A stretch of DNA of 64,000 nt from Janibacter terrae NBRC 107853 (GTDB taxonomy: Bacteria > Actinomycetota > Actinomycetes > Actinomycetales > Dermatophilaceae): assembly GCF_001591405.1 (NCBI RefSeq), contig NZ_BCUV01000007.1, positions 248,001-312,000 on the forward strand. The letters are read 5' to 3'. This document shows positions 1 to 64,000 of this stretch, piece after piece. Position 1 is the first letter of the stretch. Each line of letters begins with the position of its first letter. The notes beneath the pieces are model-generated. The model worked only from the letters and a program-made list of their open reading frames with translations. It ran no database searches and was not told the origin of the DNA. The position numbers and the translations under genes are program-made.

Positions 1-3971
<3,971 letters not shown>

Positions 3972-4354
3972 GGATGGATCCTTCCACGGGCCTTGAGAGT
4001 CGGGCGGCGCGCTCGGGCATCCTGTGCGCGCGTCCCGCCAGGGGCTCGACACACCTCAGCGGTGAGGGGATTGGAGCGACCCGACGACAGCACGACAGGA
4101 ACAAGTCAGCGCAAAGCGACAGCATAGACGCATCAACACACGTGTGTCCAACCCGAGCGAGCCGACGGCGCGACGGTGGTCATCGGCCACACACCCGCGG
4201 TGGCGGGGCGACCGAATCATTCGACGCCATGAGGATGGACGACGAAGGGAGCGACGTCAAGACTCGTCCCGGCGGGTCGCGCAGCGCCGACCCGCGGCGC
4301 GCCGCGGACGAGGGCGGGGGGCACCCCCTTCGGCCTCGCCCTAGGGTGGGGCCC
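3972..4354. promoter_or_regulatory. Divergent promoter region of rpoB and the PLD gene
   Basis: This 383-base gap has no convincing gene. For rpoB (minus strand) a possible -10 TATGCT lies at 4126-4121 with TTGGAC about 19 bases upstream, giving a leader of roughly 140 bases. A perfect 12-bp palindrome, ACACACGTGTGT, spans 4136-4147 within that promoter and may be a regulator site. For the PLD gene (plus strand) the -10 TAGGGT at 4342-4347 ends seven bases before the ATG, so that transcript is probably leaderless. Confidence 0.5.
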
Positions 4355-5611
4355 ATGGAGCTCCGCGCCACTCGCCGACGTCGCCGGCGCCAGCACGTGC
4401 GGCGCGTCGTCCGACGGGCCGCGCTGGCCACCCTGGGCACCCAGGTCGCCACTGTCGCAGGCCTGCTCGTCTTCGACAGCGCCCGGCGCAAGGACCGCCC
4501 CGACCACGAGTTCCCCCACCGCCACGGTGACCCGGTGCCCGTCGACGGCGGTGAGGTGCGCATCTACACCTTCGGGGAGAACCTCTTCGAGGACATGCTG
4601 GCGGACATCGAGGCGGCGAGCACCCGTGTCCTCTTCGAGACCTACATCTGGAAGGACGACGCCGTCGGGCGCCGCTTCCGCCAGGCGCTGGTCGACGCCC
4701 ACGCGCGGGGCGTCGAGGTCTACGTCGTCTTCGACGCCTTCGCCAACCTCGTCGTCCCACCAGCGTTCTACAGGGACCTGCCCGAGGGCATCCACGTCAA
4801 GCGCCACCCGCTCATGACCGGGGGCGCGAAGTTCTTCTTCCCCAGCCACTGGGGCCGCAACCACCGCAAGCTGCTCGTGGTCGACCGGACCGCCGCCTAC
4901 GTCGGCGGCTACAACATCGGTCAGGACTACGCCAACCGCTGGCGCGACACGCACGCCCGCTTCTCGGGCGACATGGTCGTCGAGCTCGAGAACGCCTTCG
5001 TCGACTACTGGAACAACTACGACGGCAGGCCCCCGCTCCCCCAGCCGGCCCGCCGCACGTGGAGCCGGGAGATGCGGGTCCACCGCAACCTGCCGACCGA
5101 CATGGTCTACCCGATCCGCAACATGTACCTCGAGGCGATCGACCGCGCCGACACGCGGGTCTGGCTCACGACCGCCTACCTCATCCCCGACGACGCCTTC
5201 GTCCGCAGCCTCGTGCAGGCGGCCGGGCGCGGGGTCGACGTGCGCGTGATCGTCCCGCACTTCAGCAACCACATCGTCGCCGACTGGCTGAGCCGGGTCA
5301 CCTACGAGCGCCTGCTGCGGGGCGGGGTGCGGCTGCTGCGCTTCGAGAACGCGATGGTGCACGCCAAGACCGCGACCATCGACGGGATCTGGTCGACGAT
5401 CGGCACCGCCAACATCGACCGGCTGAGCCTCGCCGGCAACTACGAGGTCAACATGGAGATCCTCGACGCCGACGTCGCCCGGCGGATGGAGGAGATCTTC
5501 GAGCTGGACTCGGGCAACTGCACCGAGCTCACGCTCGCCGAGTGGGTCCGCAGGCCGCTCATCGCCCGGGTCTCCGAGGGCGTCCTCTCCCCCTGGCGTC
5601 CGCTGCTGTAG
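4355..5611 (+). CDS. Phospholipase D-like phosphatidyltransferase (cardiolipin synthase family)
   Basis: A 418-residue membrane-associated protein with two phospholipase D HKD motifs: HRKLLVVD in the first half and HAKTATID in the second. These provide the two catalytic His-Lys-Asp sets of cardiolipin synthases, which condense phosphatidylglycerol or CDP-diacylglycerol partners. The N-terminus is very Arg-rich ([12 protein letters not shown]) and is followed by one hydrophobic segment (about residues 22-40), giving a single anchor with the catalytic part facing the membrane. The ATG at 4355 is chosen because a TAGGGT -10 lies seven bases upstream and homology begins there. It is monocistronic, divergent from rpoB and convergent with rplL. 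Lipid substrate is inferred from the family. Confidence 0.85.
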   Translation: MELRATRRRRRRQHVRRVVRRAALATLGTQVATVAGLLVFDSARRKDRPDHEFPHRHGDPVPVDGGEVRIYTFGENLFEDMLADIEAASTRVLFETYIWKDDAVGRRFRQALVDAHARGVEVYVVFDAFANLVVPPAFYRDLPEGIHVKRHPLMTGGAKFFFPSHWGRNHRKLLVVDRTAAYVGGYNIGQDYANRWRDTHARFSGDMVVELENAFVDYWNNYDGRPPLPQPARRTWSREMRVHRNLPTDMVYPIRNMYLEAIDRADTRVWLTTAYLIPDDAFVRSLVQAAGRGVDVRVIVPHFSNHIVADWLSRVTYERLLRGGVRLLRFENAMVHAKTATIDGIWSTIGTANIDRLSLAGNYEVNMEILDADVARRMEEIFELDSGNCTELTLAEWVRRPLIARVSEGVLSPWRPLL

Positions 5612-5622
5612 GCGCCGGAGCA

Positions 5623-5668
5623 GCGCGAAGGGCGGGCCGCACCGTGAGGTGCGACCCGCCCTTCGCGC
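5623..5668. terminator. Bidirectional terminator between PLD gene and rplL
   Basis: A 46-base hairpin with 14 bp (GCGCGAAGGGCGGG/CCCGCCCTTCGCGC), one mismatch and six more pairs around a GTGA loop. It lies between the convergent PLD gene (stop 5611) and rplL (stop 5699), so it can end both transcripts. Both arms carry the recurrent heptamer CGAAGGG/CCCTTCG. Confidence 0.85.
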
Positions 5669-5698
5669 AGATCAGTGCCCGTCAGTGACGGGCCGAGA

Positions 5699-6091
5699 TC
5701 ACTTGAGCTCGACGGAGGCGCCGGCGCCCTCGAGGGCCTCCTTGGCCTTCTCGGCGGCATCCTTGTCGACCTTCTCCAGGACGGGCTTGGGGGCGCCGTC
5801 GACGAGGTCCTTGGCCTCCTTGAGGCCGAGGCTCGTGAGCGCGCGGACCTCCTTGATGACCTGGATCTTCTTGTCGCCGGCCGCGGTGAGGATGACGTCG
5901 AACTCGTCCTGCTCCTCGGCCTCGGCACCAGCGTCGCCACCGGCGGCGGCCGGGGCGGCACCCGCGACGGCGACCGGGGCGGCGGCGGTGACCTCGAAGG
6001 TCTCCTCGAACTGCTTCACGAACTCGGAGAGCTCGATGAGGGTCATCTCCTTGAAGGCCTCAAGGAGCTCGTCGGTGCTGAGCTTCGCCAT
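5699..6091 (-). CDS. rplL: 50S ribosomal protein L7/L12
   Basis: The 130-residue stalk protein L7/L12, which recruits translational GTPases to the large subunit. The N-terminal dimerisation domain ([18 protein letters not shown]) is followed by an Ala/Gly-rich hinge (about residues 37-58) and the C-terminal globular domain with EKTEFDVIL-type sequence (here [11 protein letters not shown]) and [20 protein letters not shown] lies upstream of the ATG at 6091. It is the second gene of the rplJ-rplL pair, 72 bases after rplJ, and ends at a strong terminator rather than reading into rpoB. Confidence 0.98.
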
Positions 6092-6163
6092 GATGGGCGT
6101 CCTTTCTTGTCAAACGTCTGTGCCGTGAGTGGCGGGGATGTGCTGTGGCTCGAGGCGGATGCC

Positions 6164-6778
6164 TCAGGCCTCGTCGCCACCCTCGGGGGTGGTCTCGGTG
6201 GAGGCGTCGGCCGCAGCCGGCTCCTCGGTGTCCGCAGCAGCGTCGGTCGAGACCGGACCCTGCTCCTCCACCTTCGCGCGCAGCGCGTCGACGACCCGAG
6301 CGGTCTGCGACAGCGGCGCGTTGAAGAGGTATGCGGCCTGGGTGAGCTTGGCCTTCATGGCCCCAGCAAGCTTGCCCAGGAGAACCTCGCGCGACTCAAG
6401 CTTCGCGAGCTTCTCGATGTCCTCCGGCGTGAGCGGGTTCCCGTCGAGGAGCCCACCCTTGATCACCAGGAGGGGGTTGTCCTTGGCGAAGTCACGCAGG
6501 CCCTTGGCCGCCTCGACGGGGTCACCCTCGACGAAGACGATCGCGTTCGGGCCGACGAGCTGACCCTCGAAGGCGGACTCGACGCCCGCCTCCTTGGCAG
6601 CGCGCTCGGCCAGCGTGTTCTTCACCACGGAGTAGGTGGCGTTGCCACGGAGGTTGTTGCGCAGCTCGGCGAGCTGGGCCACGGTCAGACCGCGGTACTC
6701 CGTGAGAACCGCCGCGCTCGAGGTGCGGAGCTTGTCCGCCATCTCGGCGATGGCGGCGTTCTTCTCGGCAGTCGCCAT
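6164..6778 (-). CDS. rplJ: 50S ribosomal protein L10
   Basis: Stalk-base protein L10 (204 residues), which anchors L7/L12 dimers through its C-terminal helix. The frame is open upstream, but the start is the ATG at 6778 because the product then begins [17 protein letters not shown], as in other actinobacteria, and AGGGAGG precedes it. The tail (about residues 175-204) is Ala/Glu/Thr-rich and acidic, as is common in this phylum. The mRNA has a structured leader (6785-6925) of the L10-leader type, so L10 or the L10-L12 complex probably represses its own translation. Confidence 0.97.
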
Positions 6779-6784
6779 GCGGGC

Positions 6785-6925
6785 CTCCCTTCTCGTGTGG
6801 TGCCGTCGGGGCCCGGAACGAGAAAAGGAGCCCCGGCGCAGGCACGGGACTCCACGCACACCGAGGTGTGCAGCAATCGGGTGGCCTGCGTGGGTCGCCC
6901 GCTCTCGCGGAACCTTCAGCCACCC
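6785..6925 (-). promoter_or_regulatory. Ribosomal protein L10 leader (autoregulatory RNA)
   Basis: The leader of rplJ-rplL contains a long-range stem CGCAGGC/GCCTGCG (6884-6890 with 6837-6843) enclosing a seven-pair hairpin GCACACC/GGTGTGC at 6856-6871. This is the layout of the L10-binding leader known upstream of rplJ in many bacteria. It sits between the rplA terminator and the rplJ start. I have not run a covariance search, so the assignment rests on position and the visible pairing. Confidence 0.65.
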
Positions 6926-6997
6926 AGAGGGCGGCAACCGACGGTCAATGGTCGTGGATCAGCGTACGGCAGGGCGGGGCACCGGCCAAATCGACGA

Positions 6998-7037
6998 CGA
7001 AGGGGGCCGCCCCCCTGTCGGGAAGCGGCCCCCTTCG
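6998..7037 (-). terminator. Terminator downstream of rplA
   Basis: A perfect 13-bp stem, CGAAGGGGGCCGC/GCGGCCCCCTTCG, with a 14-base loop lies 20 bases after the rplA stop. It separates the rplK-rplA unit from rplJ-rplL. The arms again carry CGAAGGG/CCCTTCG. Only a weak T-rich stretch (GATTTGG) follows. Confidence 0.8.
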
Positions 7038-7056
7038 CTCTCGCCGGGGCAGTGGA

Positions 7057-7800
7057 TCACTCGCCGGCGGGAACCTCGTCGGCGGCCACCGGGGCGGCCT
7101 CCTCGAGCAGGTTCTTGGTCCGCGAGCTGTCGATCAGGATGCCCGGGCCCATGGTCGTGCTGAGCACGGCCTTGGTGATGTAGCGGCCCTTGGAGGCGGA
7201 GGGCTTGAGGCGCAGGATCTCCTCGAGCGCGCTCTGGTAGTTCTCCACCAGCTTGGTCTCGTCGAAGCTCGCCTTGCCGATGATGAAGTGCAGGTTGGCG
7301 TGCTTGTCGTTGCGGAACTCGATCTTGCCGCCCTTGATGTCGGTCACGGCCTTGGCCGTGTCCATCGTGACGGTGCCGGTCTTCGGGTTCGGCATGAGGC
7401 CGCGGGGACCGAGGACCTTGCCGAGACGACCGACCTTGCCCATGAGGTCCGGGGTGGCGACGACGGCGTCGAAGTCCATCCAGCCGCCCTGGACCTTCTC
7501 GAGCATGTCGTCGGACCCGACGTAGTCGGCGCCGGCCTCGCGGGCGGCGTCGGCCTTGTCACCGTTGGCGAAGACGAGGACGCGGGCGGTCTTGCCCGTG
7601 CCGTGCGGCAGGTTGACCGTGCCGCGGACCATCTGGTCGGCCTTGCGCGGGTCGATGCCGAGACGGAAGACGACCTCGACGGTCTCGTCGTAGGACGTCT
7701 TGGCGCTCTCCTTGGCGAGGCGGACCGCCTCGAGAGGGCCGTAGGCGACGTCGCGGTCGATCTTCTCGGCCGCGGCGCGGTAGCTCTTGCTGCGCTTCAT
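7057..7800 (-). CDS. rplA: 50S ribosomal protein L1
   Basis: The 247-residue L1 protein, which forms the mobile stalk controlling release of deacylated tRNA at the E site. Conserved blocks are visible: [11 protein letters not shown], the [14 protein letters not shown] signature and the ribosome-binding [15 protein letters not shown]. The C-terminus has a short Ala/Glu-rich extension. The ATG at 7800 has AGGAG upstream. It follows rplK by 68 bases; the gap holds a perfect 16-bp palindrome at 7836-7851. In other bacteria L1 represses the L11 operon by binding its mRNA. Whether the palindrome has that role here is not shown. Confidence 0.98.
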
Positions 7801-7835
7801 GTGCTGCTCCTTGGATGGTGGTGGAGGTGTGGTCC

Positions 7836-7851
7836 GGGCCAGCGCTGGCCC
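7836..7851 (-). other. Palindrome in the rplK-rplA gap
   Basis: GGGCCAGCGCTGGCCC is a perfect 16-bp inverted repeat between rplK and rplA, about 35 bases before the rplA start. It may form a hairpin in the mRNA that slows or couples translation of rplA. Its purpose is unknown. Confidence 0.4.
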
Positions 7852-7868
7852 TCCCACGGGGTCGGGCG

Positions 7869-8303
7869 TCAGACGCCCGGGGTCTCGATGCCCATCTGAC
7901 GGGCGGTGCCGGCGATGATCTTCATCGCGGCGTCGATGTCGTTGGCGTTGAGGTCGGGCATCTTGGTCTCGGCGATCTCGCGGACCTGGTCGGCGGTCAG
8001 GGAGGCGACCTTGACCTTGTGCGGCTCGCCCGAGGCCTTCTTGACGCCCGCGGCCTTCTTGATCAGCTCGGCGGCCGGCGGCGTCTTCGTGATGAAGGTG
8101 AAGGAGCGGTCTTCGTAGACCGTGATCTCGACCGGCACGACGTTGCCGCGCATGTCCGCCGTGGCGTCGTTGTACGCCTTGACGAACTCCATGATGTTGA
8201 CGCCGTGCTGACCGAGGGCCGGGCCGACGGGCGGGGCCGGGGTGGCGGCACCCGCCTGGATCTGCAGCTTGATGTAGCCGGAGACCTTCTTCTTGGGAGG
8301 CAT
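7869..8303 (-). CDS. rplK: 50S ribosomal protein L11
   Basis: L11 (144 residues) of the GTPase-associated centre, which binds 23S rRNA helices 43/44 and is the target region of thiopeptides. The proline-rich linker block [24 protein letters not shown] is intact in its key positions. The C-terminal rRNA-binding domain ends in the usual [23 protein letters not shown] took the ATG at 8303 ([12 protein letters not shown]), with the expected N-terminus and length, rather than the upstream open frame. First gene of rplK-rplA, about 90 bases after nusG. Confidence 0.98.
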
Positions 8304-8393
8304 GCGGTGTTCCTGCTTTCGTGTTGTGGGCCCACGCCGTGGGCGATGACCCGGTTGCACGACGTACGGGAGCAGGTCGCTCCCGCACGTCCC

Positions 8394-9308
8394 TTACAGC
8401 TTGGCGACCTGGTGGAAGCCGAGCTCGACCGGGGTCTCCCGGCCGAAGATGGAGACGAGGACCTTGAGCTTCTGGCTCTCCGGGAGGATCTCGGAGATCG
8501 TCGCGGGCATGGTCTCGAAGGGGCCGTCCATGACGGTGACCGACTCGCCGATCTCGAAGTCGACGTCCACCGCGGTGGCGGGGGTGAGCCCGTCGTGGGA
8601 GGGGGCGCCGCCCGCGCTGGGCGCGGCGGGCTTGTCGAGGTCGGCGGGCTTGATCATGGTGAAGACCTCGTCGAGGCTCAGCGGCACGGGGTCGTGCGCG
8701 TTGCCGACGAAGCCGGTGACGCCCGGGGTGTGCCGGACGGCGCCCCAGGACTCGTCCGTCAGGTCCATGCGCACGAGGACGTAGCCGGGCATGCGCGGCT
8801 GCTTGCGCACCTTCTTCTGGCCGGACTTGATCTCGGTGACCTCGTCGATCGTGACGGCCACCTCGAAGATGTAGTCCTCCATGTCGAGGTTGGCGACACG
8901 CGTCTCGAGGTTGTGCTTCACACGGTTCTCGTAGCCCGCATAGGTGTGGATGACGTACCAGTCACCGAACTTCGAGGCGAGGTCGTCCTTGAAGGCCTGC
9001 ACGGGGTCGGCGGCCTCCTCGGGGAGCACGTCACCGTCCTCGTCGACGCCGGCGGTGTCGTGCTCAGCGGTGCCTGCCTCGGCTCCGTCGTCCTCAACCT
9101 CCTCGGAGGCGGCCTCCTCGGAGGCGGCCTCCTCGGAGGCGGCCTCCTCGAGGGCCTCGTCGGCGGCGCGGGCGTCGTCGACGTCCTGGGCCGAAGGGAG
9201 GTCGGCCGGCGGCTGGGCAGCGCGCTCGGCCTGCTCGGCGGCGACGATGCTCGAGGTGCCCTCGGTCTCGGTCTCCTGGGGCTCGGGGGTCCCGGCCTGC
9301 TCGGACAT
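8394..9308 (-). CDS. nusG: Transcription termination/antitermination factor NusG
   Basis: NusG of 304 residues with the long acidic N-terminal extension typical of actinobacteria (about residues 1-110, with a tandem EEAAS repeat). The NGN domain starts near [19 protein letters not shown] and the KOW domain is seen at [15 protein letters not shown]...[14 protein letters not shown]. It bridges RNA polymerase to Rho, ribosomal S10 or the paused elongation complex. The ATG at 9308 is preferred over the GTG at 9323 because GAGGA overlaps that GTG and is well spaced for the ATG. It lies between secE and rplK, the classical order. Confidence 0.97.
9098..9150. repeat. 15-bp tandem repeat inside nusG
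   Basis: Three perfect copies and one partial copy of CCTCCTCGGAGGCGG encode a repeated Glu-Glu-Ala-Ala-Ser in the acidic N-terminal extension of NusG. The repeat keeps the reading frame, so copy-number change by slippage would alter the extension by five residues per unit. Confidence 0.85.
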
Positions 9309-9380
9309 GACCTGTTTCCTCACTTCACACTTCGATCGACGGCGCGGTGGTGCGCCCGGACTGCGGCATCTGCGGCGGCG

Positions 9381-9638
9381 TCAGCCGCCGAACACCCAGA
9401 GCACGACCCGCGTGAACACCGCGTCCAGACCGGACACGATGAGCATCATGATCGCGACGAAGACGATGACGACGAGCGTGTAGTTGATCAGCTCGGACCG
9501 GGTCGGCCGGACGACCTTGCGCAGCTCGTCGAGGACCTGGGCCAGGAAGAGGCCGATCGATCCGAAGAAGCGGGAGATGGGATTGCCACCCTTCGGGTCG
9601 CGCCGCGCCTTGGTCGGCTGCGCTCCGAGCTGGCTCAC
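9381..9638 (-). CDS. secE: Preprotein translocase subunit SecE
   Basis: An 85-residue SecE, the small essential clamp subunit of the SecYEG channel. The cytoplasmic part carries the conserved FLAQVLDELRKVVRPTRSEL amphipathic helix, followed by one transmembrane segment (about residues 52-75, YTLVVIVFVAIMMLIVSGLD). The single-span form is the rule outside gammaproteobacteria. The ATG at 9638 follows GAGAAGAGACG. It sits between tRNA-Trp and nusG, the conserved order in actinobacteria. Confidence 0.96.
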   Translation of the reverse strand: MSQLGAQPTKARRDPKGGNPISRFFGSIGLFLAQVLDELRKVVRPTRSELINYTLVVIVFVAIMMLIVSGLDAVFTRVVLWVFGG

Positions 9639-9693
9639 ATCGTCTCTTCTCGTCCGGGTTCACACATGGCTGCGCAACGGGTGTCGTGCAACG

Positions 9694-9766
9694 CAGGGCA
9701 GGAGGGACTCGAACCCCCAACCGCCGGTTTTGGAGACCGGTGCTCTACCAATTGAGCCACTGCCCT
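9694..9766 (-). tRNA. tRNA-Trp (CCA)
   Basis: A 73-base cloverleaf: acceptor AGGGCAG/CTGCCCT, D-arm GCTC/GAGC, anticodon stem CCGGT/ACCGG with loop CTCCAAA (anticodon CCA), and T-loop TTCGAGT. The 3' CCA is not encoded. It lies just upstream of secE. Confidence 0.97.
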
Positions 9767-9958
9767 TCGGGGGACCGCGGTGGGGCCGGTCTCCCGGGTC
9801 GACTCCCCCTTCGTCTCGACGCATACGGGCACGCCGGAGAGTCTGGTCGAAGTCAACCGAGGGGCCACTCTACGTCACGCAGGGCGCACACCGCGAACCG
9901 AGCACACGCCGGGGCGACCTCCCTTCGCCACGCGCGCGCGAGGTGGAACACTGGGCGC

Positions 9959-11254
9959 GTGACCGAGCAGAGCAGCCGCCCCCTGTCCGACCTCTCCGCC
10001 GAGGAGCTCAACGCCCTCGCGACGACCCAGCGCGCGGCGCACGCCGCCCAGGCCGCCAAGGGCACCAAGCTCGACGTCACCCGCGGCAAGCCGAGCGCCG
10101 CGCAGCTCGACCTCGCCGACCCGATGCTCTCCCTCCCCTCGGCGACCACGGACCGGGCGGGCACCGACGTGCGCAACTACGGCGGGCTCGCGGGCCTGAC
10201 CGAGCTGCGGGAGATCTTCGCCGAGCTGCTGTGGGTCGAGACCGACCAGATCGTCGCCGGCGGCAACTCGTCGCTGACGATGATGCGCGATGTGCTCGTC
10301 GACCTGCTCCTCTTCGGGGCGATCGACTCCCCGCGCCCGTGGGCCCGGGAGGAGGAGATCACCTTCATCTGCCCGGTGCCCGGGTACGACCGCCACTTCG
10401 CCCTCCTCGAGGACCTCGGCATCAAGATGGTCACCGTCCCGATGCGCGAGGACGGCCCGGACGCGGACGAGGTCGCCCGGCTGGCGGCGTCCGACCCCTC
10501 GATCAAGGGCATGTGGGTCGTCCCGACCTACTCCAACCCGACCGGCGCGGTCGTGAGCCAGGAGGTCGCCAGCCGCCTGGCCGGCATGGAGACCGCCGCG
10601 CCCGACTTCAAGATCTTCTGGGACAACGCGTACGCGGTCCACCACCTCACGCAGGAGGAGGTCAAGAGCGCCGACATCATCACCCTGTGCTCCGGCGCCG
10701 GGCACCCGCACCGCGCGGTGATGTTCGCCTCCACCTCCAAGATCACCTGGGCAGGCGCGGGCGTCGCCTTCCTCGCCTCGTCCGTCGAGCAGGTCCGCTG
10801 GTACCTCGAGCACCTCGGCAAGGGCTCGATCGGCCCGGACAAGGTCAACCAGCTGCGCCACGTCGAGTTCTTCGGCGACGCAGAGGGCGTGCGAGCCCAC
10901 ATGCGCAAGCACGCCGAGATCATCGGCCCCAAGTTCGCGGAGGTCGACCGGGTGCTCTCCGAGCGCCTCGGTGGCCTCGGGGTGGCCACCTGGAACACCC
11001 CGACCGGGGGGTACTTCGTCAACCTCGACGTGCTCCCCGGCACCGCCTCCCGGGTCGTCGCCCTGGCCAAGGAGGCCGGCCTGTCCCTCACGCCGGCCGG
11101 AGCCTCCTTCCCCCACGGCGAGGACCCCGAGGACACCAACATCCGCCTGGCTCCGACGATGCCGCCCATGTCGGAGCTCACCGAGGCCATGGAGACGGTC
11201 GCGACCTGCGTCCTGATCGCGGCGGCGGAGCAGCTGGGCGCAACGAAGGAGTGA
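9959..11254 (+). CDS. aspT: Aspartate aminotransferase, AspT-type (fold I PLP enzyme)
   Basis: A 431-residue PLP-dependent aminotransferase that closely resembles Corynebacterium glutamicum AspT, the subgroup-Ic aspartate aminotransferase. Matching blocks are LDVTRGKPS, DGPD...KGMWVVPTYSNPTG, WDNAYAVHHL, the lysine loop STSKITWAGAG (Schiff-base Lys), RHVEFFGDAEGVRAHMRKH and TPTGGYFVNLDV. It interconverts aspartate/2-oxoglutarate and oxaloacetate/glutamate. The GTG at 9959 is the first start that keeps the family N-terminus. AACACT lies six bases upstream, a weak leaderless-type -10. The next gene starts two bases after the stop, so the two are co-translated. Confidence 0.9.
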   Translation: MTEQSSRPLSDLSAEELNALATTQRAAHAAQAAKGTKLDVTRGKPSAAQLDLADPMLSLPSATTDRAGTDVRNYGGLAGLTELREIFAELLWVETDQIVAGGNSSLTMMRDVLVDLLLFGAIDSPRPWAREEEITFICPVPGYDRHFALLEDLGIKMVTVPMREDGPDADEVARLAASDPSIKGMWVVPTYSNPTGAVVSQEVASRLAGMETAAPDFKIFWDNAYAVHHLTQEEVKSADIITLCSGAGHPHRAVMFASTSKITWAGAGVAFLASSVEQVRWYLEHLGKGSIGPDKVNQLRHVEFFGDAEGVRAHMRKHAEIIGPKFAEVDRVLSERLGGLGVATWNTPTGGYFVNLDVLPGTASRVVALAKEAGLSLTPAGASFPHGEDPEDTNIRLAPTMPPMSELTEAMETVATCVLIAAAEQLGATKE

Positions 11255-11256
11255 CC

Positions 11257-11760
11257 ATGTCAGAGCGCGAGGACCTCGACACCGACCTCACGAGCTACAG
11301 CCTCGACGACGAAGACCAGCTGCAGCCCGAGGACAGCCTCATGGGCACCGGCTCCGGGGACGAGGACGCGCTCGACGTGGGCTACTCCCCTCCCGACTCG
11401 GCGCGCGGCTCCTACGCGCACGGGGTGACCGCCGCGGAGCAGGCCGTCGACGAGACGATCGACGAGCGGCTGAAGCAGGAGGAGCCCGATCCCTTCGCCG
11501 CGGTGACCGATGACGACCGTCGACGCGGAGCCGACCGCGTCGGCGGTGACGACCCGGACGCGATCGCCGCCGAGGACGACTGGCTCGGCGACCAGGAGGT
11601 CGGCGACGCCCGCGCCGGTCGGCTGGTGAGCCCGGACGAGGGCAGCCACGAGGACACCGACGACCAGGCCTGGGGCCGGGACGTCGGCGTGGACGGCGGC
11701 GCGGCCTCCGCCGAGGAGGCCGCGGTGCACATCATCGACGGTGACGGGCCCCGCGACTGA
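11257..11760 (+). CDS. DUF5709 acidic protein of unknown function
   Basis: A 167-residue, strongly acidic, low-complexity protein matching the actinobacterial DUF5709 pattern: an N-terminal YSLDDEDQLQPEDSL block and a central LDVGYSPPD motif. I see no transmembrane segment, signal peptide or catalytic motif. It begins two bases after the aminotransferase stop, and its stop overlaps the proposed CTG start of the adenosine deaminase, so the three genes probably share one transcript. Function is unknown; the composition suggests a mostly disordered cytoplasmic protein. Confidence 0.8.
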   Translation: MSEREDLDTDLTSYSLDDEDQLQPEDSLMGTGSGDEDALDVGYSPPDSARGSYAHGVTAAEQAVDETIDERLKQEEPDPFAAVTDDDRRRGADRVGGDDPDAIAAEDDWLGDQEVGDARAGRLVSPDEGSHEDTDDQAWGRDVGVDGGAASAEEAAVHIIDGDGPRD

Positions 11761-12800
11761 GCACCTCCGGCCGCGACCTCCGCGCCCTGCCCAAGGCGCA
11801 CCTCCACCTGCACTTCACCGGTTCGATGCGGGTCGAGACCGTCCGTGACATGGCGGTGGGCCACGGCATGCGGCTGCCGGACTCCCTTCGCTCGCAGTAC
11901 CCGCCGCACCTGTCCGCGGCGGACGAGCGCGGGTGGTTCCGCTTCCAGCGCCTGTACGACGCGGCGCGCCACTGCGTGCGCGGCGAGGCGGACATGCGGC
12001 GGATCGTGCGTGAGGCAGCGCTCGACGACGGGGCCGAGGGCTCGCGCTGGCTGGAGATCCAGGTCGACCCCACGTCCTACGCCCCCTTCGTCGGGGGCAT
12101 CACCCCGGCGATGGAGATCGTTCTCGACGAGGCGCGCTCCGTGAACACGACGGCCGACGCGACCGGGTCGGCCCGTGTCGGCGTGCTCATGGCGGCCAGC
12201 CGCATCCGCCATCCGCTCGAGGCCCGCACGCTCGCCCGTCTCGCGGCGCAGTACGCGGGGCGCGGGCCGGAGGGCGTCCTCGGGTTCGGCCTGTCCAACG
12301 ACGAGCGAAGGGGGGACACGCTCGACTTCGCCCCGGCGTTCCGCATCGCCGACCGCGCCGGGCTGGCCCTGGTGCCGCACTCGGGCGAGCTGCTCGGCCC
12401 GGAGTCGATCGCGCAGACGCTGGAGTCGCTGCGCCCCGACCGCCTCGGCCACGGGATCCGCAGCACCGAGGACCCCCGGGTCCTCGAGGCCGTCGTCGCG
12501 GCGGGCGTGGCGCTCGAGGTCTGCCCCGGGTCCAATGTCTCGCTCGGCGTCTACCGCGAGCACGAGGACGTGCCGCTGCGCGCGCTCGTCGACGCGGGCG
12601 CGACCATCGCCCTGGGGGCCGACGACCCCCTCCTCTTCGACTCGCGCCTGTTGGCGCAGTACGAGACCGCGCGCCGGGTGCACGGGCTCGACGACGCGGA
12701 GCTCGCCGACCTCGCCCGCGGCTCCTTCCGGGCGAGCCGGGCGCCGCGAGAGGTCGTCGACCGTGCCCTCGACGACATCGACGCCTGGCTGGCCGCCTAG
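11757..12800 (+). CDS. add: Adenosine deaminase with probable CTG start
   Basis: A 347-residue adenosine deaminase of purine salvage, converting adenosine to inosine. The catalytic residues are visible: metal-binding HLHLHFTGS (His17, His19), HSGE, DRLGHGI, CPGSN and the DDP of GADDPLLF. The first ATG (11826) lies after the HxH motif, so it would give an inactive protein. No ATG, GTG or TTG occurs between the previous in-frame stop (11742) and 11826. The best start is the CTG at 11757, which overlaps the DUF5709 stop as CTGA; a CTG at 11787 is the alternative. The stop TAG shares CTAG with the convergent murB stop. Confidence 0.88.
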   Translation: MSTSGRDLRALPKAHLHLHFTGSMRVETVRDMAVGHGMRLPDSLRSQYPPHLSAADERGWFRFQRLYDAARHCVRGEADMRRIVREAALDDGAEGSRWLEIQVDPTSYAPFVGGITPAMEIVLDEARSVNTTADATGSARVGVLMAASRIRHPLEARTLARLAAQYAGRGPEGVLGFGLSNDERRGDTLDFAPAFRIADRAGLALVPHSGELLGPESIAQTLESLRPDRLGHGIRSTEDPRVLEAVVAAGVALEVCPGSNVSLGVYREHEDVPLRALVDAGATIALGADDPLLFDSRLLAQYETARRVHGLDDAELADLARGSFRASRAPREVVDRALDDIDAWLAA

Positions 12801-13870
12801 AGCTCGTGGCCGACGAAGACCGGCTCGTTGACGAGGGTGACGCCGAAGGCCTCGCGCACCCCGTCGCGCACCTCGCGGGCGAGGGCGGCGACATCGGCCG
12901 CGGTGGCCTCGCCACGGTTGGTGATCGCCAGCGTGTGCTTGGTCGAGAGCGCGGCCGGGCCGGGCATGCCGTGCCCCTTGCCGAACCCCGCCCGGTCGAT
13001 GAGCCACGCGGCGCTCGTCTTGGCCCGCCCCTCCCCCGCAGGGAAGACGGGCGGCACCGGCCCGTCCGGGCCGAGACGCTGCGCGGCGCGCGCGCGGAGC
13101 TGGTCCATCTGCGCGCTCGGCAGGATCGGGTTGGTGAAGAAGGAGCCGCAGCTCCACGTGTCGTGGTCGGACGCGTCGAGGACCATGCCGCGGTTGCCGC
13201 GCTGGACGAGGACCGCGTCGCGGGCCGCGGCCAGCGGGACCCGCTCACCCTGCTCGACGCCGAGCTGGCGGGCGAGGTCCGCGTAGGCCACGGGGGCGGA
13301 CAGCCCGCCGAGGCCGAGACGGAAGGTCACCTCGAGGACGACGAAGCGGCTCGTGGCCTTGAAGACGGAATGGCGGTAGGTGAACGCGCACTCGGCGGCG
13401 CTGAAGGTCTGGCGGCGCTGCTCGTCGCGGTCCCAGACGAGCACGTTCGTGATCGTCTGGGCGACCTCCTGGCCGTAGGCGCCGACGTTCTGCACCGGGG
13501 TCGCCCCGGTCAGGCCGGGGATGCCGGAGAGCGCCTCGATGCCGGACCAGCCCTCGGCGACGGCGCGGGCGACGACCTCGTCCCAGACCTCGCCGGCGGC
13601 GACGGTCACGTCGACGTGCGCGTCGTCGACGGGGACGACCTCGATCCCGCGGCTGGCGATGCGCACGACGGTGCCTGCGAAACCCGTGTCGGCGATGACG
13701 AGGTTGGACCCGCCGGACAGGAGCAGGAGAGCCGTCCCCGCGTCGTCGGCGGCGCGGACGGCCTCGACGACCTCGTCGCTCGTCGTGGCGGTGACCAGCA
13801 TGTCGGCCGGCCCGCCGACGTGCATGGTCGTGAGCGGCGCCAGCGGGGCGCCGTGCTCCGTCACCGGCAT
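12797..13870 (-). CDS. murB: UDP-N-acetylenolpyruvoylglucosamine reductase
   Basis: MurB (357 residues) reduces UDP-GlcNAc-enolpyruvate to UDP-MurNAc with NADPH and FAD in the cytoplasmic steps of peptidoglycan synthesis. The FAD-binding blocks TTMHVGGPAD and LLLSGGSNLVIAD are near the N-terminus, and GIEALSGIPGLTGATPVQNVGAYG follows. The catalytic Ser lies in WSCGSFFTNPI and the C-terminal Glu block is NRGEATAADV. This is a type I-like MurB. The ATG overlaps the hadB stop by one base (TGATG), indicating translational coupling. The 3' end overlaps the adenosine deaminase stop by four bases. Confidence 0.95.
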   Translation of the reverse strand: MPVTEHGAPLAPLTTMHVGGPADMLVTATTSDEVVEAVRAADDAGTALLLLSGGSNLVIADTGFAGTVVRIASRGIEVVPVDDAHVDVTVAAGEVWDEVVARAVAEGWSGIEALSGIPGLTGATPVQNVGAYGQEVAQTITNVLVWDRDEQRRQTFSAAECAFTYRHSVFKATSRFVVLEVTFRLGLGGLSAPVAYADLARQLGVEQGERVPLAAARDAVLVQRGNRGMVLDASDHDTWSCGSFFTNPILPSAQMDQLRARAAQRLGPDGPVPPVFPAGEGRAKTSAAWLIDRAGFGKGHGMPGPAALSTKHTLAITNRGEATAADVAALAREVRDGVREAFGVTLVNEPVFVGHEL

Positions 13871-14301
13871 CAGTCGAGCTGGACGACGGCGCGGCAGCGG
13901 CCGAGCACCTTGTCGCCGCGGCACGTGACGGTCAGCTCGACCGTCGCCCGACGCGCGTCGGCGTCGAGCGAGCGGACAACGCCCGTGACGTCGAGGCTGG
14001 TGCCCTCGCCGTGCGGGACGACGACCGGCTTGGTGAAGCGGGTGCCGTAGTCGACGACGCGGCCGGCGTCCCCGACCCAGTCGGTGACGACCTGGACGGC
14101 CGCGCCCATCGTCCACATGCCGTGGGCGATGACGTCGGGCAGGCCGACGGCCTGCGCGGTCCGCTCGTCCCAGTGGATGACGTTGCGGTCGCCGGAGGCC
14201 CCCGCGTAGTGCACGAGCTGGGCCCGGGTCACGGGCAGGGTGCGGGAGGGGAGGGACTCCCCTTCGCTCACGTCGTCGAAGCGGCGCACGCCCATGCTCA
14301 C
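13870..14301 (-). CDS. hadB: MaoC-like (3R)-hydroxyacyl dehydratase subunit, HadB type
   Basis: A 143-residue hot-dog dehydratase with the hydratase-2 motif: YAGASGDRNVIHW (catalytic Asp and His) followed by GLPDVIAHGM. It closely resembles mycobacterial HadB, the catalytic partner of HadA in fatty acid elongation. I list the GTG at 14301, which overlaps the hadA stop as GTGA; the ATG at 14295 with GGAG upstream is equally possible and only drops two residues. The hadA-hadB pair beside rpmG is conserved in actinobacteria. In a genus without mycolic acids the pair probably serves general fatty acid synthesis, which is inference. Confidence 0.88.
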   Translation of the reverse strand: MSMGVRRFDDVSEGESLPSRTLPVTRAQLVHYAGASGDRNVIHWDERTAQAVGLPDVIAHGMWTMGAAVQVVTDWVGDAGRVVDYGTRFTKPVVVPHGEGTSLDVTGVVRSLDADARRATVELTVTCRGDKVLGRCRAVVQLD

Positions 14302-14744
14302 TCCCCTCCCCGCACGACGATCGTCGACAGGCTCGTCGCGACCGGTGCGTCGTCGGCATCGATGATCTCGCTGCGCATCGTCACCATCTGGTGGCCACCG
14401 GCCGCCCGGATCGCGTCGATGTGCAGCACGCCGCGCAGCTCGTCGCCGGCGACGATCGGGCGGTGGTGGGTGAAGCGCTGCTCGCCGTGGACGACGCGGG
14501 AGTAGTCGACGCCCGCCTCGGGGTCGGTGACGAACTGCGCGTCCGTGCGCTGGCCGGGGATGACCGCGAAGGTCGGCGGGGCGACGAGGTCGGGGTACCC
14601 AGCGGCGCGGGCGGCCTCGAGGTCGTGGTGCACCGGGTCGGTCGCTCCGACCGCGGCCGCGAAGTCGCGGATGTGCTCCCGCCCGACGCAGAAGGGGGGC
14701 GACGGATCATAGGTCCGACCCTGGAAGTCCTCGTTCACGGCCAT
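14298..14744 (-). CDS. hadA: MaoC-like dehydratase subunit, HadA type
   Basis: A 148-residue hot-dog protein (FAS1-like dehydratase domain) beginning MAVNEDFQGRTYDPSPPFCVGREHIRDFAAAVGA in pattern, the usual HadA N-terminus. It lacks the full Asp/His catalytic motif and is thought in the family to stabilise HadB and shape the acyl-chain channel. The ATG at 14744 is seven bases after TAGACT, so the transcript is probably leaderless. It lies between rpmG and hadB, with the hadB start overlapping its stop. Confidence 0.87.
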   Translation of the reverse strand: MAVNEDFQGRTYDPSPPFCVGREHIRDFAAAVGATDPVHHDLEAARAAGYPDLVAPPTFAVIPGQRTDAQFVTDPEAGVDYSRVVHGEQRFTHHRPIVAGDELRGVLHIDAIRAAGGHQMVTMRSEIIDADDAPVATSLSTIVVRGGE

Positions 14745-14751
14745 GCCCGAC

Positions 14752-14757
14752 AGTCTA
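14752..14757 (-). promoter_or_regulatory. Leaderless -10 element for hadA
   Basis: TAGACT on the minus strand, seven bases before the hadA ATG. It fits TAnnnT and would place the transcription start at or next to the start codon. Confidence 0.55.
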
Positions 14758-14775
14758 GGCAGGTGCCCCGTGCAC

Positions 14776-14817
14776 GACGACGCGGCCGCCGAGCAGGTGC
14801 TCGACGGCCGCGTCGTC
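14776..14817 (-). terminator. Terminator downstream of rpmG
   Basis: A long hairpin: GACGACGCGGCCG/CGGCCGCGTCGTC (13 bp) with an inner CGAGCA/TGCTCG stem and a GG loop. It lies 22 bases after the rpmG stop and before the hadA promoter, so rpmG is probably transcribed separately from hadA-hadB-murB. Confidence 0.8.
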
Positions 14818-14838
14818 AAGGATCGCGGGTGCAGGACC

Positions 14839-15009
14839 TCAGCGGGTCTCGCGGTGCGGGGTGTGCTTGCGGCACCGGTTGCAGAACTTCGCCAGCTCGA
14901 TGCGGTCGGGCGTGTTGCGGCGGTTCTTCTTGGTGATGTAGTTCCGCTCCTTGCACTCCGTGCACGCCAGGGTGATCTTGGGGCGGACGTCGGCGCTCTT
15001 GGTGGCCAC
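14839..15009 (-). CDS. rpmG: 50S ribosomal protein L33 (zinc-binding form)
   Basis: L33 of 56 residues: the product begins [20 protein letters not shown] and ends HTPHRETR. Two CxxC pairs (Cys16/Cys19 and Cys43/Cys46) mark the zinc-containing C+ form. Start is the GTG at 15009; the ribosome site (AGCAGG) is modest. It lies downstream of tRNA-Thr and tRNA-Met, with hadA-hadB next, the arrangement seen across actinobacteria. Confidence 0.95.
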
Positions 15010-15180
15010 GGTAAGAACCTGCTCTCAGACACTTCGGGGTGGTACTCGCCTGGCGCCGGTCTGCGCTGGGCGGGAGGTGCGGGCCTGCTGACCCACACGG
15101 CTCAACACGGCGACGCACAAGAATAGTCCACGGACGACCAGCACCGGAAATCGGTGGTGGCTGCCTACCGTGGTACTGCG

Positions 15181-15254
15181 TAGCGGGAGCGGGGCTCGAT
15201 CCCGCGACCTCACGATTATGAGTCGTGCGCTCTAACCAGCTGAGCTACCCCGCC
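15181..15254 (-). tRNA. tRNA-Met (CAT, elongator type)
   Basis: A 74-base cloverleaf with acceptor GGCGGGG/TCCCGCT (two G-U pairs), anticodon stem CACGA/TCGTG and loop CTCATAA (anticodon CAT). It is not the initiator, because the anticodon stem lacks the three G-C pairs. The 3' CCA is not encoded. Confidence 0.95.
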
Positions 15255-15291
15255 TTGGCGGTCGACCTGCGCTGCGCGCGGGCCGGACCAG

Positions 15292-15364
15292 AGCCCCCTG
15301 TCGGAATCGAACCGACGACCTTTTCCTTACCATGGAAACGCTCTGCCGACTGAGCTAAGGGGGC
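15292..15364 (-). tRNA. tRNA-Thr (GGT)
   Basis: A 73-base cloverleaf with acceptor GCCCCCT/AGGGGGC, anticodon stem TTTCC/GGAAA and loop ATGGTAA (anticodon GGT). It is upstream of tRNA-Met and rpmG in the same direction, probably one transcript. Confidence 0.96.
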
Positions 15365-15435
15365 AGGACCACCGAGTGCTTCGAGGAGCGATCCGGTGGA
15401 CGACCTCGGGAGAGATTACACGCCCGGGGCCGTGG

Positions 15436-15906
15436 TCATGAAATCGGGGGTTCGACCGGCGCCGCTGCCTCGCCGACGAGCGCCTCCAGGGCGGGCCGGA
15501 GGACCTGCGGGACCGCCGTCGGACGCCGGCTCGTCGCGTCGACGAAGACGTGCGCGGACGTCGCGAGGGCGACGAGCTCGCCGTCGCCCGACCGGGCGAG
15601 CGCGCACTCCCAGCGCACGCTCGAGCGGCCGACGGACAGCGCGCGCAGGCCGACCTCGAAGGCGTCGGGGTAGGAGATCTCCGCGAGGTAGCGGCAGCCC
15701 GTCTCGGGGATGAGGTTGATCGTGTCCCCGCCCGCGGCGACGTCGAAGCCGTGCGCCTTGAGCCAGTCGTTGATCGCCGTGTCCATCACCGAGTAGTGCA
15801 CGGCGTTGTTGACGTGGCCGAACTGGTCGTTGTCGCTCCAGCGGGTCGGGATCGTGACCCAGTGCGGGTATCGGGCGCGGTCGAAGGTGTCGCTCACGTC
15901 AGTCAT
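15436..15906 (-). CDS. Acyl-CoA thioesterase, 4HBT hot-dog family
   Basis: A 156-residue single hot-dog domain with the 4-hydroxybenzoyl-CoA thioesterase signature RWSDNDQFGHVNNAVHY, where the first Asp is the usual catalytic residue. It hydrolyses a short acyl- or aroyl-CoA; the substrate cannot be read from sequence. The ATG at 15906 overlaps the tag stop by eight bases, so it is co-translated with tag. No signal peptide, so cytoplasmic. Confidence 0.85.
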   Translation of the reverse strand: MTDVSDTFDRARYPHWVTIPTRWSDNDQFGHVNNAVHYSVMDTAINDWLKAHGFDVAAGGDTINLIPETGCRYLAEISYPDAFEVGLRALSVGRSSVRWECALARSGDGELVALATSAHVFVDATSRRPTAVPQVLRPALEALVGEAAAPVEPPIS

Positions 15907-16525
15907 CCTGCACCGGCGTCCCGTCGGCCCGCCACAGCCCGGAGGTGCCGCGGCGGTGGCTGTCGAGCAGATGGGTGTCGACGATGCCGACGGCCTCCAT
16001 GAGCGCGAAGGCCGTCGTCGGCCCGACGAAGGTGAAGCCCCGCCGCTTCAGCTCCTTGGCCAGGGCACGTGACTCGTCGGAGGTCGTCGGCACCTCGGCG
16101 AAGGTCCGCGGCATCGGGGTGCGCTCGGGGCGGTGGGACCAGACGAGGTCGACCAGGCCCCCGTCCGCGCGAAGGGAGACCGTCGCGCCGGCGTTGCGGA
16201 TCGTCGCCACGATCTTCGCGCGGTTGCGCACGATCCCGGCGTCCTGCATGAGGTGGGCGACCTCCCCTTCGCCCCAGGTCGCGACGACGTCCGGGTCGAA
16301 ACCGGCGAAGGCCGCGCGGAAGGACTCCCGCTTGGCCAGGATCGTGGCCCAGGACAGGCCGGACTGGAAGGCCTCGAGGCTCAGCCGCTCGAAGAGCCCG
16401 CGCTCGTCGCGCACGGGCATGCCCCACTCGGTGTCGTAGTAGCGCCGCAGGAGCTCGCCGTGGGCTCCGCCCCCCTGCGCCCACGCCGGCCGCGCGAGCC
16501 CGTCCTCACCGATGACCACGTCCAT
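15899..16525 (-). CDS. tag: DNA-3-methyladenine glycosylase I, zinc ligands altered
   Basis: A 208-residue Tag-family glycosylase that removes 3-methyladenine from DNA. Family blocks are clear: EWGMPVRDE, LSLEAFQSGLSWATIL, FRAAFAGFDP, DAGIVRNRAKI and LKRRGFTFVGPTTAFALMEAVGIV. Relative to E. coli Tag, the zinc ligands Cys4 and His17 are replaced (AWAQ and YYDTEWG) and the last Cys is Ser (THLLDSH), so this looks like a zinc-free variant. The ATG at 16525 is seven bases after CAGCAT, a possible leaderless -10. It is separated from tRNA-Tyr by a terminator. Confidence 0.9.
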   Translation of the reverse strand: MDVVIGEDGLARPAWAQGGGAHGELLRRYYDTEWGMPVRDERGLFERLSLEAFQSGLSWATILAKRESFRAAFAGFDPDVVATWGEGEVAHLMQDAGIVRNRAKIVATIRNAGATVSLRADGGLVDLVWSHRPERTPMPRTFAEVPTTSDESRALAKELKRRGFTFVGPTTAFALMEAVGIVDTHLLDSHRRGTSGLWRADGTPVQDD

Positions 16526-16549
16526 GGCGAGCATGCTGCCACGGGCACG

Positions 16550-16586
16550 ACGCAGGCCCCCGGGATCGCTCCGCGGGGGCCTGCGT
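16550..16586 (-). terminator. Terminator downstream of tRNA-Tyr
   Basis: A perfect 13-bp stem, ACGCAGGCCCCCG/CGGGGGCCTGCGT, with an 11-base loop lies 9 bases past the 3' end of tRNA-Tyr and before tag. Confidence 0.8.
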
Positions 16587-16595
16587 GCACGTGGG

Positions 16596-16678
16596 TGGCA
16601 GGTGAAGGATTCGAACCTTCGTAGGGATAACCCGACGGATTTACAGTCCGTTTCCATTGGCCGCTCGGACAACCTGCC
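16596..16678 (-). tRNA. tRNA-Tyr (GTA)
   Basis: An 83-base class II tRNA with acceptor GGCAGGT/ACCTGCC, anticodon stem ACGGA/TCCGT, loop CTGTAAA (anticodon GTA), a long variable arm and T-loop TTCGAAT. The 3' CCA is not encoded. Confidence 0.97.
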
Positions 16679-16761
16679 GTGTGCGTCTGGAAGGATAGCA
16701 AGTTGACCGCCCGAGGACGCAAATCCGGGCAGATCCACCGCCGAAGGAGTGACGAGGACCC

Positions 16762-17256
16762 ATGGCCAGCAGCAGCTTCGACATCGTGAGCAAGGTCGAC
16801 CGCCAGGAGGTCGACAACGCGCTCAACCAGGCCGCCAAGGAGGTCTCCCAGCGGTACGACTTCAAGGGTGTGGGCGCCTCGATCGAGTGGAGCGGCGACA
16901 ACGTCGTCATCAAGGCCAACAGCGCCGAGCGCGTGCTCGCCGTGCTCGACGTCTTCGAGTCCAAGCTCGTGCGCCGCGGGGTCTCGCTGAAGAACATCGA
17001 CTTCGGCGACAAGGACCCGCAGGCCTCGGGCAAGGAGTACGTCCTCTCGGGCCCGACCAAGGAGGGCATCGACCAGGACAACGCGAAGAAGATCTCCAAG
17101 ATCATCCGCGACGAGGGCCCGAAGGGGATCAAGCCGCAGATCCAGGGCGACGAGCTGCGGGTCACCGGCAAGTCGCGCGACGAGCTGCAGGAGGTCATCG
17201 CGCTGCTGAAGGGCAAGGACCTCGACGTCGCACTGCAGTTCACGAACTACCGCTGA
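16762..17256 (+). CDS. yajQ: YajQ family nucleotide-binding protein
   Basis: A 164-residue protein of the YajQ/UPF0234 family, made of two small alpha/beta domains. Family blocks are [29 protein letters not shown] and [13 protein letters not shown] at the C-terminus. Members have been reported to bind cyclic di-GMP in proteobacteria; in actinobacteria the role is not established. The ATG at 16762 follows a GAGGACC ribosome site. It is monocistronic and ends at a 48-base palindrome shared with the convergent MFS gene. Confidence 0.92.
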
Positions 17257-17281
17257 CCACCCCTTCGCGCAGCCAGCGCGG

Positions 17282-17329
17282 ACGCACCTGAACCCGCATT
17301 GCCCTAGGGGAATGCGGGTTCAGGTGCGT
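17282..17329. terminator. 48-base CCCTAGGG-centred palindrome (bidirectional terminator)
   Basis: A 19-bp perfect arm (ACGCACCTGAACCCGCATT) and its complement flank the centre GCCCTAGGGG. It sits between convergent yajQ and an MFS gene. The inner 36 bases are nearly identical to the palindrome at 46194-46231. Confidence 0.8.
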
Positions 17330-17344
17330 GCGGGGGCGCGTCGG

Positions 17345-18700
17345 TCAGACGGGGTCGGGCACCATCGACGCGGTGGCCGGCTCCGCCACGGCGGGGTGCG
17401 CCCGGTCGTGGCGACCCAGCAGACGTCCCAGGAGAGGGACGAGCAGGAGTCCGAGCAGCGTCGCGCCGACGAGGACCCACAGGCCCGAGGAGGGCGAGCC
17501 GGTGGCCTTCTCGGTCAGGCCGAACGCGTACGGGCCGACGAAGGCCCCGGTCAGGCCGATCGTGTTGACGAAGGCCAGCCCGGCCGCGGCCGCGACCCCA
17601 CCGAGCCGGGCCATGAGGACCGACCAGTAGAGCGGCTGCACCCCGACGATGAAGAGCATCGTGGCGCTGAGGACGATCATCTTGGCCACCGGGTTGCCGA
17701 CGGCGATGAAGATCAGGGCGAAGACGATCGCGCCGGCGGTGGTGATGCCGATGAGCCGCACCTCCGAGCCGGGGTCGCGCCGGAGCACCCGCGGCACGAC
17801 GAGCACGCCGATGACGGCACCGATACCGACGACACCGGAGATCAACCCGATCATGAAGCTGTCCGAGACGTTCATCGCCTCCACGATCGAGGGGACGAAG
17901 AAGATGACGCCGTAGGTGGCGATCTGGTTCATGAAGTAGATCGCCGCGATGGTCAGCAGGAAGGGCTTGGACATCGCGTTGCGGATGATCGCTCCCGGAC
18001 GCGTCTCCTCCGGCTCCTCGCCGACGGCCCGCCGGGTGAGCTCCCGGGCCTCCTCGGGCTCGAGCCACTTCGCCGTGGCCGGCGAGCTGGGCAGGGTGAA
18101 GAAGATGTAGATGCCGAGCAGGACGGTGGGGATGCCCTCGAGCACGAAGAGCCACTGCCAGCCGTGGAGGCCGCCCAGGCCGTCCAGCTTCATCAGCGCG
18201 CCACCGATGGGGTTGGCCACGATGAAGGCGACCGAGGATGCGGTGAGGATGAGGCCGACGACCGTCGCGCGGTCCTTCTGCGCGAACCAGGTCGTGATGA
18301 GGTACATGATCCCCGGGTAGAGACCGGCCTCGGCGGCGCCGAGGAGCAGGCGCAGGACGTAGAACACCGTCGGGCTGGAGATGAACATCATCGCCATGGT
18401 GATCAGGCCCCAGGTGACGGCGATGCGGCTGATCCACACCTTCGCCCCGATCCGGTGCAGGAGCAGGTTGCTCGGCACCTCGAGGACGGCATAGGTGATG
18501 AAGAACAGCCCGGCGCCCAGGCCGTACGCCGCGGCGTCGATCCCGACGTCGACCTCGAGGGAGGTCTTGGCGAGGCCGACGTTGGTGCGGTCGACGAAGG
18601 CCATGAAGTACGCGGCCATGAGCAGGGGCACCAGACGCACGAAGGCCTTCCGCGTGGCCCGCGCATGCACCTGGTCCGACGTCGTTGTCGGTGAAGTCAT
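17345..18700 (-). CDS. MFS transporter, anion:cation symporter-like
   Basis: A 451-residue major facilitator with about 12 transmembrane segments, resembling the anion:cation symporter group (phthalate, glucarate, tartrate-type carriers). Near the N-terminus is the group's YFMAFVDRTNVGLA segment, followed by AEAGLYPGIMYLITTWF and WQWLFVLEGIPTVLLG. It probably imports an organic acid for the catabolic island. It lies downstream of the long acyl-CoA operon but has its own promoter with operator TTGAATCGGGATTCAA at 18740-18755. GGAG precedes the ATG. The substrate is not readable from sequence. Confidence 0.85.
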   Translation of the reverse strand: MTSPTTTSDQVHARATRKAFVRLVPLLMAAYFMAFVDRTNVGLAKTSLEVDVGIDAAAYGLGAGLFFITYAVLEVPSNLLLHRIGAKVWISRIAVTWGLITMAMMFISSPTVFYVLRLLLGAAEAGLYPGIMYLITTWFAQKDRATVVGLILTASSVAFIVANPIGGALMKLDGLGGLHGWQWLFVLEGIPTVLLGIYIFFTLPSSPATAKWLEPEEARELTRRAVGEEPEETRPGAIIRNAMSKPFLLTIAAIYFMNQIATYGVIFFVPSIVEAMNVSDSFMIGLISGVVGIGAVIGVLVVPRVLRRDPGSEVRLIGITTAGAIVFALIFIAVGNPVAKMIVLSATMLFIVGVQPLYWSVLMARLGGVAAAAGLAFVNTIGLTGAFVGPYAFGLTEKATGSPSSGLWVLVGATLLGLLLVPLLGRLLGRHDRAHPAVAEPATASMVPDPV

Positions 18701-18739
18701 GTGTGATCTCCTGTAGGTGAAGGATGATTCAGGTATATG

Positions 18740-18755
18740 TTGAATCGGGATTCAA
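18740..18755. promoter_or_regulatory. Operator copy 1 (TTGAA-N6-TTCAA), MFS promoter
   Basis: TTGAATCGGGATTCAA is a perfect 7-2-7 inverted repeat about 40 bases before the MFS start and next to the minus-strand sequence TATACC. The same palindrome occurs in the promoters at 31610, 34728/34750 and 39346. Confidence 0.7.
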
Positions 18756-18792
18756 GTTCGAGTCAAGGGTCGCCTCGACTGCTCGGTGACGG

Positions 18793-20469
18793 TCAGGCGA
18801 GGGCGGCGACGAGGTCCTGCGCGCGACCCAGCAGCTCGGGCTTGCGGATCTTGCCCGTGTCGGTGAGCGGGAAGGCCTCGACGACCTCGACGAGCGGCAG
18901 CTTGTACGTCGCCATCTGGTCGCGAGCCCACTCCTCCACCCCGGTCGCGGTGACGGAGGACCCGGGGACCAGGCTGACGAAGGCCACGGGCCGCTGCCCG
19001 GTGGACGCGTCGTCCGCCGGCACCACGGCGACGGAGGCGACGTCGGGGTGGCCGGCGAGCAGCATCTCGACCTCGGCCGGGAAGACGCTCATGCCGTTGA
19101 CCTTGATCATGTCCTTGCTGCGCGCGAGGTAGTGCAGGCACCCGTCGTCGTCGAGGTAGCCGGTGTCGCCCGTGTGCAGCCAGCCGTCCCGCAGCTGCTG
19201 CGCCGACGCCTGCGGGTTGCGCCAGTATCCGGTCATGATCGAGGGGCTGCGCAGGAGGATCTCCCCCGCCTCTCCGAGGGGCATCGGCTCCGCCGTCGCG
19301 GGGTCGACGACGACGACGTCCGTGCCCGGCACGGGCAGCCCGCAGAACACCGGCTCGGTGAGCAGGTCGTGGTCGCCCTCGTGGAACCCGTACGGCACGA
19401 CGTCGACGGTGTGGCTCTCCGTCATGCCGTAGGAGCCCTCGCGCAGGACCGAGCCGGGTCCGACGACCTCGGACCACTGCCGGCGCACCTCCGGGGTGAG
19501 CTTGCGGATGAAGGACATCGTCATCGGCGCGGTGAAGCAGGACAGGTCGCGCTCGGCGACGCCGGGCACCCGCAGCAGGTCGAGGTAGCTCTCCACGGTG
19601 GCCGCGGTCGTCGTCACGCGGCACCTCTCGACGAGGTCCACGACGGTGGCGGCGTCCCAGCGCTCCAGCAGCACGGTGGTCCCGCCCGTGACGAGGGGGA
19701 TGAGGATGCCCAGGTCCTCCCCCGCGATCCAGAAGACGGGGATGAAGCACAGCGAGACGACCCGTGTCCCGTCGAAGCCGTTGGCCCCCGAGGCACTCAC
19801 GGCCGTGTAGACCATGTGCCGCTGGGTGTGCTCGCACCCCTTGGGCAGACCGGTCGTGCCGCCGGTGTAGTTGAGCGCCGCGAGGGCGTCGAGGTCCCCG
19901 GCCACCTCGCGCAGCGGCGCCGTCGCCTCGGTGTCGCTCCAGCGCACGACCTCGAGCCCCTCGACGGCGGGAAGGGGGTCCCCGCCGGTGGCGAGGACGA
20001 CCACCGTGTGCACGTCGGTCGCGGCGGCGGCCGCGCAGAGCCGCTCCGCGAGTGCGGCGCTCGTGACGACCACGCTCGCCCCGGAGTCGCGCAGCTCGTG
20101 GACGAGCTCGGCGTGCTGGAACATCGGGTTCACCGGTACGTGCACGCACCCGGCCCGCAGCGTGCCGAGGAAGGCGATGACGAACTCGGGGACATTGCCC
20201 AGGTGGACGCCGACCCGCTCGCCGGGGGCCACCCCCTTCGCCCGCAACCAGCCGGCCCAGCGCGCGTGCCGGTCGGCGAGCTCGCGGTAGTCCATGACGA
20301 CCTCGTCGTGGACGATCGCGGCCTCTTCCGGCTGCCGCTGCGCCCACGCGTCGACGTACCCGGGGACCGTGAGGTCACCGAGCGGGTGGACGACGTCGCG
20401 GGGGGTGCCGGCGGGACGGACCCGCTCCTGACGCTGCCGCAGGTCCTGCAGGTGCTGCGTGTAGTCCAT
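18793..20469 (-). CDS. Acyl-CoA synthetase / AMP-dependent ligase
   Basis: A 558-residue ANL-superfamily adenylating enzyme that activates a carboxylic acid to its CoA thioester. Motifs in order are the P-loop NYTGGTTGLPKG, SYGMTES, DGWLHTGDTGYLDDDG and, at the C-terminus, TDTGKIRKPEL with the catalytic Lys. The N-terminal 25 residues are charged. The ATG at 20469 follows GAAGGAG. It is the last gene of the long operon from 31.5 kb, 15 bases after the carboxylase. Chain length and type of substrate are unknown; a second synthetase lies at 28444-29970. Confidence 0.88.
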   Translation of the reverse strand: MDYTQHLQDLRQRQERVRPAGTPRDVVHPLGDLTVPGYVDAWAQRQPEEAAIVHDEVVMDYRELADRHARWAGWLRAKGVAPGERVGVHLGNVPEFVIAFLGTLRAGCVHVPVNPMFQHAELVHELRDSGASVVVTSAALAERLCAAAAATDVHTVVVLATGGDPLPAVEGLEVVRWSDTEATAPLREVAGDLDALAALNYTGGTTGLPKGCEHTQRHMVYTAVSASGANGFDGTRVVSLCFIPVFWIAGEDLGILIPLVTGGTTVLLERWDAATVVDLVERCRVTTTAATVESYLDLLRVPGVAERDLSCFTAPMTMSFIRKLTPEVRRQWSEVVGPGSVLREGSYGMTESHTVDVVPYGFHEGDHDLLTEPVFCGLPVPGTDVVVVDPATAEPMPLGEAGEILLRSPSIMTGYWRNPQASAQQLRDGWLHTGDTGYLDDDGCLHYLARSKDMIKVNGMSVFPAEVEMLLAGHPDVASVAVVPADDASTGQRPVAFVSLVPGSSVTATGVEEWARDQMATYKLPLVEVVEAFPLTDTGKIRKPELLGRAQDLVAALA

Positions 20470-20484
20470 GGGGGCTCCTTCGGG

Positions 20485-23400
20485 TCACCAGGTGTCGACG
20501 TAGCGGGTCGGCCGCTCGTCGGGGACGACGGACGCCATCGCCGTGCGGATCCACCGGCGGGTGTCGACCGGGTCGATGACGTCGTCGAGCTCGACGACCG
20601 CCGCAGAGTTGACCGCGCGGCCGCGTTCGTAGAGGTCGTCGACAAGCCGCTGCTCCAGCGCCCGGCGCTCCGTGGGGTCCGCGACCGCCTCGAGCTCGCG
20701 GCGGAAGCCCAGACGGACCGCACCCTCGAGGCCCATGCCGCCGACCTCACCCGTCGGCCACGCCAGCGTCGCCGCCGGGCGGTGGAAGCTGCCCGCGGCC
20801 ATCGCCTGCGCGCCCAGGCCGTAGGCCTTGCGCAGGACGACCGTCACCATCGGCACCCGCAGGTGCGACCCGATGACGAAGAGGCGGGCGAAGTGGCGCA
20901 CCGTCGCGGTGCGCTCGTGCTCCGGCCCGACCATGAACCCCGGGGTGTCGCAGAGGGAGACGACGGGCAGCCCGTGCGCGTCGCAGAGCTGGAGGAAGCG
21001 CGCGAGCTTGTCCGCGGCCGGGGTGTCGATCGCCCCGCCGAGGTGGCGCGGGTTGTTGGCGACCAGCCCCATGGGACGACCCTCGATGCGCACGAGCGCG
21101 GTGACGACGCCGGGGGCGAAGCCGGCGCGCAGCTCGAGGACCGAGCCCTCGTCGGCGAGGGTGCGGATCGCGGCGTGGATGTCGTAGGCGCGCACCCTGT
21201 TCTCCGGGACGACGTGGCGCAGCGCCCGCTGGTCGGCGGCGGTCCACTCCTCGCGCGCCCCCTGGAAGTAGCCGAGGTAGCGCTGGGCCACCTCGACCGC
21301 CTCCGCCTCGTCGTCGACGACCACGTCGACGACGCCGTTGCCGCCCTGCACCTCGATGGGGCCGACCTCCTCGGGCGCGAAGACGCCCAGGCCACCCCCT
21401 TCGATCATCGCGGGACCGCCCATGCCGATCGTCGAGTCACGCGTGGCGATGATGACGTCGCAGCAGCCGAGGAGCGCGGCATTGCCGGCGAAGCAGCGAC
21501 CGGCCGCGATGCCGATGGTCGGGACGAGCCCGCTGAGCCGGCCCATCGTCGCGAAGGTCGGCACGTCGAGACCGCTGGCGACCGTGGTGTCGGTGTCCCC
21601 GGGACGGCCCCCGCCCCCTTCGGCGAAGAGGACGACGGGCAGGCGCTGCTGCTCGGCGATCTCGAGGAGGCGGTCGGTCTTCTTGTGGTTGAGGTAGCCC
21701 TGGGTGCCAGCCAGCACGGTGTAGTCGTAGGCCAGGACCGCGCAGCGGGAGTCTCCGGCGGGGGTGCTGCCGATGCGACCGATCCCCGTGACGATCCCGT
21801 CGGCCGGGGTGCTCGCGATGAGGTCCTCCTCGCTGCGCCGCGCGCGCTGGGCCGCGACGGCGAGACCGCCGTACTCGATGAAGCTGCCCTCCTCGACGAG
21901 GTCGGCGATGTTCTCCCGGGCCGTGCGTCGGCCGCGCGCATGGCGCTTGGCGACCGCCTCGGGGCGAGCCGCGTCCAGGCGCCGGTCGCGGCGCTCGAGC
22001 AGCCTCGACAGGTCGGCCCGCTCGGCGTCGAGGTCGGGTCCCTCGTCGAGCGCGCCGGTCGACGACTGGTCGGAGGAAGGGAGCAGCCGCACCAGGAGGT
22101 CACCGGCCGCGGTCGTCGCACCGGCCCGGACCCGGACGGCGGTGACCGTCCCGGTGGCGGGGGCGGGCACCAGGTGCTCCATCTTCATCGCCTCGACGAC
22201 GACGAGGGGCGTCCCGACGGCGACCTCCTGGCCGGGCTCGACGAGGACGGCGACGACGGTGCCGGCCATCTCCGCGAGGACCTCGCCGTCGCTCACGTCC
22301 GGGCGGTCGAGAGCACGGATCGGGCCGGTCTCGTCGAACCACCGGGTCGTGACGTCCCACGCGGCGACGTCCTCGTGGTCGAGGACCTCGCGCAGGAGCG
22401 GCAGGTTGGTCTCGACCCCGTCGACGGTGCACTCCGCGACCGCCTGTCGCGCCTTGCCGAGCGCCGCGGCCAGGCCGCTGTGGCTGTGGGTGACGACCTT
22501 CGCGACGAGCGAGTCGAAGGAGCCGTCGACGCGGGTCCCCTCGACGAGGTGCGTGTCCACCCGCACCCCGGGCCCGGTCGGCAGGGCGAGTCGGGAGACG
22601 ACGCCGTGGGCGGGCAGCGCCTCGCCGTGGCTGCCGGTGCGCTCTGCGGCGACCCGCAGCTCGACGGCGGCGCCGGTGACCGCCGGTGGGGTCGCCAGGC
22701 CGAGGTCGGCGAGGCCCTCCCCCGCAGCCAGCCGCAGCTGGGCGAGCACGAGGTCGACGCCCGTGACCATCTCGGTCACCGGGTGCTCGACCTGCAGACG
22801 CGGGTTGACCTCGATGAACCACCAGCGGCTCGGGTCGTCGGCGTCGAGCAGGAACTCGACCGTGGCCAGCCCGCGGTAGCCGCGGCCGGAGACCAGCCGC
22901 ACGGCGGCGGCGTGCAGGTCCGCCCGGACGTCGTCGGGCAGCGCCGGTGCGGGCGCGACCTCGACGACCTTCTGGAAGCGGCGTTGCAGGGTGCAGTCCC
23001 GCTCGCCGAGGTGGGTGGCTCCCCCTTCGCCGTCGGCCACGACCTGGACCTCGACGTGCCGGGCCCGCTCGACGTACAGCTCGACGAAGAGCTCGCCGGA
23101 GCCGAAGCTGCGCTCCGCCTCGGAGCGCGCGCGCTCCCAGGCCTCGCCGAGGGGCTCGCCGGCCGGCACCGCCCGCATGCCGCGGCCGCCGCCGCCCGCC
23201 GCCGCCTTGACCATGACGCCTGCGGGACGCTGCGCCAGGGCGAAGGCCTCCGCCTGCGCCTCGGTGACGCCGACGGGGGTGGCGGGCAGGACCGGGACCC
23301 CGGCCTGCTCCGCCACCGCCCGGGCGCTGCCCTTGTCCCCGAAGAGCTCGAGCAGCTCGGCGTCCGGCCCGACGAAGACCACGCCGGCCTCGACGCACGC

Positions 23401-23670
23401 CCGTGCGAGCGCCGGACTCTCGCTGAGGAAGCCGTACCCCGGGTGCAGCATCGTGCACCCGTGCTCGATCGCCCCGGCGACGAGGGAGGACGCATCGAGG
23501 TAGGCGGCCGCACCCTCCCCCGGCAGCACGTGGACCGCCGTCGCGAGCCGGGCGGCCAGCGAGTCGGCCTCCGCCCGGGTCACGGCCGCCACGACGTCCA
23601 GACCGGCCTCCCTGGCGGCTCGGACGATCCGGACGGCGATCTCGCCACGGTTGGCGACGAAGACGGGCAC
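20485..23670 (-). CDS. Single-chain biotin-dependent acyl-CoA carboxylase (BC-BCCP-CT)
   Basis: A 1061-residue protein that carries a whole acyl-CoA carboxylase on one chain. Biotin carboxylase occupies about residues 1-450 (ANRGEIAVRI at 6, HPGYGFLSE at 76, GGGGRGM at 159, EVNPRLQVEHPVTE). A BCCP domain has the biotin-accepting lysine at 496 (EAMKMEH), and a carboxyltransferase with both beta- and alpha-like halves fills about 555-1061. This resembles the long-chain acyl-CoA carboxylase type known from mycobacteria, although there an extra BT domain precedes BCCP. The GTG at 23670 follows GAGGAG. Its place between a thiolase and an acyl-CoA synthetase points to catabolism. Confidence 0.9.
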   Translation of the reverse strand: MPVFVANRGEIAVRIVRAAREAGLDVVAAVTRAEADSLAARLATAVHVLPGEGAAAYLDASSLVAGAIEHGCTMLHPGYGFLSESPALARACVEAGVVFVGPDAELLELFGDKGSARAVAEQAGVPVLPATPVGVTEAQAEAFALAQRPAGVMVKAAAGGGGRGMRAVPAGEPLGEAWERARSEAERSFGSGELFVELYVERARHVEVQVVADGEGGATHLGERDCTLQRRFQKVVEVAPAPALPDDVRADLHAAAVRLVSGRGYRGLATVEFLLDADDPSRWWFIEVNPRLQVEHPVTEMVTGVDLVLAQLRLAAGEGLADLGLATPPAVTGAAVELRVAAERTGSHGEALPAHGVVSRLALPTGPGVRVDTHLVEGTRVDGSFDSLVAKVVTHSHSGLAAALGKARQAVAECTVDGVETNLPLLREVLDHEDVAAWDVTTRWFDETGPIRALDRPDVSDGEVLAEMAGTVVAVLVEPGQEVAVGTPLVVVEAMKMEHLVPAPATGTVTAVRVRAGATTAAGDLLVRLLPSSDQSSTGALDEGPDLDAERADLSRLLERRDRRLDAARPEAVAKRHARGRRTARENIADLVEEGSFIEYGGLAVAAQRARRSEEDLIASTPADGIVTGIGRIGSTPAGDSRCAVLAYDYTVLAGTQGYLNHKKTDRLLEIAEQQRLPVVLFAEGGGGRPGDTDTTVASGLDVPTFATMGRLSGLVPTIGIAAGRCFAGNAALLGCCDVIIATRDSTIGMGGPAMIEGGGLGVFAPEEVGPIEVQGGNGVVDVVVDDEAEAVEVAQRYLGYFQGAREEWTAADQRALRHVVPENRVRAYDIHAAIRTLADEGSVLELRAGFAPGVVTALVRIEGRPMGLVANNPRHLGGAIDTPAADKLARFLQLCDAHGLPVVSLCDTPGFMVGPEHERTATVRHFARLFVIGSHLRVPMVTVVLRKAYGLGAQAMAAGSFHRPAATLAWPTGEVGGMGLEGAVRLGFRRELEAVADPTERRALEQRLVDDLYERGRAVNSAAVVELDDVIDPVDTRRWIRTAMASVVPDERPTRYVDTW

Positions 23671-23717
23671 GGCTGCTCCTCGGGGACGTGACGGGGTGGG
23701 GCGAAGGGGTGCGCGGG

Positions 23718-24914
23718 TCAGAAGATCTCGAAGAGCCCCGCCGCGCCCATGCCGCCACCGACGCACATCGTCACGACGCCGTAGCGCGCGCCTCGGCGCC
23801 GGCCCTCGATGAGGAGGTGACCGGCCATGCGCGCACCGCTCATGCCGTACGGGTGGCCGATCGAGATGGCCCCGCCGTTGACGTTGTACTTCGCCGGGTC
23901 GATGCCGAGCGTGTCGCGGCAGTAGAGCGCCTGGACGGCGAAGGCCTCGTTGAGCTCCCACAGGTCGATGTCGTCCACCGTGAGCCCGTGCTGGGCGAGC
24001 AGCTTCGGCACGGCGAAGACCGGGCCGATGCCCATCTCGTCCGGCTCGCAGCCCGCGACGGCCATGCCGCGGAAGGCGCCGAGCGGGGTCAGCCCGCGGC
24101 GGGAGGCCTCGGCGGCCTCCATGACGACTGCCGCGGACGCGCCGTCGGACAGCTGCGAGGCATTGCCCGCGGTGATCGAGAAGCCCTCGGTGCCGTCCTT
24201 GGCGAGCACCGGGTTCAGCTTGGCCAGGTCCTCGATGGTCGTGCTGGGGCGGTTGCCCTCGTCCTTGGCGAGCGTGACCTCCTGCGAGGAGACCTCACCC
24301 GTCGCCTTGTCCTTGCTGAGCATCGTCGAGGGCAGCGCCACGATCTCGTCGTCGAAGGCGCCGGCCTCCTGGCCGGCTGCCGTGCGTCGCTGGGACTCGA
24401 GGGCGTACTCGTCCTGGGCATCCCGGCCGACGCCGTAGCGCTGCGCGACGATCTCGGCGGTCTCGAGCATGGACATGTAGGTCGCCGGCACGTGCTCGAC
24501 GAGCCAGGGGTCCTGCGCGCGGTAGGTGTTCATGTGCTCGTTCTGCACCAGCGAGATCGAGTCGACCCCGCCACCGACGGCCACGTCCATGCCGTCGAGG
24601 ACGACCTGCTTGGCGGCGGTGGCGATGGCCATGAGCCCGCTCGCGCACTGGCGGTCGACGGACATGCCGGCGACCGTGACGGGCAGGCCGGCGCGCAGCG
24701 CCGCCTGCCGGCCGATGTTCATCGCGGTCGAGCCCTGTTGGAGGGCGGCGCCGATGACGACGTCCTCGATCCGCTCGCCCTCGACGCCGGAGCGCTCGAC
24801 GGCATGGCGCACGGCGTGGCCGATGAGCTCCTGGGCCTGGGTGTCGTTGAAGGCGCCGCGGTAGGCGCGGCCGATCGGGGTGCGGGCGGTGGAGACGATG
24901 ACTGCTTCGCGCAT
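23718..24914 (-). CDS. Acetyl-CoA C-acyltransferase (thiolase)
   Basis: A 398-residue thiolase for the last step of beta-oxidation, cleaving 3-oxoacyl-CoA to acetyl-CoA and a shortened acyl-CoA. The nucleophile Cys90 lies in [10 protein letters not shown]. The C-terminal motifs [18 protein letters not shown] (catalytic His) and [13 protein letters not shown] (second Cys) are intact. I prefer the ATG at 24914, eight bases after AGGAG, to the GTG three codons upstream. It lies between an acyl-CoA dehydrogenase and the carboxylase in the same operon. Just upstream are two tandem copies of GTCGAAGGGGGT. Confidence 0.93.
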
Positions 24915-24971
24915 GGGGGTCACTCCTGTGGGTGAGGGGAGGTCGAAGGGGGTGGGTCGAAGGGGGTTCGG

Positions 24972-26051
24972 TCAGCTCGCCGGGAGGTCCACGAGCTCGG
25001 CCAGATCGCTGCGGTGCCGGTCCGGGGTGCCGAGGGCCAGCTGGTCGGACTTGGCCCGCTTGAGCCGGGTGTGCACCGACGCCTCCCACGTCATGCCGAT
25101 GCCGCCGTGCAGCTGCAGGGCCTCCTCGGCCGCCCGCACCGCGGCGTCCGAGCAGTACGACTGGGCCACGGCCTGCGAGACCAGCTGGTCGGGGTCGCCG
25201 TCCGCGAGCGTGCCGGCGGCGTAGCGGGCGGCGGCCCGGGTGCCGACGAGTTCCAGGTAGAGGTCGGCGAGGCGGTGCTTGATCGCCTGGAAGGAGCCGA
25301 TCGGTCGGGCGAACTGCACCCGCGTCTTCGCGTACTCCACCGTCGTGTCGAGGCACCACTGCGCCACGCCCAGCTGCTCGGAGGCGAGCAGCGCGGCGCC
25401 GGCGGCGAGCGCGGCGTCGACGGCCTCGTCGGCGGCGGTCCCGGAGGCGATCTCGTTCCCCTGACCGGTCACGCTCACGCTGGCGAGCGGGCGGGTCATG
25501 TCGAGCGACGTGATGGGCTCCAGCTCGACCTCGTCGCGATCGAGAGCACGAAGGGAGGTCACGCCCCCCTCGCCCCGGGTCGGCACGAGGAAGAGGTCGG
25601 CACCGAGCGCACCGGCGACCGGTGCGACCGGCCCCGCGCTCGGGTCGACGGCCGTCCACGCCCCACGGCGCGCGGTCCACGGCAGCACGAGCGCCGCGGT
25701 GCGCTCCCCCGAGGCGAGGGTCGGCAGACGGGTCTCGTCGCCGGCCTCGAGGAGGGCGGTCGTCGCGATGACGGCACTGGTGAGGAAGGGGACGGGCGCG
25801 ACGGCCCCGCCGAGCTCCTCGAGGACCACGGCCGCCTCTCGGGCGCTGGCTCCCGCGCCGCCGAGCGACTCGGGGACGAGCAGGCCGGCGAGGCCGAGCT
25901 GCTCGGCCAGCGAGCGCCACAGGCCGGACACGTCGGTGTCGGGTTCGTCGGCGAGATGGGTGGGCAGCGTCTCGTCCAGCGCGCGGCGCAGGGTCGAGCG
26001 GACGCTGTCCCGCAGCGCCTCCTCGACGTCGGTGTAGAGCAGGTCGGTCAT
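24972..26051 (-). CDS. Acyl-CoA dehydrogenase, partner subunit lacking the catalytic Glu
   Basis: A 359-residue acyl-CoA dehydrogenase-fold protein. The C-terminus has ALQLHGGIGMTWEASVHTRLKRAKS, the signature of the non-catalytic or flavin-contributing partner in actinobacterial heteromeric dehydrogenases. I see no EGGT-type catalytic Glu loop. Its ATG overlaps the stop of the next upstream dehydrogenase as ATGA, so the two are made together, like the FadE pairs of mycobacterial steroid side-chain degradation. It probably forms a heterotetramer with the 26048-27217 product. Confidence 0.85.
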   Translation of the reverse strand: MTDLLYTDVEEALRDSVRSTLRRALDETLPTHLADEPDTDVSGLWRSLAEQLGLAGLLVPESLGGAGASAREAAVVLEELGGAVAPVPFLTSAVIATTALLEAGDETRLPTLASGERTAALVLPWTARRGAWTAVDPSAGPVAPVAGALGADLFLVPTRGEGGVTSLRALDRDEVELEPITSLDMTRPLASVSVTGQGNEIASGTAADEAVDAALAAGAALLASEQLGVAQWCLDTTVEYAKTRVQFARPIGSFQAIKHRLADLYLELVGTRAAARYAAGTLADGDPDQLVSQAVAQSYCSDAAVRAAEEALQLHGGIGMTWEASVHTRLKRAKSDQLALGTPDRHRSDLAELVDLPAS

Positions 26052-27217
26052 CGCGGCACATCCTTGAAGGCGATCCCCTTGTCGGGGCGGTGGTCCGGTG
26101 GCAGGCCGAGCACGCGCTCGGCGATGACATTGCGCATGATCTCGCTCGTGCCGCCCTCGATCGAGTTGCCCTTGGCGCGCAGATAGCGGAAGCCGGGGCC
26201 GTGACCGAGGAAGGAGCCGCCCTCGGGGCGGACCATCGTCCAGTCGTGGTACTCGAGCCCCTCCTCGGGGGCGACCTCGAGGGCGAACCCGCTCACCTGC
26301 TGCGCCTGGTGGGCGAAGGCGAGCTTCATCGCCGAGCTCTCTGGGCCGGGCTGACCGACCTCCAGGCCCTGCCGCAGGCGCTCCCCGGCGAGGCGGGTGA
26401 CCTCGGTCTCGACCCACCACTGCATGAGCTCGGTGTGGTGGCCGGGGGTGCGCACCGACGGGTCGGTGCGCCACCGCTGGGTGACGACGCCGATCTGGCC
26501 GGCCTCGCGCTCGTTGCCGGCGGAGATCGCCACGCGCTCGTTGTTCAGCGTCGTCGTCGCGACCTTCCAGCCGGCACCCACGGCGCCGACCCGGTGGGTG
26601 TCGGGCACCCGCACCCCGGTGAGGAAGACCTCGTTGAACTCCGCCTCGCCGGTGAGCTGGCGCAGCGGCCGCACCTCGATCCCGGGGTCGGACATGTCCA
26701 CGACGAAGTAGGTCATCCCCGCGTGCTTGGGGACCGTCGGGTCGGTGCGGGCCACGAGGATCGCGAACTGGGCGTTGTGCGCCCCGGAGGTCCACACCTT
26801 CTGCCCGTCGACGACCCACTCGTCACCGTCGGGGACGGCACGGGTCGCGACACCCGCGAGGTCGGAGCCGGCACCGGGCTCGCTGAAGAGCTGGCACCAG
26901 ATCTCGGTGCACGTGAAGAGCGGGCGCAGGAATCGCTGCTGCAGCTCCTCCGTGCCGAAGGCCAGCAGCGTCGGAGCGGCCATGCCCAGGCCGATGCTGT
27001 TCTTCGCGAAGTCCGGACGGGGCGCGCCGGCCTCCTCGAGGAGGGCGTCGACCTCGAGCTGGCGTCCACGCGAGAGGCCGAGGCCTCCCTTCCCCTGCGG
27101 GAAGTGGACCCAGGCGAGGCCGGCGTCGAACTGGGCGCCGAGGAACTGCGCGGGGTCGCTCGTCTGCGGGTCGTGGCTCGCGAGGAGCTCCTCGACCCGC
27201 TGCTGCAGATCAGGCAT
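26048..27217 (-). CDS. Acyl-CoA dehydrogenase, catalytic subunit
   Basis: A 389-residue acyl-CoA dehydrogenase that introduces the alpha-beta double bond. FAD-binding blocks are [16 protein letters not shown] and [11 protein letters not shown], and the C-terminus has [24 protein letters not shown] with the catalytic Glu. It overlaps the following partner gene by four bases and the preceding dehydrogenase stop by eight, so all three are tightly coupled. It has the size and motifs of FadE alpha subunits that pair with a Glu-lacking partner. Confidence 0.9.
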
Positions 27218-28427
27218 GTGCGGTCCTCCTGCGGATCTCGTGTCGGGCGAGGGCGTTCTTGTGCACCTCGTCGGGGCCGTCGGCGAAACGCAGGGTGCGC
27301 ACCTGGGCGTACCACTCGGCGACGGGGAAGTCCTGGCTCAGGCCGCCGGCGCCGTGCACCTGGACGGCCTTGTCGAGGATCCACTCGACGGTGGCGGGCG
27401 CGGCGATCTTGATCGCCTGGATCTCGGTGTGGGCGCCCTTGTTGCCCGCCGTGTCCATGAGCCACGCGGCCTTGAGGGTGAGCAGCCGCAGCTGCTCGAT
27501 GCGCACCCGGGACTCGGCGATCCAGTCGCGGATGACGCCCTGCTCGGACAGCGCCTTGCCGAAGGCGACCCGGCTCGCGGCGCGGTCGATCATCAGCTCC
27601 AGCGACCGCTCGGCGATGCCGATGAGCCGCATGCAGTGGTGGATCCGGCCCGGGCCGAGGCGGGCCTGGGCGATCGCGAACCCGGAGCCCTCCTCGCCGA
27701 TGAGGTTGGCGGCCGGCACGCGCACGTCGGTGAAGTCGATCTCGGCGTGGCCGCCGTGGTCGCGGTCGTCGTAGCCGAAGACCTTCATGCCGCGGCGCAC
27801 GTCGACGCCGGGGGTGTCGCGCGGCACGAGGATCATCGACTGCTGCCGGTGACGGTCGGCCGACGGGTCGGTCTTGCCCATGAGGATGAAGATCTTGGCG
27901 TCGGGGTTCATCGCGCCGGAGATGTACCACTTGCGGCCGTTGATGACGTACTCGTCCCCGTCGCGCACGATCGAGGTCTCGATGTTGGTCGCGTCGGAGC
28001 TGGCCACGCGCGGCTCGGTCATCGCGAAGGCCGAGCGGATCTCGCCGGCGAGGAGGGGGGTGAGCCACTGCTCCTGCTGCTCGGGGGTGCCGAACATGTG
28101 CAGCACCTCCATGTTGCCGGTGTCCGGTGCCGCGCAGTTGGTCGCGACCGGGGCGATGTGCAGGCTCCGGCCGAGGGTCTCGCACAGGGGCGCGTACTGG
28201 AGGTTGGTCAGGCCGGCGCCGGACTCACCGGGCAGGAAGAGGTTCCACAGCCCCAGGCTGCGGGCGGCCTCCTTGGCCTGCTCGACGACCGGCGGCGGCG
28301 ACCAGCGGTCCGGCGCCGCGTCGAGCTGCTCCTGGTAGGTCGCCTCGATGGGGTAGACGTGCTCGTCCATGAAGGCGGTGAGCCGCTCCTGCAGCTCGGT
28401 GGTCCTGGCGTCCGTCGTGAAGTCCAC
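27210..28427 (-). CDS. Acyl-CoA dehydrogenase, ACAD10/11-like
   Basis: A 405-residue acyl-CoA dehydrogenase of the ACAD10/ACAD11 type. Marker segments are [70 protein letters not shown] and the C-terminal [11 protein letters not shown]...[10 protein letters not shown]. It is clearly paralogous to the dehydrogenase at 37362-38585, with long identical stretches. Start is the GTG at 28427, with GAAGGGAG upstream. In this operon it has no kinase partner, unlike its paralogue, so it may accept a plain acyl-CoA or a phosphorylated one made by the kinase at 36349. Confidence 0.88.
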
Positions 28428-28443
28428 GGTCCGCTCCCTTCGC

Positions 28444-29970
28444 TCAGCGTGTGGTGGCGGTGACCCTGGCGGGTCGCTCACCGGTGGTCGCGATGGTCGG
28501 GCGGTCGATGGCCCGCTTGAGGATCTTGCCGGTCGCACCCTTGGGCAGCTCCTCGACGACCTCGTAGATGCGCGGCACCTTGTAGGCCGCGAGGCGCTCC
28601 TCGAGCCAGGTGCGCAGCCGCGTCGGGTCGATGCTCGCCCCCGGCTGCGGGGTGATGACGGCGGCGATCTCCTCGCCGAGCCGCTCGTCCGGGACGCCGA
28701 TGACGGCGGCCTCGAGGATGTCGGGGTGGCCGTAGAGGACCTCCTCGATCTCCCGCGGGTAGACGTTGTACCCACCGCGGATCACGAGGTCCTTCTTGCG
28801 GTCGACGATCCACAGGTCGCCGTCCTCGTCCATGCGACCGATGTCGCCGGTGAGGAACCAGCCGTTCGCGAAGGCCGCCTCGGTGGCCTCCGGACGGTTC
28901 CAGTAGCCGCTCATGACGTACGGCCCCCGGATGCCGACCTCACCCGTCGCGCCGGGGGGCAGCTCGCGGTGGTCGTCGTCGAGGATCGCGAGCGCGCCGC
29001 CGGGCAGCGCGCGGCCCACGCTCATCTCCTTGCGCGGGCAGTCGTCGCGGTTGAAGGTCGCCGCACCCGCGGTCTCGCTCAGGCCGTAGCCGTCGAGGAC
29101 GACGGCGCCGAAGCGGTCGTGGAAGGCCTTGCCCACCTCGAGCGGCAGCGCGGCACCTCCCGAGCACGCGAGGCGGAGGGAGGCGAGGTCCTCACGGGTC
29201 ACGTCCGTCTCGGCATGGAGCATGGCGTTCCACATCGTCGGGACGCCCGCGACGGAGGTGAGCTGCTGGTCGGCGGCCATCCGCAGGAGCTTGGCCGGGT
29301 CGAAGGGCCGCAGCAGCGACATGCAGCCGCCGGCGGTGTAGACGGTGAACATCGACGACGACTGGCCGAACACGTGGAAGAGCGGCAGGGCGGTGCCCAT
29401 GCTCTCGCCGGAGCCGAGGGCGAGCGCCTCGGCGAGGGACTCGCCGCAGGACAGCAGGTTGCCGTGCGAGAGGATCGCGCCCTTGGGCGCACCGGTCGTG
29501 CCCGAGGTGTACAGCAGGACCGCCGGCTCGTCCGAGCCGACGTCGACCGGGTCGGGCATGCCGCGGGGCGCCGGGACGCAGTCCGGCGCGAGCAGCCACA
29601 GGGGCAGCTCCGCCGCAGCAGCCGTGGCGGTGACCGCCTCGGGCACCTCGTGCCAGCCGAGCGCGAGGGTGCACCCGGCGTCCTCGACGAAGTGGGTCAG
29701 CTCGCGCTGCGTGCACAGGGGGTTGACCGTCACCGCGGTGGCGCCGAGGGCGAGGACCGCGTGGTAGGTGATGACGAACTCCGCGCTCGTCGGGACGACG
29801 AGGAGGACCCGGTCCTGCGGGCGCAGGCCACGCTCGGTGAGCGCCTCCATCGCGCCGCGCACGGCGGTGCGCAGCTCGGCGAAGGTCCACGAGCGGCCGT
29901 CCTCGCGCAGTGCGGGTGCGTCGGGCGTCTCCTGAGCCCACCGCCAGATCAGGCTGGCTGCGTTGGTCAT
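28444..29970 (-). CDS. Acyl-CoA synthetase / long-chain-fatty-acid-CoA ligase
   Basis: A 508-residue ANL ligase of the long-chain or feruloyl-CoA synthetase type. Motifs are [70 protein letters not shown] and the catalytic Lys in [15 protein letters not shown]. It activates the entering acid. The ATG at 29970 overlaps the upstream SDR stop as ATGA, and the next dehydrogenase starts 16 bases downstream. It is distinct from the 18793 synthetase, so the pathway probably has two activation steps or two related substrates. Confidence 0.9.
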
Positions 29971-30803
29971 GGCACGTCCCCCTTCAGGTGGCGCTGGTAG
30001 CGCTGCATGCCGTGGATCCACCGGTCGTGGTCGGCGGCCTTGCGCCGGGCGAACTCGCGGACGTCCTCGTGCGGCGTGATGAGGAAGCGGCCCTCGGCGA
30101 CCGCGGCGAGGACCTGGTCGGCGACGTCGCGCGGGGCGAGCACCTCCCCCGCGCCGGTCACCGCGGCGGCGGCGACCCGGCCCCCTTCGCCCCCGCCGGA
30201 GGTCATGCCGGAGCGCAGCATGTCGGTGTCGACGCCCATCGGGCACAGGCAGCTGACCCCGATCCCGTCGTCGCCATAGGTCACGGCGAGCCATTCGGCG
30301 AACGCCACGGCGCCGTGCTTGGACACCGAGTAGGTGGCCGAGCCGATCTGGGTGAGCAGTCCTGCGGCCGACGCCGTGGAGACGAAGTAGCCGCTGCCCC
30401 GCTCGACCCAGCCCGGCACGAGCTGCCGGGCGGCACGCACGTGCGCGAGCAGGTTGACGTCGAGCGCGAGCTGCCACTGGTCGTCGGTGGCCCCGAGACC
30501 GCTGCCGTCACCGACGCCGGCGTTGGCGAAGTAGAGATCGACCTCGCCGAAGTGCTCCCGGGCGGCGGCGATCGTGCGGGTGATGTCCGCCTCGCTCGAG
30601 GCGTCACCCGGCACGGCCAGCACCGCGTCTGGACCGACCGAGGCGGTGAGCCGCTCGGCGGTGGCGGTGAGGCGCTGCGCGTCGAGATCCGCGATGACGA
30701 CTCGGGCGCCGCGGGCGATCAGCGCCTCCGCGAGGGCCGCCCCGATGCCACCGGCCGCGCCGGTGACGACGGCGACCTTGCCCTGGATCCGCATCCCGGG
30801 CAT
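29967..30803 (-). CDS. Short-chain dehydrogenase/reductase
   Basis: A 278-residue classical SDR with the NAD(P)-binding TGAAGGIG near residue 15, NAG motif in YFANAGVGDG and the catalytic SxnYSVSK (STASAAGLLT...YSVSKHGA). The long C-terminal extension (EFARRKAADHDRWIHGMQRYQRH) is seen in SDRs of acyl-CoA and alcohol catabolism. The ATG overlaps the upstream SDR stop by one base (TGATG); MRIQ three codons later is an alternative start. It probably oxidises an alcohol or 3-hydroxyacyl-CoA intermediate. Confidence 0.85.
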   Translation of the reverse strand: MPGMRIQGKVAVVTGAAGGIGAALAEALIARGARVVIADLDAQRLTATAERLTASVGPDAVLAVPGDASSEADITRTIAAAREHFGEVDLYFANAGVGDGSGLGATDDQWQLALDVNLLAHVRAARQLVPGWVERGSGYFVSTASAAGLLTQIGSATYSVSKHGAVAFAEWLAVTYGDDGIGVSCLCPMGVDTDMLRSGMTSGGGEGGRVAAAAVTGAGEVLAPRDVADQVLAAVAEGRFLITPHEDVREFARRKAADHDRWIHGMQRYQRHLKGDVP

Positions 30804-31564
30804 CAGTCGCAGGGGGAGCCGGCGACGTAGAGGACCTGACCGGTGGTGAAGCCGGCCCCCTCGCTGGCGAAGAAGGAGACGGCGTGGGCGATGTCCTCGG
30901 GCTGGCCGGTCCGGCCGACGGGGACCTGCTGGGCCGCGTGGGTCACGAAGTCCTCGAACGGGACACCGACCCGCTCCGCAGTCGCCTGGGTCATCTCGGT
31001 CTCGATGAAGCCGGGCGCGATGGCGTTGGCGGTCACGCCGAACCTGCCCAGCTCGATGGCCAGGGTCTTGGTGAACCCCTGCACGCCGGCCTTGGCGGCC
31101 GAGTAGTTGGTCTGGCCGCGGTTGCCCTGGGCGGAGGTCGAGGAGAGGTTGACGATGCGCCCGTACCGCTCCTGCGTCATGAACGCCTGGCAGGCCTTGG
31201 TCATGAGGAAGGCGCCGCGCAGGTGGACCGCCATGACGGAGTCCCAGTCCTCGACGGACATCTTGAAGAGCAGGTTGTCGCGGATGATGCCGGCGTTGTT
31301 GACCAGCACGGTCGGCGCACCGAGCTCGTCGGCGATCCGCCGCACGGCGGCCTCGACCTGCTCGGGGTCCGAGACGTCGGCGCCGACGGCGAGCGCCCGC
31401 CCCCCGGCCGCGGTGATCTCCTCGACGACGGGCACGCAGGCCGACTCGTCGAGGTCGAGGACGGCGACGGCCATCCCGTCCGCGGCGAGGCGGCGGGCGA
31501 CGCCCGCCCCGATCCCTCGGGCCGCGCCGGTGACGACGGCGACGCGCTGCTGGTCAGTGGTCAT
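30803..31564 (-). CDS. 3-oxoacyl reductase / 3-hydroxyacyl-CoA dehydrogenase-like SDR
   Basis: A 253-residue FabG-type SDR: VVTGAARGIGAG, LVNNAGIIRDNLLFKM, NLSSTSAQGNRGQTNYSAAKAG (catalytic Ser, Tyr and Lys) and IAPGFIETEMT. In this setting it more likely acts as a 3-hydroxyacyl-CoA dehydrogenase than in fatty acid synthesis. First gene of the long minus-strand operon. CAGGAG precedes the ATG. Its promoter (-35 TTGAAC, 17-base spacer, -10 TATGTT) is divergent from that of the MaoC gene, and the TTGAA-N6-TTCAA operator lies in the spacer. Confidence 0.87.
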   Translation of the reverse strand: MTTDQQRVAVVTGAARGIGAGVARRLAADGMAVAVLDLDESACVPVVEEITAAGGRALAVGADVSDPEQVEAAVRRIADELGAPTVLVNNAGIIRDNLLFKMSVEDWDSVMAVHLRGAFLMTKACQAFMTQERYGRIVNLSSTSAQGNRGQTNYSAAKAGVQGFTKTLAIELGRFGVTANAIAPGFIETEMTQATAERVGVPFEDFVTHAAQQVPVGRTGQPEDIAHAVSFFASEGAGFTTGQVLYVAGSPCD

Positions 31565-31602
31565 CTGAGAACTCCTGTGGTCTCGACTGCCGGAACGCCT
31601 CG

Positions 31603-31638
31603 AACATACTTGAACCCGGCTTCAAGTTCAACTAGGTT
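31603..31638. promoter_or_regulatory. Face-to-face divergent promoters with operator copy 2
   Basis: The plus promoter has -35 TTGAAC (31610-31615), a 17-base spacer and -10 TAGGTT (31633-31638) for the MaoC gene. The minus promoter has -35 TTGAAC (31631-31626), a 17-base spacer and -10 TATGTT (31608-31603) for the SDR operon. The operator TTGAACCCGGCTTCAA (31610-31625) overlaps both, so one bound repressor would block both. Confidence 0.75.
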
Positions 31639-31672
31639 CGGGGCATCCCGTTCGTGATCGAAGGAGCTCACC

Positions 31673-32143
31673 ATGACGCAGACAGCCCAGCACCGCCCGA
31701 CCTCGGTCCAGGACCTCAAGGACCTCGTGGGGGTCGAGCTCGGCCCTACCGAGTGGCACGTCGTCGACCAGGCCAAGATCGACGGCTTCGCCGACCTCAC
31801 CGGCGACCACCAGTGGATCCACGTCGACCCTGCCAGGGCCGCGGACTCCCCCTTCGGCTCGACGATCGCGCACGGCCTCTACAGCCTCTCGCGCACGCCG
31901 GCCTTCCTCGAGGAGCTCATGGCCTTCGACGGGTTCGCCCACAGCCTGAACTACGGCTACGACAAGGTGCGCTTCATCCACCCGCTGCCGGTGGACTCGC
32001 GCATCCGCCTGCGCGCGATGCTGAGCTCGGTCGAGGAGACCGCCCCCGGCGCCGTCAAGGTCGTCACGACCCTCACGGTCGAGGCCGACGGGATCGACAA
32101 GCCGATCCTCGTCGCGGAGTCGATCGGCCGCTTCAGCTCCTGA
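31673..32143 (+). CDS. MaoC-family enoyl-CoA hydratase
   Basis: A 156-residue hot-dog hydratase with the hydratase-2 motif FADLTGDHQWIHVDPARA (catalytic Asp and His) followed by FGSTIAHGLYSLS. It is of the NodN/PhaJ type and adds water to trans-2-enoyl-CoA to give (R)-3-hydroxyacyl-CoA. GAAGGAG precedes the ATG at 31673. It is transcribed divergently from the SDR operon under a shared operator and ends at a hairpin facing the convergent thioesterase. Confidence 0.9.
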   Translation: MTQTAQHRPTSVQDLKDLVGVELGPTEWHVVDQAKIDGFADLTGDHQWIHVDPARAADSPFGSTIAHGLYSLSRTPAFLEELMAFDGFAHSLNYGYDKVRFIHPLPVDSRIRLRAMLSSVEETAPGAVKVVTTLTVEADGIDKPILVAESIGRFSS

Positions 32144-32156
32144 CCCAGCCGGACGA

Positions 32157-32189
32157 GAGAACCGCATCCGCCTGGCGGATGCGGTTCTC
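32157..32189. terminator. Bidirectional terminator
   Basis: A perfect 14-bp stem, GAGAACCGCATCCG/CGGATGCGGTTCTC, with a CCTGG loop lies between the convergent MaoC hydratase and thioesterase genes. Confidence 0.85.
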
Positions 32190-32207
32190 CTGTCGGCGGG
32201 CTCGGGT

Positions 32208-32714
32208 TCAGCGACGCACGCCGATCGTGCCCGACAGGGGCAGCTGCCAGGGCAGGGCCCGATGGGCGGCGATCTCCGCATCGATGCGCCGGGCCAGGTC
32301 CGCCGGGAAGGGGGTGGCCCGGCGGGTCACGAGGTCGACGTGCCCCTCGAGCACCTCGAGCGTGTTGGCGATCCGCCCGGTGGTGTGGTTGACGACGACC
32401 GAGATCCCGTGGAAGACCTTGTCGCCCCTGTCGAGCCAGCGCACGTGCGCGGAGATCTCCTCGCCGATGTGCACCTCGTGCAGGAAGCGCAGGTGCTGCT
32501 CCATGCTGAACACGCCGAGCCGACGACCGGAGCGGTAGGCGTCGTCGACGCCGATGCGCAGCAGCGACTCGTGCGCCGCGCGGATGTGGAAGCCGTAGAA
32601 GTGGGCCACGTTGACGTGGCCGTTGCCGTCCTCCCACTCCGGCCCGGCGACGACGCGGCAGGCCTCGGGGATCCGCGCGACCTCGGCGACGGTGGGCAGC
32701 TGGTCGACGGTCAC
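32208..32714 (-). CDS. Acyl-CoA thioesterase-like hot-dog protein
   Basis: A 168-residue single-domain hot-dog protein of the thioesterase group. The segment WEDGNGHVNVAHFYGFHIRA corresponds to the active-site helix region of 4HBT enzymes, and FHGISVVVNHTTGRIANTLEVLEGHVDL forms the later strands. Start is the GTG at 32714, which overlaps the stop of the upstream quinone reductase as GTGA. It may release a CoA-bound product or recover CoA. Substrate is unknown. Confidence 0.75.
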   Translation of the reverse strand: MTVDQLPTVAEVARIPEACRVVAGPEWEDGNGHVNVAHFYGFHIRAAHESLLRIGVDDAYRSGRRLGVFSMEQHLRFLHEVHIGEEISAHVRWLDRGDKVFHGISVVVNHTTGRIANTLEVLEGHVDLVTRRATPFPADLARRIDAEIAAHRALPWQLPLSGTIGVRR

Positions 32715-33664
32715 GGCACCAGGACCACCTTGCCGGTCACGGTGCGCCCCTCGAGGGAGGAGAGCGCGGTCGCGGCCTCCTCCAGCGGGTGGACCGCACC
32801 GACGACGGGGCGCAGGGCACCGCTGCGCAGGTGCGGGAGCATGGCGTCCCACTCCCGGCGCACGTGGCCCGGGCGCGACATCGCGTAGGCACCCCACCCG
32901 ACGCCGACGACCGAGACGTTGTTGAGGAGCAGCCGGTTGACCTTGACCTCGGGGATCCCACCGGCCGTGAAGCCGATGACGAGGAGCCGCCCGTGCTCGC
33001 GCAGGGCGCGCAGGGAGTCGGTGAAGCGGTCCCCGCCGACGGGGTCGACGACGATGTCGACGCTCCCCTTGCCGACCGCCGCGAGGAACCCGTCGGCCGG
33101 GACGACCTCGTCCGCACCGGCGGCCCGGGCGATCTCCCCCTTCGCCTCGGTGGAGACGACCCCGATGACCCGCCCGGCACCGAAGGCCTTGGCCATCTGG
33201 ATGGCCGCGGTGCCGATGCCTCCGGCGGCGCCGTGGACGAGGACGGTCTCGCCCTCGGTCAGGCCACCGCGCTCGAGGAGCGCGAAGTAGACCGTCGCGT
33301 AGTTGAAGGTGAAGGACGCGGCCTCCTCGAAGGTGACCTCGTCGGGCAGGGCGAAGGTCAGGTCCGGGCGGGCCACGGCCTGCTCGGCGAAGCCACCCAG
33401 CAGGGTGAGCGCGGCGACGCGGTCACCGGCGGACAACCCGCTGCCCTCAGGGGCGGCGACGACGACGCCGGCGACCTCGGCGCCCGGGACGAAGGGGAGG
33501 TCCGGCTTGACCTGGTACAGGCCCCGGGTCTGGAGCAGCTCGGGGAAGGCGACCCCGGCCGCCTTGACGTCGATCGTCACGAGCCGCGGGTCACCGGGCT
33601 CCGGAAGGTCGACGAGCTCGACCGCCTCGGGGCCGTCGAGCGAGGAGATGTGGACTGCGCGCAT
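32711..33664 (-). CDS. NADPH:quinone reductase-like MDR oxidoreductase
   Basis: A 317-residue zinc-free medium-chain dehydrogenase/reductase. The GroES-like part includes AAGVAFPELLQTRGLYQ and VPGAEVAGVV. The Rossmann part has VLVHGAAGGIGTAAIQMAKAFGA. No zinc-binding Cys cluster is present, which fits quinone or enoyl reductases. It follows another MDR gene by 12 bases and is coupled to the thioesterase. It probably reduces an enoyl-CoA or enone intermediate in the island. Confidence 0.85.
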   Translation of the reverse strand: MRAVHISSLDGPEAVELVDLPEPGDPRLVTIDVKAAGVAFPELLQTRGLYQVKPDLPFVPGAEVAGVVVAAPEGSGLSAGDRVAALTLLGGFAEQAVARPDLTFALPDEVTFEEAASFTFNYATVYFALLERGGLTEGETVLVHGAAGGIGTAAIQMAKAFGAGRVIGVVSTEAKGEIARAAGADEVVPADGFLAAVGKGSVDIVVDPVGGDRFTDSLRALREHGRLLVIGFTAGGIPEVKVNRLLLNNVSVVGVGWGAYAMSRPGHVRREWDAMLPHLRSGALRPVVGAVHPLEEAATALSSLEGRTVTGKVVLVP

Positions 33665-33676
33665 GTGGGAGACCTT

Positions 33677-34678
33677 TCAGACCTGGAGGAGGAGCTTGCC
33701 GGTGTTGACCCCGTCGAAGAGGCCGAGCAGGGCGTCGGGGAAGGCGGCGACGCCGCCCTCGAGGACGGTCTCGGTCGCGACGAGACGGCCGTCGCGGATG
33801 AGCTCGCCGATGCCTGCGATGGCCTCGCCGTAGCGGTCGGCGTAGTCCATGACGACGAAGCCCTGCATGCTCGCGCGGAAGACCAGCAGCGCCATGTAGC
33901 GCCGCGGCCCCTCCGCGAGGGTCTCGTCGTTGTAGGTCGAGATGGCCCCGCAGACGACGACGCGGGCACCGTGCGCCAGGTTGGCCAAGGCGGCGTCGAG
34001 CAGCTCCCCGCCGACGTTGTCGAAGTAGACGTCCACGCCGTCGGGTGCGGCCCGGCGCACCTGGCGCAGCAGGTCCCCCTCGCGGCGGTCGATGACCTCG
34101 TCGAGCCCGAGCTCGCGCAGCCAGGCGACCTTGTCCGGGCCCCCGGCGACGCCGATGACCCGGCACCCCTTGGCCTTGGCGAGCTGGGCGACGGTGCTGC
34201 CGACGGCACCGGCCGCAGCCGACACGAGGACGGTGTCGCCGGGCTGCGCCCGTCCGATGTCCTCCAGGCCGAACCACGCGGTCATGCCCGGCATGCCGAG
34301 CGCGCCCAGCCAGGTGCTCATCGGGGCGAGGTCCAGGTCGAGGCGGGCGACCCCCTTCCCGCTGGAGATCGCGTACTCGCGCACCCCGAAGGTGCCGCTC
34401 ACGACGTCACCGACGGCGAAGTCCTCGTGCTGCGAGGCGACGACCGTGCCGGCACCGAAGGCCCGCATGACGGCGCCGATCTGCACCGGAGGCAGGTACG
34501 AGCGCACGTCGTTGAGCCAGCCGCGCATCGCGGGGTCGAGCGAGATCTGCTGCAGCTCGACGAGGAACTCCCCCGGACCGGGGTCGGGGACGTCGGTCGT
34601 GGCCAGCTCCCAGGTGCTCGCGTCGGGGCGGCCGTGCGGGCGGGCGGCGAGGCGGATCTCCTGCGAGGTCCGGGACAT
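33677..34678 (-). CDS. NADP-dependent oxidoreductase, CurA/leukotriene-B4-dehydrogenase-like
   Basis: A 333-residue MDR protein of the YncB/CurA/prostaglandin-reductase branch. Markers are LDPAMRGWLNDVRSY, GMPGMTAWFGLEDIG, VLVSAAAGAVGSTVAQLAKAKG and YFDNVGGELLDAAL. Relatives reduce the double bond of alpha,beta-unsaturated ketones or aldehydes with NADPH. The ATG at 34678 has AGGAG upstream; the longer open frame is discarded. It is the first gene of a three-gene operon divergent from the RhlG-like SDR, with two operator copies between them. Confidence 0.86.
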   Translation of the reverse strand: MSRTSQEIRLAARPHGRPDASTWELATTDVPDPGPGEFLVELQQISLDPAMRGWLNDVRSYLPPVQIGAVMRAFGAGTVVASQHEDFAVGDVVSGTFGVREYAISSGKGVARLDLDLAPMSTWLGALGMPGMTAWFGLEDIGRAQPGDTVLVSAAAGAVGSTVAQLAKAKGCRVIGVAGGPDKVAWLRELGLDEVIDRREGDLLRQVRRAAPDGVDVYFDNVGGELLDAALANLAHGARVVVCGAISTYNDETLAEGPRRYMALLVFRASMQGFVVMDYADRYGEAIAGIGELIRDGRLVATETVLEGGVAAFPDALLGLFDGVNTGKLLLQV

Positions 34679-34727
34679 GGGTGGCTCCTGGGTCGGGTCG
34701 ACGGTGACACGGCCACCCTGCCACAAC

Positions 34728-34743
34728 ATGAATCTGCGTTCAA
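34728..34743. promoter_or_regulatory. Operator copy 3, MDR operon promoter
   Basis: ATGAATCTGCGTTCAA matches TTGAA-N6-TTCAA in nine of ten arm positions (read on the other strand, TTGAACGCAGATTCAT). It overlaps the probable minus-strand -10 region (CATGTT). Confidence 0.55.
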
Positions 34744-34749
34744 CTACTC

Positions 34750-34778
34750 TTGAACCACGATTCAAGTGCGACTACGGT
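34750..34778. promoter_or_regulatory. SDR promoter with operator copy 4
   Basis: -35 TTGAAC (34750-34755), a 17-base spacer and -10 TACGGT (34773-34778) drive the RhlG-like SDR. The operator TTGAACCACGATTCAA covers 34750-34765, so it overlaps the -35 exactly as at 31610. Confidence 0.7.
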
Positions 34779-34808
34779 CGAGCCACCACCCCCGAGCGAA
34801 GGACCACC

Positions 34809-35594
34809 ATGGACATCCCCTCCCTCTTCTCCCTCGAGGGCCGCGTCGCCCTCGTGACCGGCGGCTCCCGCGGCATCGGCCGGATGATCACCGAGGGCCT
34901 GCTCAGCCAGGGCGCGACGGTCTACATCACCGCCCGCAAGGCGGAGGCCTGCCTGGCCACGGCCGCAGAGCTGTCGCAGGAGCACGGCGAGGGTCGCTGC
35001 ACGGCGCTGCCCGGTGACGTGTCGACGACCGCCGGCATCGCCGACCTGCTCGCCGCCCTGGCCGAGCACGAGGACCACCTCGACGTGCTCGTCAACAACG
35101 CCGGCGCGGCGTGGGCCGAGCCCTTCGACAGCTTCCCCGAGAGCGGCTGGGACAAGGTCATGGACCTCAACGTCAAGGCGCCCTTCTTCCTCACCCAGGC
35201 GGCCAAGGGCCTGCTGCTCGCCGGCCGTGAGCGCAGCGGCCACCTGGCCAAGGTCATCAACATCGCCTCCATCGACGGGCTCTCCCTCAACCCGCTCGAG
35301 ACGTACTCGTACCACGCGAGCAAGGCGGGGGTCGTCCACCTCACGAAGCGGATGGCCGTCACGCTCGCGCCCGAGGGCATCGTCGTCAGCGCGATCGCGC
35401 CGGGCGCCTTCGCCTCGAGCATGAACAAGGAGGCGCGCGACCACGGGGACGAGATCTCCGGCCAGATCCCCTCCGGTCGCATCGGGCGTCCCGAGGACAT
35501 GGCCGCCGCCGCGATCTACCTGGCCTCGGACGCCGGCGACTACGTCGTCGGCAGCACGCTGACCGTCGACGGCGGGGTCAACATCGCCCGCTGA
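34809..35594 (+). CDS. Short-chain dehydrogenase, RhlG-like
   Basis: A 261-residue SDR that resembles RhlG-type ketoreductases: [77 protein letters not shown] (catalytic Ser, Tyr and Lys) and [12 protein letters not shown] at the end. It reduces or oxidises a 3-oxo/3-hydroxyacyl group. AAGGA precedes the ATG at 34809. Monocistronic, operator-controlled, and ended by a hairpin shared with the convergent tetR gene. Confidence 0.88.
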
Positions 35595-35607
35595 GCCGCG
35601 CCACGTG

Positions 35608-35640
35608 ACGAAGGGAGGGGCCGCTGGCCCCTCCCTTCGT
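35608..35640. terminator. Bidirectional terminator
   Basis: A perfect 15-bp stem, ACGAAGGGAGGGGCC/GGCCCCTCCCTTCGT, with a GCT loop lies between the convergent SDR and tetR genes. Both arms contain CGAAGGG/CCCTTCG. Confidence 0.9.
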
Positions 35641-35657
35641 GCGCCGGCGAGGAGACC

Positions 35658-36338
35658 TCAGTCCGCGCGCAGCTCGGGCGTCGTGAGCCCGAGCGCGTTG
35701 GTCCACAGACGCGTGGCACCCTCGACGAGCTCCTCGACGGGGACGAGGAGGAAGTCGTTGACGAAGGCGTCCTGGGCCAGGCGCGAGACCATGCCCGAGA
35801 GCGCCATGGCCGCGGTCATCGCGTCGATCCCGCGGTCCGCGAGCCCGCGGGACTGCAGGTCGGCGATGGCCTTGCCGTTGCGGACGACGAACGCCTGGGC
35901 CCTGGCCTGGCGCAGCCGCCGGAACCGCGGGTCGACCGCGGCGACCTGGAGGAGCAGCTGGTTGAGCCGCGCGTTGCGCCGGTAGGCCTCGAAGTAGGCG
36001 CGGTTGCTCGCGGCGATGATCGCGACCGGGTCGTCGGTCGCCTCCATCCGGTGGGTCCCGGGGTGCAGCATCTCGCTCTGCGCCTGGTGCAGGACCGCCG
36101 CGAAGACCTCGTCCTTGCTGTCGAACCACGTGTAGAAGCTGCCGATCGAGCACTTCGCCTCGGCGGCGATGTCGACCAGGCGGGAGTCGACGAAGCCGTC
36201 GCGCTCGAAGACGGTGCGGGCAGCGGCGATGAGCGCGTCCCGGGTGCGCTGGCCGCGCGCGGTCTGCGGCTGGGTGCCGAGCTTGGCGGCGTCGACGAGG
36301 TCGGGCACCTCGCTCGTGGTCTCGCTGTCGCTGGGCAT
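35658..36338 (-). CDS. TetR-family transcriptional regulator, likely local regulator
   Basis: A 226-residue TetR-type repressor. The helix-turn-helix lies at about residues 55-75 (LVDIAAEAKCSIGSFYTWF) after the usual RTRDALIAAARTVFERDGF. The C-terminal ligand domain is all-helical, with LNQLLLQVAAVDPRF. The ATG at 36338 is seven bases after TAGCAT, so it has a leaderless promoter inside the end of the kinase gene and is also downstream in the HAD-ACAD-APH operon. It is the only transcription factor in the 17-42 kb island, hence the best candidate to bind the TTGAA-N6-TTCAA sites. That link is inference. Confidence 0.88.
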   Translation of the reverse strand: MPSDSETTSEVPDLVDAAKLGTQPQTARGQRTRDALIAAARTVFERDGFVDSRLVDIAAEAKCSIGSFYTWFDSKDEVFAAVLHQAQSEMLHPGTHRMEATDDPVAIIAASNRAYFEAYRRNARLNQLLLQVAAVDPRFRRLRQARAQAFVVRNGKAIADLQSRGLADRGIDAMTAAMALSGMVSRLAQDAFVNDFLLVPVEELVEGATRLWTNALGLTTPELRAD

Positions 36339-36345
36339 GGCCGCC

Positions 36346-36351
36346 ATGCTA
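36346..36351 (-). promoter_or_regulatory. Leaderless -10 element for tetR
   Basis: TAGCAT on the minus strand overlaps the stop codon of the kinase gene and ends seven bases before the tetR ATG. It would give a second, internal source of the regulator. Confidence 0.5.
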
Positions 36352-37365
36352 AACCGCTTCGTCCAGCACCACGTGCGCAGCGGACACGAGCTGGTCGACG
36401 GCCTCTGCGGGGATCTCGCCCATGGCGGTGAGGTTGCGCGGGTCGTCCAGCTGCCGGCGCCGGACGCCCTCGAGGATGATCGCGACCTTCCACAGCCCGA
36501 GCCCGTGCCAGAAGGGCACGGCCGAGACATCCCGCCCGGAGACCTGCGCGTAGTGCGCCACGAGCTCCTCCCGGGTGGCGAAGCCGGGCACCGTCGAGGC
36601 GTCGAAGCGCATCGTCGGGGGGTCGCCCGCCTGGGGCCAGTAGGCCAGCACGGTCCCGAGGTCGGCGAGCGGGTCGCCGAGGGTGGCGAGCTCCCAGTCG
36701 AGGATCGCCCGGACGTGCGCGTCCCGGGGGTCGACGATGACATTGCGCAGGTGGCTGTCGCCGTGGACGAGCACGACCTCCGCCGGGGCGGGCTCGCGCT
36801 CGTGGAGCCGGCTGGTGAGCCGGTCCAGCTCGGGCAGGTCCCGGGTCCGGGACAGCTCCCACTGCCCCGCCCACCGCTTGAGCTGCCGGGCCGCGTAGGG
36901 CTTGTGGCTCGCGAGGTCGGCGAGCCCCACCCGGTCCAGGTCGACCGCGTGGATGCGGGCCAGGGTCTCGACGAGAGAGAGGCCGACCGCGTGCCGGGCC
37001 GCCGGTGACAGGCCCTCCGCGTCGCTGCGTTCGTCGAGGACGAGCCCGTCGACGAAGGAGACGACGAGGACCGGCCGGTCGGCGACCGCCGGGTCCTCGC
37101 ACAGCCCGTGCACGACGGGAAGGGGGACGTCGGTCCCCTGGAGCGCGGAGAGGATCCGGTGCTCCCGGGCGACGTCGTGGGCCGAGGCCAGCAGCTCGCC
37201 CATCGGGGGGCGCCGCAGGACCAGGCGCTCCCCCTTCGCGTCCGTGACGAGGTAGGTGAGGTTGGACTGCCCCAGGCCCACGCGCTCGTGGACCAGCGGC
37301 GGCTCGACGTCCACCCGCTCGGCGATCCACGCCGCCATCGCGGCCGTGTCGATCCCCTCGATCAC
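36349..37365 (-). CDS. APH/ACAD10-11-type acyl-CoA hydroxyl kinase
   Basis: A 338-residue aminoglycoside-phosphotransferase-fold kinase. The catalytic loop HGDSHLRN is at residues 201-208 and the metal-binding DWE at 223-225, after an N-lobe with LVLRRPP. This branch is the one fused to acyl-CoA dehydrogenases in ACAD10 and ACAD11, and is related to LvaA of Pseudomonas putida, which phosphorylates 4-hydroxyacyl-CoA. The GTG at 37365 overlaps the dehydrogenase stop as GTGA, so kinase and dehydrogenase are co-translated. I infer phosphorylation of a hydroxyacyl-CoA rather than drug resistance. Confidence 0.82.
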
Positions 37366-38585
37366 TGGGACTTGCCCCACTGCGGGCTGCGGCGGCGGTA
37401 CTCGCGGCGCGCGATGGTCATCTTGTGCACCTCGTCGGGGCCGTCGGCCAGACGCAGGGTGCGCATGTGCGCGTACCACATGGCCAGCGGGAAGTCGTCG
37501 CTCACGCCGCCGCCTCCGTGCACCTGGATGGCCCGGTCGATGACCTTGAGCGCGACCGTCGGGGCGGCGACCTTGATGGCCGCGATCTCCGTGCGGGCGA
37601 CCTTGTTGCCGACGGTGTCCATGAGGTGCGCGGCCTTGAGGGTGAGCAGGCGCGCCATCTCGATCTCGATGCGGGACTCGGCGACCCAGTCCATGATGTT
37701 GGAGCGGTTGGCGACGGGCTCCCCGAAGGTCACCCGGGACTGTGCGCGGTCGATCATCAGGTCGAGGGCACGCTCCGCGACGCCGATGGCGCGCATGCAG
37801 TGGTGGATCCGGCCGGGACCCAGTCGGGCCTGGCTGATCATGAAGCCGTCGCCCTCGCCGGCGAGCAGCGCCTCGCGCGGGACCCGCACGTCGGTGAAGG
37901 TCACCTCGGCGTGGCCCTCGCGGTCCATGTACCCGAAGACCGGCAGCCCGCGCTCGATGGTCACACCGGGGGCGTCGATCGGCACGACCATCATCGACTG
38001 CTGGCGGTGCGTCGGGGCGTCCGGGTCGGTCTTGCCCATGACGATCATGACCTTGCAATTCTTGTGCAGCGCGTTGGAGGTCCACCACTTGCGGCCGTTG
38101 ATGACGTACTCGTCACCGTCGCGCTCCATGCGCGTCTCGACGTTGGTCGCGTCCGAGCTGGCGACCGCCGGCTCGGTCATGGCGAACGCGGAGGCCATCT
38201 CGCCCGCGAGCAGCGGCTTGAGGTACTTCTCCTTGTGCTCGTCGGTGCCGAAGAGCGTGAGCACCTCCATGTTGCCGGTGTCCGGGGCGTTGCAGTTGAT
38301 CGCCTCGGGGGCGATCTCGATGCTGCGCCCGGTGATCTCGGCGAGGTGCGCGTACTCGAGGTTGGTCAGGCCGGGGCCCCACTCCGGGTGGGGGTGGAAG
38401 AGGTTCCACAGGCCCTGGCTGCGTGCCTCCGCCTTGAGGTCCTCGAGGACCTGCGGGTGGTGGTTGGCGTCGCCGGAGGCGCGCATCTGCTCGCGGTAGA
38501 CGCTCTCCGCCGGGTAGACGTGCTCGTCCATGAAGGTGAGGAGTCGTTCGCGGTAGTCCTGTCCGCGTTCACTGAGTTCGAACAT
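37362..38585 (-). CDS. Acyl-CoA dehydrogenase, ACAD10/11-like, paired with kinase
   Basis: A 407-residue acyl-CoA dehydrogenase of the ACAD10/11 branch, paralogous to 27210-28427. Markers are [63 protein letters not shown] and [10 protein letters not shown]-like [10 protein letters not shown] near the end. AAGGA precedes the ATG at 38585. It lies between a HAD phosphatase and the APH kinase; together they have all the domains of mammalian ACAD10 as separate proteins. It may eliminate phosphate from 4-phospho-acyl-CoA, as proposed for LvaC and ACAD11. Confidence 0.87.
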
Positions 38586-38630
38586 CGTGGCCGTCCTTCG
38601 GGGTGCTGGGGGTCGGGGTTCGGGGACCGG

Positions 38631-39302
38631 TCAGCGGGTGCCGGTCGGGGCCGGGAGGCGGAGTGCCTCGCGGATGCGGGGCAGGGACTCGTCGGCGCTG
38701 CGGTGGAGGATGCCGCGGATGCCGAGGCGGGCGGCCCCGACGAGGTTGTGCTCGAGGTCGTCGACGAGCACGCAGTCCGCGGGCTCGACGCCCAGGCGCT
38801 CGCAGGCGATCCGGTAGATCTCGCGCGAGGGCTTGCGCACCCCGACCTGGCCGGAGACCACGGAGACGTCGAAGAGCTCCTCGAGGTCGACGCGGGCGTA
38901 GCAGTCGCGCCCCAGGGAGTTGGAGACGAGCGCGACCGGGACGCCCGCGGCACGCGCCTGGCGGACGAGGTCGATCATCGGCTCGTCGAGGTCGAGGTGC
39001 GCGGCGACGCGGGCGAGCAGACCGCGGGGCTCGATGCGGCCACCCGCCTCGAGCATCGCGGCGGCGAAGGCGTCCTCGAAGCCCTCGTCGTCGAGCCGTC
39101 CGACCTCGTGCTCGGCGAGGGCGGTGCGCGCCCCCTCGTGGGTGGCCAGCAGGCGCAGCGCGGCGTCGGGGGCCAGGCCGGCATCGGCGGCGAGCGCGCC
39201 GAAGGCCGGGCCGATCGGGGCGGTGAGCACCCCACCGAAGTCGATGAGCAGCGCCGTGGCGCGCGCCTCGGCGGCGGTCGGGCCGGGTGACGTCGTCGTC
39301 AT
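38631..39302 (-). CDS. HAD-family phosphatase, ACAD10/epoxide-hydrolase-N type
   Basis: A 223-residue haloacid dehalogenase-like protein. Motif I is LLIDFGGVLT with nucleophile Asp21, but the second Asp of the classical DxD is Gly, as in HAD domains of the ACAD10 group. Motif II is VSNSLG, motif III contains VRKPSREIY and motif IV VLVDDLEHN. GAGGAG lies seven bases before the ATG at 39302, preferred over the ATG five codons upstream. First gene of the HAD-ACAD-APH-tetR operon. Its promoter (TTGAAT, 17-base spacer, TATACC) contains operator copy 5. Confidence 0.85.
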   Translation of the reverse strand: MTTTSPGPTAAEARATALLIDFGGVLTAPIGPAFGALAADAGLAPDAALRLLATHEGARTALAEHEVGRLDDEGFEDAFAAAMLEAGGRIEPRGLLARVAAHLDLDEPMIDLVRQARAAGVPVALVSNSLGRDCYARVDLEELFDVSVVSGQVGVRKPSREIYRIACERLGVEPADCVLVDDLEHNLVGAARLGIRGILHRSADESLPRIREALRLPAPTGTR

Positions 39303-39340
39303 GTCAGCACTCCTCATGGCTCCTGCGGTGTCGTGACAGG

Positions 39341-39374
39341 TATAGTTGAACTTAGATTCAGATTCAAGTCAATG
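39341..39374. promoter_or_regulatory. Divergent promoter with operator copy 5
   Basis: TTGAACTTAGATTCAG (39346-39361) matches the TTGAA-N6-TTCAA operator with one mismatch. On the minus strand TTGAAT, a 17-base spacer and TATACC drive the HAD operon. On the plus strand the MFS-hydratase frame begins at or near 39372. Confidence 0.6.
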
Positions 39375-40754
39375 TCGACACCCGTCCGAGGAGCCTCCAT
39401 CTCCACCGCTGCCCTGCCACCGCAGCCCCACCGCGCGGCCCTCGCGAGCGCCATCGCGGTGCTCTTCGGGGTGACCGGCCTCGGCAGCGCCGCGGTCGCC
39501 GTGGCGCTCCCGGCACTCTCCGTGGACCTGGGGCTGACGACCGGCCGCGCCGCGCTCGTCGTCAGCTGCTACTCGCTCGCCCTCGCGGTCGGCAGCGCCG
39601 TCTTCGGCCGGCTCGGTGACATGTTCGGCATCCGCCTGCCCCTGCTCGTCGGGATGTCCGTCATGGTCACGGCCGCCTGCGCGGGCGCCCTCGTCGACTC
39701 CCTTCCCGCCCTCATCGCCACGCGTACCCTCCAGGGGCTGGGCGCCGCCGCGGTCCCCGCCCTGACCCTCGCCGCGGTGCAGGCCCTCTTCGCGGGGGAC
39801 GGCCGGGCGCGCGCGATGGCCACCTACTCGGGCATCGGGGCGACGATCAACGCCCTCGGCCCGGTCGCCGGTGCCCTGCTCGTCGACCCCTTCGGCTGGC
39901 GTCCGGTCGTCGCCATCCCCGTGCTGACCCTGGCGGTCGTGCCCCTCGTGTGGCGGGACCTGCCGACCCGGCGGCACCCCGGCGCGACGCTCGACCCGGT
40001 CGGCGCCCTGCTCGTGGCCGCGGCCGCCATCGGCGCCGTCCTGTCCCTGCAGGCGGCCACCCTCGGCGGCGGCACCGCGCTCGTGGGCCTGGTCGTCCTG
40101 CTCGCCGCCGCCCCCGCAGCCGTGCTGCGCTCACGAGCCCGGCCGCACGGCGTCGTCCCGGCCGCCCTCGTGCGCGACCGCGCCGCCCGCCTCAGCCTGC
40201 TCACCGCCGCGAGCCTGCCCTCCGCGTGGTTCGGGCTGCTCGTCGCGGTCCCCACCGTCCTCACCGCCCACGGGTGGTCGGGGACCCGGGTCGGCCTGCT
40301 GCTCGTGCCGTGCGCCGCCCTCGGGGTGGTCGCCCCGCGCATCACCGGTCCGGCCCTCATCCGTCTCGGCGCCTCCCGCGGGCAGCTGCTCGCCACGACG
40401 GGGACGGCGCTCGCGGTGGTCCTCGCCGCGGTGGGGGCAGCCGGGGTCCGCCCCGCGGTGCTCGTCGCCGCGACCCTGCTGCTGATGATCTCCTTCGGCC
40501 TCGGCCAGCCCGCCATGACGGCCCTCGTCGCCGACTCGGTGCCGGTGCGCACCCGGGGTGGCGCCCTCGGGCTGCTCACCCTGGTCTTCCTCCTCGGCGG
40601 CAGCCTCGGGGCCGCCACGGTCGGCGGTCTCGGCGACGCCATCGGCTTCCCGCGCGCCCTGCTCGTGCTCGCCACCCTGCCCACGGTGGCCGCCCTCGCC
40701 TTCGCCCGCCCCCTCCCTTCGTCCCCCACCCCGACCCCGAACCCAGGAGATCCC
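39372..40754 (+). CDS. MFS transporter, DHA2-like, without its own stop codon
   Basis: About 461 residues of a drug:H+ antiporter-like MFS protein with 12-14 hydrophobic segments and motif A as GRLGDMFGIR. It begins near residue 20 with the first span (AIAVLFGVTGLGSAAVAVAL). The frame does not stop after the last span (ALLVLATLPTVAALAFARPL): it runs through the proline-rich linker SSPTPTPNPGDP straight into the enoyl-CoA hydratase. Either this is a real 730-residue fusion, or the C-rich run near 40705-40745 hides a frameshift. The ATG at 39372 has no clear ribosome site, so the start is uncertain. Confidence 0.7.
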
Positions 40755-41564
40755 ATGACCGACACCGACCACGTCCTGCACGACCTGACCGACGGCATCG
40801 CGACGATCACGCTCAACCGACCGGAGCGACGCAACGCGCTCTCGCGCCCGATGATCGAGCGGCTCGAGGAGCTGCTCGACGAGACCGAGGCGGACCCGGC
40901 GGTCCGCGTGCTCGTCATCACCGGAGCTGGTCGCGCCTTCTGCGCCGGGGGTGACGTCCAGCAGTTCGACGCGGACGGGGGGGAAGGGGGTGGCGCCACC
41001 GAGGTCGACCCGGCTGCCGTCGCGGAGCAGCTGCGTCACCAGGAGATGACCGTCGGTCGCCTCCACGCCTTCACCAAGCCGACGATCGCCGCACTCCCCG
41101 GGGCCGCCGCGGGCGCTGGGCTCGGGCTCGCGCTCGCGACCGACCTGCGCATCGGGACGCCGCGCACCCTCGTCGCGACCGCCTTCGCGACGATCGCCCT
41201 GTCCGGGGACTTCGGCGTGGCGTGGTTGCTGGAGCGGATCGTCGGCCCCGCGCGGGCGCGCGAGCTCATGCTGCTCAGCCCGCGGCTCGACGGGCAGGCC
41301 TGCCTCGACCTGGGTCTGCTCACGCAGCTCGTCGCCGAGGACGAGCTCGAGGAGCGCACGCGCGAGCTCGCCACCCGGCTGGCGGACGGTCCGGCTCTCA
41401 CGCTGGCGCACATCAAGCGCAACCTCCTCGAGGCGCCACACCAGACGCTGTCGGAGTCGATGGCCGCCGAGGTGCCTCGCCACAAGGAGTGCGGCCTGGC
41501 CGCCGACCACGTCGAGGCGGCACGAGCCTTCGTCGAGAAGCGGCCCCCGGTGTTCTCGCGCTGA
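40755..41564 (+). CDS. Enoyl-CoA hydratase/isomerase (crotonase family)
   Basis: A 269-residue crotonase-fold domain: ITLNRPERRNALSRPMI, oxyanion-hole segment AFCAGGDV, and IAALPGAAAGAGLGLALATDLRI. The usual second catalytic Glu region reads TIALSGDFGVAWLL, with Asp rather than Glu in the isomerase-like position, so hydratase versus isomerase is open. The ATG at 40755 has AGGAG seven bases upstream and the expected crotonase N-terminus, so independent initiation is likely even though the MFS frame reads into it. A loop rich in Gly (ADGGEGGGATEVDP) is inserted after the oxyanion segment. Confidence 0.85.
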   Translation: MTDTDHVLHDLTDGIATITLNRPERRNALSRPMIERLEELLDETEADPAVRVLVITGAGRAFCAGGDVQQFDADGGEGGGATEVDPAAVAEQLRHQEMTVGRLHAFTKPTIAALPGAAAGAGLGLALATDLRIGTPRTLVATAFATIALSGDFGVAWLLERIVGPARARELMLLSPRLDGQACLDLGLLTQLVAEDELEERTRELATRLADGPALTLAHIKRNLLEAPHQTLSESMAAEVPRHKECGLAADHVEAARAFVEKRPPVFSR

Positions 41565-41584
41565 CCGCGGTCGGTGGCCGGCCC

Positions 41585-41590
41585 TAGGTT
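41585..41590 (+). promoter_or_regulatory. Leaderless -10 element for the DLH-like gene
   Basis: TAGGTT, within GCCCTAGGTTGGG, ends six bases before the ATG at 41597. Confidence 0.55.
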
Positions 41591-41596
41591 GGGTCC

Positions 41597-42199
41597 ATGG
41601 CACAGGTCATCCTCTTCTCGTCCGTCCTCGGCGTGCGTCAGGGCGTCACCGACCTCGCCGCCGCCCTGACCGGCGCCGGTCACACCGTCCAGGTCGTCGA
41701 CCTGCTCGACGGGCAGGTCTTCGACGACTACGAGCCCGCGGTCGCCCGCGCCCGCGAGATGGGCTTCCCGGCGCAGATGGCCGCGGCGCTGCAGGCCTCC
41801 CGGCAGACCGAGGGACCCTTCGTCGCCGTCGGCTTCTCCAACGGAGCCGGCCTGGCCCAGTGGGTCGCCGCGCAGCGTCCCGACGACGCGCGCGGCGTCG
41901 TCATGGTCGGCGGGGGCATCCCGATGCGCGACCTCGAGGCGACGTGGCCACCCGGCGTCCCGGGCCAGGTGCACGTGAGCGCCGGCGACCCCTTCCACGA
42001 GGAGGACCGCCAGTTCGACCCGATGGTCGACGAGCACCTCCAGGACGACGTCGAGCACGCCGGCGGCGCGTTCACCTACGTCGAGTACCAGGGCGACGGC
42101 CACCTCTTCAACGACCCGACGCTGCCGAACGAGTACCAGCCCGACGAGGCGCGCATCCTCACCCGGCGCATCCTCGAGTTCGTCGACACCGTGGGTTGA
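41597..42199 (+). CDS. Dienelactone hydrolase-family alpha/beta hydrolase
   Basis: A 200-residue alpha/beta hydrolase of the dienelactone hydrolase group. The triad appears to be Ser in GFSNGAG (Cys in classical dienelactone hydrolase), Asp in VSAGDPF and His in GDGHLFND. No signal peptide is present. -10 TAGGTT lies six bases upstream of the ATG, so the mRNA is probably leaderless. It could open a lactone for the neighbouring catabolic island, but it lacks the operator and may be unrelated. Confidence 0.8.
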   Translation: MAQVILFSSVLGVRQGVTDLAAALTGAGHTVQVVDLLDGQVFDDYEPAVARAREMGFPAQMAAALQASRQTEGPFVAVGFSNGAGLAQWVAAQRPDDARGVVMVGGGIPMRDLEATWPPGVPGQVHVSAGDPFHEEDRQFDPMVDEHLQDDVEHAGGAFTYVEYQGDGHLFNDPTLPNEYQPDEARILTRRILEFVDTVG

Positions 42200-42220
42200 C
42201 CAAGCGCTCGAGGTGGCCGG

Positions 42221-43582
42221 TCAGTCGAGCAGCTCGCGCCCCCTGGTCTCCGGCAGCAGGAAGGCTGCTGCCGCGGCCACCACGAAGGCCGCGGCGAAGA
42301 GCGAGAAGACGATGACGTCGCCGTCCGCCCCGCCGCGCTCGAGGAGGACGGGCACGGTGAGCGGGGCGGCGATCGAGGCGAGCCGACCGAAGCCGGCAGC
42401 CGCCCCGGCCCCGGAGCCACGCACCGCCGTGGGGTAGATCTCCGGGGTGATCGCGTAGAGCGCGCCCCAGGCGCCGAGGTTGCAGAAGGAGAGCGCGCTG
42501 CCCGCGACGATGATCGAGGCCACCGAGCCCGACTGCCCGAAGAACCACGCCGCGAGCGCCGAGCCGATCAGGAAGAGAGCGAGCGTCGAGCGCCGTCCCC
42601 ACACCTCGACGAGGACCGCTGCGAGGGCATAGCCCGGCAGCTGGGCGAGCGTGATGACCAGGGTGTACCCGAAGGAGGTCGTCACGTCGTGACCGCGGGC
42701 CACGAGCAGGGAGGGGATCCACAGGAAGGCCCCGTAGTAGGCGAAGTTCACCCCGAACCACACGAGCCAGATGCCTGCCGTGCGCCGACGCAGCGCGGTC
42801 GACCACAGGCCCGCACCCCCGGCCTCCCGGGGCCCGACGTCGGGGCCGGCCGGGCCGGTCGCCCCCTTCGCGCTCGTCGTGGCGTCCGGCCGCAGACCCG
42901 CGGACCGCTCGAACCCACGGACCACCTCCTCCGCCTCCTCGTGCCGGCCGCGGCTCTCCAGCCAGACCGCCGACTCGGGCAGGCCGAGGCGCACCACGAC
43001 GGCGTAGACCGCCGGCACGAGCCCGAGGACCAGCGCCCACCGCCAGCCGTCCTCGCCGCGCGGGACGACGTAGAAGCCGATGACGGCCGCGAGGATCCAG
43101 CCGACCGCCCAGAAGGACTCGAGCACGACGACGAGCCGGCCGCGGATGCGCGTCGGCGACAGCTCGCTGACGAGCGTCGAGGCGACCGGCAGCTCGGCAC
43201 CGAGACCGAGCCCGACGAGGAAGCGCAGGACGAGGAAGACCGCGATGCCTCCGACGAGCGCCGAGGCGCCGGTCGCCAGACCGTAGACGACCAGGGTGGC
43301 GGCAAAGACCGCGCGACGGCCGAAGCGGTCGGCGAGGCGTCCACCGAGCGTGGCGCCGAGCGCCATCCCGACGAAGCCGATCGTGACGATCCACGACCGC
43401 TCGTTGGTCGTGAGGCCCCACTGCTGGGTCAGGACGACGATGACGAAGGAGATGAGACCGACGTCCATCGCGTCGAGGGCCCACCCCGTGCCCGACCCGA
43501 CGAGGAGCCGGGTGTGCCGACGCGTGTACGGCACCCTTCCGAGTCGTTCCGCACGGGTCGGCCCGGCGCCGGTGGAGCTCAT
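42221..43582 (-). CDS. MFS permease, aromatic/niacin acid symporter-like
   Basis: A 453-residue MFS carrier with 12 predicted spans, resembling the aromatic acid:H+ symporter and NiaP groups: ALDAMDVGLISFVIVVLTQQWGLT, motif A GGRLADRFGRR, and ITPEIYPTAVRGSGAG in the second half. A charged cytoplasmic loop rich in Gly and Pro separates the two halves. The ATG at 43582 is six bases after TACCGT (leaderless type) and also overlaps the ogt stop as ATGA. It probably imports an aromatic or heterocyclic acid. Confidence 0.83.
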   Translation of the reverse strand: MSSTGAGPTRAERLGRVPYTRRHTRLLVGSGTGWALDAMDVGLISFVIVVLTQQWGLTTNERSWIVTIGFVGMALGATLGGRLADRFGRRAVFAATLVVYGLATGASALVGGIAVFLVLRFLVGLGLGAELPVASTLVSELSPTRIRGRLVVVLESFWAVGWILAAVIGFYVVPRGEDGWRWALVLGLVPAVYAVVVRLGLPESAVWLESRGRHEEAEEVVRGFERSAGLRPDATTSAKGATGPAGPDVGPREAGGAGLWSTALRRRTAGIWLVWFGVNFAYYGAFLWIPSLLVARGHDVTTSFGYTLVITLAQLPGYALAAVLVEVWGRRSTLALFLIGSALAAWFFGQSGSVASIIVAGSALSFCNLGAWGALYAITPEIYPTAVRGSGAGAAAGFGRLASIAAPLTVPVLLERGGADGDVIVFSLFAAAFVVAAAAAFLLPETRGRELLD

Positions 43583-44166
43583 GGGGCGACGGTACGCCCG
43601 CTCGCGGAGCCTTCCAGCCGCAGCAGCCACTCCTTGGCCTCCGCCCCACCGCGATAGCCCCCCGTGCCCCCGTCGCTGCGCACGACGCGGTGGCAGGGCA
43701 GGAGCAGCGGGACCGGGTTGTGCGCGCAGGCGCTGCCGACGGCCCGGACCGCGCGGGGGCGCCCGGTCATCGCGGCCATCTCGGTGTACGTCGCGGTGCG
43801 GCCGAAGGGGATGCGCGGCAGGGCCGTGACCACCTCGCGCCGGTACCCGGCGAGCAGCCGCAGGTCGAGCGGCACCTCGGGTGCGGGCCCGTGCCCGGCG
43901 AAGTACGCCTCGAGCCCGCGCGCCGCATCGTCCAGGCGGGCCGGCGAGCGCAGCACCCGCGGGCTGACCCGCTCGGCGAGCTCGGCGAGGACGGCGTCGT
44001 GGCCCTCCCCCTCGAAACCGACCCGCACCACCCCCTGCTCCGTCGCCGCGAGCAGCAGGGGGCCCACGGGCGAGTCGACCACCCGGTAGGCGATGTCGAG
44101 CAGCCCTTCGTCGTCGGCGCGCGCGACGAGTCGCGCGTGCAGTCCCTCCAGGTGCGTGGTGCTCAT
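43579..44166 (-). CDS. ogt: Methylated-DNA-protein cysteine methyltransferase, copy 1
   Basis: A 195-residue O6-alkylguanine-DNA alkyltransferase. The suicide Cys is in LLPCHRVVRSDGGTGGYRGG, preceded by the DNA-binding IPFGRTATYTEMAAMTGRPRAVRAVGSACAHNPV. Repair is stoichiometric: one protein removes one alkyl group. GGAG precedes the ATG at 44166, which overlaps the sigma-factor stop as ATGA. A paralogue lies two genes upstream at 44626-45144. Confidence 0.93.
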   Translation of the reverse strand: MSTTHLEGLHARLVARADDEGLLDIAYRVVDSPVGPLLLAATEQGVVRVGFEGEGHDAVLAELAERVSPRVLRSPARLDDAARGLEAYFAGHGPAPEVPLDLRLLAGYRREVVTALPRIPFGRTATYTEMAAMTGRPRAVRAVGSACAHNPVPLLLPCHRVVRSDGGTGGYRGGAEAKEWLLRLEGSASGRTVAP

Positions 44167-44639
44167 CGGATCTCCTTGTCCCGCAATGTCTTCAGCCCGT
44201 CCGCCGCGGCCCGGCGGGCCGCCGGCTCGCTCCCGCCGACGAGCTCGACGATCCGCGCGTACGGCAGCCCGCCGAGGTAGCGGTAGGTGATGACGTGGCG
44301 CTGCTTGGTGGGCAGATCGGCGACGTGGCGCCACACCCCTTCGTCATCGGTGGTCTCCTCGAACCCCACGTCCGGGACATCCGCGACCGGCTCGGTGCGC
44401 CGCCGCTGCCGCGCCCGGTGGACGTCGATGCACTTGCGGGCCGCCACGGTGGCGAGCCACGCGCGCACGTCGAGGTCACCCGGCAGGTCCGGCCAGGCCC
44501 GCAGCGCCGCGAGGAAGGTCTCGCTCCACGCGTCGTCGACATCGGCGGCGTCGACCCGCGCCCGGCAGATCGCCAGGACCCGCGGCCCGTGCTCCCGCAC
44601 GACCTGCTCGAAGGGGGGCAGCGCCTCAGAAGAGGGCAT
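44163..44639 (-). CDS. Sigma-70 family (ECF-like) sigma factor
   Basis: A 158-residue small sigma factor. Region 2 includes DVDDAWSETFLAALRAWPDLPGDLDVRAWLATVAARKCIDVHRAR, whose pattern fits core binding and -10 recognition. Region 4 is DLPTKQRHVITYRYLGGLPYARIVELVGGSEPAARRAAADGL. No anti-sigma gene is adjacent. It overlaps the upstream alkyltransferase by 14 bases and the downstream one by four, so the three form one unit. GGAGGAG precedes the ATG at 44639. A role in an alkylation response is inferred from position only. Confidence 0.85.
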   Translation of the reverse strand: MPSSEALPPFEQVVREHGPRVLAICRARVDAADVDDAWSETFLAALRAWPDLPGDLDVRAWLATVAARKCIDVHRARQRRRTEPVADVPDVGFEETTDDEGVWRHVADLPTKQRHVITYRYLGGLPYARIVELVGGSEPAARRAAADGLKTLRDKEIR

Positions 44640-45144
44640 CGCGCTCCTCCGCGGCGGGCTCCTCGAGCGCCAGGAGCGCCCGCTTGCGATCGAGCCCACC
44701 GGCGTAGCCGGTGATCGAGCCGTCGGACCCGACGACCCGGTGGCAGGGCACGAGGATCGAGATCGGGTTGGCCCCCACCGCGCGCCCCACGGCCTGCGCC
44801 GCCCCGCCGGTCTCCCGGGCGAGGTCGCCGTAGGTGATCGTCTCGCCGTAGGGGATGCGCAGGAGCAGGTCCCAGACCCGGCGGTGGTGCTCGCCCCCGC
44901 GCAGCCGCAGCGGGATGTCGAAGTCGCGCCGCTCCCCCGCGAGGTACTCGTCGAGCTCACCCCGCAGCCGCTCGAAGAGCTCGTCGCTGCCGAGCGCGAC
45001 CCGCGGTCCGAAGCCGGCGGGGTCGGGCAGCGTCCAGTGCCCCGGGAAGTACAGGCCGACGAGCGCGCTGCCGTCGCGCCCGTCGTCGACGACGGCCGTC
45101 AGCTCACCCAGGGGCGTCGTGAGGACGGCGTGCCGTGTGGTCAT
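44626..45144 (-). CDS. ogt: Methylated-DNA-protein cysteine methyltransferase, copy 2
   Basis: A 172-residue alkyltransferase with the active-site LVPCHRVVGSDGSITGYAGG and the preceding IPYGETITYGDLARETGG. The N-terminal domain (TTPLGELTAVVDDG) is the usual RNase H-like fold. Start is the ATG at 45144 (MTTRHAVL); an ATG four codons upstream at 45156 is possible. First gene of the ogt-sigma-ogt-MFS operon, divergent from a quinone reductase with 64 bases between them. Confidence 0.92.
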   Translation of the reverse strand: MTTRHAVLTTPLGELTAVVDDGRDGSALVGLYFPGHWTLPDPAGFGPRVALGSDELFERLRGELDEYLAGERRDFDIPLRLRGGEHHRRVWDLLLRIPYGETITYGDLARETGGAAQAVGRAVGANPISILVPCHRVVGSDGSITGYAGGLDRKRALLALEEPAAEERDALF

Positions 45145-45195
45145 GATCTCGATCATGTCCGATGAACGCGCTCCGGTCCGCCTGCGTGAGATCGG

Positions 45196-45201
45196 TAGCC
45201 T
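45196..45201 (+). promoter_or_regulatory. Leaderless -10 element for the quinone reductase
   Basis: TAGCCT ends seven bases before the ATG at 45209, with no ribosome site in the gap. Confidence 0.5.
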
Positions 45202-45208
45202 CCCCGCC

Positions 45209-46198
45209 ATGAGCATCCGTGCATGGCAGGTCCAGCAGGTCGGCGAGCCCACCGAGGTCCTCACCCTCGTCGACACCGAGGTGCCGCGCCCCGGGCCGGG
45301 GCAGGTCCGCGTCCGGGTGCGCGCGAGCGCGGTGAACTTCGCCGACACCCTCATGTGCCGGGGCGAGTACCAGGTCCGGCCGGAACCCCCCTTCGTCCCC
45401 GGCCTGGAGGTGTGCGGCGACGTCCTCGAGCTCGGCGAGGGCGTGACCCACGTGGCCGTCGGGGACCGGGTGCTCGGCGGGACCGCGGTGCCGCACGGCG
45501 GCTTCGCGACGGAGTGCCTCATGGAGGCCGCGAGCACCTTCGCTGCGCCCGCGGGGCTCGACGACGCGGCGAGCGCGTCACTGATGGTGAGCTACCAGAC
45601 CGGGTGGTTCGGCCTGCACCGGCGGGCCGGCCTGCGCGCGGGCGAGCACCTGCTCGTCCACGCCGCCTCCGGTGGCGTCGGGTCGGCGGCGGTGCAGCTC
45701 GGCAGGGCCGCAGGCGCCCACGTCATCGGCGTCGTCGGCGGGGCGGACAAGGTCGCCATCGCGCGGGAGATGGGTTGCGACGTCGTCATCGACCGTCGCG
45801 AGCAGGACGTCGTCGAGACCGTCAAGGCGGTCACCGACGGCCACGGGGCCGACGTCGTCTACGACCCGGTCGGCGGGCCGTCGTACGCGGCGAGCACGAA
45901 GTGCATCGCCTTCGAGGGGCGGATCGTCGTCGTCGGGTTCGCGAGCGGGCGCATCCCCGAGCCCCGGCTCAACCACGCGATGGTGAAGAACTACTCGATC
46001 CTCGGCCTGCACTGGGGCCTGTACAAGGAGCGGGACCCGCAGTCGGTCCCCGCCTGCCACGACGAGCTCGTCCGCCTCGCCGACGCCGGGCGGATCACCC
46101 CGCTCGTCGCCGAGACCTTCCCCTTCGAGGAGACCCCGGCCGCGCTCGCCCGCCTCGCGGGCGGGTCGAGCACGGGCCGGGTCGTCGTCACCGCCTGA
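45209..46198 (+). CDS. NADPH:quinone oxidoreductase, MDR family
   Basis: A 329-residue zinc-free MDR protein: ASAVNFADTLMCRGEYQ, VPGLEVCGDVLELG, and Rossmann segment LLVHAASGGVGSAAVQLGRAAGA. It likely reduces quinones or enones with NADPH. The stop codon lies inside the 38-base palindrome that separates it from convergent pepN. It resembles the MDR gene at 32711 in architecture, but it lacks the island operator. Confidence 0.87.
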   Translation: MSIRAWQVQQVGEPTEVLTLVDTEVPRPGPGQVRVRVRASAVNFADTLMCRGEYQVRPEPPFVPGLEVCGDVLELGEGVTHVAVGDRVLGGTAVPHGGFATECLMEAASTFAAPAGLDDAASASLMVSYQTGWFGLHRRAGLRAGEHLLVHAASGGVGSAAVQLGRAAGAHVIGVVGGADKVAIAREMGCDVVIDRREQDVVETVKAVTDGHGADVVYDPVGGPSYAASTKCIAFEGRIVVVGFASGRIPEPRLNHAMVKNYSILGLHWGLYKERDPQSVPACHDELVRLADAGRITPLVAETFPFEETPAALARLAGGSSTGRVVVTA

Positions 46199-46231
46199 AC
46201 CCGCATTGCCCTAGGGCAATGCGGGTTCAGG
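46194..46231. terminator. 38-base perfect CCCTAGGG palindrome (bidirectional terminator)
   Basis: CCTGAACCCGCATTG, the centre CCCTAGGG and the complementary arm form a perfect palindrome that includes the stop codon of the quinone reductase. It lies between convergent genes and is a near copy of 17282-17329. Confidence 0.8.
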
Positions 46232-46264
46232 TCTGCATCGCCCCGGCGCAGTGCGGGTCCGGGG

Positions 46265-48736
<2,472 letters not shown>

Positions 48737-48785
48737 CTTGGCATCCTGTCACCGCTCGTGCCACATCGTGGACGAAGGGAGCCCG

Positions 48786-49640
48786 TCACCGCAGGTGGTG
48801 ACCGCCCGCCATCCCCTCGAGGCGGGCGATGCGCTCGCCCATCGGCGGGTGGGTGGAGAAGATCTTCGACAGGTCGCGCGTGCTGAAGGGGTTGGCGATC
48901 ATCATGTGGCTGGCGTTCTGCAGCTGCGGCGTCGGCTCGAGCGGAGCGCGCTGCACGCCCGTCTCGAGCTTGCGCAGCGCCGAGGCCAGGGCGAGCGGGT
49001 CACCGGTCAGCCGGGCACCGTCCTCGTCGGCGTCGTACTCGCGGGTGCGCGAGATGGCCATCTGGATGACCATCGCCGCGACGGGCGCGAGCAGGGCCAC
49101 GGCGATGCCGGCGAGCGGGTTGCGGTCGCGGCTGCCACCGAACCACAGCGCGATCGAGGCCACGGACGAGACGACACCGGCGATGGCACCCGCGACCGAC
49201 CCGGTGAGGATGTCGCGGTTGTAGACGTGCATCAGCTCGTGGCCGAGGACGCCGCGCAGCTCTCGCTCGTCGAGGATCTGCAGGATCCCCTCGGTGCAGC
49301 ACACCGCGGCGTGCTCGGGGTTGCGCCCGGTCGCGAAGGCGTTGGGCGCGGCGGTCGGGCTGACGAACAGGCGCGGCATCGGCTGGCCGGCGCGCTGGCT
49401 GAGCTCCTGGACGATGCGGTACATCTGCGGGTAGTGCTGCGGGTCCGCGGGCACGGCGCGCATGGCCCGGATCGCGAGCTTGTCGGAGTTCCAGTAGGTG
49501 TAGGCGGTCGTGGCGACACCGAAGAGGGCGAAGAGCCAGATGTAGCGCGCGCCACCGATGGCGTAGCCGACGAGCAGGAGCAACGAGAAGATCGCGCCGA
49601 AGAGCGCCGCGGTCTTCAGCCCGTTGAAGTGGTTGTGCAT
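48786..49640 (-). CDS. htpX: Membrane zinc metalloprotease HtpX
   Basis: A 284-residue HtpX (M48B) with two N-terminal spans (about residues 12-28 and 33-48), the zinc motif HELMH at 134-138, two further spans and the third ligand Glu in SRTREYDADEDGA. It degrades damaged membrane proteins. GAGGA precedes the ATG at 49640. It starts 24 bases after nuoN, so it may be expressed with the nuo operon, perhaps in quality control of its membrane subunits (inference). Confidence 0.94.
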   Translation of the reverse strand: MHNHFNGLKTAALFGAIFSLLLLVGYAIGGARYIWLFALFGVATTAYTYWNSDKLAIRAMRAVPADPQHYPQMYRIVQELSQRAGQPMPRLFVSPTAAPNAFATGRNPEHAAVCCTEGILQILDERELRGVLGHELMHVYNRDILTGSVAGAIAGVVSSVASIALWFGGSRDRNPLAGIAVALLAPVAAMVIQMAISRTREYDADEDGARLTGDPLALASALRKLETGVQRAPLEPTPQLQNASHMMIANPFSTRDLSKIFSTHPPMGERIARLEGMAGGHHLR

Positions 49641-49664
49641 GTCGTCCTCAACGCTCGGTAGGGC

Positions 49665-51170
49665 TCAGGACGTTCCCGCGCCGAGGAGGAGGACCGGCAC
49701 GCAGGTCGCGCCGAGGAGCACCAGACCGGCCGCGACGGCGACGAAGGTGGCCGTGCGGTCGACCTCCTCGGGCGCCCCGTGCTCCTCGGCGGGGAGCAGG
49801 AGCAGCGCCACCCACCGCAGGTAGACCGCCAGCCCGACGACGGCGGCGACGACCGCGGGCAGGGCCACCCACCACAGCCCCTCGTCGGCGAGCGGGCGCA
49901 GCGCCATGAACTTCGCGAGGAGTCCCGCCACCCCCGGCGGCAGCCCGGCGAGGGTGAGCAGCGCGAACGTGAGCACGGCGGCGTGGACGGGGCGCCGCCG
50001 CAGCAGCCCCCGGTCGTCCTCGAGCCGGCGGGGCGCTCCGGGCGTGAGGGCGGCGACGACGGCCAGGGCCGCGACGACCGCGACGGCGTAGACCGCGAGG
50101 TACCCTACGGCGGCATCGGTGTCCCCGGCGACGAGCGGGGCGAGGATCCACCCTCCCTGCGTCACGCCGGACCAGGCGATGAGGCGAAGGGGGTCGTCCG
50201 CCCGCAGCGCGAGGACGGCGCCCCCGAGCATGGAGACGACCGCGACGACGGACAACGCCGGCTGGATCACGGCGTGGACGCTCGCGGCTCCGCGGACCAC
50301 GGCGACGAGCCCGCCGACCGCGGCGACGGTCGAGACCGACGCGAGCAGGGTCGTGACCTCGACACCGGCCCGGGGGTAGGTCACCGGGGCCCACGCGTGG
50401 AAGGGCACGAGCGAGAGCTTGAAGCCGACGGCGACGACGAGCAGGAGGATGCCCAGGACCAGCACCGCCCGGTCACCGGGCTCCTGGCCGGCGGCCCACG
50501 AGGCCACCCCGCCGAGGCGCAGGCTGCCCGTCGCGGTGACCCACAGGCCGGCGCCGACGACGGCGATCGCGAAGGAGGCGATCGACGTCATGACGAGGTT
50601 GAGCGCGCCGCTGTCGCGGGTCCCGCCGCGCAGCACGGCGAGCGCGACGATGGGCAACGTCGCGAGCTCGAGCCCGACGAGCCAGGTCCCGAGGTCGTGG
50701 GCGACCGCGACGACGTTGGCCCCGGTGACCGTGGCGAGCAGCAGCGCGACCTCGACGCCGGGGTCGGGGCGGGCCGGCGCCTCGCTGTCGAGCTGCTCCG
50801 GCGCGCTCCCCAGCCGGCGCGAGAGGAGCAGCAGCACGGCGAGGCCGGCGGCCGCGGCCACCGCCTGCAGCAGGGCACCGGACTGGCTGACCCGCAGCAG
50901 GCACTCGCTGGCGGTCTGGCCGGGCGCATCGCGCACGGCGAGAGCGGGGTCGCCCGGCAGGCAGAGCGTCGTGACCTCCCCGCCGGCGGAGGCCCGCAGG
51001 CGCAGGCCGATGGCGACCACGAGGGTGGTGAGCAGCGCGAGGACCCCGACGGCGACCGCCGGTCGCCGCCGCCGGGGCGCGACGGCGTCGAGCACCAGCA
51101 CCACGACGGAGGCGATCGCGGGCGCGAGCACCGGGGCCGCGACGACGACGTCGAGCTGCGGGGCGCTCAT
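49665..51170 (-). CDS. nuoN: NADH-quinone oxidoreductase subunit N
   Basis: A 501-residue antiporter-like membrane subunit with about 14 spans. Conserved proton-channel segments are visible as FKLSLVPFHAWAPVTY and LAKFMAL near the end. It is the last subunit gene of the operon; its ATG overlaps the nuoM stop as ATGA. A short Arg-rich loop (ALTPGAPRRLEDDRGLLRRRP) lies between late spans. Confidence 0.92.
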   Translation of the reverse strand: MSAPQLDVVVAAPVLAPAIASVVVLVLDAVAPRRRRPAVAVGVLALLTTLVVAIGLRLRASAGGEVTTLCLPGDPALAVRDAPGQTASECLLRVSQSGALLQAVAAAAGLAVLLLLSRRLGSAPEQLDSEAPARPDPGVEVALLLATVTGANVVAVAHDLGTWLVGLELATLPIVALAVLRGGTRDSGALNLVMTSIASFAIAVVGAGLWVTATGSLRLGGVASWAAGQEPGDRAVLVLGILLLVVAVGFKLSLVPFHAWAPVTYPRAGVEVTTLLASVSTVAAVGGLVAVVRGAASVHAVIQPALSVVAVVSMLGGAVLALRADDPLRLIAWSGVTQGGWILAPLVAGDTDAAVGYLAVYAVAVVAALAVVAALTPGAPRRLEDDRGLLRRRPVHAAVLTFALLTLAGLPPGVAGLLAKFMALRPLADEGLWWVALPAVVAAVVGLAVYLRWVALLLLPAEEHGAPEEVDRTATFVAVAAGLVLLGATCVPVLLLGAGTS

Positions 51171-52645
51171 CGGCTCACCACGCCCACGAGGGCGGGTTCG
51201 GTGACGGCGAGCAGCAGCCCGGGGACGACGCCGAGGGCGAGGACGGCGAGCGCGAGGAGCGCACCCGGGACGAGCTCGGACCGGGTGAGGACCTCACGCC
51301 CGGGTGGGGCGCTCCCTTCGCTCCCCTCACCCAGCCAGACGAGGCGGGCGACCCGCAGCGAGTAGGCGGCGGCGAGCGCGGCGCCGACGGCCGCGACGAC
51401 GGCGCAGACGACGAAGAGCGCAGCGGGGCGCCCCCCGGCGGGCGAGAGCGCCGCCACGACCGCGCTGAACTCGCCCCAGAAGCCGGCGAGCCCGGGCAGC
51501 CCCAGCCCCGCGGCGAGCCCGACGAGGAGGAGGAACCCGGTGAGCGGTGAGGTGTCGCGCAGGGCGGCGCGCGGGATCGTGAGGTCGTCGTCGCCCCAGT
51601 GGTGCTTGAGCCCGCCGACGACGAGGAAGAGCAGCGCCGAGATCACCCCGTGCGCGATGTTGGCGTAGAGGGCCGCGGTGACGCCCGTGTCGCTGCCCGA
51701 GGCGAGGGCGAGCGCGACGAAGCCCATGTGGGCGATCGAGGACCAGGCGATGAGCCGCTTGAGCTCGCGCTCGACGAGGCAGACGAGCCCACCCCAGATG
51801 ATGCCGACGACGCCGCACACGGCGAGCACCGGGGCGAGGCGGGCGAAGCCGTCGGGCACGGTCGCCAGCGGCAGCCGGACGAGGCCGTAGGTGCCCATCT
51901 TCAGCAGGACGGCGGCGAGCAGCATCGACCCGGCGGTCGGCGCGGTCGTGTGCGCGAGCGGCAGCCACGAGTGGAGCGGCCACACCGGCACCTTGACGGC
52001 CAGCCCGAGGGTGAGCAGGACGCCGACCGTCACCTGCACGCCGAGGCCGAGACCCTGGCCGCGGGCGTCGCCGAGGGCCGCGAGGTCGGCGGTGCCGGAG
52101 CGGCTCACGAGCAGCAGCACCCCGAGGAGCATGAGCGTCGAGCCGAACCCGGTGTAGAGGACGAAGCGGGCGCCCGCCTCGCGCCGGGCCCCCGGGTCGC
52201 GGTCGTCACCGAAGCGGGTGATGAGCACCCACATCGGCACGAGCACGAGCTCGAAGGTGACGACGAAGAGCAGCGCGTCGCGCGCGGCGAAGGTCGCCAC
52301 CGCACCGGCGAGCGTGAGCAGCAGGCACCCGACGAAGGTCGCCGCGCTCCCGCCGCGCGGCCGCTCACCGAAGGTGGTGCCGCACGCCGCGGCGGTCACG
52401 GCGGCGGCCAGCACGGCGAGCGGCCCGCTGATGCCGTCGAGCCCGAGATGGATCCGCAGACCGAGCGCGGGCAGCCACGGGATGTCGACCACGGCTCCGC
52501 TCCCCCACGCGACGGCGACGAGCGCGAGCGTGAGGAGCGAACCGAGCAGACCGGCGCGGCCCGCGGCGCGGGCCGACAGCTCGGTGCCGGCCCCGAGGAG
52601 CACGGTGCCGACGAGCAGCGGCAGGACGCAGGCCAGGCCGATCAC
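51167..52645 (-). CDS. nuoM: NADH-quinone oxidoreductase subunit M
   Basis: A 492-residue antiporter-like subunit with about 14 spans. Family signatures are VTFELVLVPMWVLITRFGD, AVKVPVWPLHSWLPLAHTTAPTAGSMLLAAVLLKMGTYG in pattern, LKRLIAWSSIAHMGF, and LPGLAGFWGEF. Start is the GTG at 52645, overlapping the nuoL stop as GTGA. The second half includes KHHWGDDDL, the usual cytoplasmic loop. Confidence 0.94.
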   Translation of the reverse strand: MIGLACVLPLLVGTVLLGAGTELSARAAGRAGLLGSLLTLALVAVAWGSGAVVDIPWLPALGLRIHLGLDGISGPLAVLAAAVTAAACGTTFGERPRGGSAATFVGCLLLTLAGAVATFAARDALLFVVTFELVLVPMWVLITRFGDDRDPGARREAGARFVLYTGFGSTLMLLGVLLLVSRSGTADLAALGDARGQGLGLGVQVTVGVLLTLGLAVKVPVWPLHSWLPLAHTTAPTAGSMLLAAVLLKMGTYGLVRLPLATVPDGFARLAPVLAVCGVVGIIWGGLVCLVERELKRLIAWSSIAHMGFVALALASGSDTGVTAALYANIAHGVISALLFLVVGGLKHHWGDDDLTIPRAALRDTSPLTGFLLLVGLAAGLGLPGLAGFWGEFSAVVAALSPAGGRPAALFVVCAVVAAVGAALAAAYSLRVARLVWLGEGSEGSAPPGREVLTRSELVPGALLALAVLALGVVPGLLLAVTEPALVGVVSR

Positions 52646-54483
52646 GCGACCCCCCACAGGACGAGGCCGGTCACGGCCGCGAGGGCGAGCAGGCCGCCAC
52701 CGAGCAGTGCGAGGCCGGACGACGGCCGCGCCCGGCGGTGGGCGGTCGTCCCGGCGTCGGCCAGACCGAGCGCGCCCCACGCGATGGCCCGCACGTAGGT
52801 GTCCAGGACCTCGCGGTCGAGGAAGGCGACGAGGCGCGCGAGCGCGGCGACCGGGCGCACGACCGCGAGGCGCTGCACGGCGTCGACGCCCAGCCCGGCG
52901 CCGACGAGGCGTCCGGGGTCGGCGACGAGACGCTCCTGCAGACCGGTCCGGTGCAGCAGCCACCCGATGGCGATGCCGACGACGACGAGGAGCAGCACGA
53001 CGACGAAGAGCCCGGCCGGGACGTGCCCGGCGTCCGGCAGGCGCGGGCCGAGCGCCAGGCCGCCGAGGATGCTCGCGACGGCCAGGACGAGCAGGATCGC
53101 GAGCACGGCCGGGGGCATGACGGCACGCGAGCGGACCCTCCCTTCGTCCCCGAGGGCGACGACGAGCAGCGCCCGGGTCGCGTAGGCGGCGGTGACGACG
53201 GCGGTCGCGAGGAGCGAGACGAGCACGAGGGCGGCGAGGGGCCCGCGCGAGCCGACGTCCTCGCCGACGGCGGCGATGACGTGCTCCTTGGTGAGGCCGC
53301 CGAGGACGAGCGGGACGCCGGCGAGCGAGACGAGGCCGGCGGCCCACGCGCCGAGGGCCGCCGGGTGCGTCCGGCCGCTGCCGACGAGGGCGCTCGCGGC
53401 CGTCGACCCGCGCGTGGTGGCGAGCCAGCCGACGGTGAGGAAGAGCAGCGACTTGAAGATCGCGTGCCCGTAGAGGTGACCCAGCGCGGCGCCCGCGGTC
53501 GGGCCGGCCCCGGCCGCCGCGAGCGGGGCGAGCATGACGCCGACCTGGCTGACGGTCGACCAGGCGAGCAGCCGCTTGAGGTCGGGTTCGACGAGTGCGC
53601 AGAGCGCCGCGAGCAGCATCGTGAGCGCCACGGAGACGGCCAGCAGCGCCCGTGCCGCGTCGGCGCGCAGCAGCAGCGGCAGCAGCTGGCTGAGGACGAC
53701 GGTGCCCGCGGCGACCATCGTCGCCGCGTGGATGAGCGCCGAGGCCGGGGTCGGGCCCTCCATCGCGTCGAGCAGCCAGTGGTGGAAGGGCAGCTGGGCC
53801 GACTTGCCGAGCACGCCGATGACGACGAGGAGGAGCGCGGTCGAGCGGGTCGCCGGGTCGCTCGCGGCGGAGGTCCAGTGGGCGATGACCTCCGCCCGGT
53901 CGGTGGTGCCGGCGCCGGCGACGAGCACGGCGGTCCCGAGGAGCAACCCGATGTCGGCGATGCGGGTGACCATGAAGGCGGCGTGCGCCGCCCTGCGCGG
54001 CTCCGGCCGGCGCGACCAGTGACCGATGAGCAGGTAGGAGCACCAGCCCATGACCTCCCACCCGACGACCGTGAGCACGACGTCGCCCGAGAGGACGACG
54101 AGGAGCATCGCCGCGGCGAAGAGCGCGATCGTCGCGTGGAAGACCCCGCGTCGGTCGTCGTCGGCGAGGTACCAGGCCGAGTAGGTCTGCACGAGCGTCG
54201 CGACGAGCACGACCACGAGCGCGACGAAGGCGCTCGTGGTCGTCAGCCCGAGCGTCAGCGGCAGGTCGAAGCCGCCGAGGACGAGGTCCGGCCCGGTCGT
54301 CGACACGGGGACGAAGGGGGATCCCCCCACCCCGGGCACCGCGCGGGCGAGCGCTACGACGCACAGCACCAGCGTCGCCGCGGACCCGGCGAGGGAGACG
54401 AGGACGGCCAGCGGGCCCCTGCGGGCCACGAGGAGGGCGAGCACGGCGGTGAGGCACGGCAGCGCCACGAGGGCCCAGGCCAT
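52642..54483 (-). CDS. nuoL: NADH-quinone oxidoreductase subunit L
   Basis: A 613-residue subunit with about 16 spans and the distal amphipathic helix region near the C-terminus. Markers are VGWEVMGWCSYLLIGHW, KSAQLPFHHWLLDAMEGPTPASALIHAATMV in pattern, LKRLLAWSTVSQVGVM and HAIFKSLLFLTVG. It is the terminal proton-pumping subunit. The ATG at 54483 overlaps the nuoK stop by one base, in line with the tightly packed operon. Confidence 0.94.
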   Translation of the reverse strand: MAWALVALPCLTAVLALLVARRGPLAVLVSLAGSAATLVLCVVALARAVPGVGGSPFVPVSTTGPDLVLGGFDLPLTLGLTTTSAFVALVVVLVATLVQTYSAWYLADDDRRGVFHATIALFAAAMLLVVLSGDVVLTVVGWEVMGWCSYLLIGHWSRRPEPRRAAHAAFMVTRIADIGLLLGTAVLVAGAGTTDRAEVIAHWTSAASDPATRSTALLLVVIGVLGKSAQLPFHHWLLDAMEGPTPASALIHAATMVAAGTVVLSQLLPLLLRADAARALLAVSVALTMLLAALCALVEPDLKRLLAWSTVSQVGVMLAPLAAAGAGPTAGAALGHLYGHAIFKSLLFLTVGWLATTRGSTAASALVGSGRTHPAALGAWAAGLVSLAGVPLVLGGLTKEHVIAAVGEDVGSRGPLAALVLVSLLATAVVTAAYATRALLVVALGDEGRVRSRAVMPPAVLAILLVLAVASILGGLALGPRLPDAGHVPAGLFVVVLLLVVVGIAIGWLLHRTGLQERLVADPGRLVGAGLGVDAVQRLAVVRPVAALARLVAFLDREVLDTYVRAIAWGALGLADAGTTAHRRARPSSGLALLGGGLLALAAVTGLVLWGVA

Positions 54484-54782
54484 CAGCCGGCGTCCTGCGA
54501 CAGGTCGATGTGACCGCGGCGGCGGTAGGCCGCGACGATCACGGCCAGGGCGACGACGACCTCGGCGGCGGCGATCGTGATGACGAAGAGGGCGAGCACC
54601 TGGCCCGACCACGTCGCGTCGTGGCCGAGCGCGCCGGCGGTCACGAGGAGCAGCCCGCCGCCGGCGAGCACGAGCTCGGCGCCGACGAGGACGAGGACGG
54701 CATTGCGTCGGGCGAGGATCCCGTAGAGGCCGAGACCGACGAGGACGCTCGCGAGCAGGTACGGACCGGCGGCGTGGATCAT
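54483..54782 (-). CDS. nuoK: NADH-quinone oxidoreductase subunit K
   Basis: A 99-residue, three-span subunit. The two conserved Glu residues that line the proton path are visible, in VLVGAELVLAG and ITIAAAEVVVALAVIV. The product begins [23 protein letters not shown]. The ATG overlaps the nuoJ stop as ATGA. Confidence 0.95.
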   Translation of the reverse strand: MIHAAGPYLLASVLVGLGLYGILARRNAVLVLVGAELVLAGGGLLLVTAGALGHDATWSGQVLALFVITIAAAEVVVALAVIVAAYRRRGHIDLSQDAG

Positions 54783-55282
54783 CGACGGTCCTCCCGGGTG
54801 AGGCCGGCGACCGCGAAGGCCCCGACGAGGGCCGCGAGGAGCAGCAGCGAGAGCAGCTCGAAGGGCCAGACCCAGGTCGAGAAGATCTGCCGGGCGAGCT
54901 CCTCGCTGCCGCCGGGGCGGACCTCGGTGCGCGTGGCGGTCGGCAGGAGCACTGCGGCGACGAGCCCGGCGGTGCCCGCGCCGACGACGGCCGCGAGGGC
55001 ACGGTGGGCCGGGCCGCTCGAGTGCTCGGCCCGGGGCCCGATGGGCGCGCGGGTGAGCATGAGCGCGACGATGACGAGCACGACGACCGCGCCGACGTAG
55101 ACGAGGACCTGGACGAGCGCGACGAGCTCGGCGCCGAGGACGAGGTAGCACCCGGCGAGGCCGAGCAGGGCGACGACGAGCCACAGGGCCGAGTGCACGA
55201 CCTGGCGGGTCGTCACGGCGAGCGCGGCGGAGCCGGCGGTGACCAGGCCGGTCGCGGCGAAGGCGAGGTCGAGACCGGTCAC
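54779..55282 (-). CDS. nuoJ: NADH-quinone oxidoreductase subunit J
   Basis: A 167-residue, five-span subunit. The third-span pi-bulge segment is [24 protein letters not shown] in pattern, which is diagnostic for NuoJ. Start is the GTG at 55282, overlapping the nuoI stop as GTGA. The C-terminal loop is somewhat shorter than in the longest homologues. Confidence 0.93.
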
Positions 55283-55800
55283 CGCCGGCCCCCGCGGGTC
55301 GGTTTGTTGGCCGCGGTCACCTCGGGCGCCTCGGCGGCCCCCGGGTCGAGCTCGGGCGGCGCGGGGACGTCGGCGACCCACTGCCCCAGGCGCTCCTTCT
55401 CGTGGAGCAGGTCGCGGATGTCGGTCTCGGCGTACTCGAACTGCGGGCTCCAGAAGAGCGCGTCGAAGGGGCAGACCTCGACGCAGATGCCGCAGTACAT
55501 GCACAACGAGTAGTCGATGGCGAAGCGGTCGAGCACGTTGCGCTGGCGGGCGCGCCCCCCTTCGCTCGCCGGAGGCACTTCTTCCTTGTGCGAGTCGATG
55601 TGGATGCACCAGTCCGGGCACTCGCGGGCGCAGAGCATGCACGAGGTGCAGTTGCTCTCGACGAGGGCGATGACCCCGCGGGAGCGGGCCGGCAGCTCGG
55701 GGGCGACGTCGGGGTACTCGGCGGTGTGCGGCGTGGCGAAGAGCTGCTTGGCGGTGGCCGCCATGCCCTTGGCCAGGCCCGGCACGAAGTCCTTGCTCAT
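55279..55800 (-). CDS. nuoI: NADH-quinone oxidoreductase subunit I (2x[4Fe-4S])
   Basis: A 173-residue ferredoxin-like subunit with two [4Fe-4S] motifs: [12 protein letters not shown] and [12 protein letters not shown]. These hold clusters N6a and N6b, which pass electrons toward NuoB. The N-terminus [14 protein letters not shown] is the usual membrane-lying helix. The C-terminal extension is Pro/Ala-rich. In a complex without NuoEFG this subunit is a plausible docking site for ferredoxin, which is inference. Confidence 0.95.
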
Positions 55801-56753
55801 GCGGTCACCACCACCCCGACGGCCGTGAGCGCCAGCTGCGCGAGCGCGAGCGGGACGAGCACCGTCCACGCGAGGCGCTGCAGCTGGTCCTCGCGCAGGC
55901 GCGGCCAGGAGACGCGGATCCAGATGATGAGCAGGACGACGAGCGAGCCCTTGAGCAGGGTCCACAGCCACCCGAGGTGCTCGGCCAGCGGGCCCTGCCA
56001 GCCGCCGAGCCAGAGCACGCCGAAGAGCAGCCCCATGACGACCATGCCCGCGTACTCGGCGAGCATGAAGAAGGCGAAGCGCAGCCCCGTGTACTCGGTG
56101 AGGGGGCCCATGACGACCTCGCTGTCGGCGATCGGGGCGTCGAAGGGGGGACGCTGCAGCTCCGCGGTCGCGGCCACGAGGAAGACGAGCGCGCCGGGCA
56201 GCTGCCACACGAGCCACCACGGCGACCAGGCCTCGACGACCCCGGGGAGCGAGAGCGTCCCGGCGGCCATGGCGACGGACGCGACGGACAGCACGAGCGG
56301 CAGCTCGTAGGCGAGCAGCTGTGCGGCAGAGCGCATCCCGCCGATGAGCGCGTACTTGTTGGCGCTCGCCCAAGCGGCCATGAGCGTCCCGAGGACACCG
56401 ACGCCCGTCACCGCGAGCACGAGCAGCACGCTGCCGGGGACGTCCGCGGCGGAGACCCCCGGGTGGACCGGCAGCAGGGCCAGGGCGACGAGGTAGGGGA
56501 TGAGGGCGACGGCCGGGGCCAGGCGGAAGACACCGCGGTCCGCGGCGGCGGGGGTGATGTCCTCCTTCTGGACGAACTTCACCCCGTCGGCGACGAGCTG
56601 GGCCCAGCCGTGGAAGCCACCGGCGTACATCGGGCCGAGCCGGCCCTGCATGTGCGCCATCACCTTGTGCTCGGCCTGGCCCGCGACGAGCGGCAGGACG
56701 AGCAGGGCCGCGAGCGCGGCCAGGGAGCGGAGGGAGATCTCGAGCAGGCTCAT
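55797..56753 (-). CDS. nuoH: NADH-quinone oxidoreductase subunit H
   Basis: A 318-residue membrane subunit with eight or nine spans that forms the quinone chamber with NuoB and NuoD. Markers are [42 protein letters not shown] and the loop [24 protein letters not shown] in pattern. The ATG overlaps the nuoC stop as ATGA, so nuoC and nuoH are directly adjacent and no nuoD, E, F or G lies between them. Confidence 0.95.
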
Positions 56754-57280
56754 GGCTCTCGCGGCCCCCACTCGGGCCCGGGCACCCCGGGGGCGGCGAC
56801 CCGGCGGCGGCTCGGCGACCTCGTGGAGTGCCCCTCGCCGGGCTCCTTGCCGCCGGGCCAGGGGCGGGTCGCGCGGGCGGCGAGGACGAAGGACTTGCGC
56901 AGGGGCGTCCCCTCGAAGCCGTCGGGCAGGAGGAGCGAGCGCAGCCCCAGGCCGGTGCCGTCGACGAAGCCGGTGAACTCCTGGCCGAACATCTCGTGGG
57001 TCTCGCGCTCGTGCCACGCGGCGCCGGCGAAGACCCCGGTGATGCTCGCCAGCGCCTCGCCGAGGGGGACACGGGCGCGCAGGAGCAGGGTGCGCTGGTC
57101 GCGCTCGGGCGTCGGGCGCGGGTCGATGAGGTGGCAGACGACGTCGAGCCCGGGGCGCTCCTCGCGGTCGCTCTCGTCGACCGCGCTCAGCCAGTCGAAG
57201 AAGGTGTAGCCGCGGTCCCGGGCGTCGCCGACGGCCCGGCGCCACTCGTGCGGCGCGACGGTGAGGCGCTCCTCGGGCAC
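56750..57280 (-). CDS. nuoC: NADH-quinone oxidoreductase subunit C (30 kDa)
   Basis: A 176-residue NuoC. The family signature reads [16 protein letters not shown], followed by [16 protein letters not shown]. The last 35 residues are a Pro/Gly/Arg-rich tail unlike NuoD, so this is not a NuoCD fusion. Start is the GTG at 57280, one base after the nuoB stop. Its direct junction with nuoH is the unusual point of this operon. Confidence 0.93.
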
Positions 57281-57281
57281 G

Positions 57282-57863
57282 TCAGGCCCCCTTCGTCGGA
57301 CGACGCAGCAGGCCGCGACGGACCTCGCCCGCCCCGGCCGTGCGGTGGCCCGCGTAGCGCGCGCGCAGGGCGCCGGTCGAGAGCGACTCGGCGGCGATGT
57401 GGTCCTGGAGGGTGAGGATGCCGTGGAGCAGCGCCTCCGGGCGCGGCGGGCAGCCGGGGACGTAGACGTCGACGGGGACGAGCTGGTCGACGCCCTTGGT
57501 CACCGAGTAGCTGTCCCAGTACGGGCCCCCGGAGTTGGAGCAGGCGCCGAAGGAGATGACGTACTTCGGCTCCGGCATCTGGTCGTAGAGGCGGCGGATC
57601 GCCGGCGCCATCTTGTCGGTGACGGTACCCGAGACGACCATGAGGTCGGCCTGCCGCGGACCGGGGGCGAAGGGGATCACCCCCAGCCGGATGAAGTCGT
57701 GCCGGGCCATGGAGGCCGCGATGAACTCGATGGCGCAGCAGGCGAGCCCGAAGTTGAAGACCCAGAGCGAGTAGCGCCGACCCCAGTTGAGGACGACCTT
57801 CATCGGCTTGGGTGCGTGGGCACCCACGGCCCCCACGCGCGGCATCGGCAGGTCGGTCGTCAT
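57282..57863 (-). CDS. nuoB: NADH-quinone oxidoreductase subunit B ([4Fe-4S] N2)
   Basis: A 193-residue NuoB that carries the terminal cluster N2. The ligands are visible in [12 protein letters not shown] (tandem Cys), [18 protein letters not shown] and [14 protein letters not shown]. The C-terminal 30 residues are Arg/Gly-rich and longer than in short homologues. The ATG at 57863 starts four bases after nuoA. Confidence 0.96.
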
Positions 57864-57867
57864 GGCC

Positions 57868-58224
57868 TCACGTCCACCTCAGCAGGCCGCGCCGCAGCGC
57901 GTGCACGAGACCGAGCAGGACGACCCCGACGAAGATCGCGACCTCGAGCAGGCTGATCGGGCCGAGGTCGGAGCGCAGGACGAGGGCCCACGGGAAGAGG
58001 TAGACCGCGTCGACGGCGAAGACCACGTAGAGGAAGGCGTAGGTGAGGTAGCGGACGCGGGTCTGCGCCCAGTCCTGGCCGACCGGGTCGACACCGGACT
58101 CGTAGGTCGTCAGCTTGGCGCGGGTCGGGGCGGCGGGGGCGAGCAGGCGGCGGGCGGTGTACGCGGCCACGACGAGGAGCACGCCCACGGCGAGCGTCCC
58201 GGCGACGACGAGGTAACCATCCAC
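57868..58224 (-). CDS. nuoA: NADH-quinone oxidoreductase subunit A
   Basis: A 118-residue, three-span NuoA with the conserved [40 protein letters not shown] pattern. First gene of the nuo operon. Start is the GTG at 58224, six bases after TAGGGT, so the operon mRNA is probably leaderless. Divergent from the M28 aminopeptidase. Confidence 0.95.
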
Positions 58225-58230
58225 GTCCGC

Positions 58231-58236
58231 ACCCTA
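58231..58236 (-). promoter_or_regulatory. Leaderless -10 element for the nuo operon
   Basis: TAGGGT on the minus strand ends six bases before the nuoA GTG. Confidence 0.55.
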
Positions 58237-58293
58237 TCCGCGCCGCCCACCGACATGGCGTCGCGTAAAGCCCCGTTGCGCGTCGCGGGGCCC

Positions 58294-58299
58294 TAGGTT
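58294..58299 (+). promoter_or_regulatory. -10 element for the M28 aminopeptidase
   Basis: TAGGTT within GGCCCTAGGTTC, about 54 bases before the GTG start, so this mRNA has a normal leader with GGAGG. The CCCTAGG context matches the -10 regions at 4342 and 41585. Confidence 0.45.
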
Positions 58300-58352
58300 C
58301 ACTCGGACACCGGGGGGCAACGGCGCCTCCCGGCCGACCGGAGGACATCATC

Positions 58353-59858
58353 GTGCGCTCTCGTACCGCCGCCGCTACCGCGGCCGCCGCGACCGCTGCC
58401 CTGGCGATCACCACCCTCGCCAGCAGCCCGGCCCAGGCAGTCAACCCGAACAACAGCAAGAAGATGACGCAGGCCGTCACCGTGGACAACGTCCGCGAGC
58501 ACCTCGAGCAGCTCCAGGCCATCGCGGACGCCAACGACGGCAACCGCGGCGCCGGGACGTCCGGCTACGAGGCGAGTGCCCGCTACGTCGAGCAGACCCT
58601 GCGCGACGCCGGGTACACGACGGAGCGGCAGAACTTCTCCTTCATCTACGAGGAGGTGCACTCCTTCAGCCTGGAGGAGATCTCTCCCGACGCGCGCGCC
58701 GTCGACGGCGTGCCGATGTCCTACAGCCAGCCGACGCCCGCGGAGGGGGTCACGGCCGAGCTCGCCACACCGACCACCGCCATCGGCTGCACCGACGGTG
58801 ACTACGCCGGCGCCGACGTCGTCGACAAGATCGCGCTCGTCAGCCGCGGCGCGTGCTCCTTCGCGCAGAAGGCGGTCGCGGCCAAGGCCGCCGGCGCCGA
58901 TGCCGTGATCATCTACAACAACACCACCGGCACCCTCAACGGCACGCTCGGCGGCGTCGACCCGGCGGGCGCCCCCGCCACCGGTGTGACGCAGGCCGAG
59001 GGCCAGGCGCTCCTGGCCAAGATGGCCAGCGGCCCCGTGACGATGAAGATGGTCCTCACCAAGACCCTGGAGGAGCGCCAGACCTTCAACGTCCTCGCCG
59101 AGACCCGGACCGGGCGCGACGACAACGTCGTCATGCTCGGCGCACACCTCGACAGCGTCCACGACGGCCCCGGCATCAACGACAACGGGTCCGGCTCGGC
59201 CGGCATCCTCGAGACCGCCGTCCAGCTCGGCAAGGTCAACAAGCTCAACAACAAGGTCCGCTTCGCCTGGTGGGGCGCCGAGGAGCTCGGCCTGCTGGGT
59301 TCCGAGCACTACGTCGCCGACCTGCAGGAGAACGACCCGGCCGCGCTCGACGACATCGCGACGTACCTCAACTTCGACATGATCGCCTCGCCCAACCACA
59401 TCATCGGCGTGTACGACGCGAACGAGTCGACCTACGAGGCCCCGGTCGAGGTGCCGGCCGGCTCGGCGGCGACGGAGCAGGTCTTCACCGACTACTTCGA
59501 CGCCGACGGCCAGCCGTGGGTGGACACCGAGTTCTCCGGTCGCAGCGACTACTCGGCCTTCATCTTCGCGGGTGTCCCGGCCTCCGGCCTCTTCACCGGC
59601 GCCGACGGGACCAAGACCCCGGAGCAGGTCGAGATGTTCGGCGGTGAGGCCGGCGTCATCTACGACCCGAACTACCACACCCCCGCCGACGACATCAGCA
59701 ACATCAACATGGATGCCCTCGACATCATGAGCGACGCGATCGCCCACGCGACGATCATGCTCGCCCAGTCGACGAAGGACATCAACGGCAAGACCAGCCG
59801 CGGCAAGTCCGCCACCCCCGGACCCACCGTCCTGCCGGACGGCGTCGAGGCGGCCTGA
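58353..59858 (+). CDS. Secreted M28 zinc aminopeptidase with PA domain
   Basis: A 501-residue exported peptidase like Streptomyces griseus aminopeptidase. A Sec signal peptide covers residues 1-29 (RSRTAA then a hydrophobic core, cleavage after AQA). A PA insert lies at about 130-235. The dinuclear zinc site is visible as His265 and Asp277 (GAHLDSVHDGPGINDNGSG), Glu310/Glu311 (WWGAEELG), Asp342 and His441 (NYHTPADD). It removes N-terminal residues from extracellular peptides. Start is the GTG at 58353, with GGAGG upstream. Confidence 0.93.
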   Translation: MRSRTAAATAAAATAALAITTLASSPAQAVNPNNSKKMTQAVTVDNVREHLEQLQAIADANDGNRGAGTSGYEASARYVEQTLRDAGYTTERQNFSFIYEEVHSFSLEEISPDARAVDGVPMSYSQPTPAEGVTAELATPTTAIGCTDGDYAGADVVDKIALVSRGACSFAQKAVAAKAAGADAVIIYNNTTGTLNGTLGGVDPAGAPATGVTQAEGQALLAKMASGPVTMKMVLTKTLEERQTFNVLAETRTGRDDNVVMLGAHLDSVHDGPGINDNGSGSAGILETAVQLGKVNKLNNKVRFAWWGAEELGLLGSEHYVADLQENDPAALDDIATYLNFDMIASPNHIIGVYDANESTYEAPVEVPAGSAATEQVFTDYFDADGQPWVDTEFSGRSDYSAFIFAGVPASGLFTGADGTKTPEQVEMFGGEAGVIYDPNYHTPADDISNINMDALDIMSDAIAHATIMLAQSTKDINGKTSRGKSATPGPTVLPDGVEAA

Positions 59859-59891
59859 CCGCACCACCGCCCGCACCACCGCGCCACCGCC

Positions 59892-59921
59892 GGCCGAAGG
59901 GGGGATGTCCCCCCTTCGGCC
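59892..59921 (+). terminator. Terminator after the M28 aminopeptidase
   Basis: A 13-bp stem, GGCCGAAGGGGGG/CCCCCCTTCGGCC, with an ATGT loop lies 33 bases after the stop. Both arms contain the CGAAGGG/CCCTTCG heptamer. Confidence 0.85.
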
Positions 59922-59995
59922 CGGCGGCGCCCCGGATGGATCCGGCTGCGCCGACGGGGCAGAGTCGAGGGCAACGACCCACACAGGAGGACCCC

Positions 59996-60394
59996 GTGAG
60001 CGAGCACCCGCAGCACCCGAACCCCCCGCAGTACGCCCAGCAGGCGCTCGGCCCGAGCGAGGAGCGCAACCTCGGGATGCTGGCGCACCTCGTGCCGGCG
60101 ATCCTGCTCCCGCTGAGCGCCGGCACCCTGGGCTTCGTCGGCTCGCTCGTCATCTACCTGATCTACAAGGACCGCGGGCCCTTCGTGCGCCAGCACGCCG
60201 CCAACAGCCTCAACGTGCAGATCATCACCGCGATCCTGCTCATCGTCTCGAGCGTGCTCATGCTCGTGCTCGTCGGCTTCCTCACCTACCCGCTCGTCAT
60301 CGTCGCCGCGACCGTCATCCACGTCGTGGGCGCGATCAAGGCCAACAACGGCGAGTGGTGGACCCCGCCGCTCACGCCCCAGCTCGTCAGGTGA
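59996..60394 (+). CDS. DUF4870 small membrane protein
   Basis: A 132-residue protein of the DUF4870 (Tic20-like) family. Markers are ERNLGMLAHLVPAILLP, YLIYKDRGPFVRQHAANSLNVQI and a C-terminal VIHVVGAIKANNGEWW. It has three or four hydrophobic segments after a Pro/Gln-rich cytoplasmic N-terminus. Function is unknown. Start is the GTG at 59996 after AGGAGG. Its stop overlaps the next gene's start as GTGA. Confidence 0.88.
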   Translation: MSEHPQHPNPPQYAQQALGPSEERNLGMLAHLVPAILLPLSAGTLGFVGSLVIYLIYKDRGPFVRQHAANSLNVQIITAILLIVSSVLMLVLVGFLTYPLVIVAATVIHVVGAIKANNGEWWTPPLTPQLVR

Positions 60395-60840
60395 GCGGTC
60401 CGGGGACGACGGGGGTCGTCGTCGCCGGTCACGGGGTCGCCTCCGGCCGGGCGAGCGACTCCCCCTTCGCGGCCGGCACGATCGAGCTCCAGGCCCCGCA
60501 CCTCGCGGCACGAGGGCTGGATCTCACCCCCTTCGTCATGGCGACCGTCAACGTCGACCTCGCCCCGCTGCGGCTCGTGCTCGAGGAGCCGCGGTGGACC
60601 TTCGCGGACGTGCGGTGGACCGACGTGCACCCGGCGGAGACCTTCTCCTTCGTCGAGTGCGCGGTGACGCGCCGGGGCGAGCGGGTCGAGGGACTCGTCT
60701 ACCACCCGCACCCGGAGACCAAGCCGATGCACCACCAGCCCGCGACCGTCGTCGAGCTGCTCCTGCCGCGGCTGCGCTTGCTGGCGCCCGGCGACGCGCT
60801 GCGGCTCGAGGTCGCCGAGGGCCAGGCGCGCTTTGCATAA
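60391..60840 (+). CDS. Uncharacterised conserved protein
   Basis: A 149-residue protein without membrane segments or signal peptide. It has conserved-looking blocks (GHGVASGRASDSPFAAGTIELQ, FVMATVNVDLAPL, ETFSFVECAV, GLVYHPHPETKPMHH). The GxGxxSG...GTxNVxL layout faintly recalls CTP-dependent riboflavin kinase (RibK) folds, and I recall similar unannotated proteins in other bacteria, but I cannot assign an activity. Start is the GTG at 60391, overlapping the DUF4870 stop, so the two genes are co-translated. Its stop TAA is inside the ATAACG repeats upstream of korA. Confidence 0.7.
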   Translation: MSGPGTTGVVVAGHGVASGRASDSPFAAGTIELQAPHLAARGLDLTPFVMATVNVDLAPLRLVLEEPRWTFADVRWTDVHPAETFSFVECAVTRRGERVEGLVYHPHPETKPMHHQPATVVELLLPRLRLLAPGDALRLEVAEGQARFA

Positions 60841-60864
60841 CGCGGCGTTATCCATCTCATAACG
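60837..60864. promoter_or_regulatory. ATAACG/CGTTAT half-sites upstream of korA
   Basis: Three half-sites occur in 28 bases: ATAACG (60837-60842), CGTTAT (60846-60851) and ATAACG (60859-60864). The first two form the palindrome ATAACG-CGG-CGTTAT and the last two a wider inverted repeat with a seven-base gap. This AT-rich patch is unusual here and lies about 100-130 bases before the korA ATG, so it is a likely regulator-binding region. Confidence 0.5.
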
Positions 60865-60964
60865 TGACCAACTACAGACACCGGGCAGGTCCGCCTTACC
60901 ATGGGAGGAGACCGGGGGGATCTCCTCGACACGACCGACCTGCATAGGGGCACGACCACCCACC

Positions 60965-62842
60965 ATGAGCAGCACAGCGACGACCCAGGCCAAGGACCGC
61001 GTCATCATCCGCTTCGCCGGTGACTCGGGCGACGGGATGCAGCTGACGGGAGACCGGTTCACCGCGGACAGCGCGGCCCTGGGCAACGACCTGTCGACGC
61101 TGCCGAACTTCCCGGCCGAGATCCGTGCCCCCCAGGGGACGATCCCGGGGGTCAGCTCCTTCCAGCTGCACTTCGCGAGCTGGGACATCCTCACCCCGGG
61201 CGACGCCCCCGACGTGCTGGTCGCCATGAACCCGGCCGCGCTCAAGGCCAACCTCTCCGACGTCCCCCGCGGCGCGACGATCATCGTCAACACCGACGAG
61301 TTCTCCACCCGCAACCTCAAGAAGGTCGGCTGGAGCACCAGCCCGCTCGAGGACGACACGCTCGAGTCGTGGCACGTGCACGCGCTGCCGCTGACCTCGA
61401 TCACCGTCGAGGCGCTCGCCGAGTTCAGCTCGCTGACGCGCAAGGAGAAGGAGCGGGCGAAGAACATGTTCGCCCTCGGCCTGCTGTCGTGGATGTACTC
61501 CCGCCCGACGCGGGCCACCGAGGACTTCCTCGCGGGCAAGTTCGGCGCCAAGCCGGACATCCTCGCCGCCAACCTCGCCGCCCTGCGTGCCGGCTGGAAC
61601 TACGGGGAGACGACCGAGGACTTCGCCGTCCCCTTCACCGTCGCCGCCGCCCCGACACCCCCCGGCACCTACCGCAACATCACCGGCAACGCCGCGCTGT
61701 CCCTCGGCCTCGTCGCCGGCGCCCACCGCGCGGGCCGCCCGCTCGTGCTTGGCTCCTACCCGATCACCCCGGCGAGCGACATCCTGCACGCGTTGTCGGC
61801 GTACAAGCGCCACGGCGTGACGACCCTGCAGGCCGAGGACGAGATCGCCGGCATCGGCATCGCGCTCGGCGCCTCCTTCGGCGGGTCCGTCGGCGTGACG
61901 ACGACCTCCGGCCCGGGCGTCGCCCTGAAGTCCGAGACGATCGGCCTGGCCGTGAGCCTGGAGCTGCCGCTCGTCATCGTCGACGTGCAGCGCGGCGGTC
62001 CGAGCACCGGCCTGCCGACCAAGACCGAGCAGTCCGACCTGCTCCAGGCGATGTTCGGCCGCAACGGCGAGTCGCCGGTGCCGATCATCGCGCCGCAGAC
62101 CTCCGCCGACTGCTTCGACGCGGCCCTGGAGGCCGTGCGCATCGCGACGGTCTACCGCACGCCGGTCTTCCTCCTGTCCGACGGCTACCTCGCCAACGGC
62201 TCCGAGCCCTGGCAGGTCCCCTCCGTCGACTCGCTGCCCTCCTTCCCCGTCGAGCTGGCCACCGAGCCCAACGGCGAGGACGCCAAGGGCAACCCCGTCT
62301 TCCACCCCTACGTCCGGGACGAGGAGACCCTCGCCCGCCCGTGGGCGGTGCCGGGCACCCCCGGCCTCGAGCACCGCATCGGTGGCATCGAGAAGGACTC
62401 GGTCACGGGCAACATCTCCTACGACCCGGACAACCACGACCTCATGGTCCGCACGCGCGCTGAAAAGGTCGCCAAGGTTGCCGATGGGATCGGCGACCTC
62501 GTCGTCGACGACCCGAGCGGCGACGCCAGGGTCCTCGTCCTCGGCTGGGGCTCGACCTACGGCCCCAACCTCGCCGCGGTGCGCCGCCTGCGGGCGGCCG
62601 GCCAGTCCGTCGCCCACGCGCACCTGCGCCACCTCAACCCCTTCCCGGCGAACACCGGTGAGGTCCTGCGTGCCTACGACCGCGTCATCGTCCCCGAGAT
62701 GAACCTCGGGCAGCTGGCGATGCTGCTGCGCGCGAAGTACCTCGTCGACGTCCGCTCCCACACCTCGGTCCGCGGCCTGCCCTTCAAGGTCGCCGACCTG
62801 GCCGAGGTCATCGACGCAGCCCTCCAGGAGGTTTCGGCATGA
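60965..62842 (+). CDS. korA: 2-oxoglutarate:ferredoxin oxidoreductase subunit alpha (gamma-alpha fusion)
   Basis: A 625-residue KorA. The N-terminal gamma domain (about 1-190) begins RVIIRFAGDSGDGMQLTGDRF. The alpha domain follows with GSYPITPASDILHALS and TTTSGPGVALKSETIGLAV. With KorB it oxidatively decarboxylates a 2-oxoacid, usually 2-oxoglutarate, to acyl-CoA while reducing ferredoxin, and stands in for the NAD-linked 2-oxoglutarate dehydrogenase in actinobacteria. The ATG at 60965 has no strong ribosome site. korB overlaps its end as ATGA. Confidence 0.93.
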   Translation: MSSTATTQAKDRVIIRFAGDSGDGMQLTGDRFTADSAALGNDLSTLPNFPAEIRAPQGTIPGVSSFQLHFASWDILTPGDAPDVLVAMNPAALKANLSDVPRGATIIVNTDEFSTRNLKKVGWSTSPLEDDTLESWHVHALPLTSITVEALAEFSSLTRKEKERAKNMFALGLLSWMYSRPTRATEDFLAGKFGAKPDILAANLAALRAGWNYGETTEDFAVPFTVAAAPTPPGTYRNITGNAALSLGLVAGAHRAGRPLVLGSYPITPASDILHALSAYKRHGVTTLQAEDEIAGIGIALGASFGGSVGVTTTSGPGVALKSETIGLAVSLELPLVIVDVQRGGPSTGLPTKTEQSDLLQAMFGRNGESPVPIIAPQTSADCFDAALEAVRIATVYRTPVFLLSDGYLANGSEPWQVPSVDSLPSFPVELATEPNGEDAKGNPVFHPYVRDEETLARPWAVPGTPGLEHRIGGIEKDSVTGNISYDPDNHDLMVRTRAEKVAKVADGIGDLVVDDPSGDARVLVLGWGSTYGPNLAAVRRLRAAGQSVAHAHLRHLNPFPANTGEVLRAYDRVIVPEMNLGQLAMLLRAKYLVDVRSHTSVRGLPFKVADLAEVIDAALQEVSA

Positions 62843-63942
62843 GCATCGATCTCGGCATCCCCACGGTCGCGTCCGGCACCGAGGGTGTCCCCACGCTGCC
62901 CGACGGCGAGAAGCAGACCCGCAAGGACTTCGCCTCCGACCAGGAGGTCCGCTGGTGCCCCGGTTGCGGTGACTACGCGATCCTCGCGGCGGTCCAGGGC
63001 TTCCTGCCCGAGCTCGGCCTGCGCAGGGAGAACATCACCTTCGTCTCCGGCATCGGCTGCTCCTCACGCTTCCCGTACTACCTCGACACCTACGGCATGC
63101 ACTCGATCCACGGCCGCGCGCCGGCGATCGCGACCGGGCTGGCGACCAGCCGCCCGGACCTGTCGGTGTGGGTCGTCACGGGTGACGGCGACGCCCTGTC
63201 CATCGGCGGCAACCACCTGATCCACGCGATGCGACGCAACGTCAACATGACGATCCTGCTCTTCAACAACCGCATCTACGGCCTGACCAAGGGGCAGTAC
63301 TCCCCGACGTCGCAGCCCGGCCTGGTCACCAAGTCCTCGCCGATGGGCAGCGTCGACGCCCCCTTCAACCCGATCTCGCTCGCGCTGGGCGCCGAGGGCA
63401 CCTTCGTCGCGCGGACCATGGACTCCGACCGCAAGCACCTCACCGAGGTGCTCAAGGCGGCTGCCGCGCACCGTGGGACCTCGATCGTCGAGATCTACCA
63501 GAACTGCCCGATCTTCAACGACGGCGCCTTCGAGCTCATCAAGGACGTCGAGCAGCAGAAGGCCCGTCTGGTCCACCTGCGCGACGGTGAGCCGGTGGCC
63601 ATCGGCGAGGACGGCGAGCGCGAGCTGCTCGTGCGCGGCGAGGGCGGCTCGGTGCGCTTCGTCGCCGAGGCCGAGGTCACGGAGCAGGGCCTCGCCGACC
63701 ACGTGGTCGTCCACGACGTCACGCTGACCGACCCCAGCCAGGCCTTCTCCATCAGCCGCCTGGACTCCGAGTCGATGACCCACGTGCCGATGGGCATCTT
63801 CCGCGCGGTCTCCCGACCGACCTACGACGACCAGACCCGCGCCCAGGTCGAGTCCGCGGTCGAGCTCGCCGGTGGCCCCGCCACCGACGACGACCTGCAG
63901 GCCCTGCTCGACGGCAAGGACACCTGGACCGTCGAGGGCTGA
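62839..63942 (+). CDS. korB: 2-oxoglutarate:ferredoxin oxidoreductase subunit beta
   Basis: A 367-residue KorB, the thiamine diphosphate subunit. Markers are RWCPGCGDYAIL (two cluster Cys), SGIGCSSRFPYY (third), the ThDP/Mg motif GDGDALSIGGNH and NNRIYGLTKGQYSPTS. Unlike short archaeal forms it has an extended C-terminus of about 60 residues. Its ATG overlaps the korA stop. It follows the nuo-containing region on the opposite strand. Confidence 0.94.
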   Translation: MSIDLGIPTVASGTEGVPTLPDGEKQTRKDFASDQEVRWCPGCGDYAILAAVQGFLPELGLRRENITFVSGIGCSSRFPYYLDTYGMHSIHGRAPAIATGLATSRPDLSVWVVTGDGDALSIGGNHLIHAMRRNVNMTILLFNNRIYGLTKGQYSPTSQPGLVTKSSPMGSVDAPFNPISLALGAEGTFVARTMDSDRKHLTEVLKAAAAHRGTSIVEIYQNCPIFNDGAFELIKDVEQQKARLVHLRDGEPVAIGEDGERELLVRGEGGSVRFVAEAEVTEQGLADHVVVHDVTLTDPSQAFSISRLDSESMTHVPMGIFRAVSRPTYDDQTRAQVESAVELAGGPATDDDLQALLDGKDTWTVEG

Positions 63943-63983
63943 CCCGGCACTCCCCCTTCGACCCCGGTACGACGAGCGGGCCC

Positions 63984-64000
63984 TCTGCATTCCCCTAGGG
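63984..64000. terminator. Left half of a third CCCTAGGG palindrome (window edge)
   Basis: The window ends in GCATTCCCCTAGGG, the left arm and centre of the palindrome type seen at 17282 and 46194. It lies 42 bases after korB, so it is probably its terminator. The right arm is outside the window. Confidence 0.5.

Follow-up and report, generated by a model that had tools for sequence, protein, structure and literature searches.

A palindromic operator shared by the promoters of an acyl-CoA gene island in Janibacter terrae and its predicted TetR-family regulator

A 20-bp palindrome, approximately ACYTGAAYCC-GGRTTCARGT, recurs in four promoter regions of an acyl-CoA gene island in Janibacter terrae NBRC 107853 and probably serves as the binding site of an island-encoded TetR-family protein (35658–36338, minus strand). 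The TetR protein would be an autoregulated, acyl-CoA-responsive repressor of a regulon for the catabolism of 4-hydroxy acids or lactones, a reading to which we assign a probability of about 0.82. That the palindrome is a genuine operator is near certain. Its link to the TetR protein is strong, as judged by comparison of sequences across genomes.

The operator and its copies

The 16-mer TTGAA-N6-TTCAA, proposed as the operator in a sequence-only reading of this DNA, is the inner part of the palindrome; this core is real and the conserved element longer, at 20 bp. All five positions given for it hold, with exact copies at 18740, 31610 and 34750 only, while those at 34728 (ATGAATCTGCGTTCAA) and 39346 (TTGAACTTAGATTCAG) are imperfect by a single mismatch, a point absent from that reading. 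A chance origin is ruled out by shuffles, expected counts and genome-wide clustering. In the window (the whole stretch of 64,000 nucleotides analysed) the three exact copies compare with a mean of 0.00 in 100 shuffles, and the five matches at no more than one mismatch with 0.04 expected. The whole genome (3,576,202 bases) contains four exact copies and 14 matches at up to one mismatch. Three of the former (binomial probability 8e-7) and five of the latter (1e-8) fall within one 20.6-kb stretch, assuming uniformly placed sites. The genome-wide scan thus agrees with the non-random placement that had been expected, as sites concentrate in the island.

The sites, none of which is assigned a strand, were scored with a matrix built from 51 training sites, including the five island sites themselves (28.2–33.6). 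Between SDR2 (minus) and MaoC (plus), the operator ACTTGAACCCGGCTTCAAGT (31608–31627) has an exact core, a score of 33.6 and a further half-site, TCAACT, at +6 beyond it. The region between ADH2 and SDR3 holds a pair of operators 22 bp apart which is retained in most genomes compared, consisting of TCTTGAACCACGATTCAAGT on the SDR3 promoter (34748–34767; exact core; 30.8) and ACATGAATCTGCGTTCAACT on the ADH2 side (34726–34745; one mismatch; 28.4). At the HAD-ACAD-APH-TetR promoter, AGTTGAACTTAGATTCAGAT (39344–39363; one mismatch; 28.2) is overlapped at an offset of 6 bp by a second site at 39350–39369 (24.8), the outer half of which doubles as the -35. Before the MFS gene, TGTTGAATCGGGATTCAAGT (18738–18757; exact core; 30.3) is accompanied by a degenerate second site, AGGTGAAGGATGATTCAGGT (18715–18734; 20.0; two mismatches in the 16-mer). 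This copy at 18717, 23 bp from 18740, had been missed previously. Among 316 flanks, a third half-site follows at +6 in 73, against 0–5 at other offsets from 1 to 21, but coincides with the -35 at several promoters; about half of the sites or more lack it.

The sites are also kept beside orthologous clusters within the genus and beyond, as the sequence-only reading had anticipated. Among the promoters compared, a site is present at the counterpart of 31608–31627 in 14/14, in the ADH2–SDR3 region in 18/18, at the HAD-ACAD-APH-TetR promoter in 16/16 and at the MFS-gene promoter (18738–18757) in 8/8. In 16 genomes of the genus, 26 of 30 exact sites share a contig with the TetR gene and are less than 20 kb away from it. 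Two exact sites away from the island, G008:C20 and G013:C1:2132388, are one core read from either strand, and a further exact site, G004:C34, is on a different contig from the TetR gene.

Nine of the 14 genome matches at up to one mismatch are outside the island. Eight were rejected as further targets, as their 3-kb loci score at most 14.4 compared with 28.2–33.6 for the island sites. The ninth, an exact copy at C3:58745, was also rejected (matrix score 8.5); it probably belongs to a dispersed hairpin element because it abuts a copy of that hairpin.

Genes of the island and the predicted substrate

If all four regions are controlled, the regulator would govern 21 ORFs over 17345–42199 (24.9 kb), in line with the earlier estimate of about 24 kb and more than 15 genes. 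One unit is a nine-gene operon (18793–31564, minus) encoding SDR2, SDR1, FACL2, three ACADs, a thiolase, a single-chain acyl-CoA carboxylase and FACL1, with intergenic gaps between -22 and +48 bp. This operon is predicted to be served from 31610, and the operator at 18740 to serve the gene behind it, an MFS transporter (17345–18700, minus; PF07690). The remaining genes encode a MaoC-type dehydratase (31673–32143, plus; PF01575), ADH2, ADH1 and a 4HBT thioesterase (32208–34678, minus), SDR3 (34809–35594, plus), and an MFS/enoyl-CoA hydratase ORF with a DLH-family hydrolase (39372–42199, plus). The reading of the MFS-enoyl-CoA hydratase ORF as a conserved fusion was rejected.

The TetR operon begins with a HAD hydrolase gene (38631–39302, minus), the product of which scores 59.1 bits against TIGR01509 (cut-off 29.4) and 86.5 bits against TIGR02247, below the cut-off of 125.4. 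It is followed by an acyl-CoA dehydrogenase (37362–38585, minus) resembling the dehydrogenase domain of ACAD11 (8v3u, E 8.7e-134) and an APH-fold kinase (36349–37350, approximate start, minus) resembling its kinase domain (8v3v, E 1.9e-37). The island shares with ACAD10/ACAD11 and the lva operon (PMC12440821, PMC11342911, PMC10164729) kinase and dehydrogenase homologues of the ACAD11 domains; the HAD-like domain of ACAD10 is described as having no homologue in lva. The island differs from ACAD10/ACAD11 in that the domains are unfused, forming three separate genes at 36349–39302 with HAD included. The operon appears to resemble a split ACAD10/ACAD11 of HAD, kinase and dehydrogenase, and the kinase is predicted to act on 4-hydroxyacyl-CoA.

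The regulon is predicted to extend past the island to a LivK-like binding protein gene, where the site is found in 10/10 orthologues, and to a second ACAD11-type kinase gene, with a site in 8/9 orthologues (G004 is without one). In relatives, a PTE-family gene carries the operator in 8/9 Janibacter genomes (G012 is without it) and in G053. Together, the 21 island ORFs and two distant genes would most likely serve the breakdown of 4-hydroxy acids or lactones through phosphorylation, elimination and β-oxidation. The carboxylase is no obvious part of such a pathway, which counts against this route.

A less likely but appreciable alternative keeps the TetR regulon as described and gives it a different substrate, a branched, cyclic or long-chain acid broken down via acyl-CoA intermediates. 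In its favour, the majority of the island enzymes are of generic types (ligases, SDRs, thiolase, carboxylase). However, the genes most often retained beside the TetR gene are the ACAD11-type dehydrogenase and kinase, the dispersed targets include the second ACAD11-type kinase, and relatives add the PTE-family gene with its operator. The characterised homologues use 4-hydroxyacyl-CoA (PMC12440821).

The TetR regulator

The proposed repressor is a protein of 226 aa with an EthR-type C-terminal domain, and is the sole regulator among the island ORFs scanned, as first noted from the sequence. Its longer ORF matches PF00440 with 34.8 bits (cut-off 24) and PF21313 with 33.5 bits (cut-off 27). The structural model is an all-helical fold of nine helices with a mean pLDDT of 86.7. 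EthR is its best match in a structure search (E 3.1e-6, TMq 0.73), and the acyl-CoA binders FasR and Thermus FadR are also among the matches. The likeness to EthR, FasR and FadR-type TetR proteins is in the fold, extending for EthR to the C-terminal Pfam domain; however, identity in the structural matches is only ~15–23%, and the acyl-CoA ligand of the island TetR is inferred.

A TetR orthologue is present in 16/16 genus genomes. At the family level, 27 TetR-positive genomes contain 119 pattern sites and 159 TetR-negative genomes 101 (4.4 vs 0.64 per genome), counted with a 20-mer pattern chosen once sites from the genus and from some further genera had been inspected, in genomes that share ancestry and are not independent. 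This co-occurrence supports the proposal that one regulator, the island TetR, stands behind the sites. Among 72 TetR loci from outside Janibacter, a site with a score of at least 20 is present at 47, against 3 of 360 simulated loci, and all 11 loci with a TetR at least 65% identical have a site. At these non-Janibacter loci, 65 of 77 sites precede a mapped gene by no more than 400 bp and none is inside such a gene; in distant genera the sites are at genes adjoining the TetR gene. The other 25 of the 72 loci have no site of at least 20, and they include a Rhodococcus group in which the 11 loci examined have none. Nocardia and Rhodococcus relatives display ACTTGACGYC-type operator variants, and differences in the recognition helix do not track the operator change cleanly.

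A shared operator read by another regulator encoded elsewhere, with the TetR protein in a different role, is unlikely. It would fit the absence of the motif from the TetR loci of the Rhodococcus group and the exact 16-mers in 23/159 TetR-negative family genomes, and the case for TetR is built from sequence comparison. Against it, the frequency of the motif tracks the presence of TetR, and the sites of distant genera are located at TetR-adjoining genes.

Promoter geometry and proposed repression

Promoter hexamers and spacers were assigned by eye. The MaoC promoter consists of TTGAAC (31610–31615), 17 bp and TAGGTT (31633–31638), and the facing SDR promoter of TTGAAC (31631–31626), 17 bp and TATGTT (31608–31603), in keeping with the two face-to-face promoters sharing one operator reported at 31603–31638. 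The SDR3 promoter has TTGAAC (34750–34755), 17 bp and TACGGT (34773–34778). At the HAD promoter, TTGAAT (39367–39362) and TATACC (39344–39339) are separated by a 17-bp spacer containing the 16-bp site. For ADH2 (34678, minus) there is no convincing hexamer pair by eye. The earlier placement of the operator on the -35 at 31610 and 34750 with a 17-base spacer stands by eye, but the hexamers are weak and a strict sigma-70 scan of 31400–39500 calls no promoters. It is very improbable that the repeats are largely back-to-back -35 hexamers (TTGAAC) with no regulator site, as a half-site or third half-site serving as -35 with a 17-bp spacer at several promoters might suggest, since the conserved 20-bp palindrome includes positions unnecessary for a -35, lies downstream of a -10-like hexamer at the second-kinase and (by eye) LivK-like promoters, and is rare in family genomes lacking TetR.

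The overlap of operator and promoters argues for repression. Without inducer, a TetR dimer would occupy the 20-bp site and so exclude RNA polymerase, as the site falls on the -35, between the -35 and the -10, or immediately after the -10. A single occupied operator at 31608–31627 would shut the two promoters that face each other there. Extra dimers may be recruited at some promoters, either by a third half-site 6 bp on or by a complete second site at a distance of 22–23 bp. Because the TetR gene closes the HAD-ACAD-APH-TetR operon, the protein would repress its own operon until released by an inducer, which is probably one of the acyl-CoAs of the pathway. Long operators bound by more than one dimer are known from CprB and QacR (PMC4150764), and the island half-sites likewise repeat at 6 bp. 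Unlike that system, about half of the island-type sites or more have no third half-site, and the dimer number here is a proposal from sequence.

Relation to known regulons

In actinobacteria, genes for cholesterol breakdown are repressed by the TetR protein KstR2 (PMC3068626). As in the island, the KstR2 gene is inside its own compact cluster and a palindromic operator is located between divergent acyl-CoA-type genes. However, the KstR2 operator, AnCAAGnnCTTGnT (14 bp), is unlike ACYTGAAYCC-GGRTTCARGT in sequence and length. The KstR2 motif was rejected as the identity of the operator, consistent with the sequence-only reading, which did not recognise the motif as a known FadR, KstR or KstR2 site. 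BkaR (PMC3920632) is also a TetR that controls both itself and an acyl-CoA gene cluster, with two motifs in one intergenic region and few outside targets. It differs in its enzymes and in its core, GTTA(N)T(N4)A(N)TAAC, which does not fit the consensus and was likewise rejected.

In the open-licence PMC literature searched, the operator motif strings are in no paper, and combined-term searches showed no description of this TetR regulator among the papers listed. New here are the targets outside the island and the third half-site, which frequently follows at a distance of exactly 6 bp. The result is a prediction of both regulator and operator for catabolic genes common to many actinobacteria, joining the bacterial equivalents of ACAD10/ACAD11 (the kinase, the dehydrogenase and, in this operon, a HAD protein) in one regulatory unit. 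It opens the substrate, the inducer and the function of the HAD partner to direct tests, and TetR with its operator may be suited to sensing hydroxy acids or lactones.

More tentatively, and somewhat short of even odds, a widespread actinobacterial TetR family may be a dedicated 4-hydroxy-acid/lactone repressor, with dimers stacked on 6-bp-spaced ACTTGA half-sites and a split, three-gene ACAD10-like unit. One to three TetR dimers would then stack over a promoter, and the HAD partner in the split unit might account for the presence of a HAD-like domain in ACAD10. The proposed family is represented in Janibacter, Dietzia, Gordonia, Aeromicrobium, Nocardioides and Microtetraspora, as well as in a Mycobacterium MAG and parts of Rhodococcus and Nocardia.

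Gene content of the island

Pfam and NCBIfam scans of the acyl-CoA island found 21 ORFs in 24.9 kb, in agreement with the sequence-only reading, which had placed about 24 kb and more than 15 genes under one presumed regulator. An MFS gene (17345-18700, minus strand) is followed by a minus-strand run of nine genes from 31564 to 18793, with intergenic gaps of -22 to +48 bp, encoding two SDRs, two acyl-CoA ligases, three acyl-CoA dehydrogenases (ACADs), a thiolase, and a single-chain biotin carboxylase/carboxyltransferase. The remaining genes are MaoC (31673-32143, plus), ADH2, ADH1 and a thioesterase (34678-32208, minus), SDR3 (34809-35594, plus), the HAD-ACAD-APH-TetR operon (39302-35658, minus), and an MFS/enoyl-CoA hydratase ORF with a DLH-family hydrolase (39372-42199, plus). 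The starts of the carboxylase, one ACAD, the thioesterase, and the kinase are estimates.

The carboxylase (20485-23709, ~1074 aa) carries biotin carboxylase, biotinyl, and carboxyltransferase domains. The MFS and enoyl-CoA hydratase parts form one open frame at 39372-41564; in the relatives matched they occupy different frames or are separated by a stop, and the single frame reflects either a genuine fusion here or an error in the sequence. Just beyond the island, a minus-strand ORF (44163-44960) has sigma-70 region 2 and region 4 domains.

Operator copies and promoter architecture

Five operator copies had been proposed. All five positions stand, but only those at 18740, 31610, and 34750 match TTGAA-N6-TTCAA exactly (mean of 0.00 in shuffles), those at 34728 and 39346 having one mismatch each; 0.04 copies at ≤1 mismatch are expected in the window. 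Flanked by a ligase gene and the MFS gene, the 18740 site serves the latter. The sites are clustered: one 20.6-kb stretch holds three of the four exact copies and five of the 14 copies at ≤1 mismatch in the whole genome of 3,576,202 bases (binomial 8e-7 and 1e-8, assuming uniform placement). The fourth exact copy, at 58745 of contig C3, scores 8.5 with the final matrix and adjoins a dispersed hairpin. This hairpin, with core GCATTSCCCTAGGGSAATGC, occurs at 34 places in the genome at ≤3 mismatches (reversed control 0), including 17289-17322 and 46196-46229, both flanked by convergent genes, and resembles a REP-like element or a terminator acting in both directions.

The operator lies within the 17-bp -35/-10 spacer of the HAD and SDR2 promoters and begins on the -35 in those of MaoC (31610) and SDR3 (34750), both as first proposed. 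By eye, it sits just downstream of a TANNNT hexamer in the promoters of a second APH-fold kinase, and apparently also in those of a LivK-like binding protein. As no operator in the promoters inspected occupies an activator-like position upstream of the -35, repression is the favoured mode. A strict sigma-70 scan found no promoter in 31400-39500, and the island hexamers are therefore weak.

Full operator sites are paired at 22-23 bp. A third half-site follows at exactly +6 bp in 73 of 316 flanks, against 0-5 at other offsets from 1 to 21, and accompanies 22/61 sites in Janibacter and 51/97 elsewhere. In several promoters it doubles as the -35. The likely -10 of the LivK-like promoters lies upstream of it, which makes an operator role the easier reading there. 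Dimer-of-dimers binding, as described for CprB and QacR in the portion of PMC4150764 consulted, is a candidate arrangement here.

Conservation within Janibacter

TetR orthologues occur in all 16 genus genomes, with 74-94% identity in the other 15; J. melonis is assigned to a neighbouring genus in this grouping. Exact 16-mers number 30 in 14 of the 16 genomes, 26 of them ≤20 kb from TetR on the same contig. Two lying away from the island, G008:C20:113348 and G013:C1:2132388, share the core TTGAACACGCGTTCAA and are perhaps another regulator's site.

Operator sites occupy matching places in the window and in the fetched islands of ten relatives. A 20-column matrix trained on 51 sites at ≤1 mismatch gave the consensus ACYTGAAYCC-GGRTTCARGT. 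Every comparable promoter beside an orthologous cluster has a site: SDR2|MaoC in 14/14 (score at least 25.9), ADH2|SDR3 in 18/18 (at least 18.6), HAD in 16/16 (at least 28.2), and MFS1 in 8/8 (at least 20.6). This comparison covers 18 of 29 fetched stretches; within it, genes past stretch ends or unmatched near their start drop out.

Two further loci, found by pattern search in the J. terrae genome and followed to orthologues by protein, proved to be conserved operator sites outside the island. The LivK-like protein is present in 10 of 16 genus genomes with a site in all 10 (scores 20.0-27.0). The second kinase, which closely matches the kinase domain of ACAD11 (E 2.6e-50), is present in nine of 16 with a site in eight (18.1-26.1), the orthologue in G004 having none. 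Relatives also carry a PTE-family (phosphotriesterase/lactonase-like) gene at the island end (e.g. L046:6123-7085), for which the window gave no match. Upstream of this gene, the best site scores 22-34 in eight of nine Janibacter genomes matched, with none in G012, 25.4 in G053, and 1 to 21 in Gordonia-type loci.

Co-occurrence beyond the genus

At E≤1e-25, TetR was matched in 27 of 186 family genomes. The exact 16-mer occurs in 17/27 TetR-positive versus 23/159 TetR-negative genomes. The 20-mer pattern (≤2 mismatches) has 119 sites in the former versus 101 in the latter, and 2.2 per genome in the 11 TetR-positive genomes outside the genus versus 0.64 in TetR-negative ones; this comparison is not blind, as sites from the genus and from part of these genera had been seen when the pattern was picked, and as the genomes share ancestry. 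One TetR orthologue (G090:C1:761975-762616) carries an in-frame TGA.

A named-genome collection yielded 80 TetR loci, 72 of them outside Janibacter. A site scoring ≥20 is present at 47 of the 72, against 3 of 360 simulated loci. It is found at every one of the 11 loci whose TetR is ≥65% identical, and at 36 of the remaining 61. Sites lie ≤400 bp upstream of a mapped gene in 65/77 cases and inside one in 0/77. The 25 loci with no site ≥20, including a Rhodococcus group in which TetR adjoins a carboxylase homologue, count against the assignment of this operator to TetR. In a Rhodococcus group lacking the operator, the TetR start is preceded, just before position 10001, by a conserved GACGTATAAAGACTGAATGCC leader in all 11 loci inspected (L123, L125, L128, L129, L131, L132, L135, L137, L141, L143, L153).

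Known regulators and possible function

The system is a predicted autoregulated TetR repressor with a compact and partly dispersed regulon, a kind already known. The open-licence literature searched gave no description of the motif strings or of a TetR with such neighbours. The KstR motif is, we presume, another sequence. The KstR2 and BkaR motifs, as they appear in the parts of PMC3068626 and PMC3920632 consulted, differ from the operator; the sequence-only reading had likewise not recognised it as a known KstR2 site. The Pseudomonas 4-hydroxy-acid operon is controlled by LvaR, which, in the extract of PMC10164729 consulted, has a sigma-54 interaction domain; the candidate regulator of the island is a TetR.

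The dehydrogenase and kinase of the TetR operon are homologous to those of ACAD11 (E 8.7e-134 and 1.9e-37), and are the genes most often beside TetR elsewhere; the operon also encodes a HAD protein. ACAD10 and ACAD11 process 4-hydroxyacyl-CoA via a phosphorylated intermediate (PMC12440821, PMC11342911, in part). For ACAD10, the sections of PMC12440821 consulted state that its HAD-like domain was left unevaluated in that study. The TetR structure model (mean pLDDT 86.7) has EthR as its nearest match. Its matches include FasR with C20-CoA and Thermus FadR with lauroyl-CoA, and are thus in line with a putative acyl-CoA ligand.
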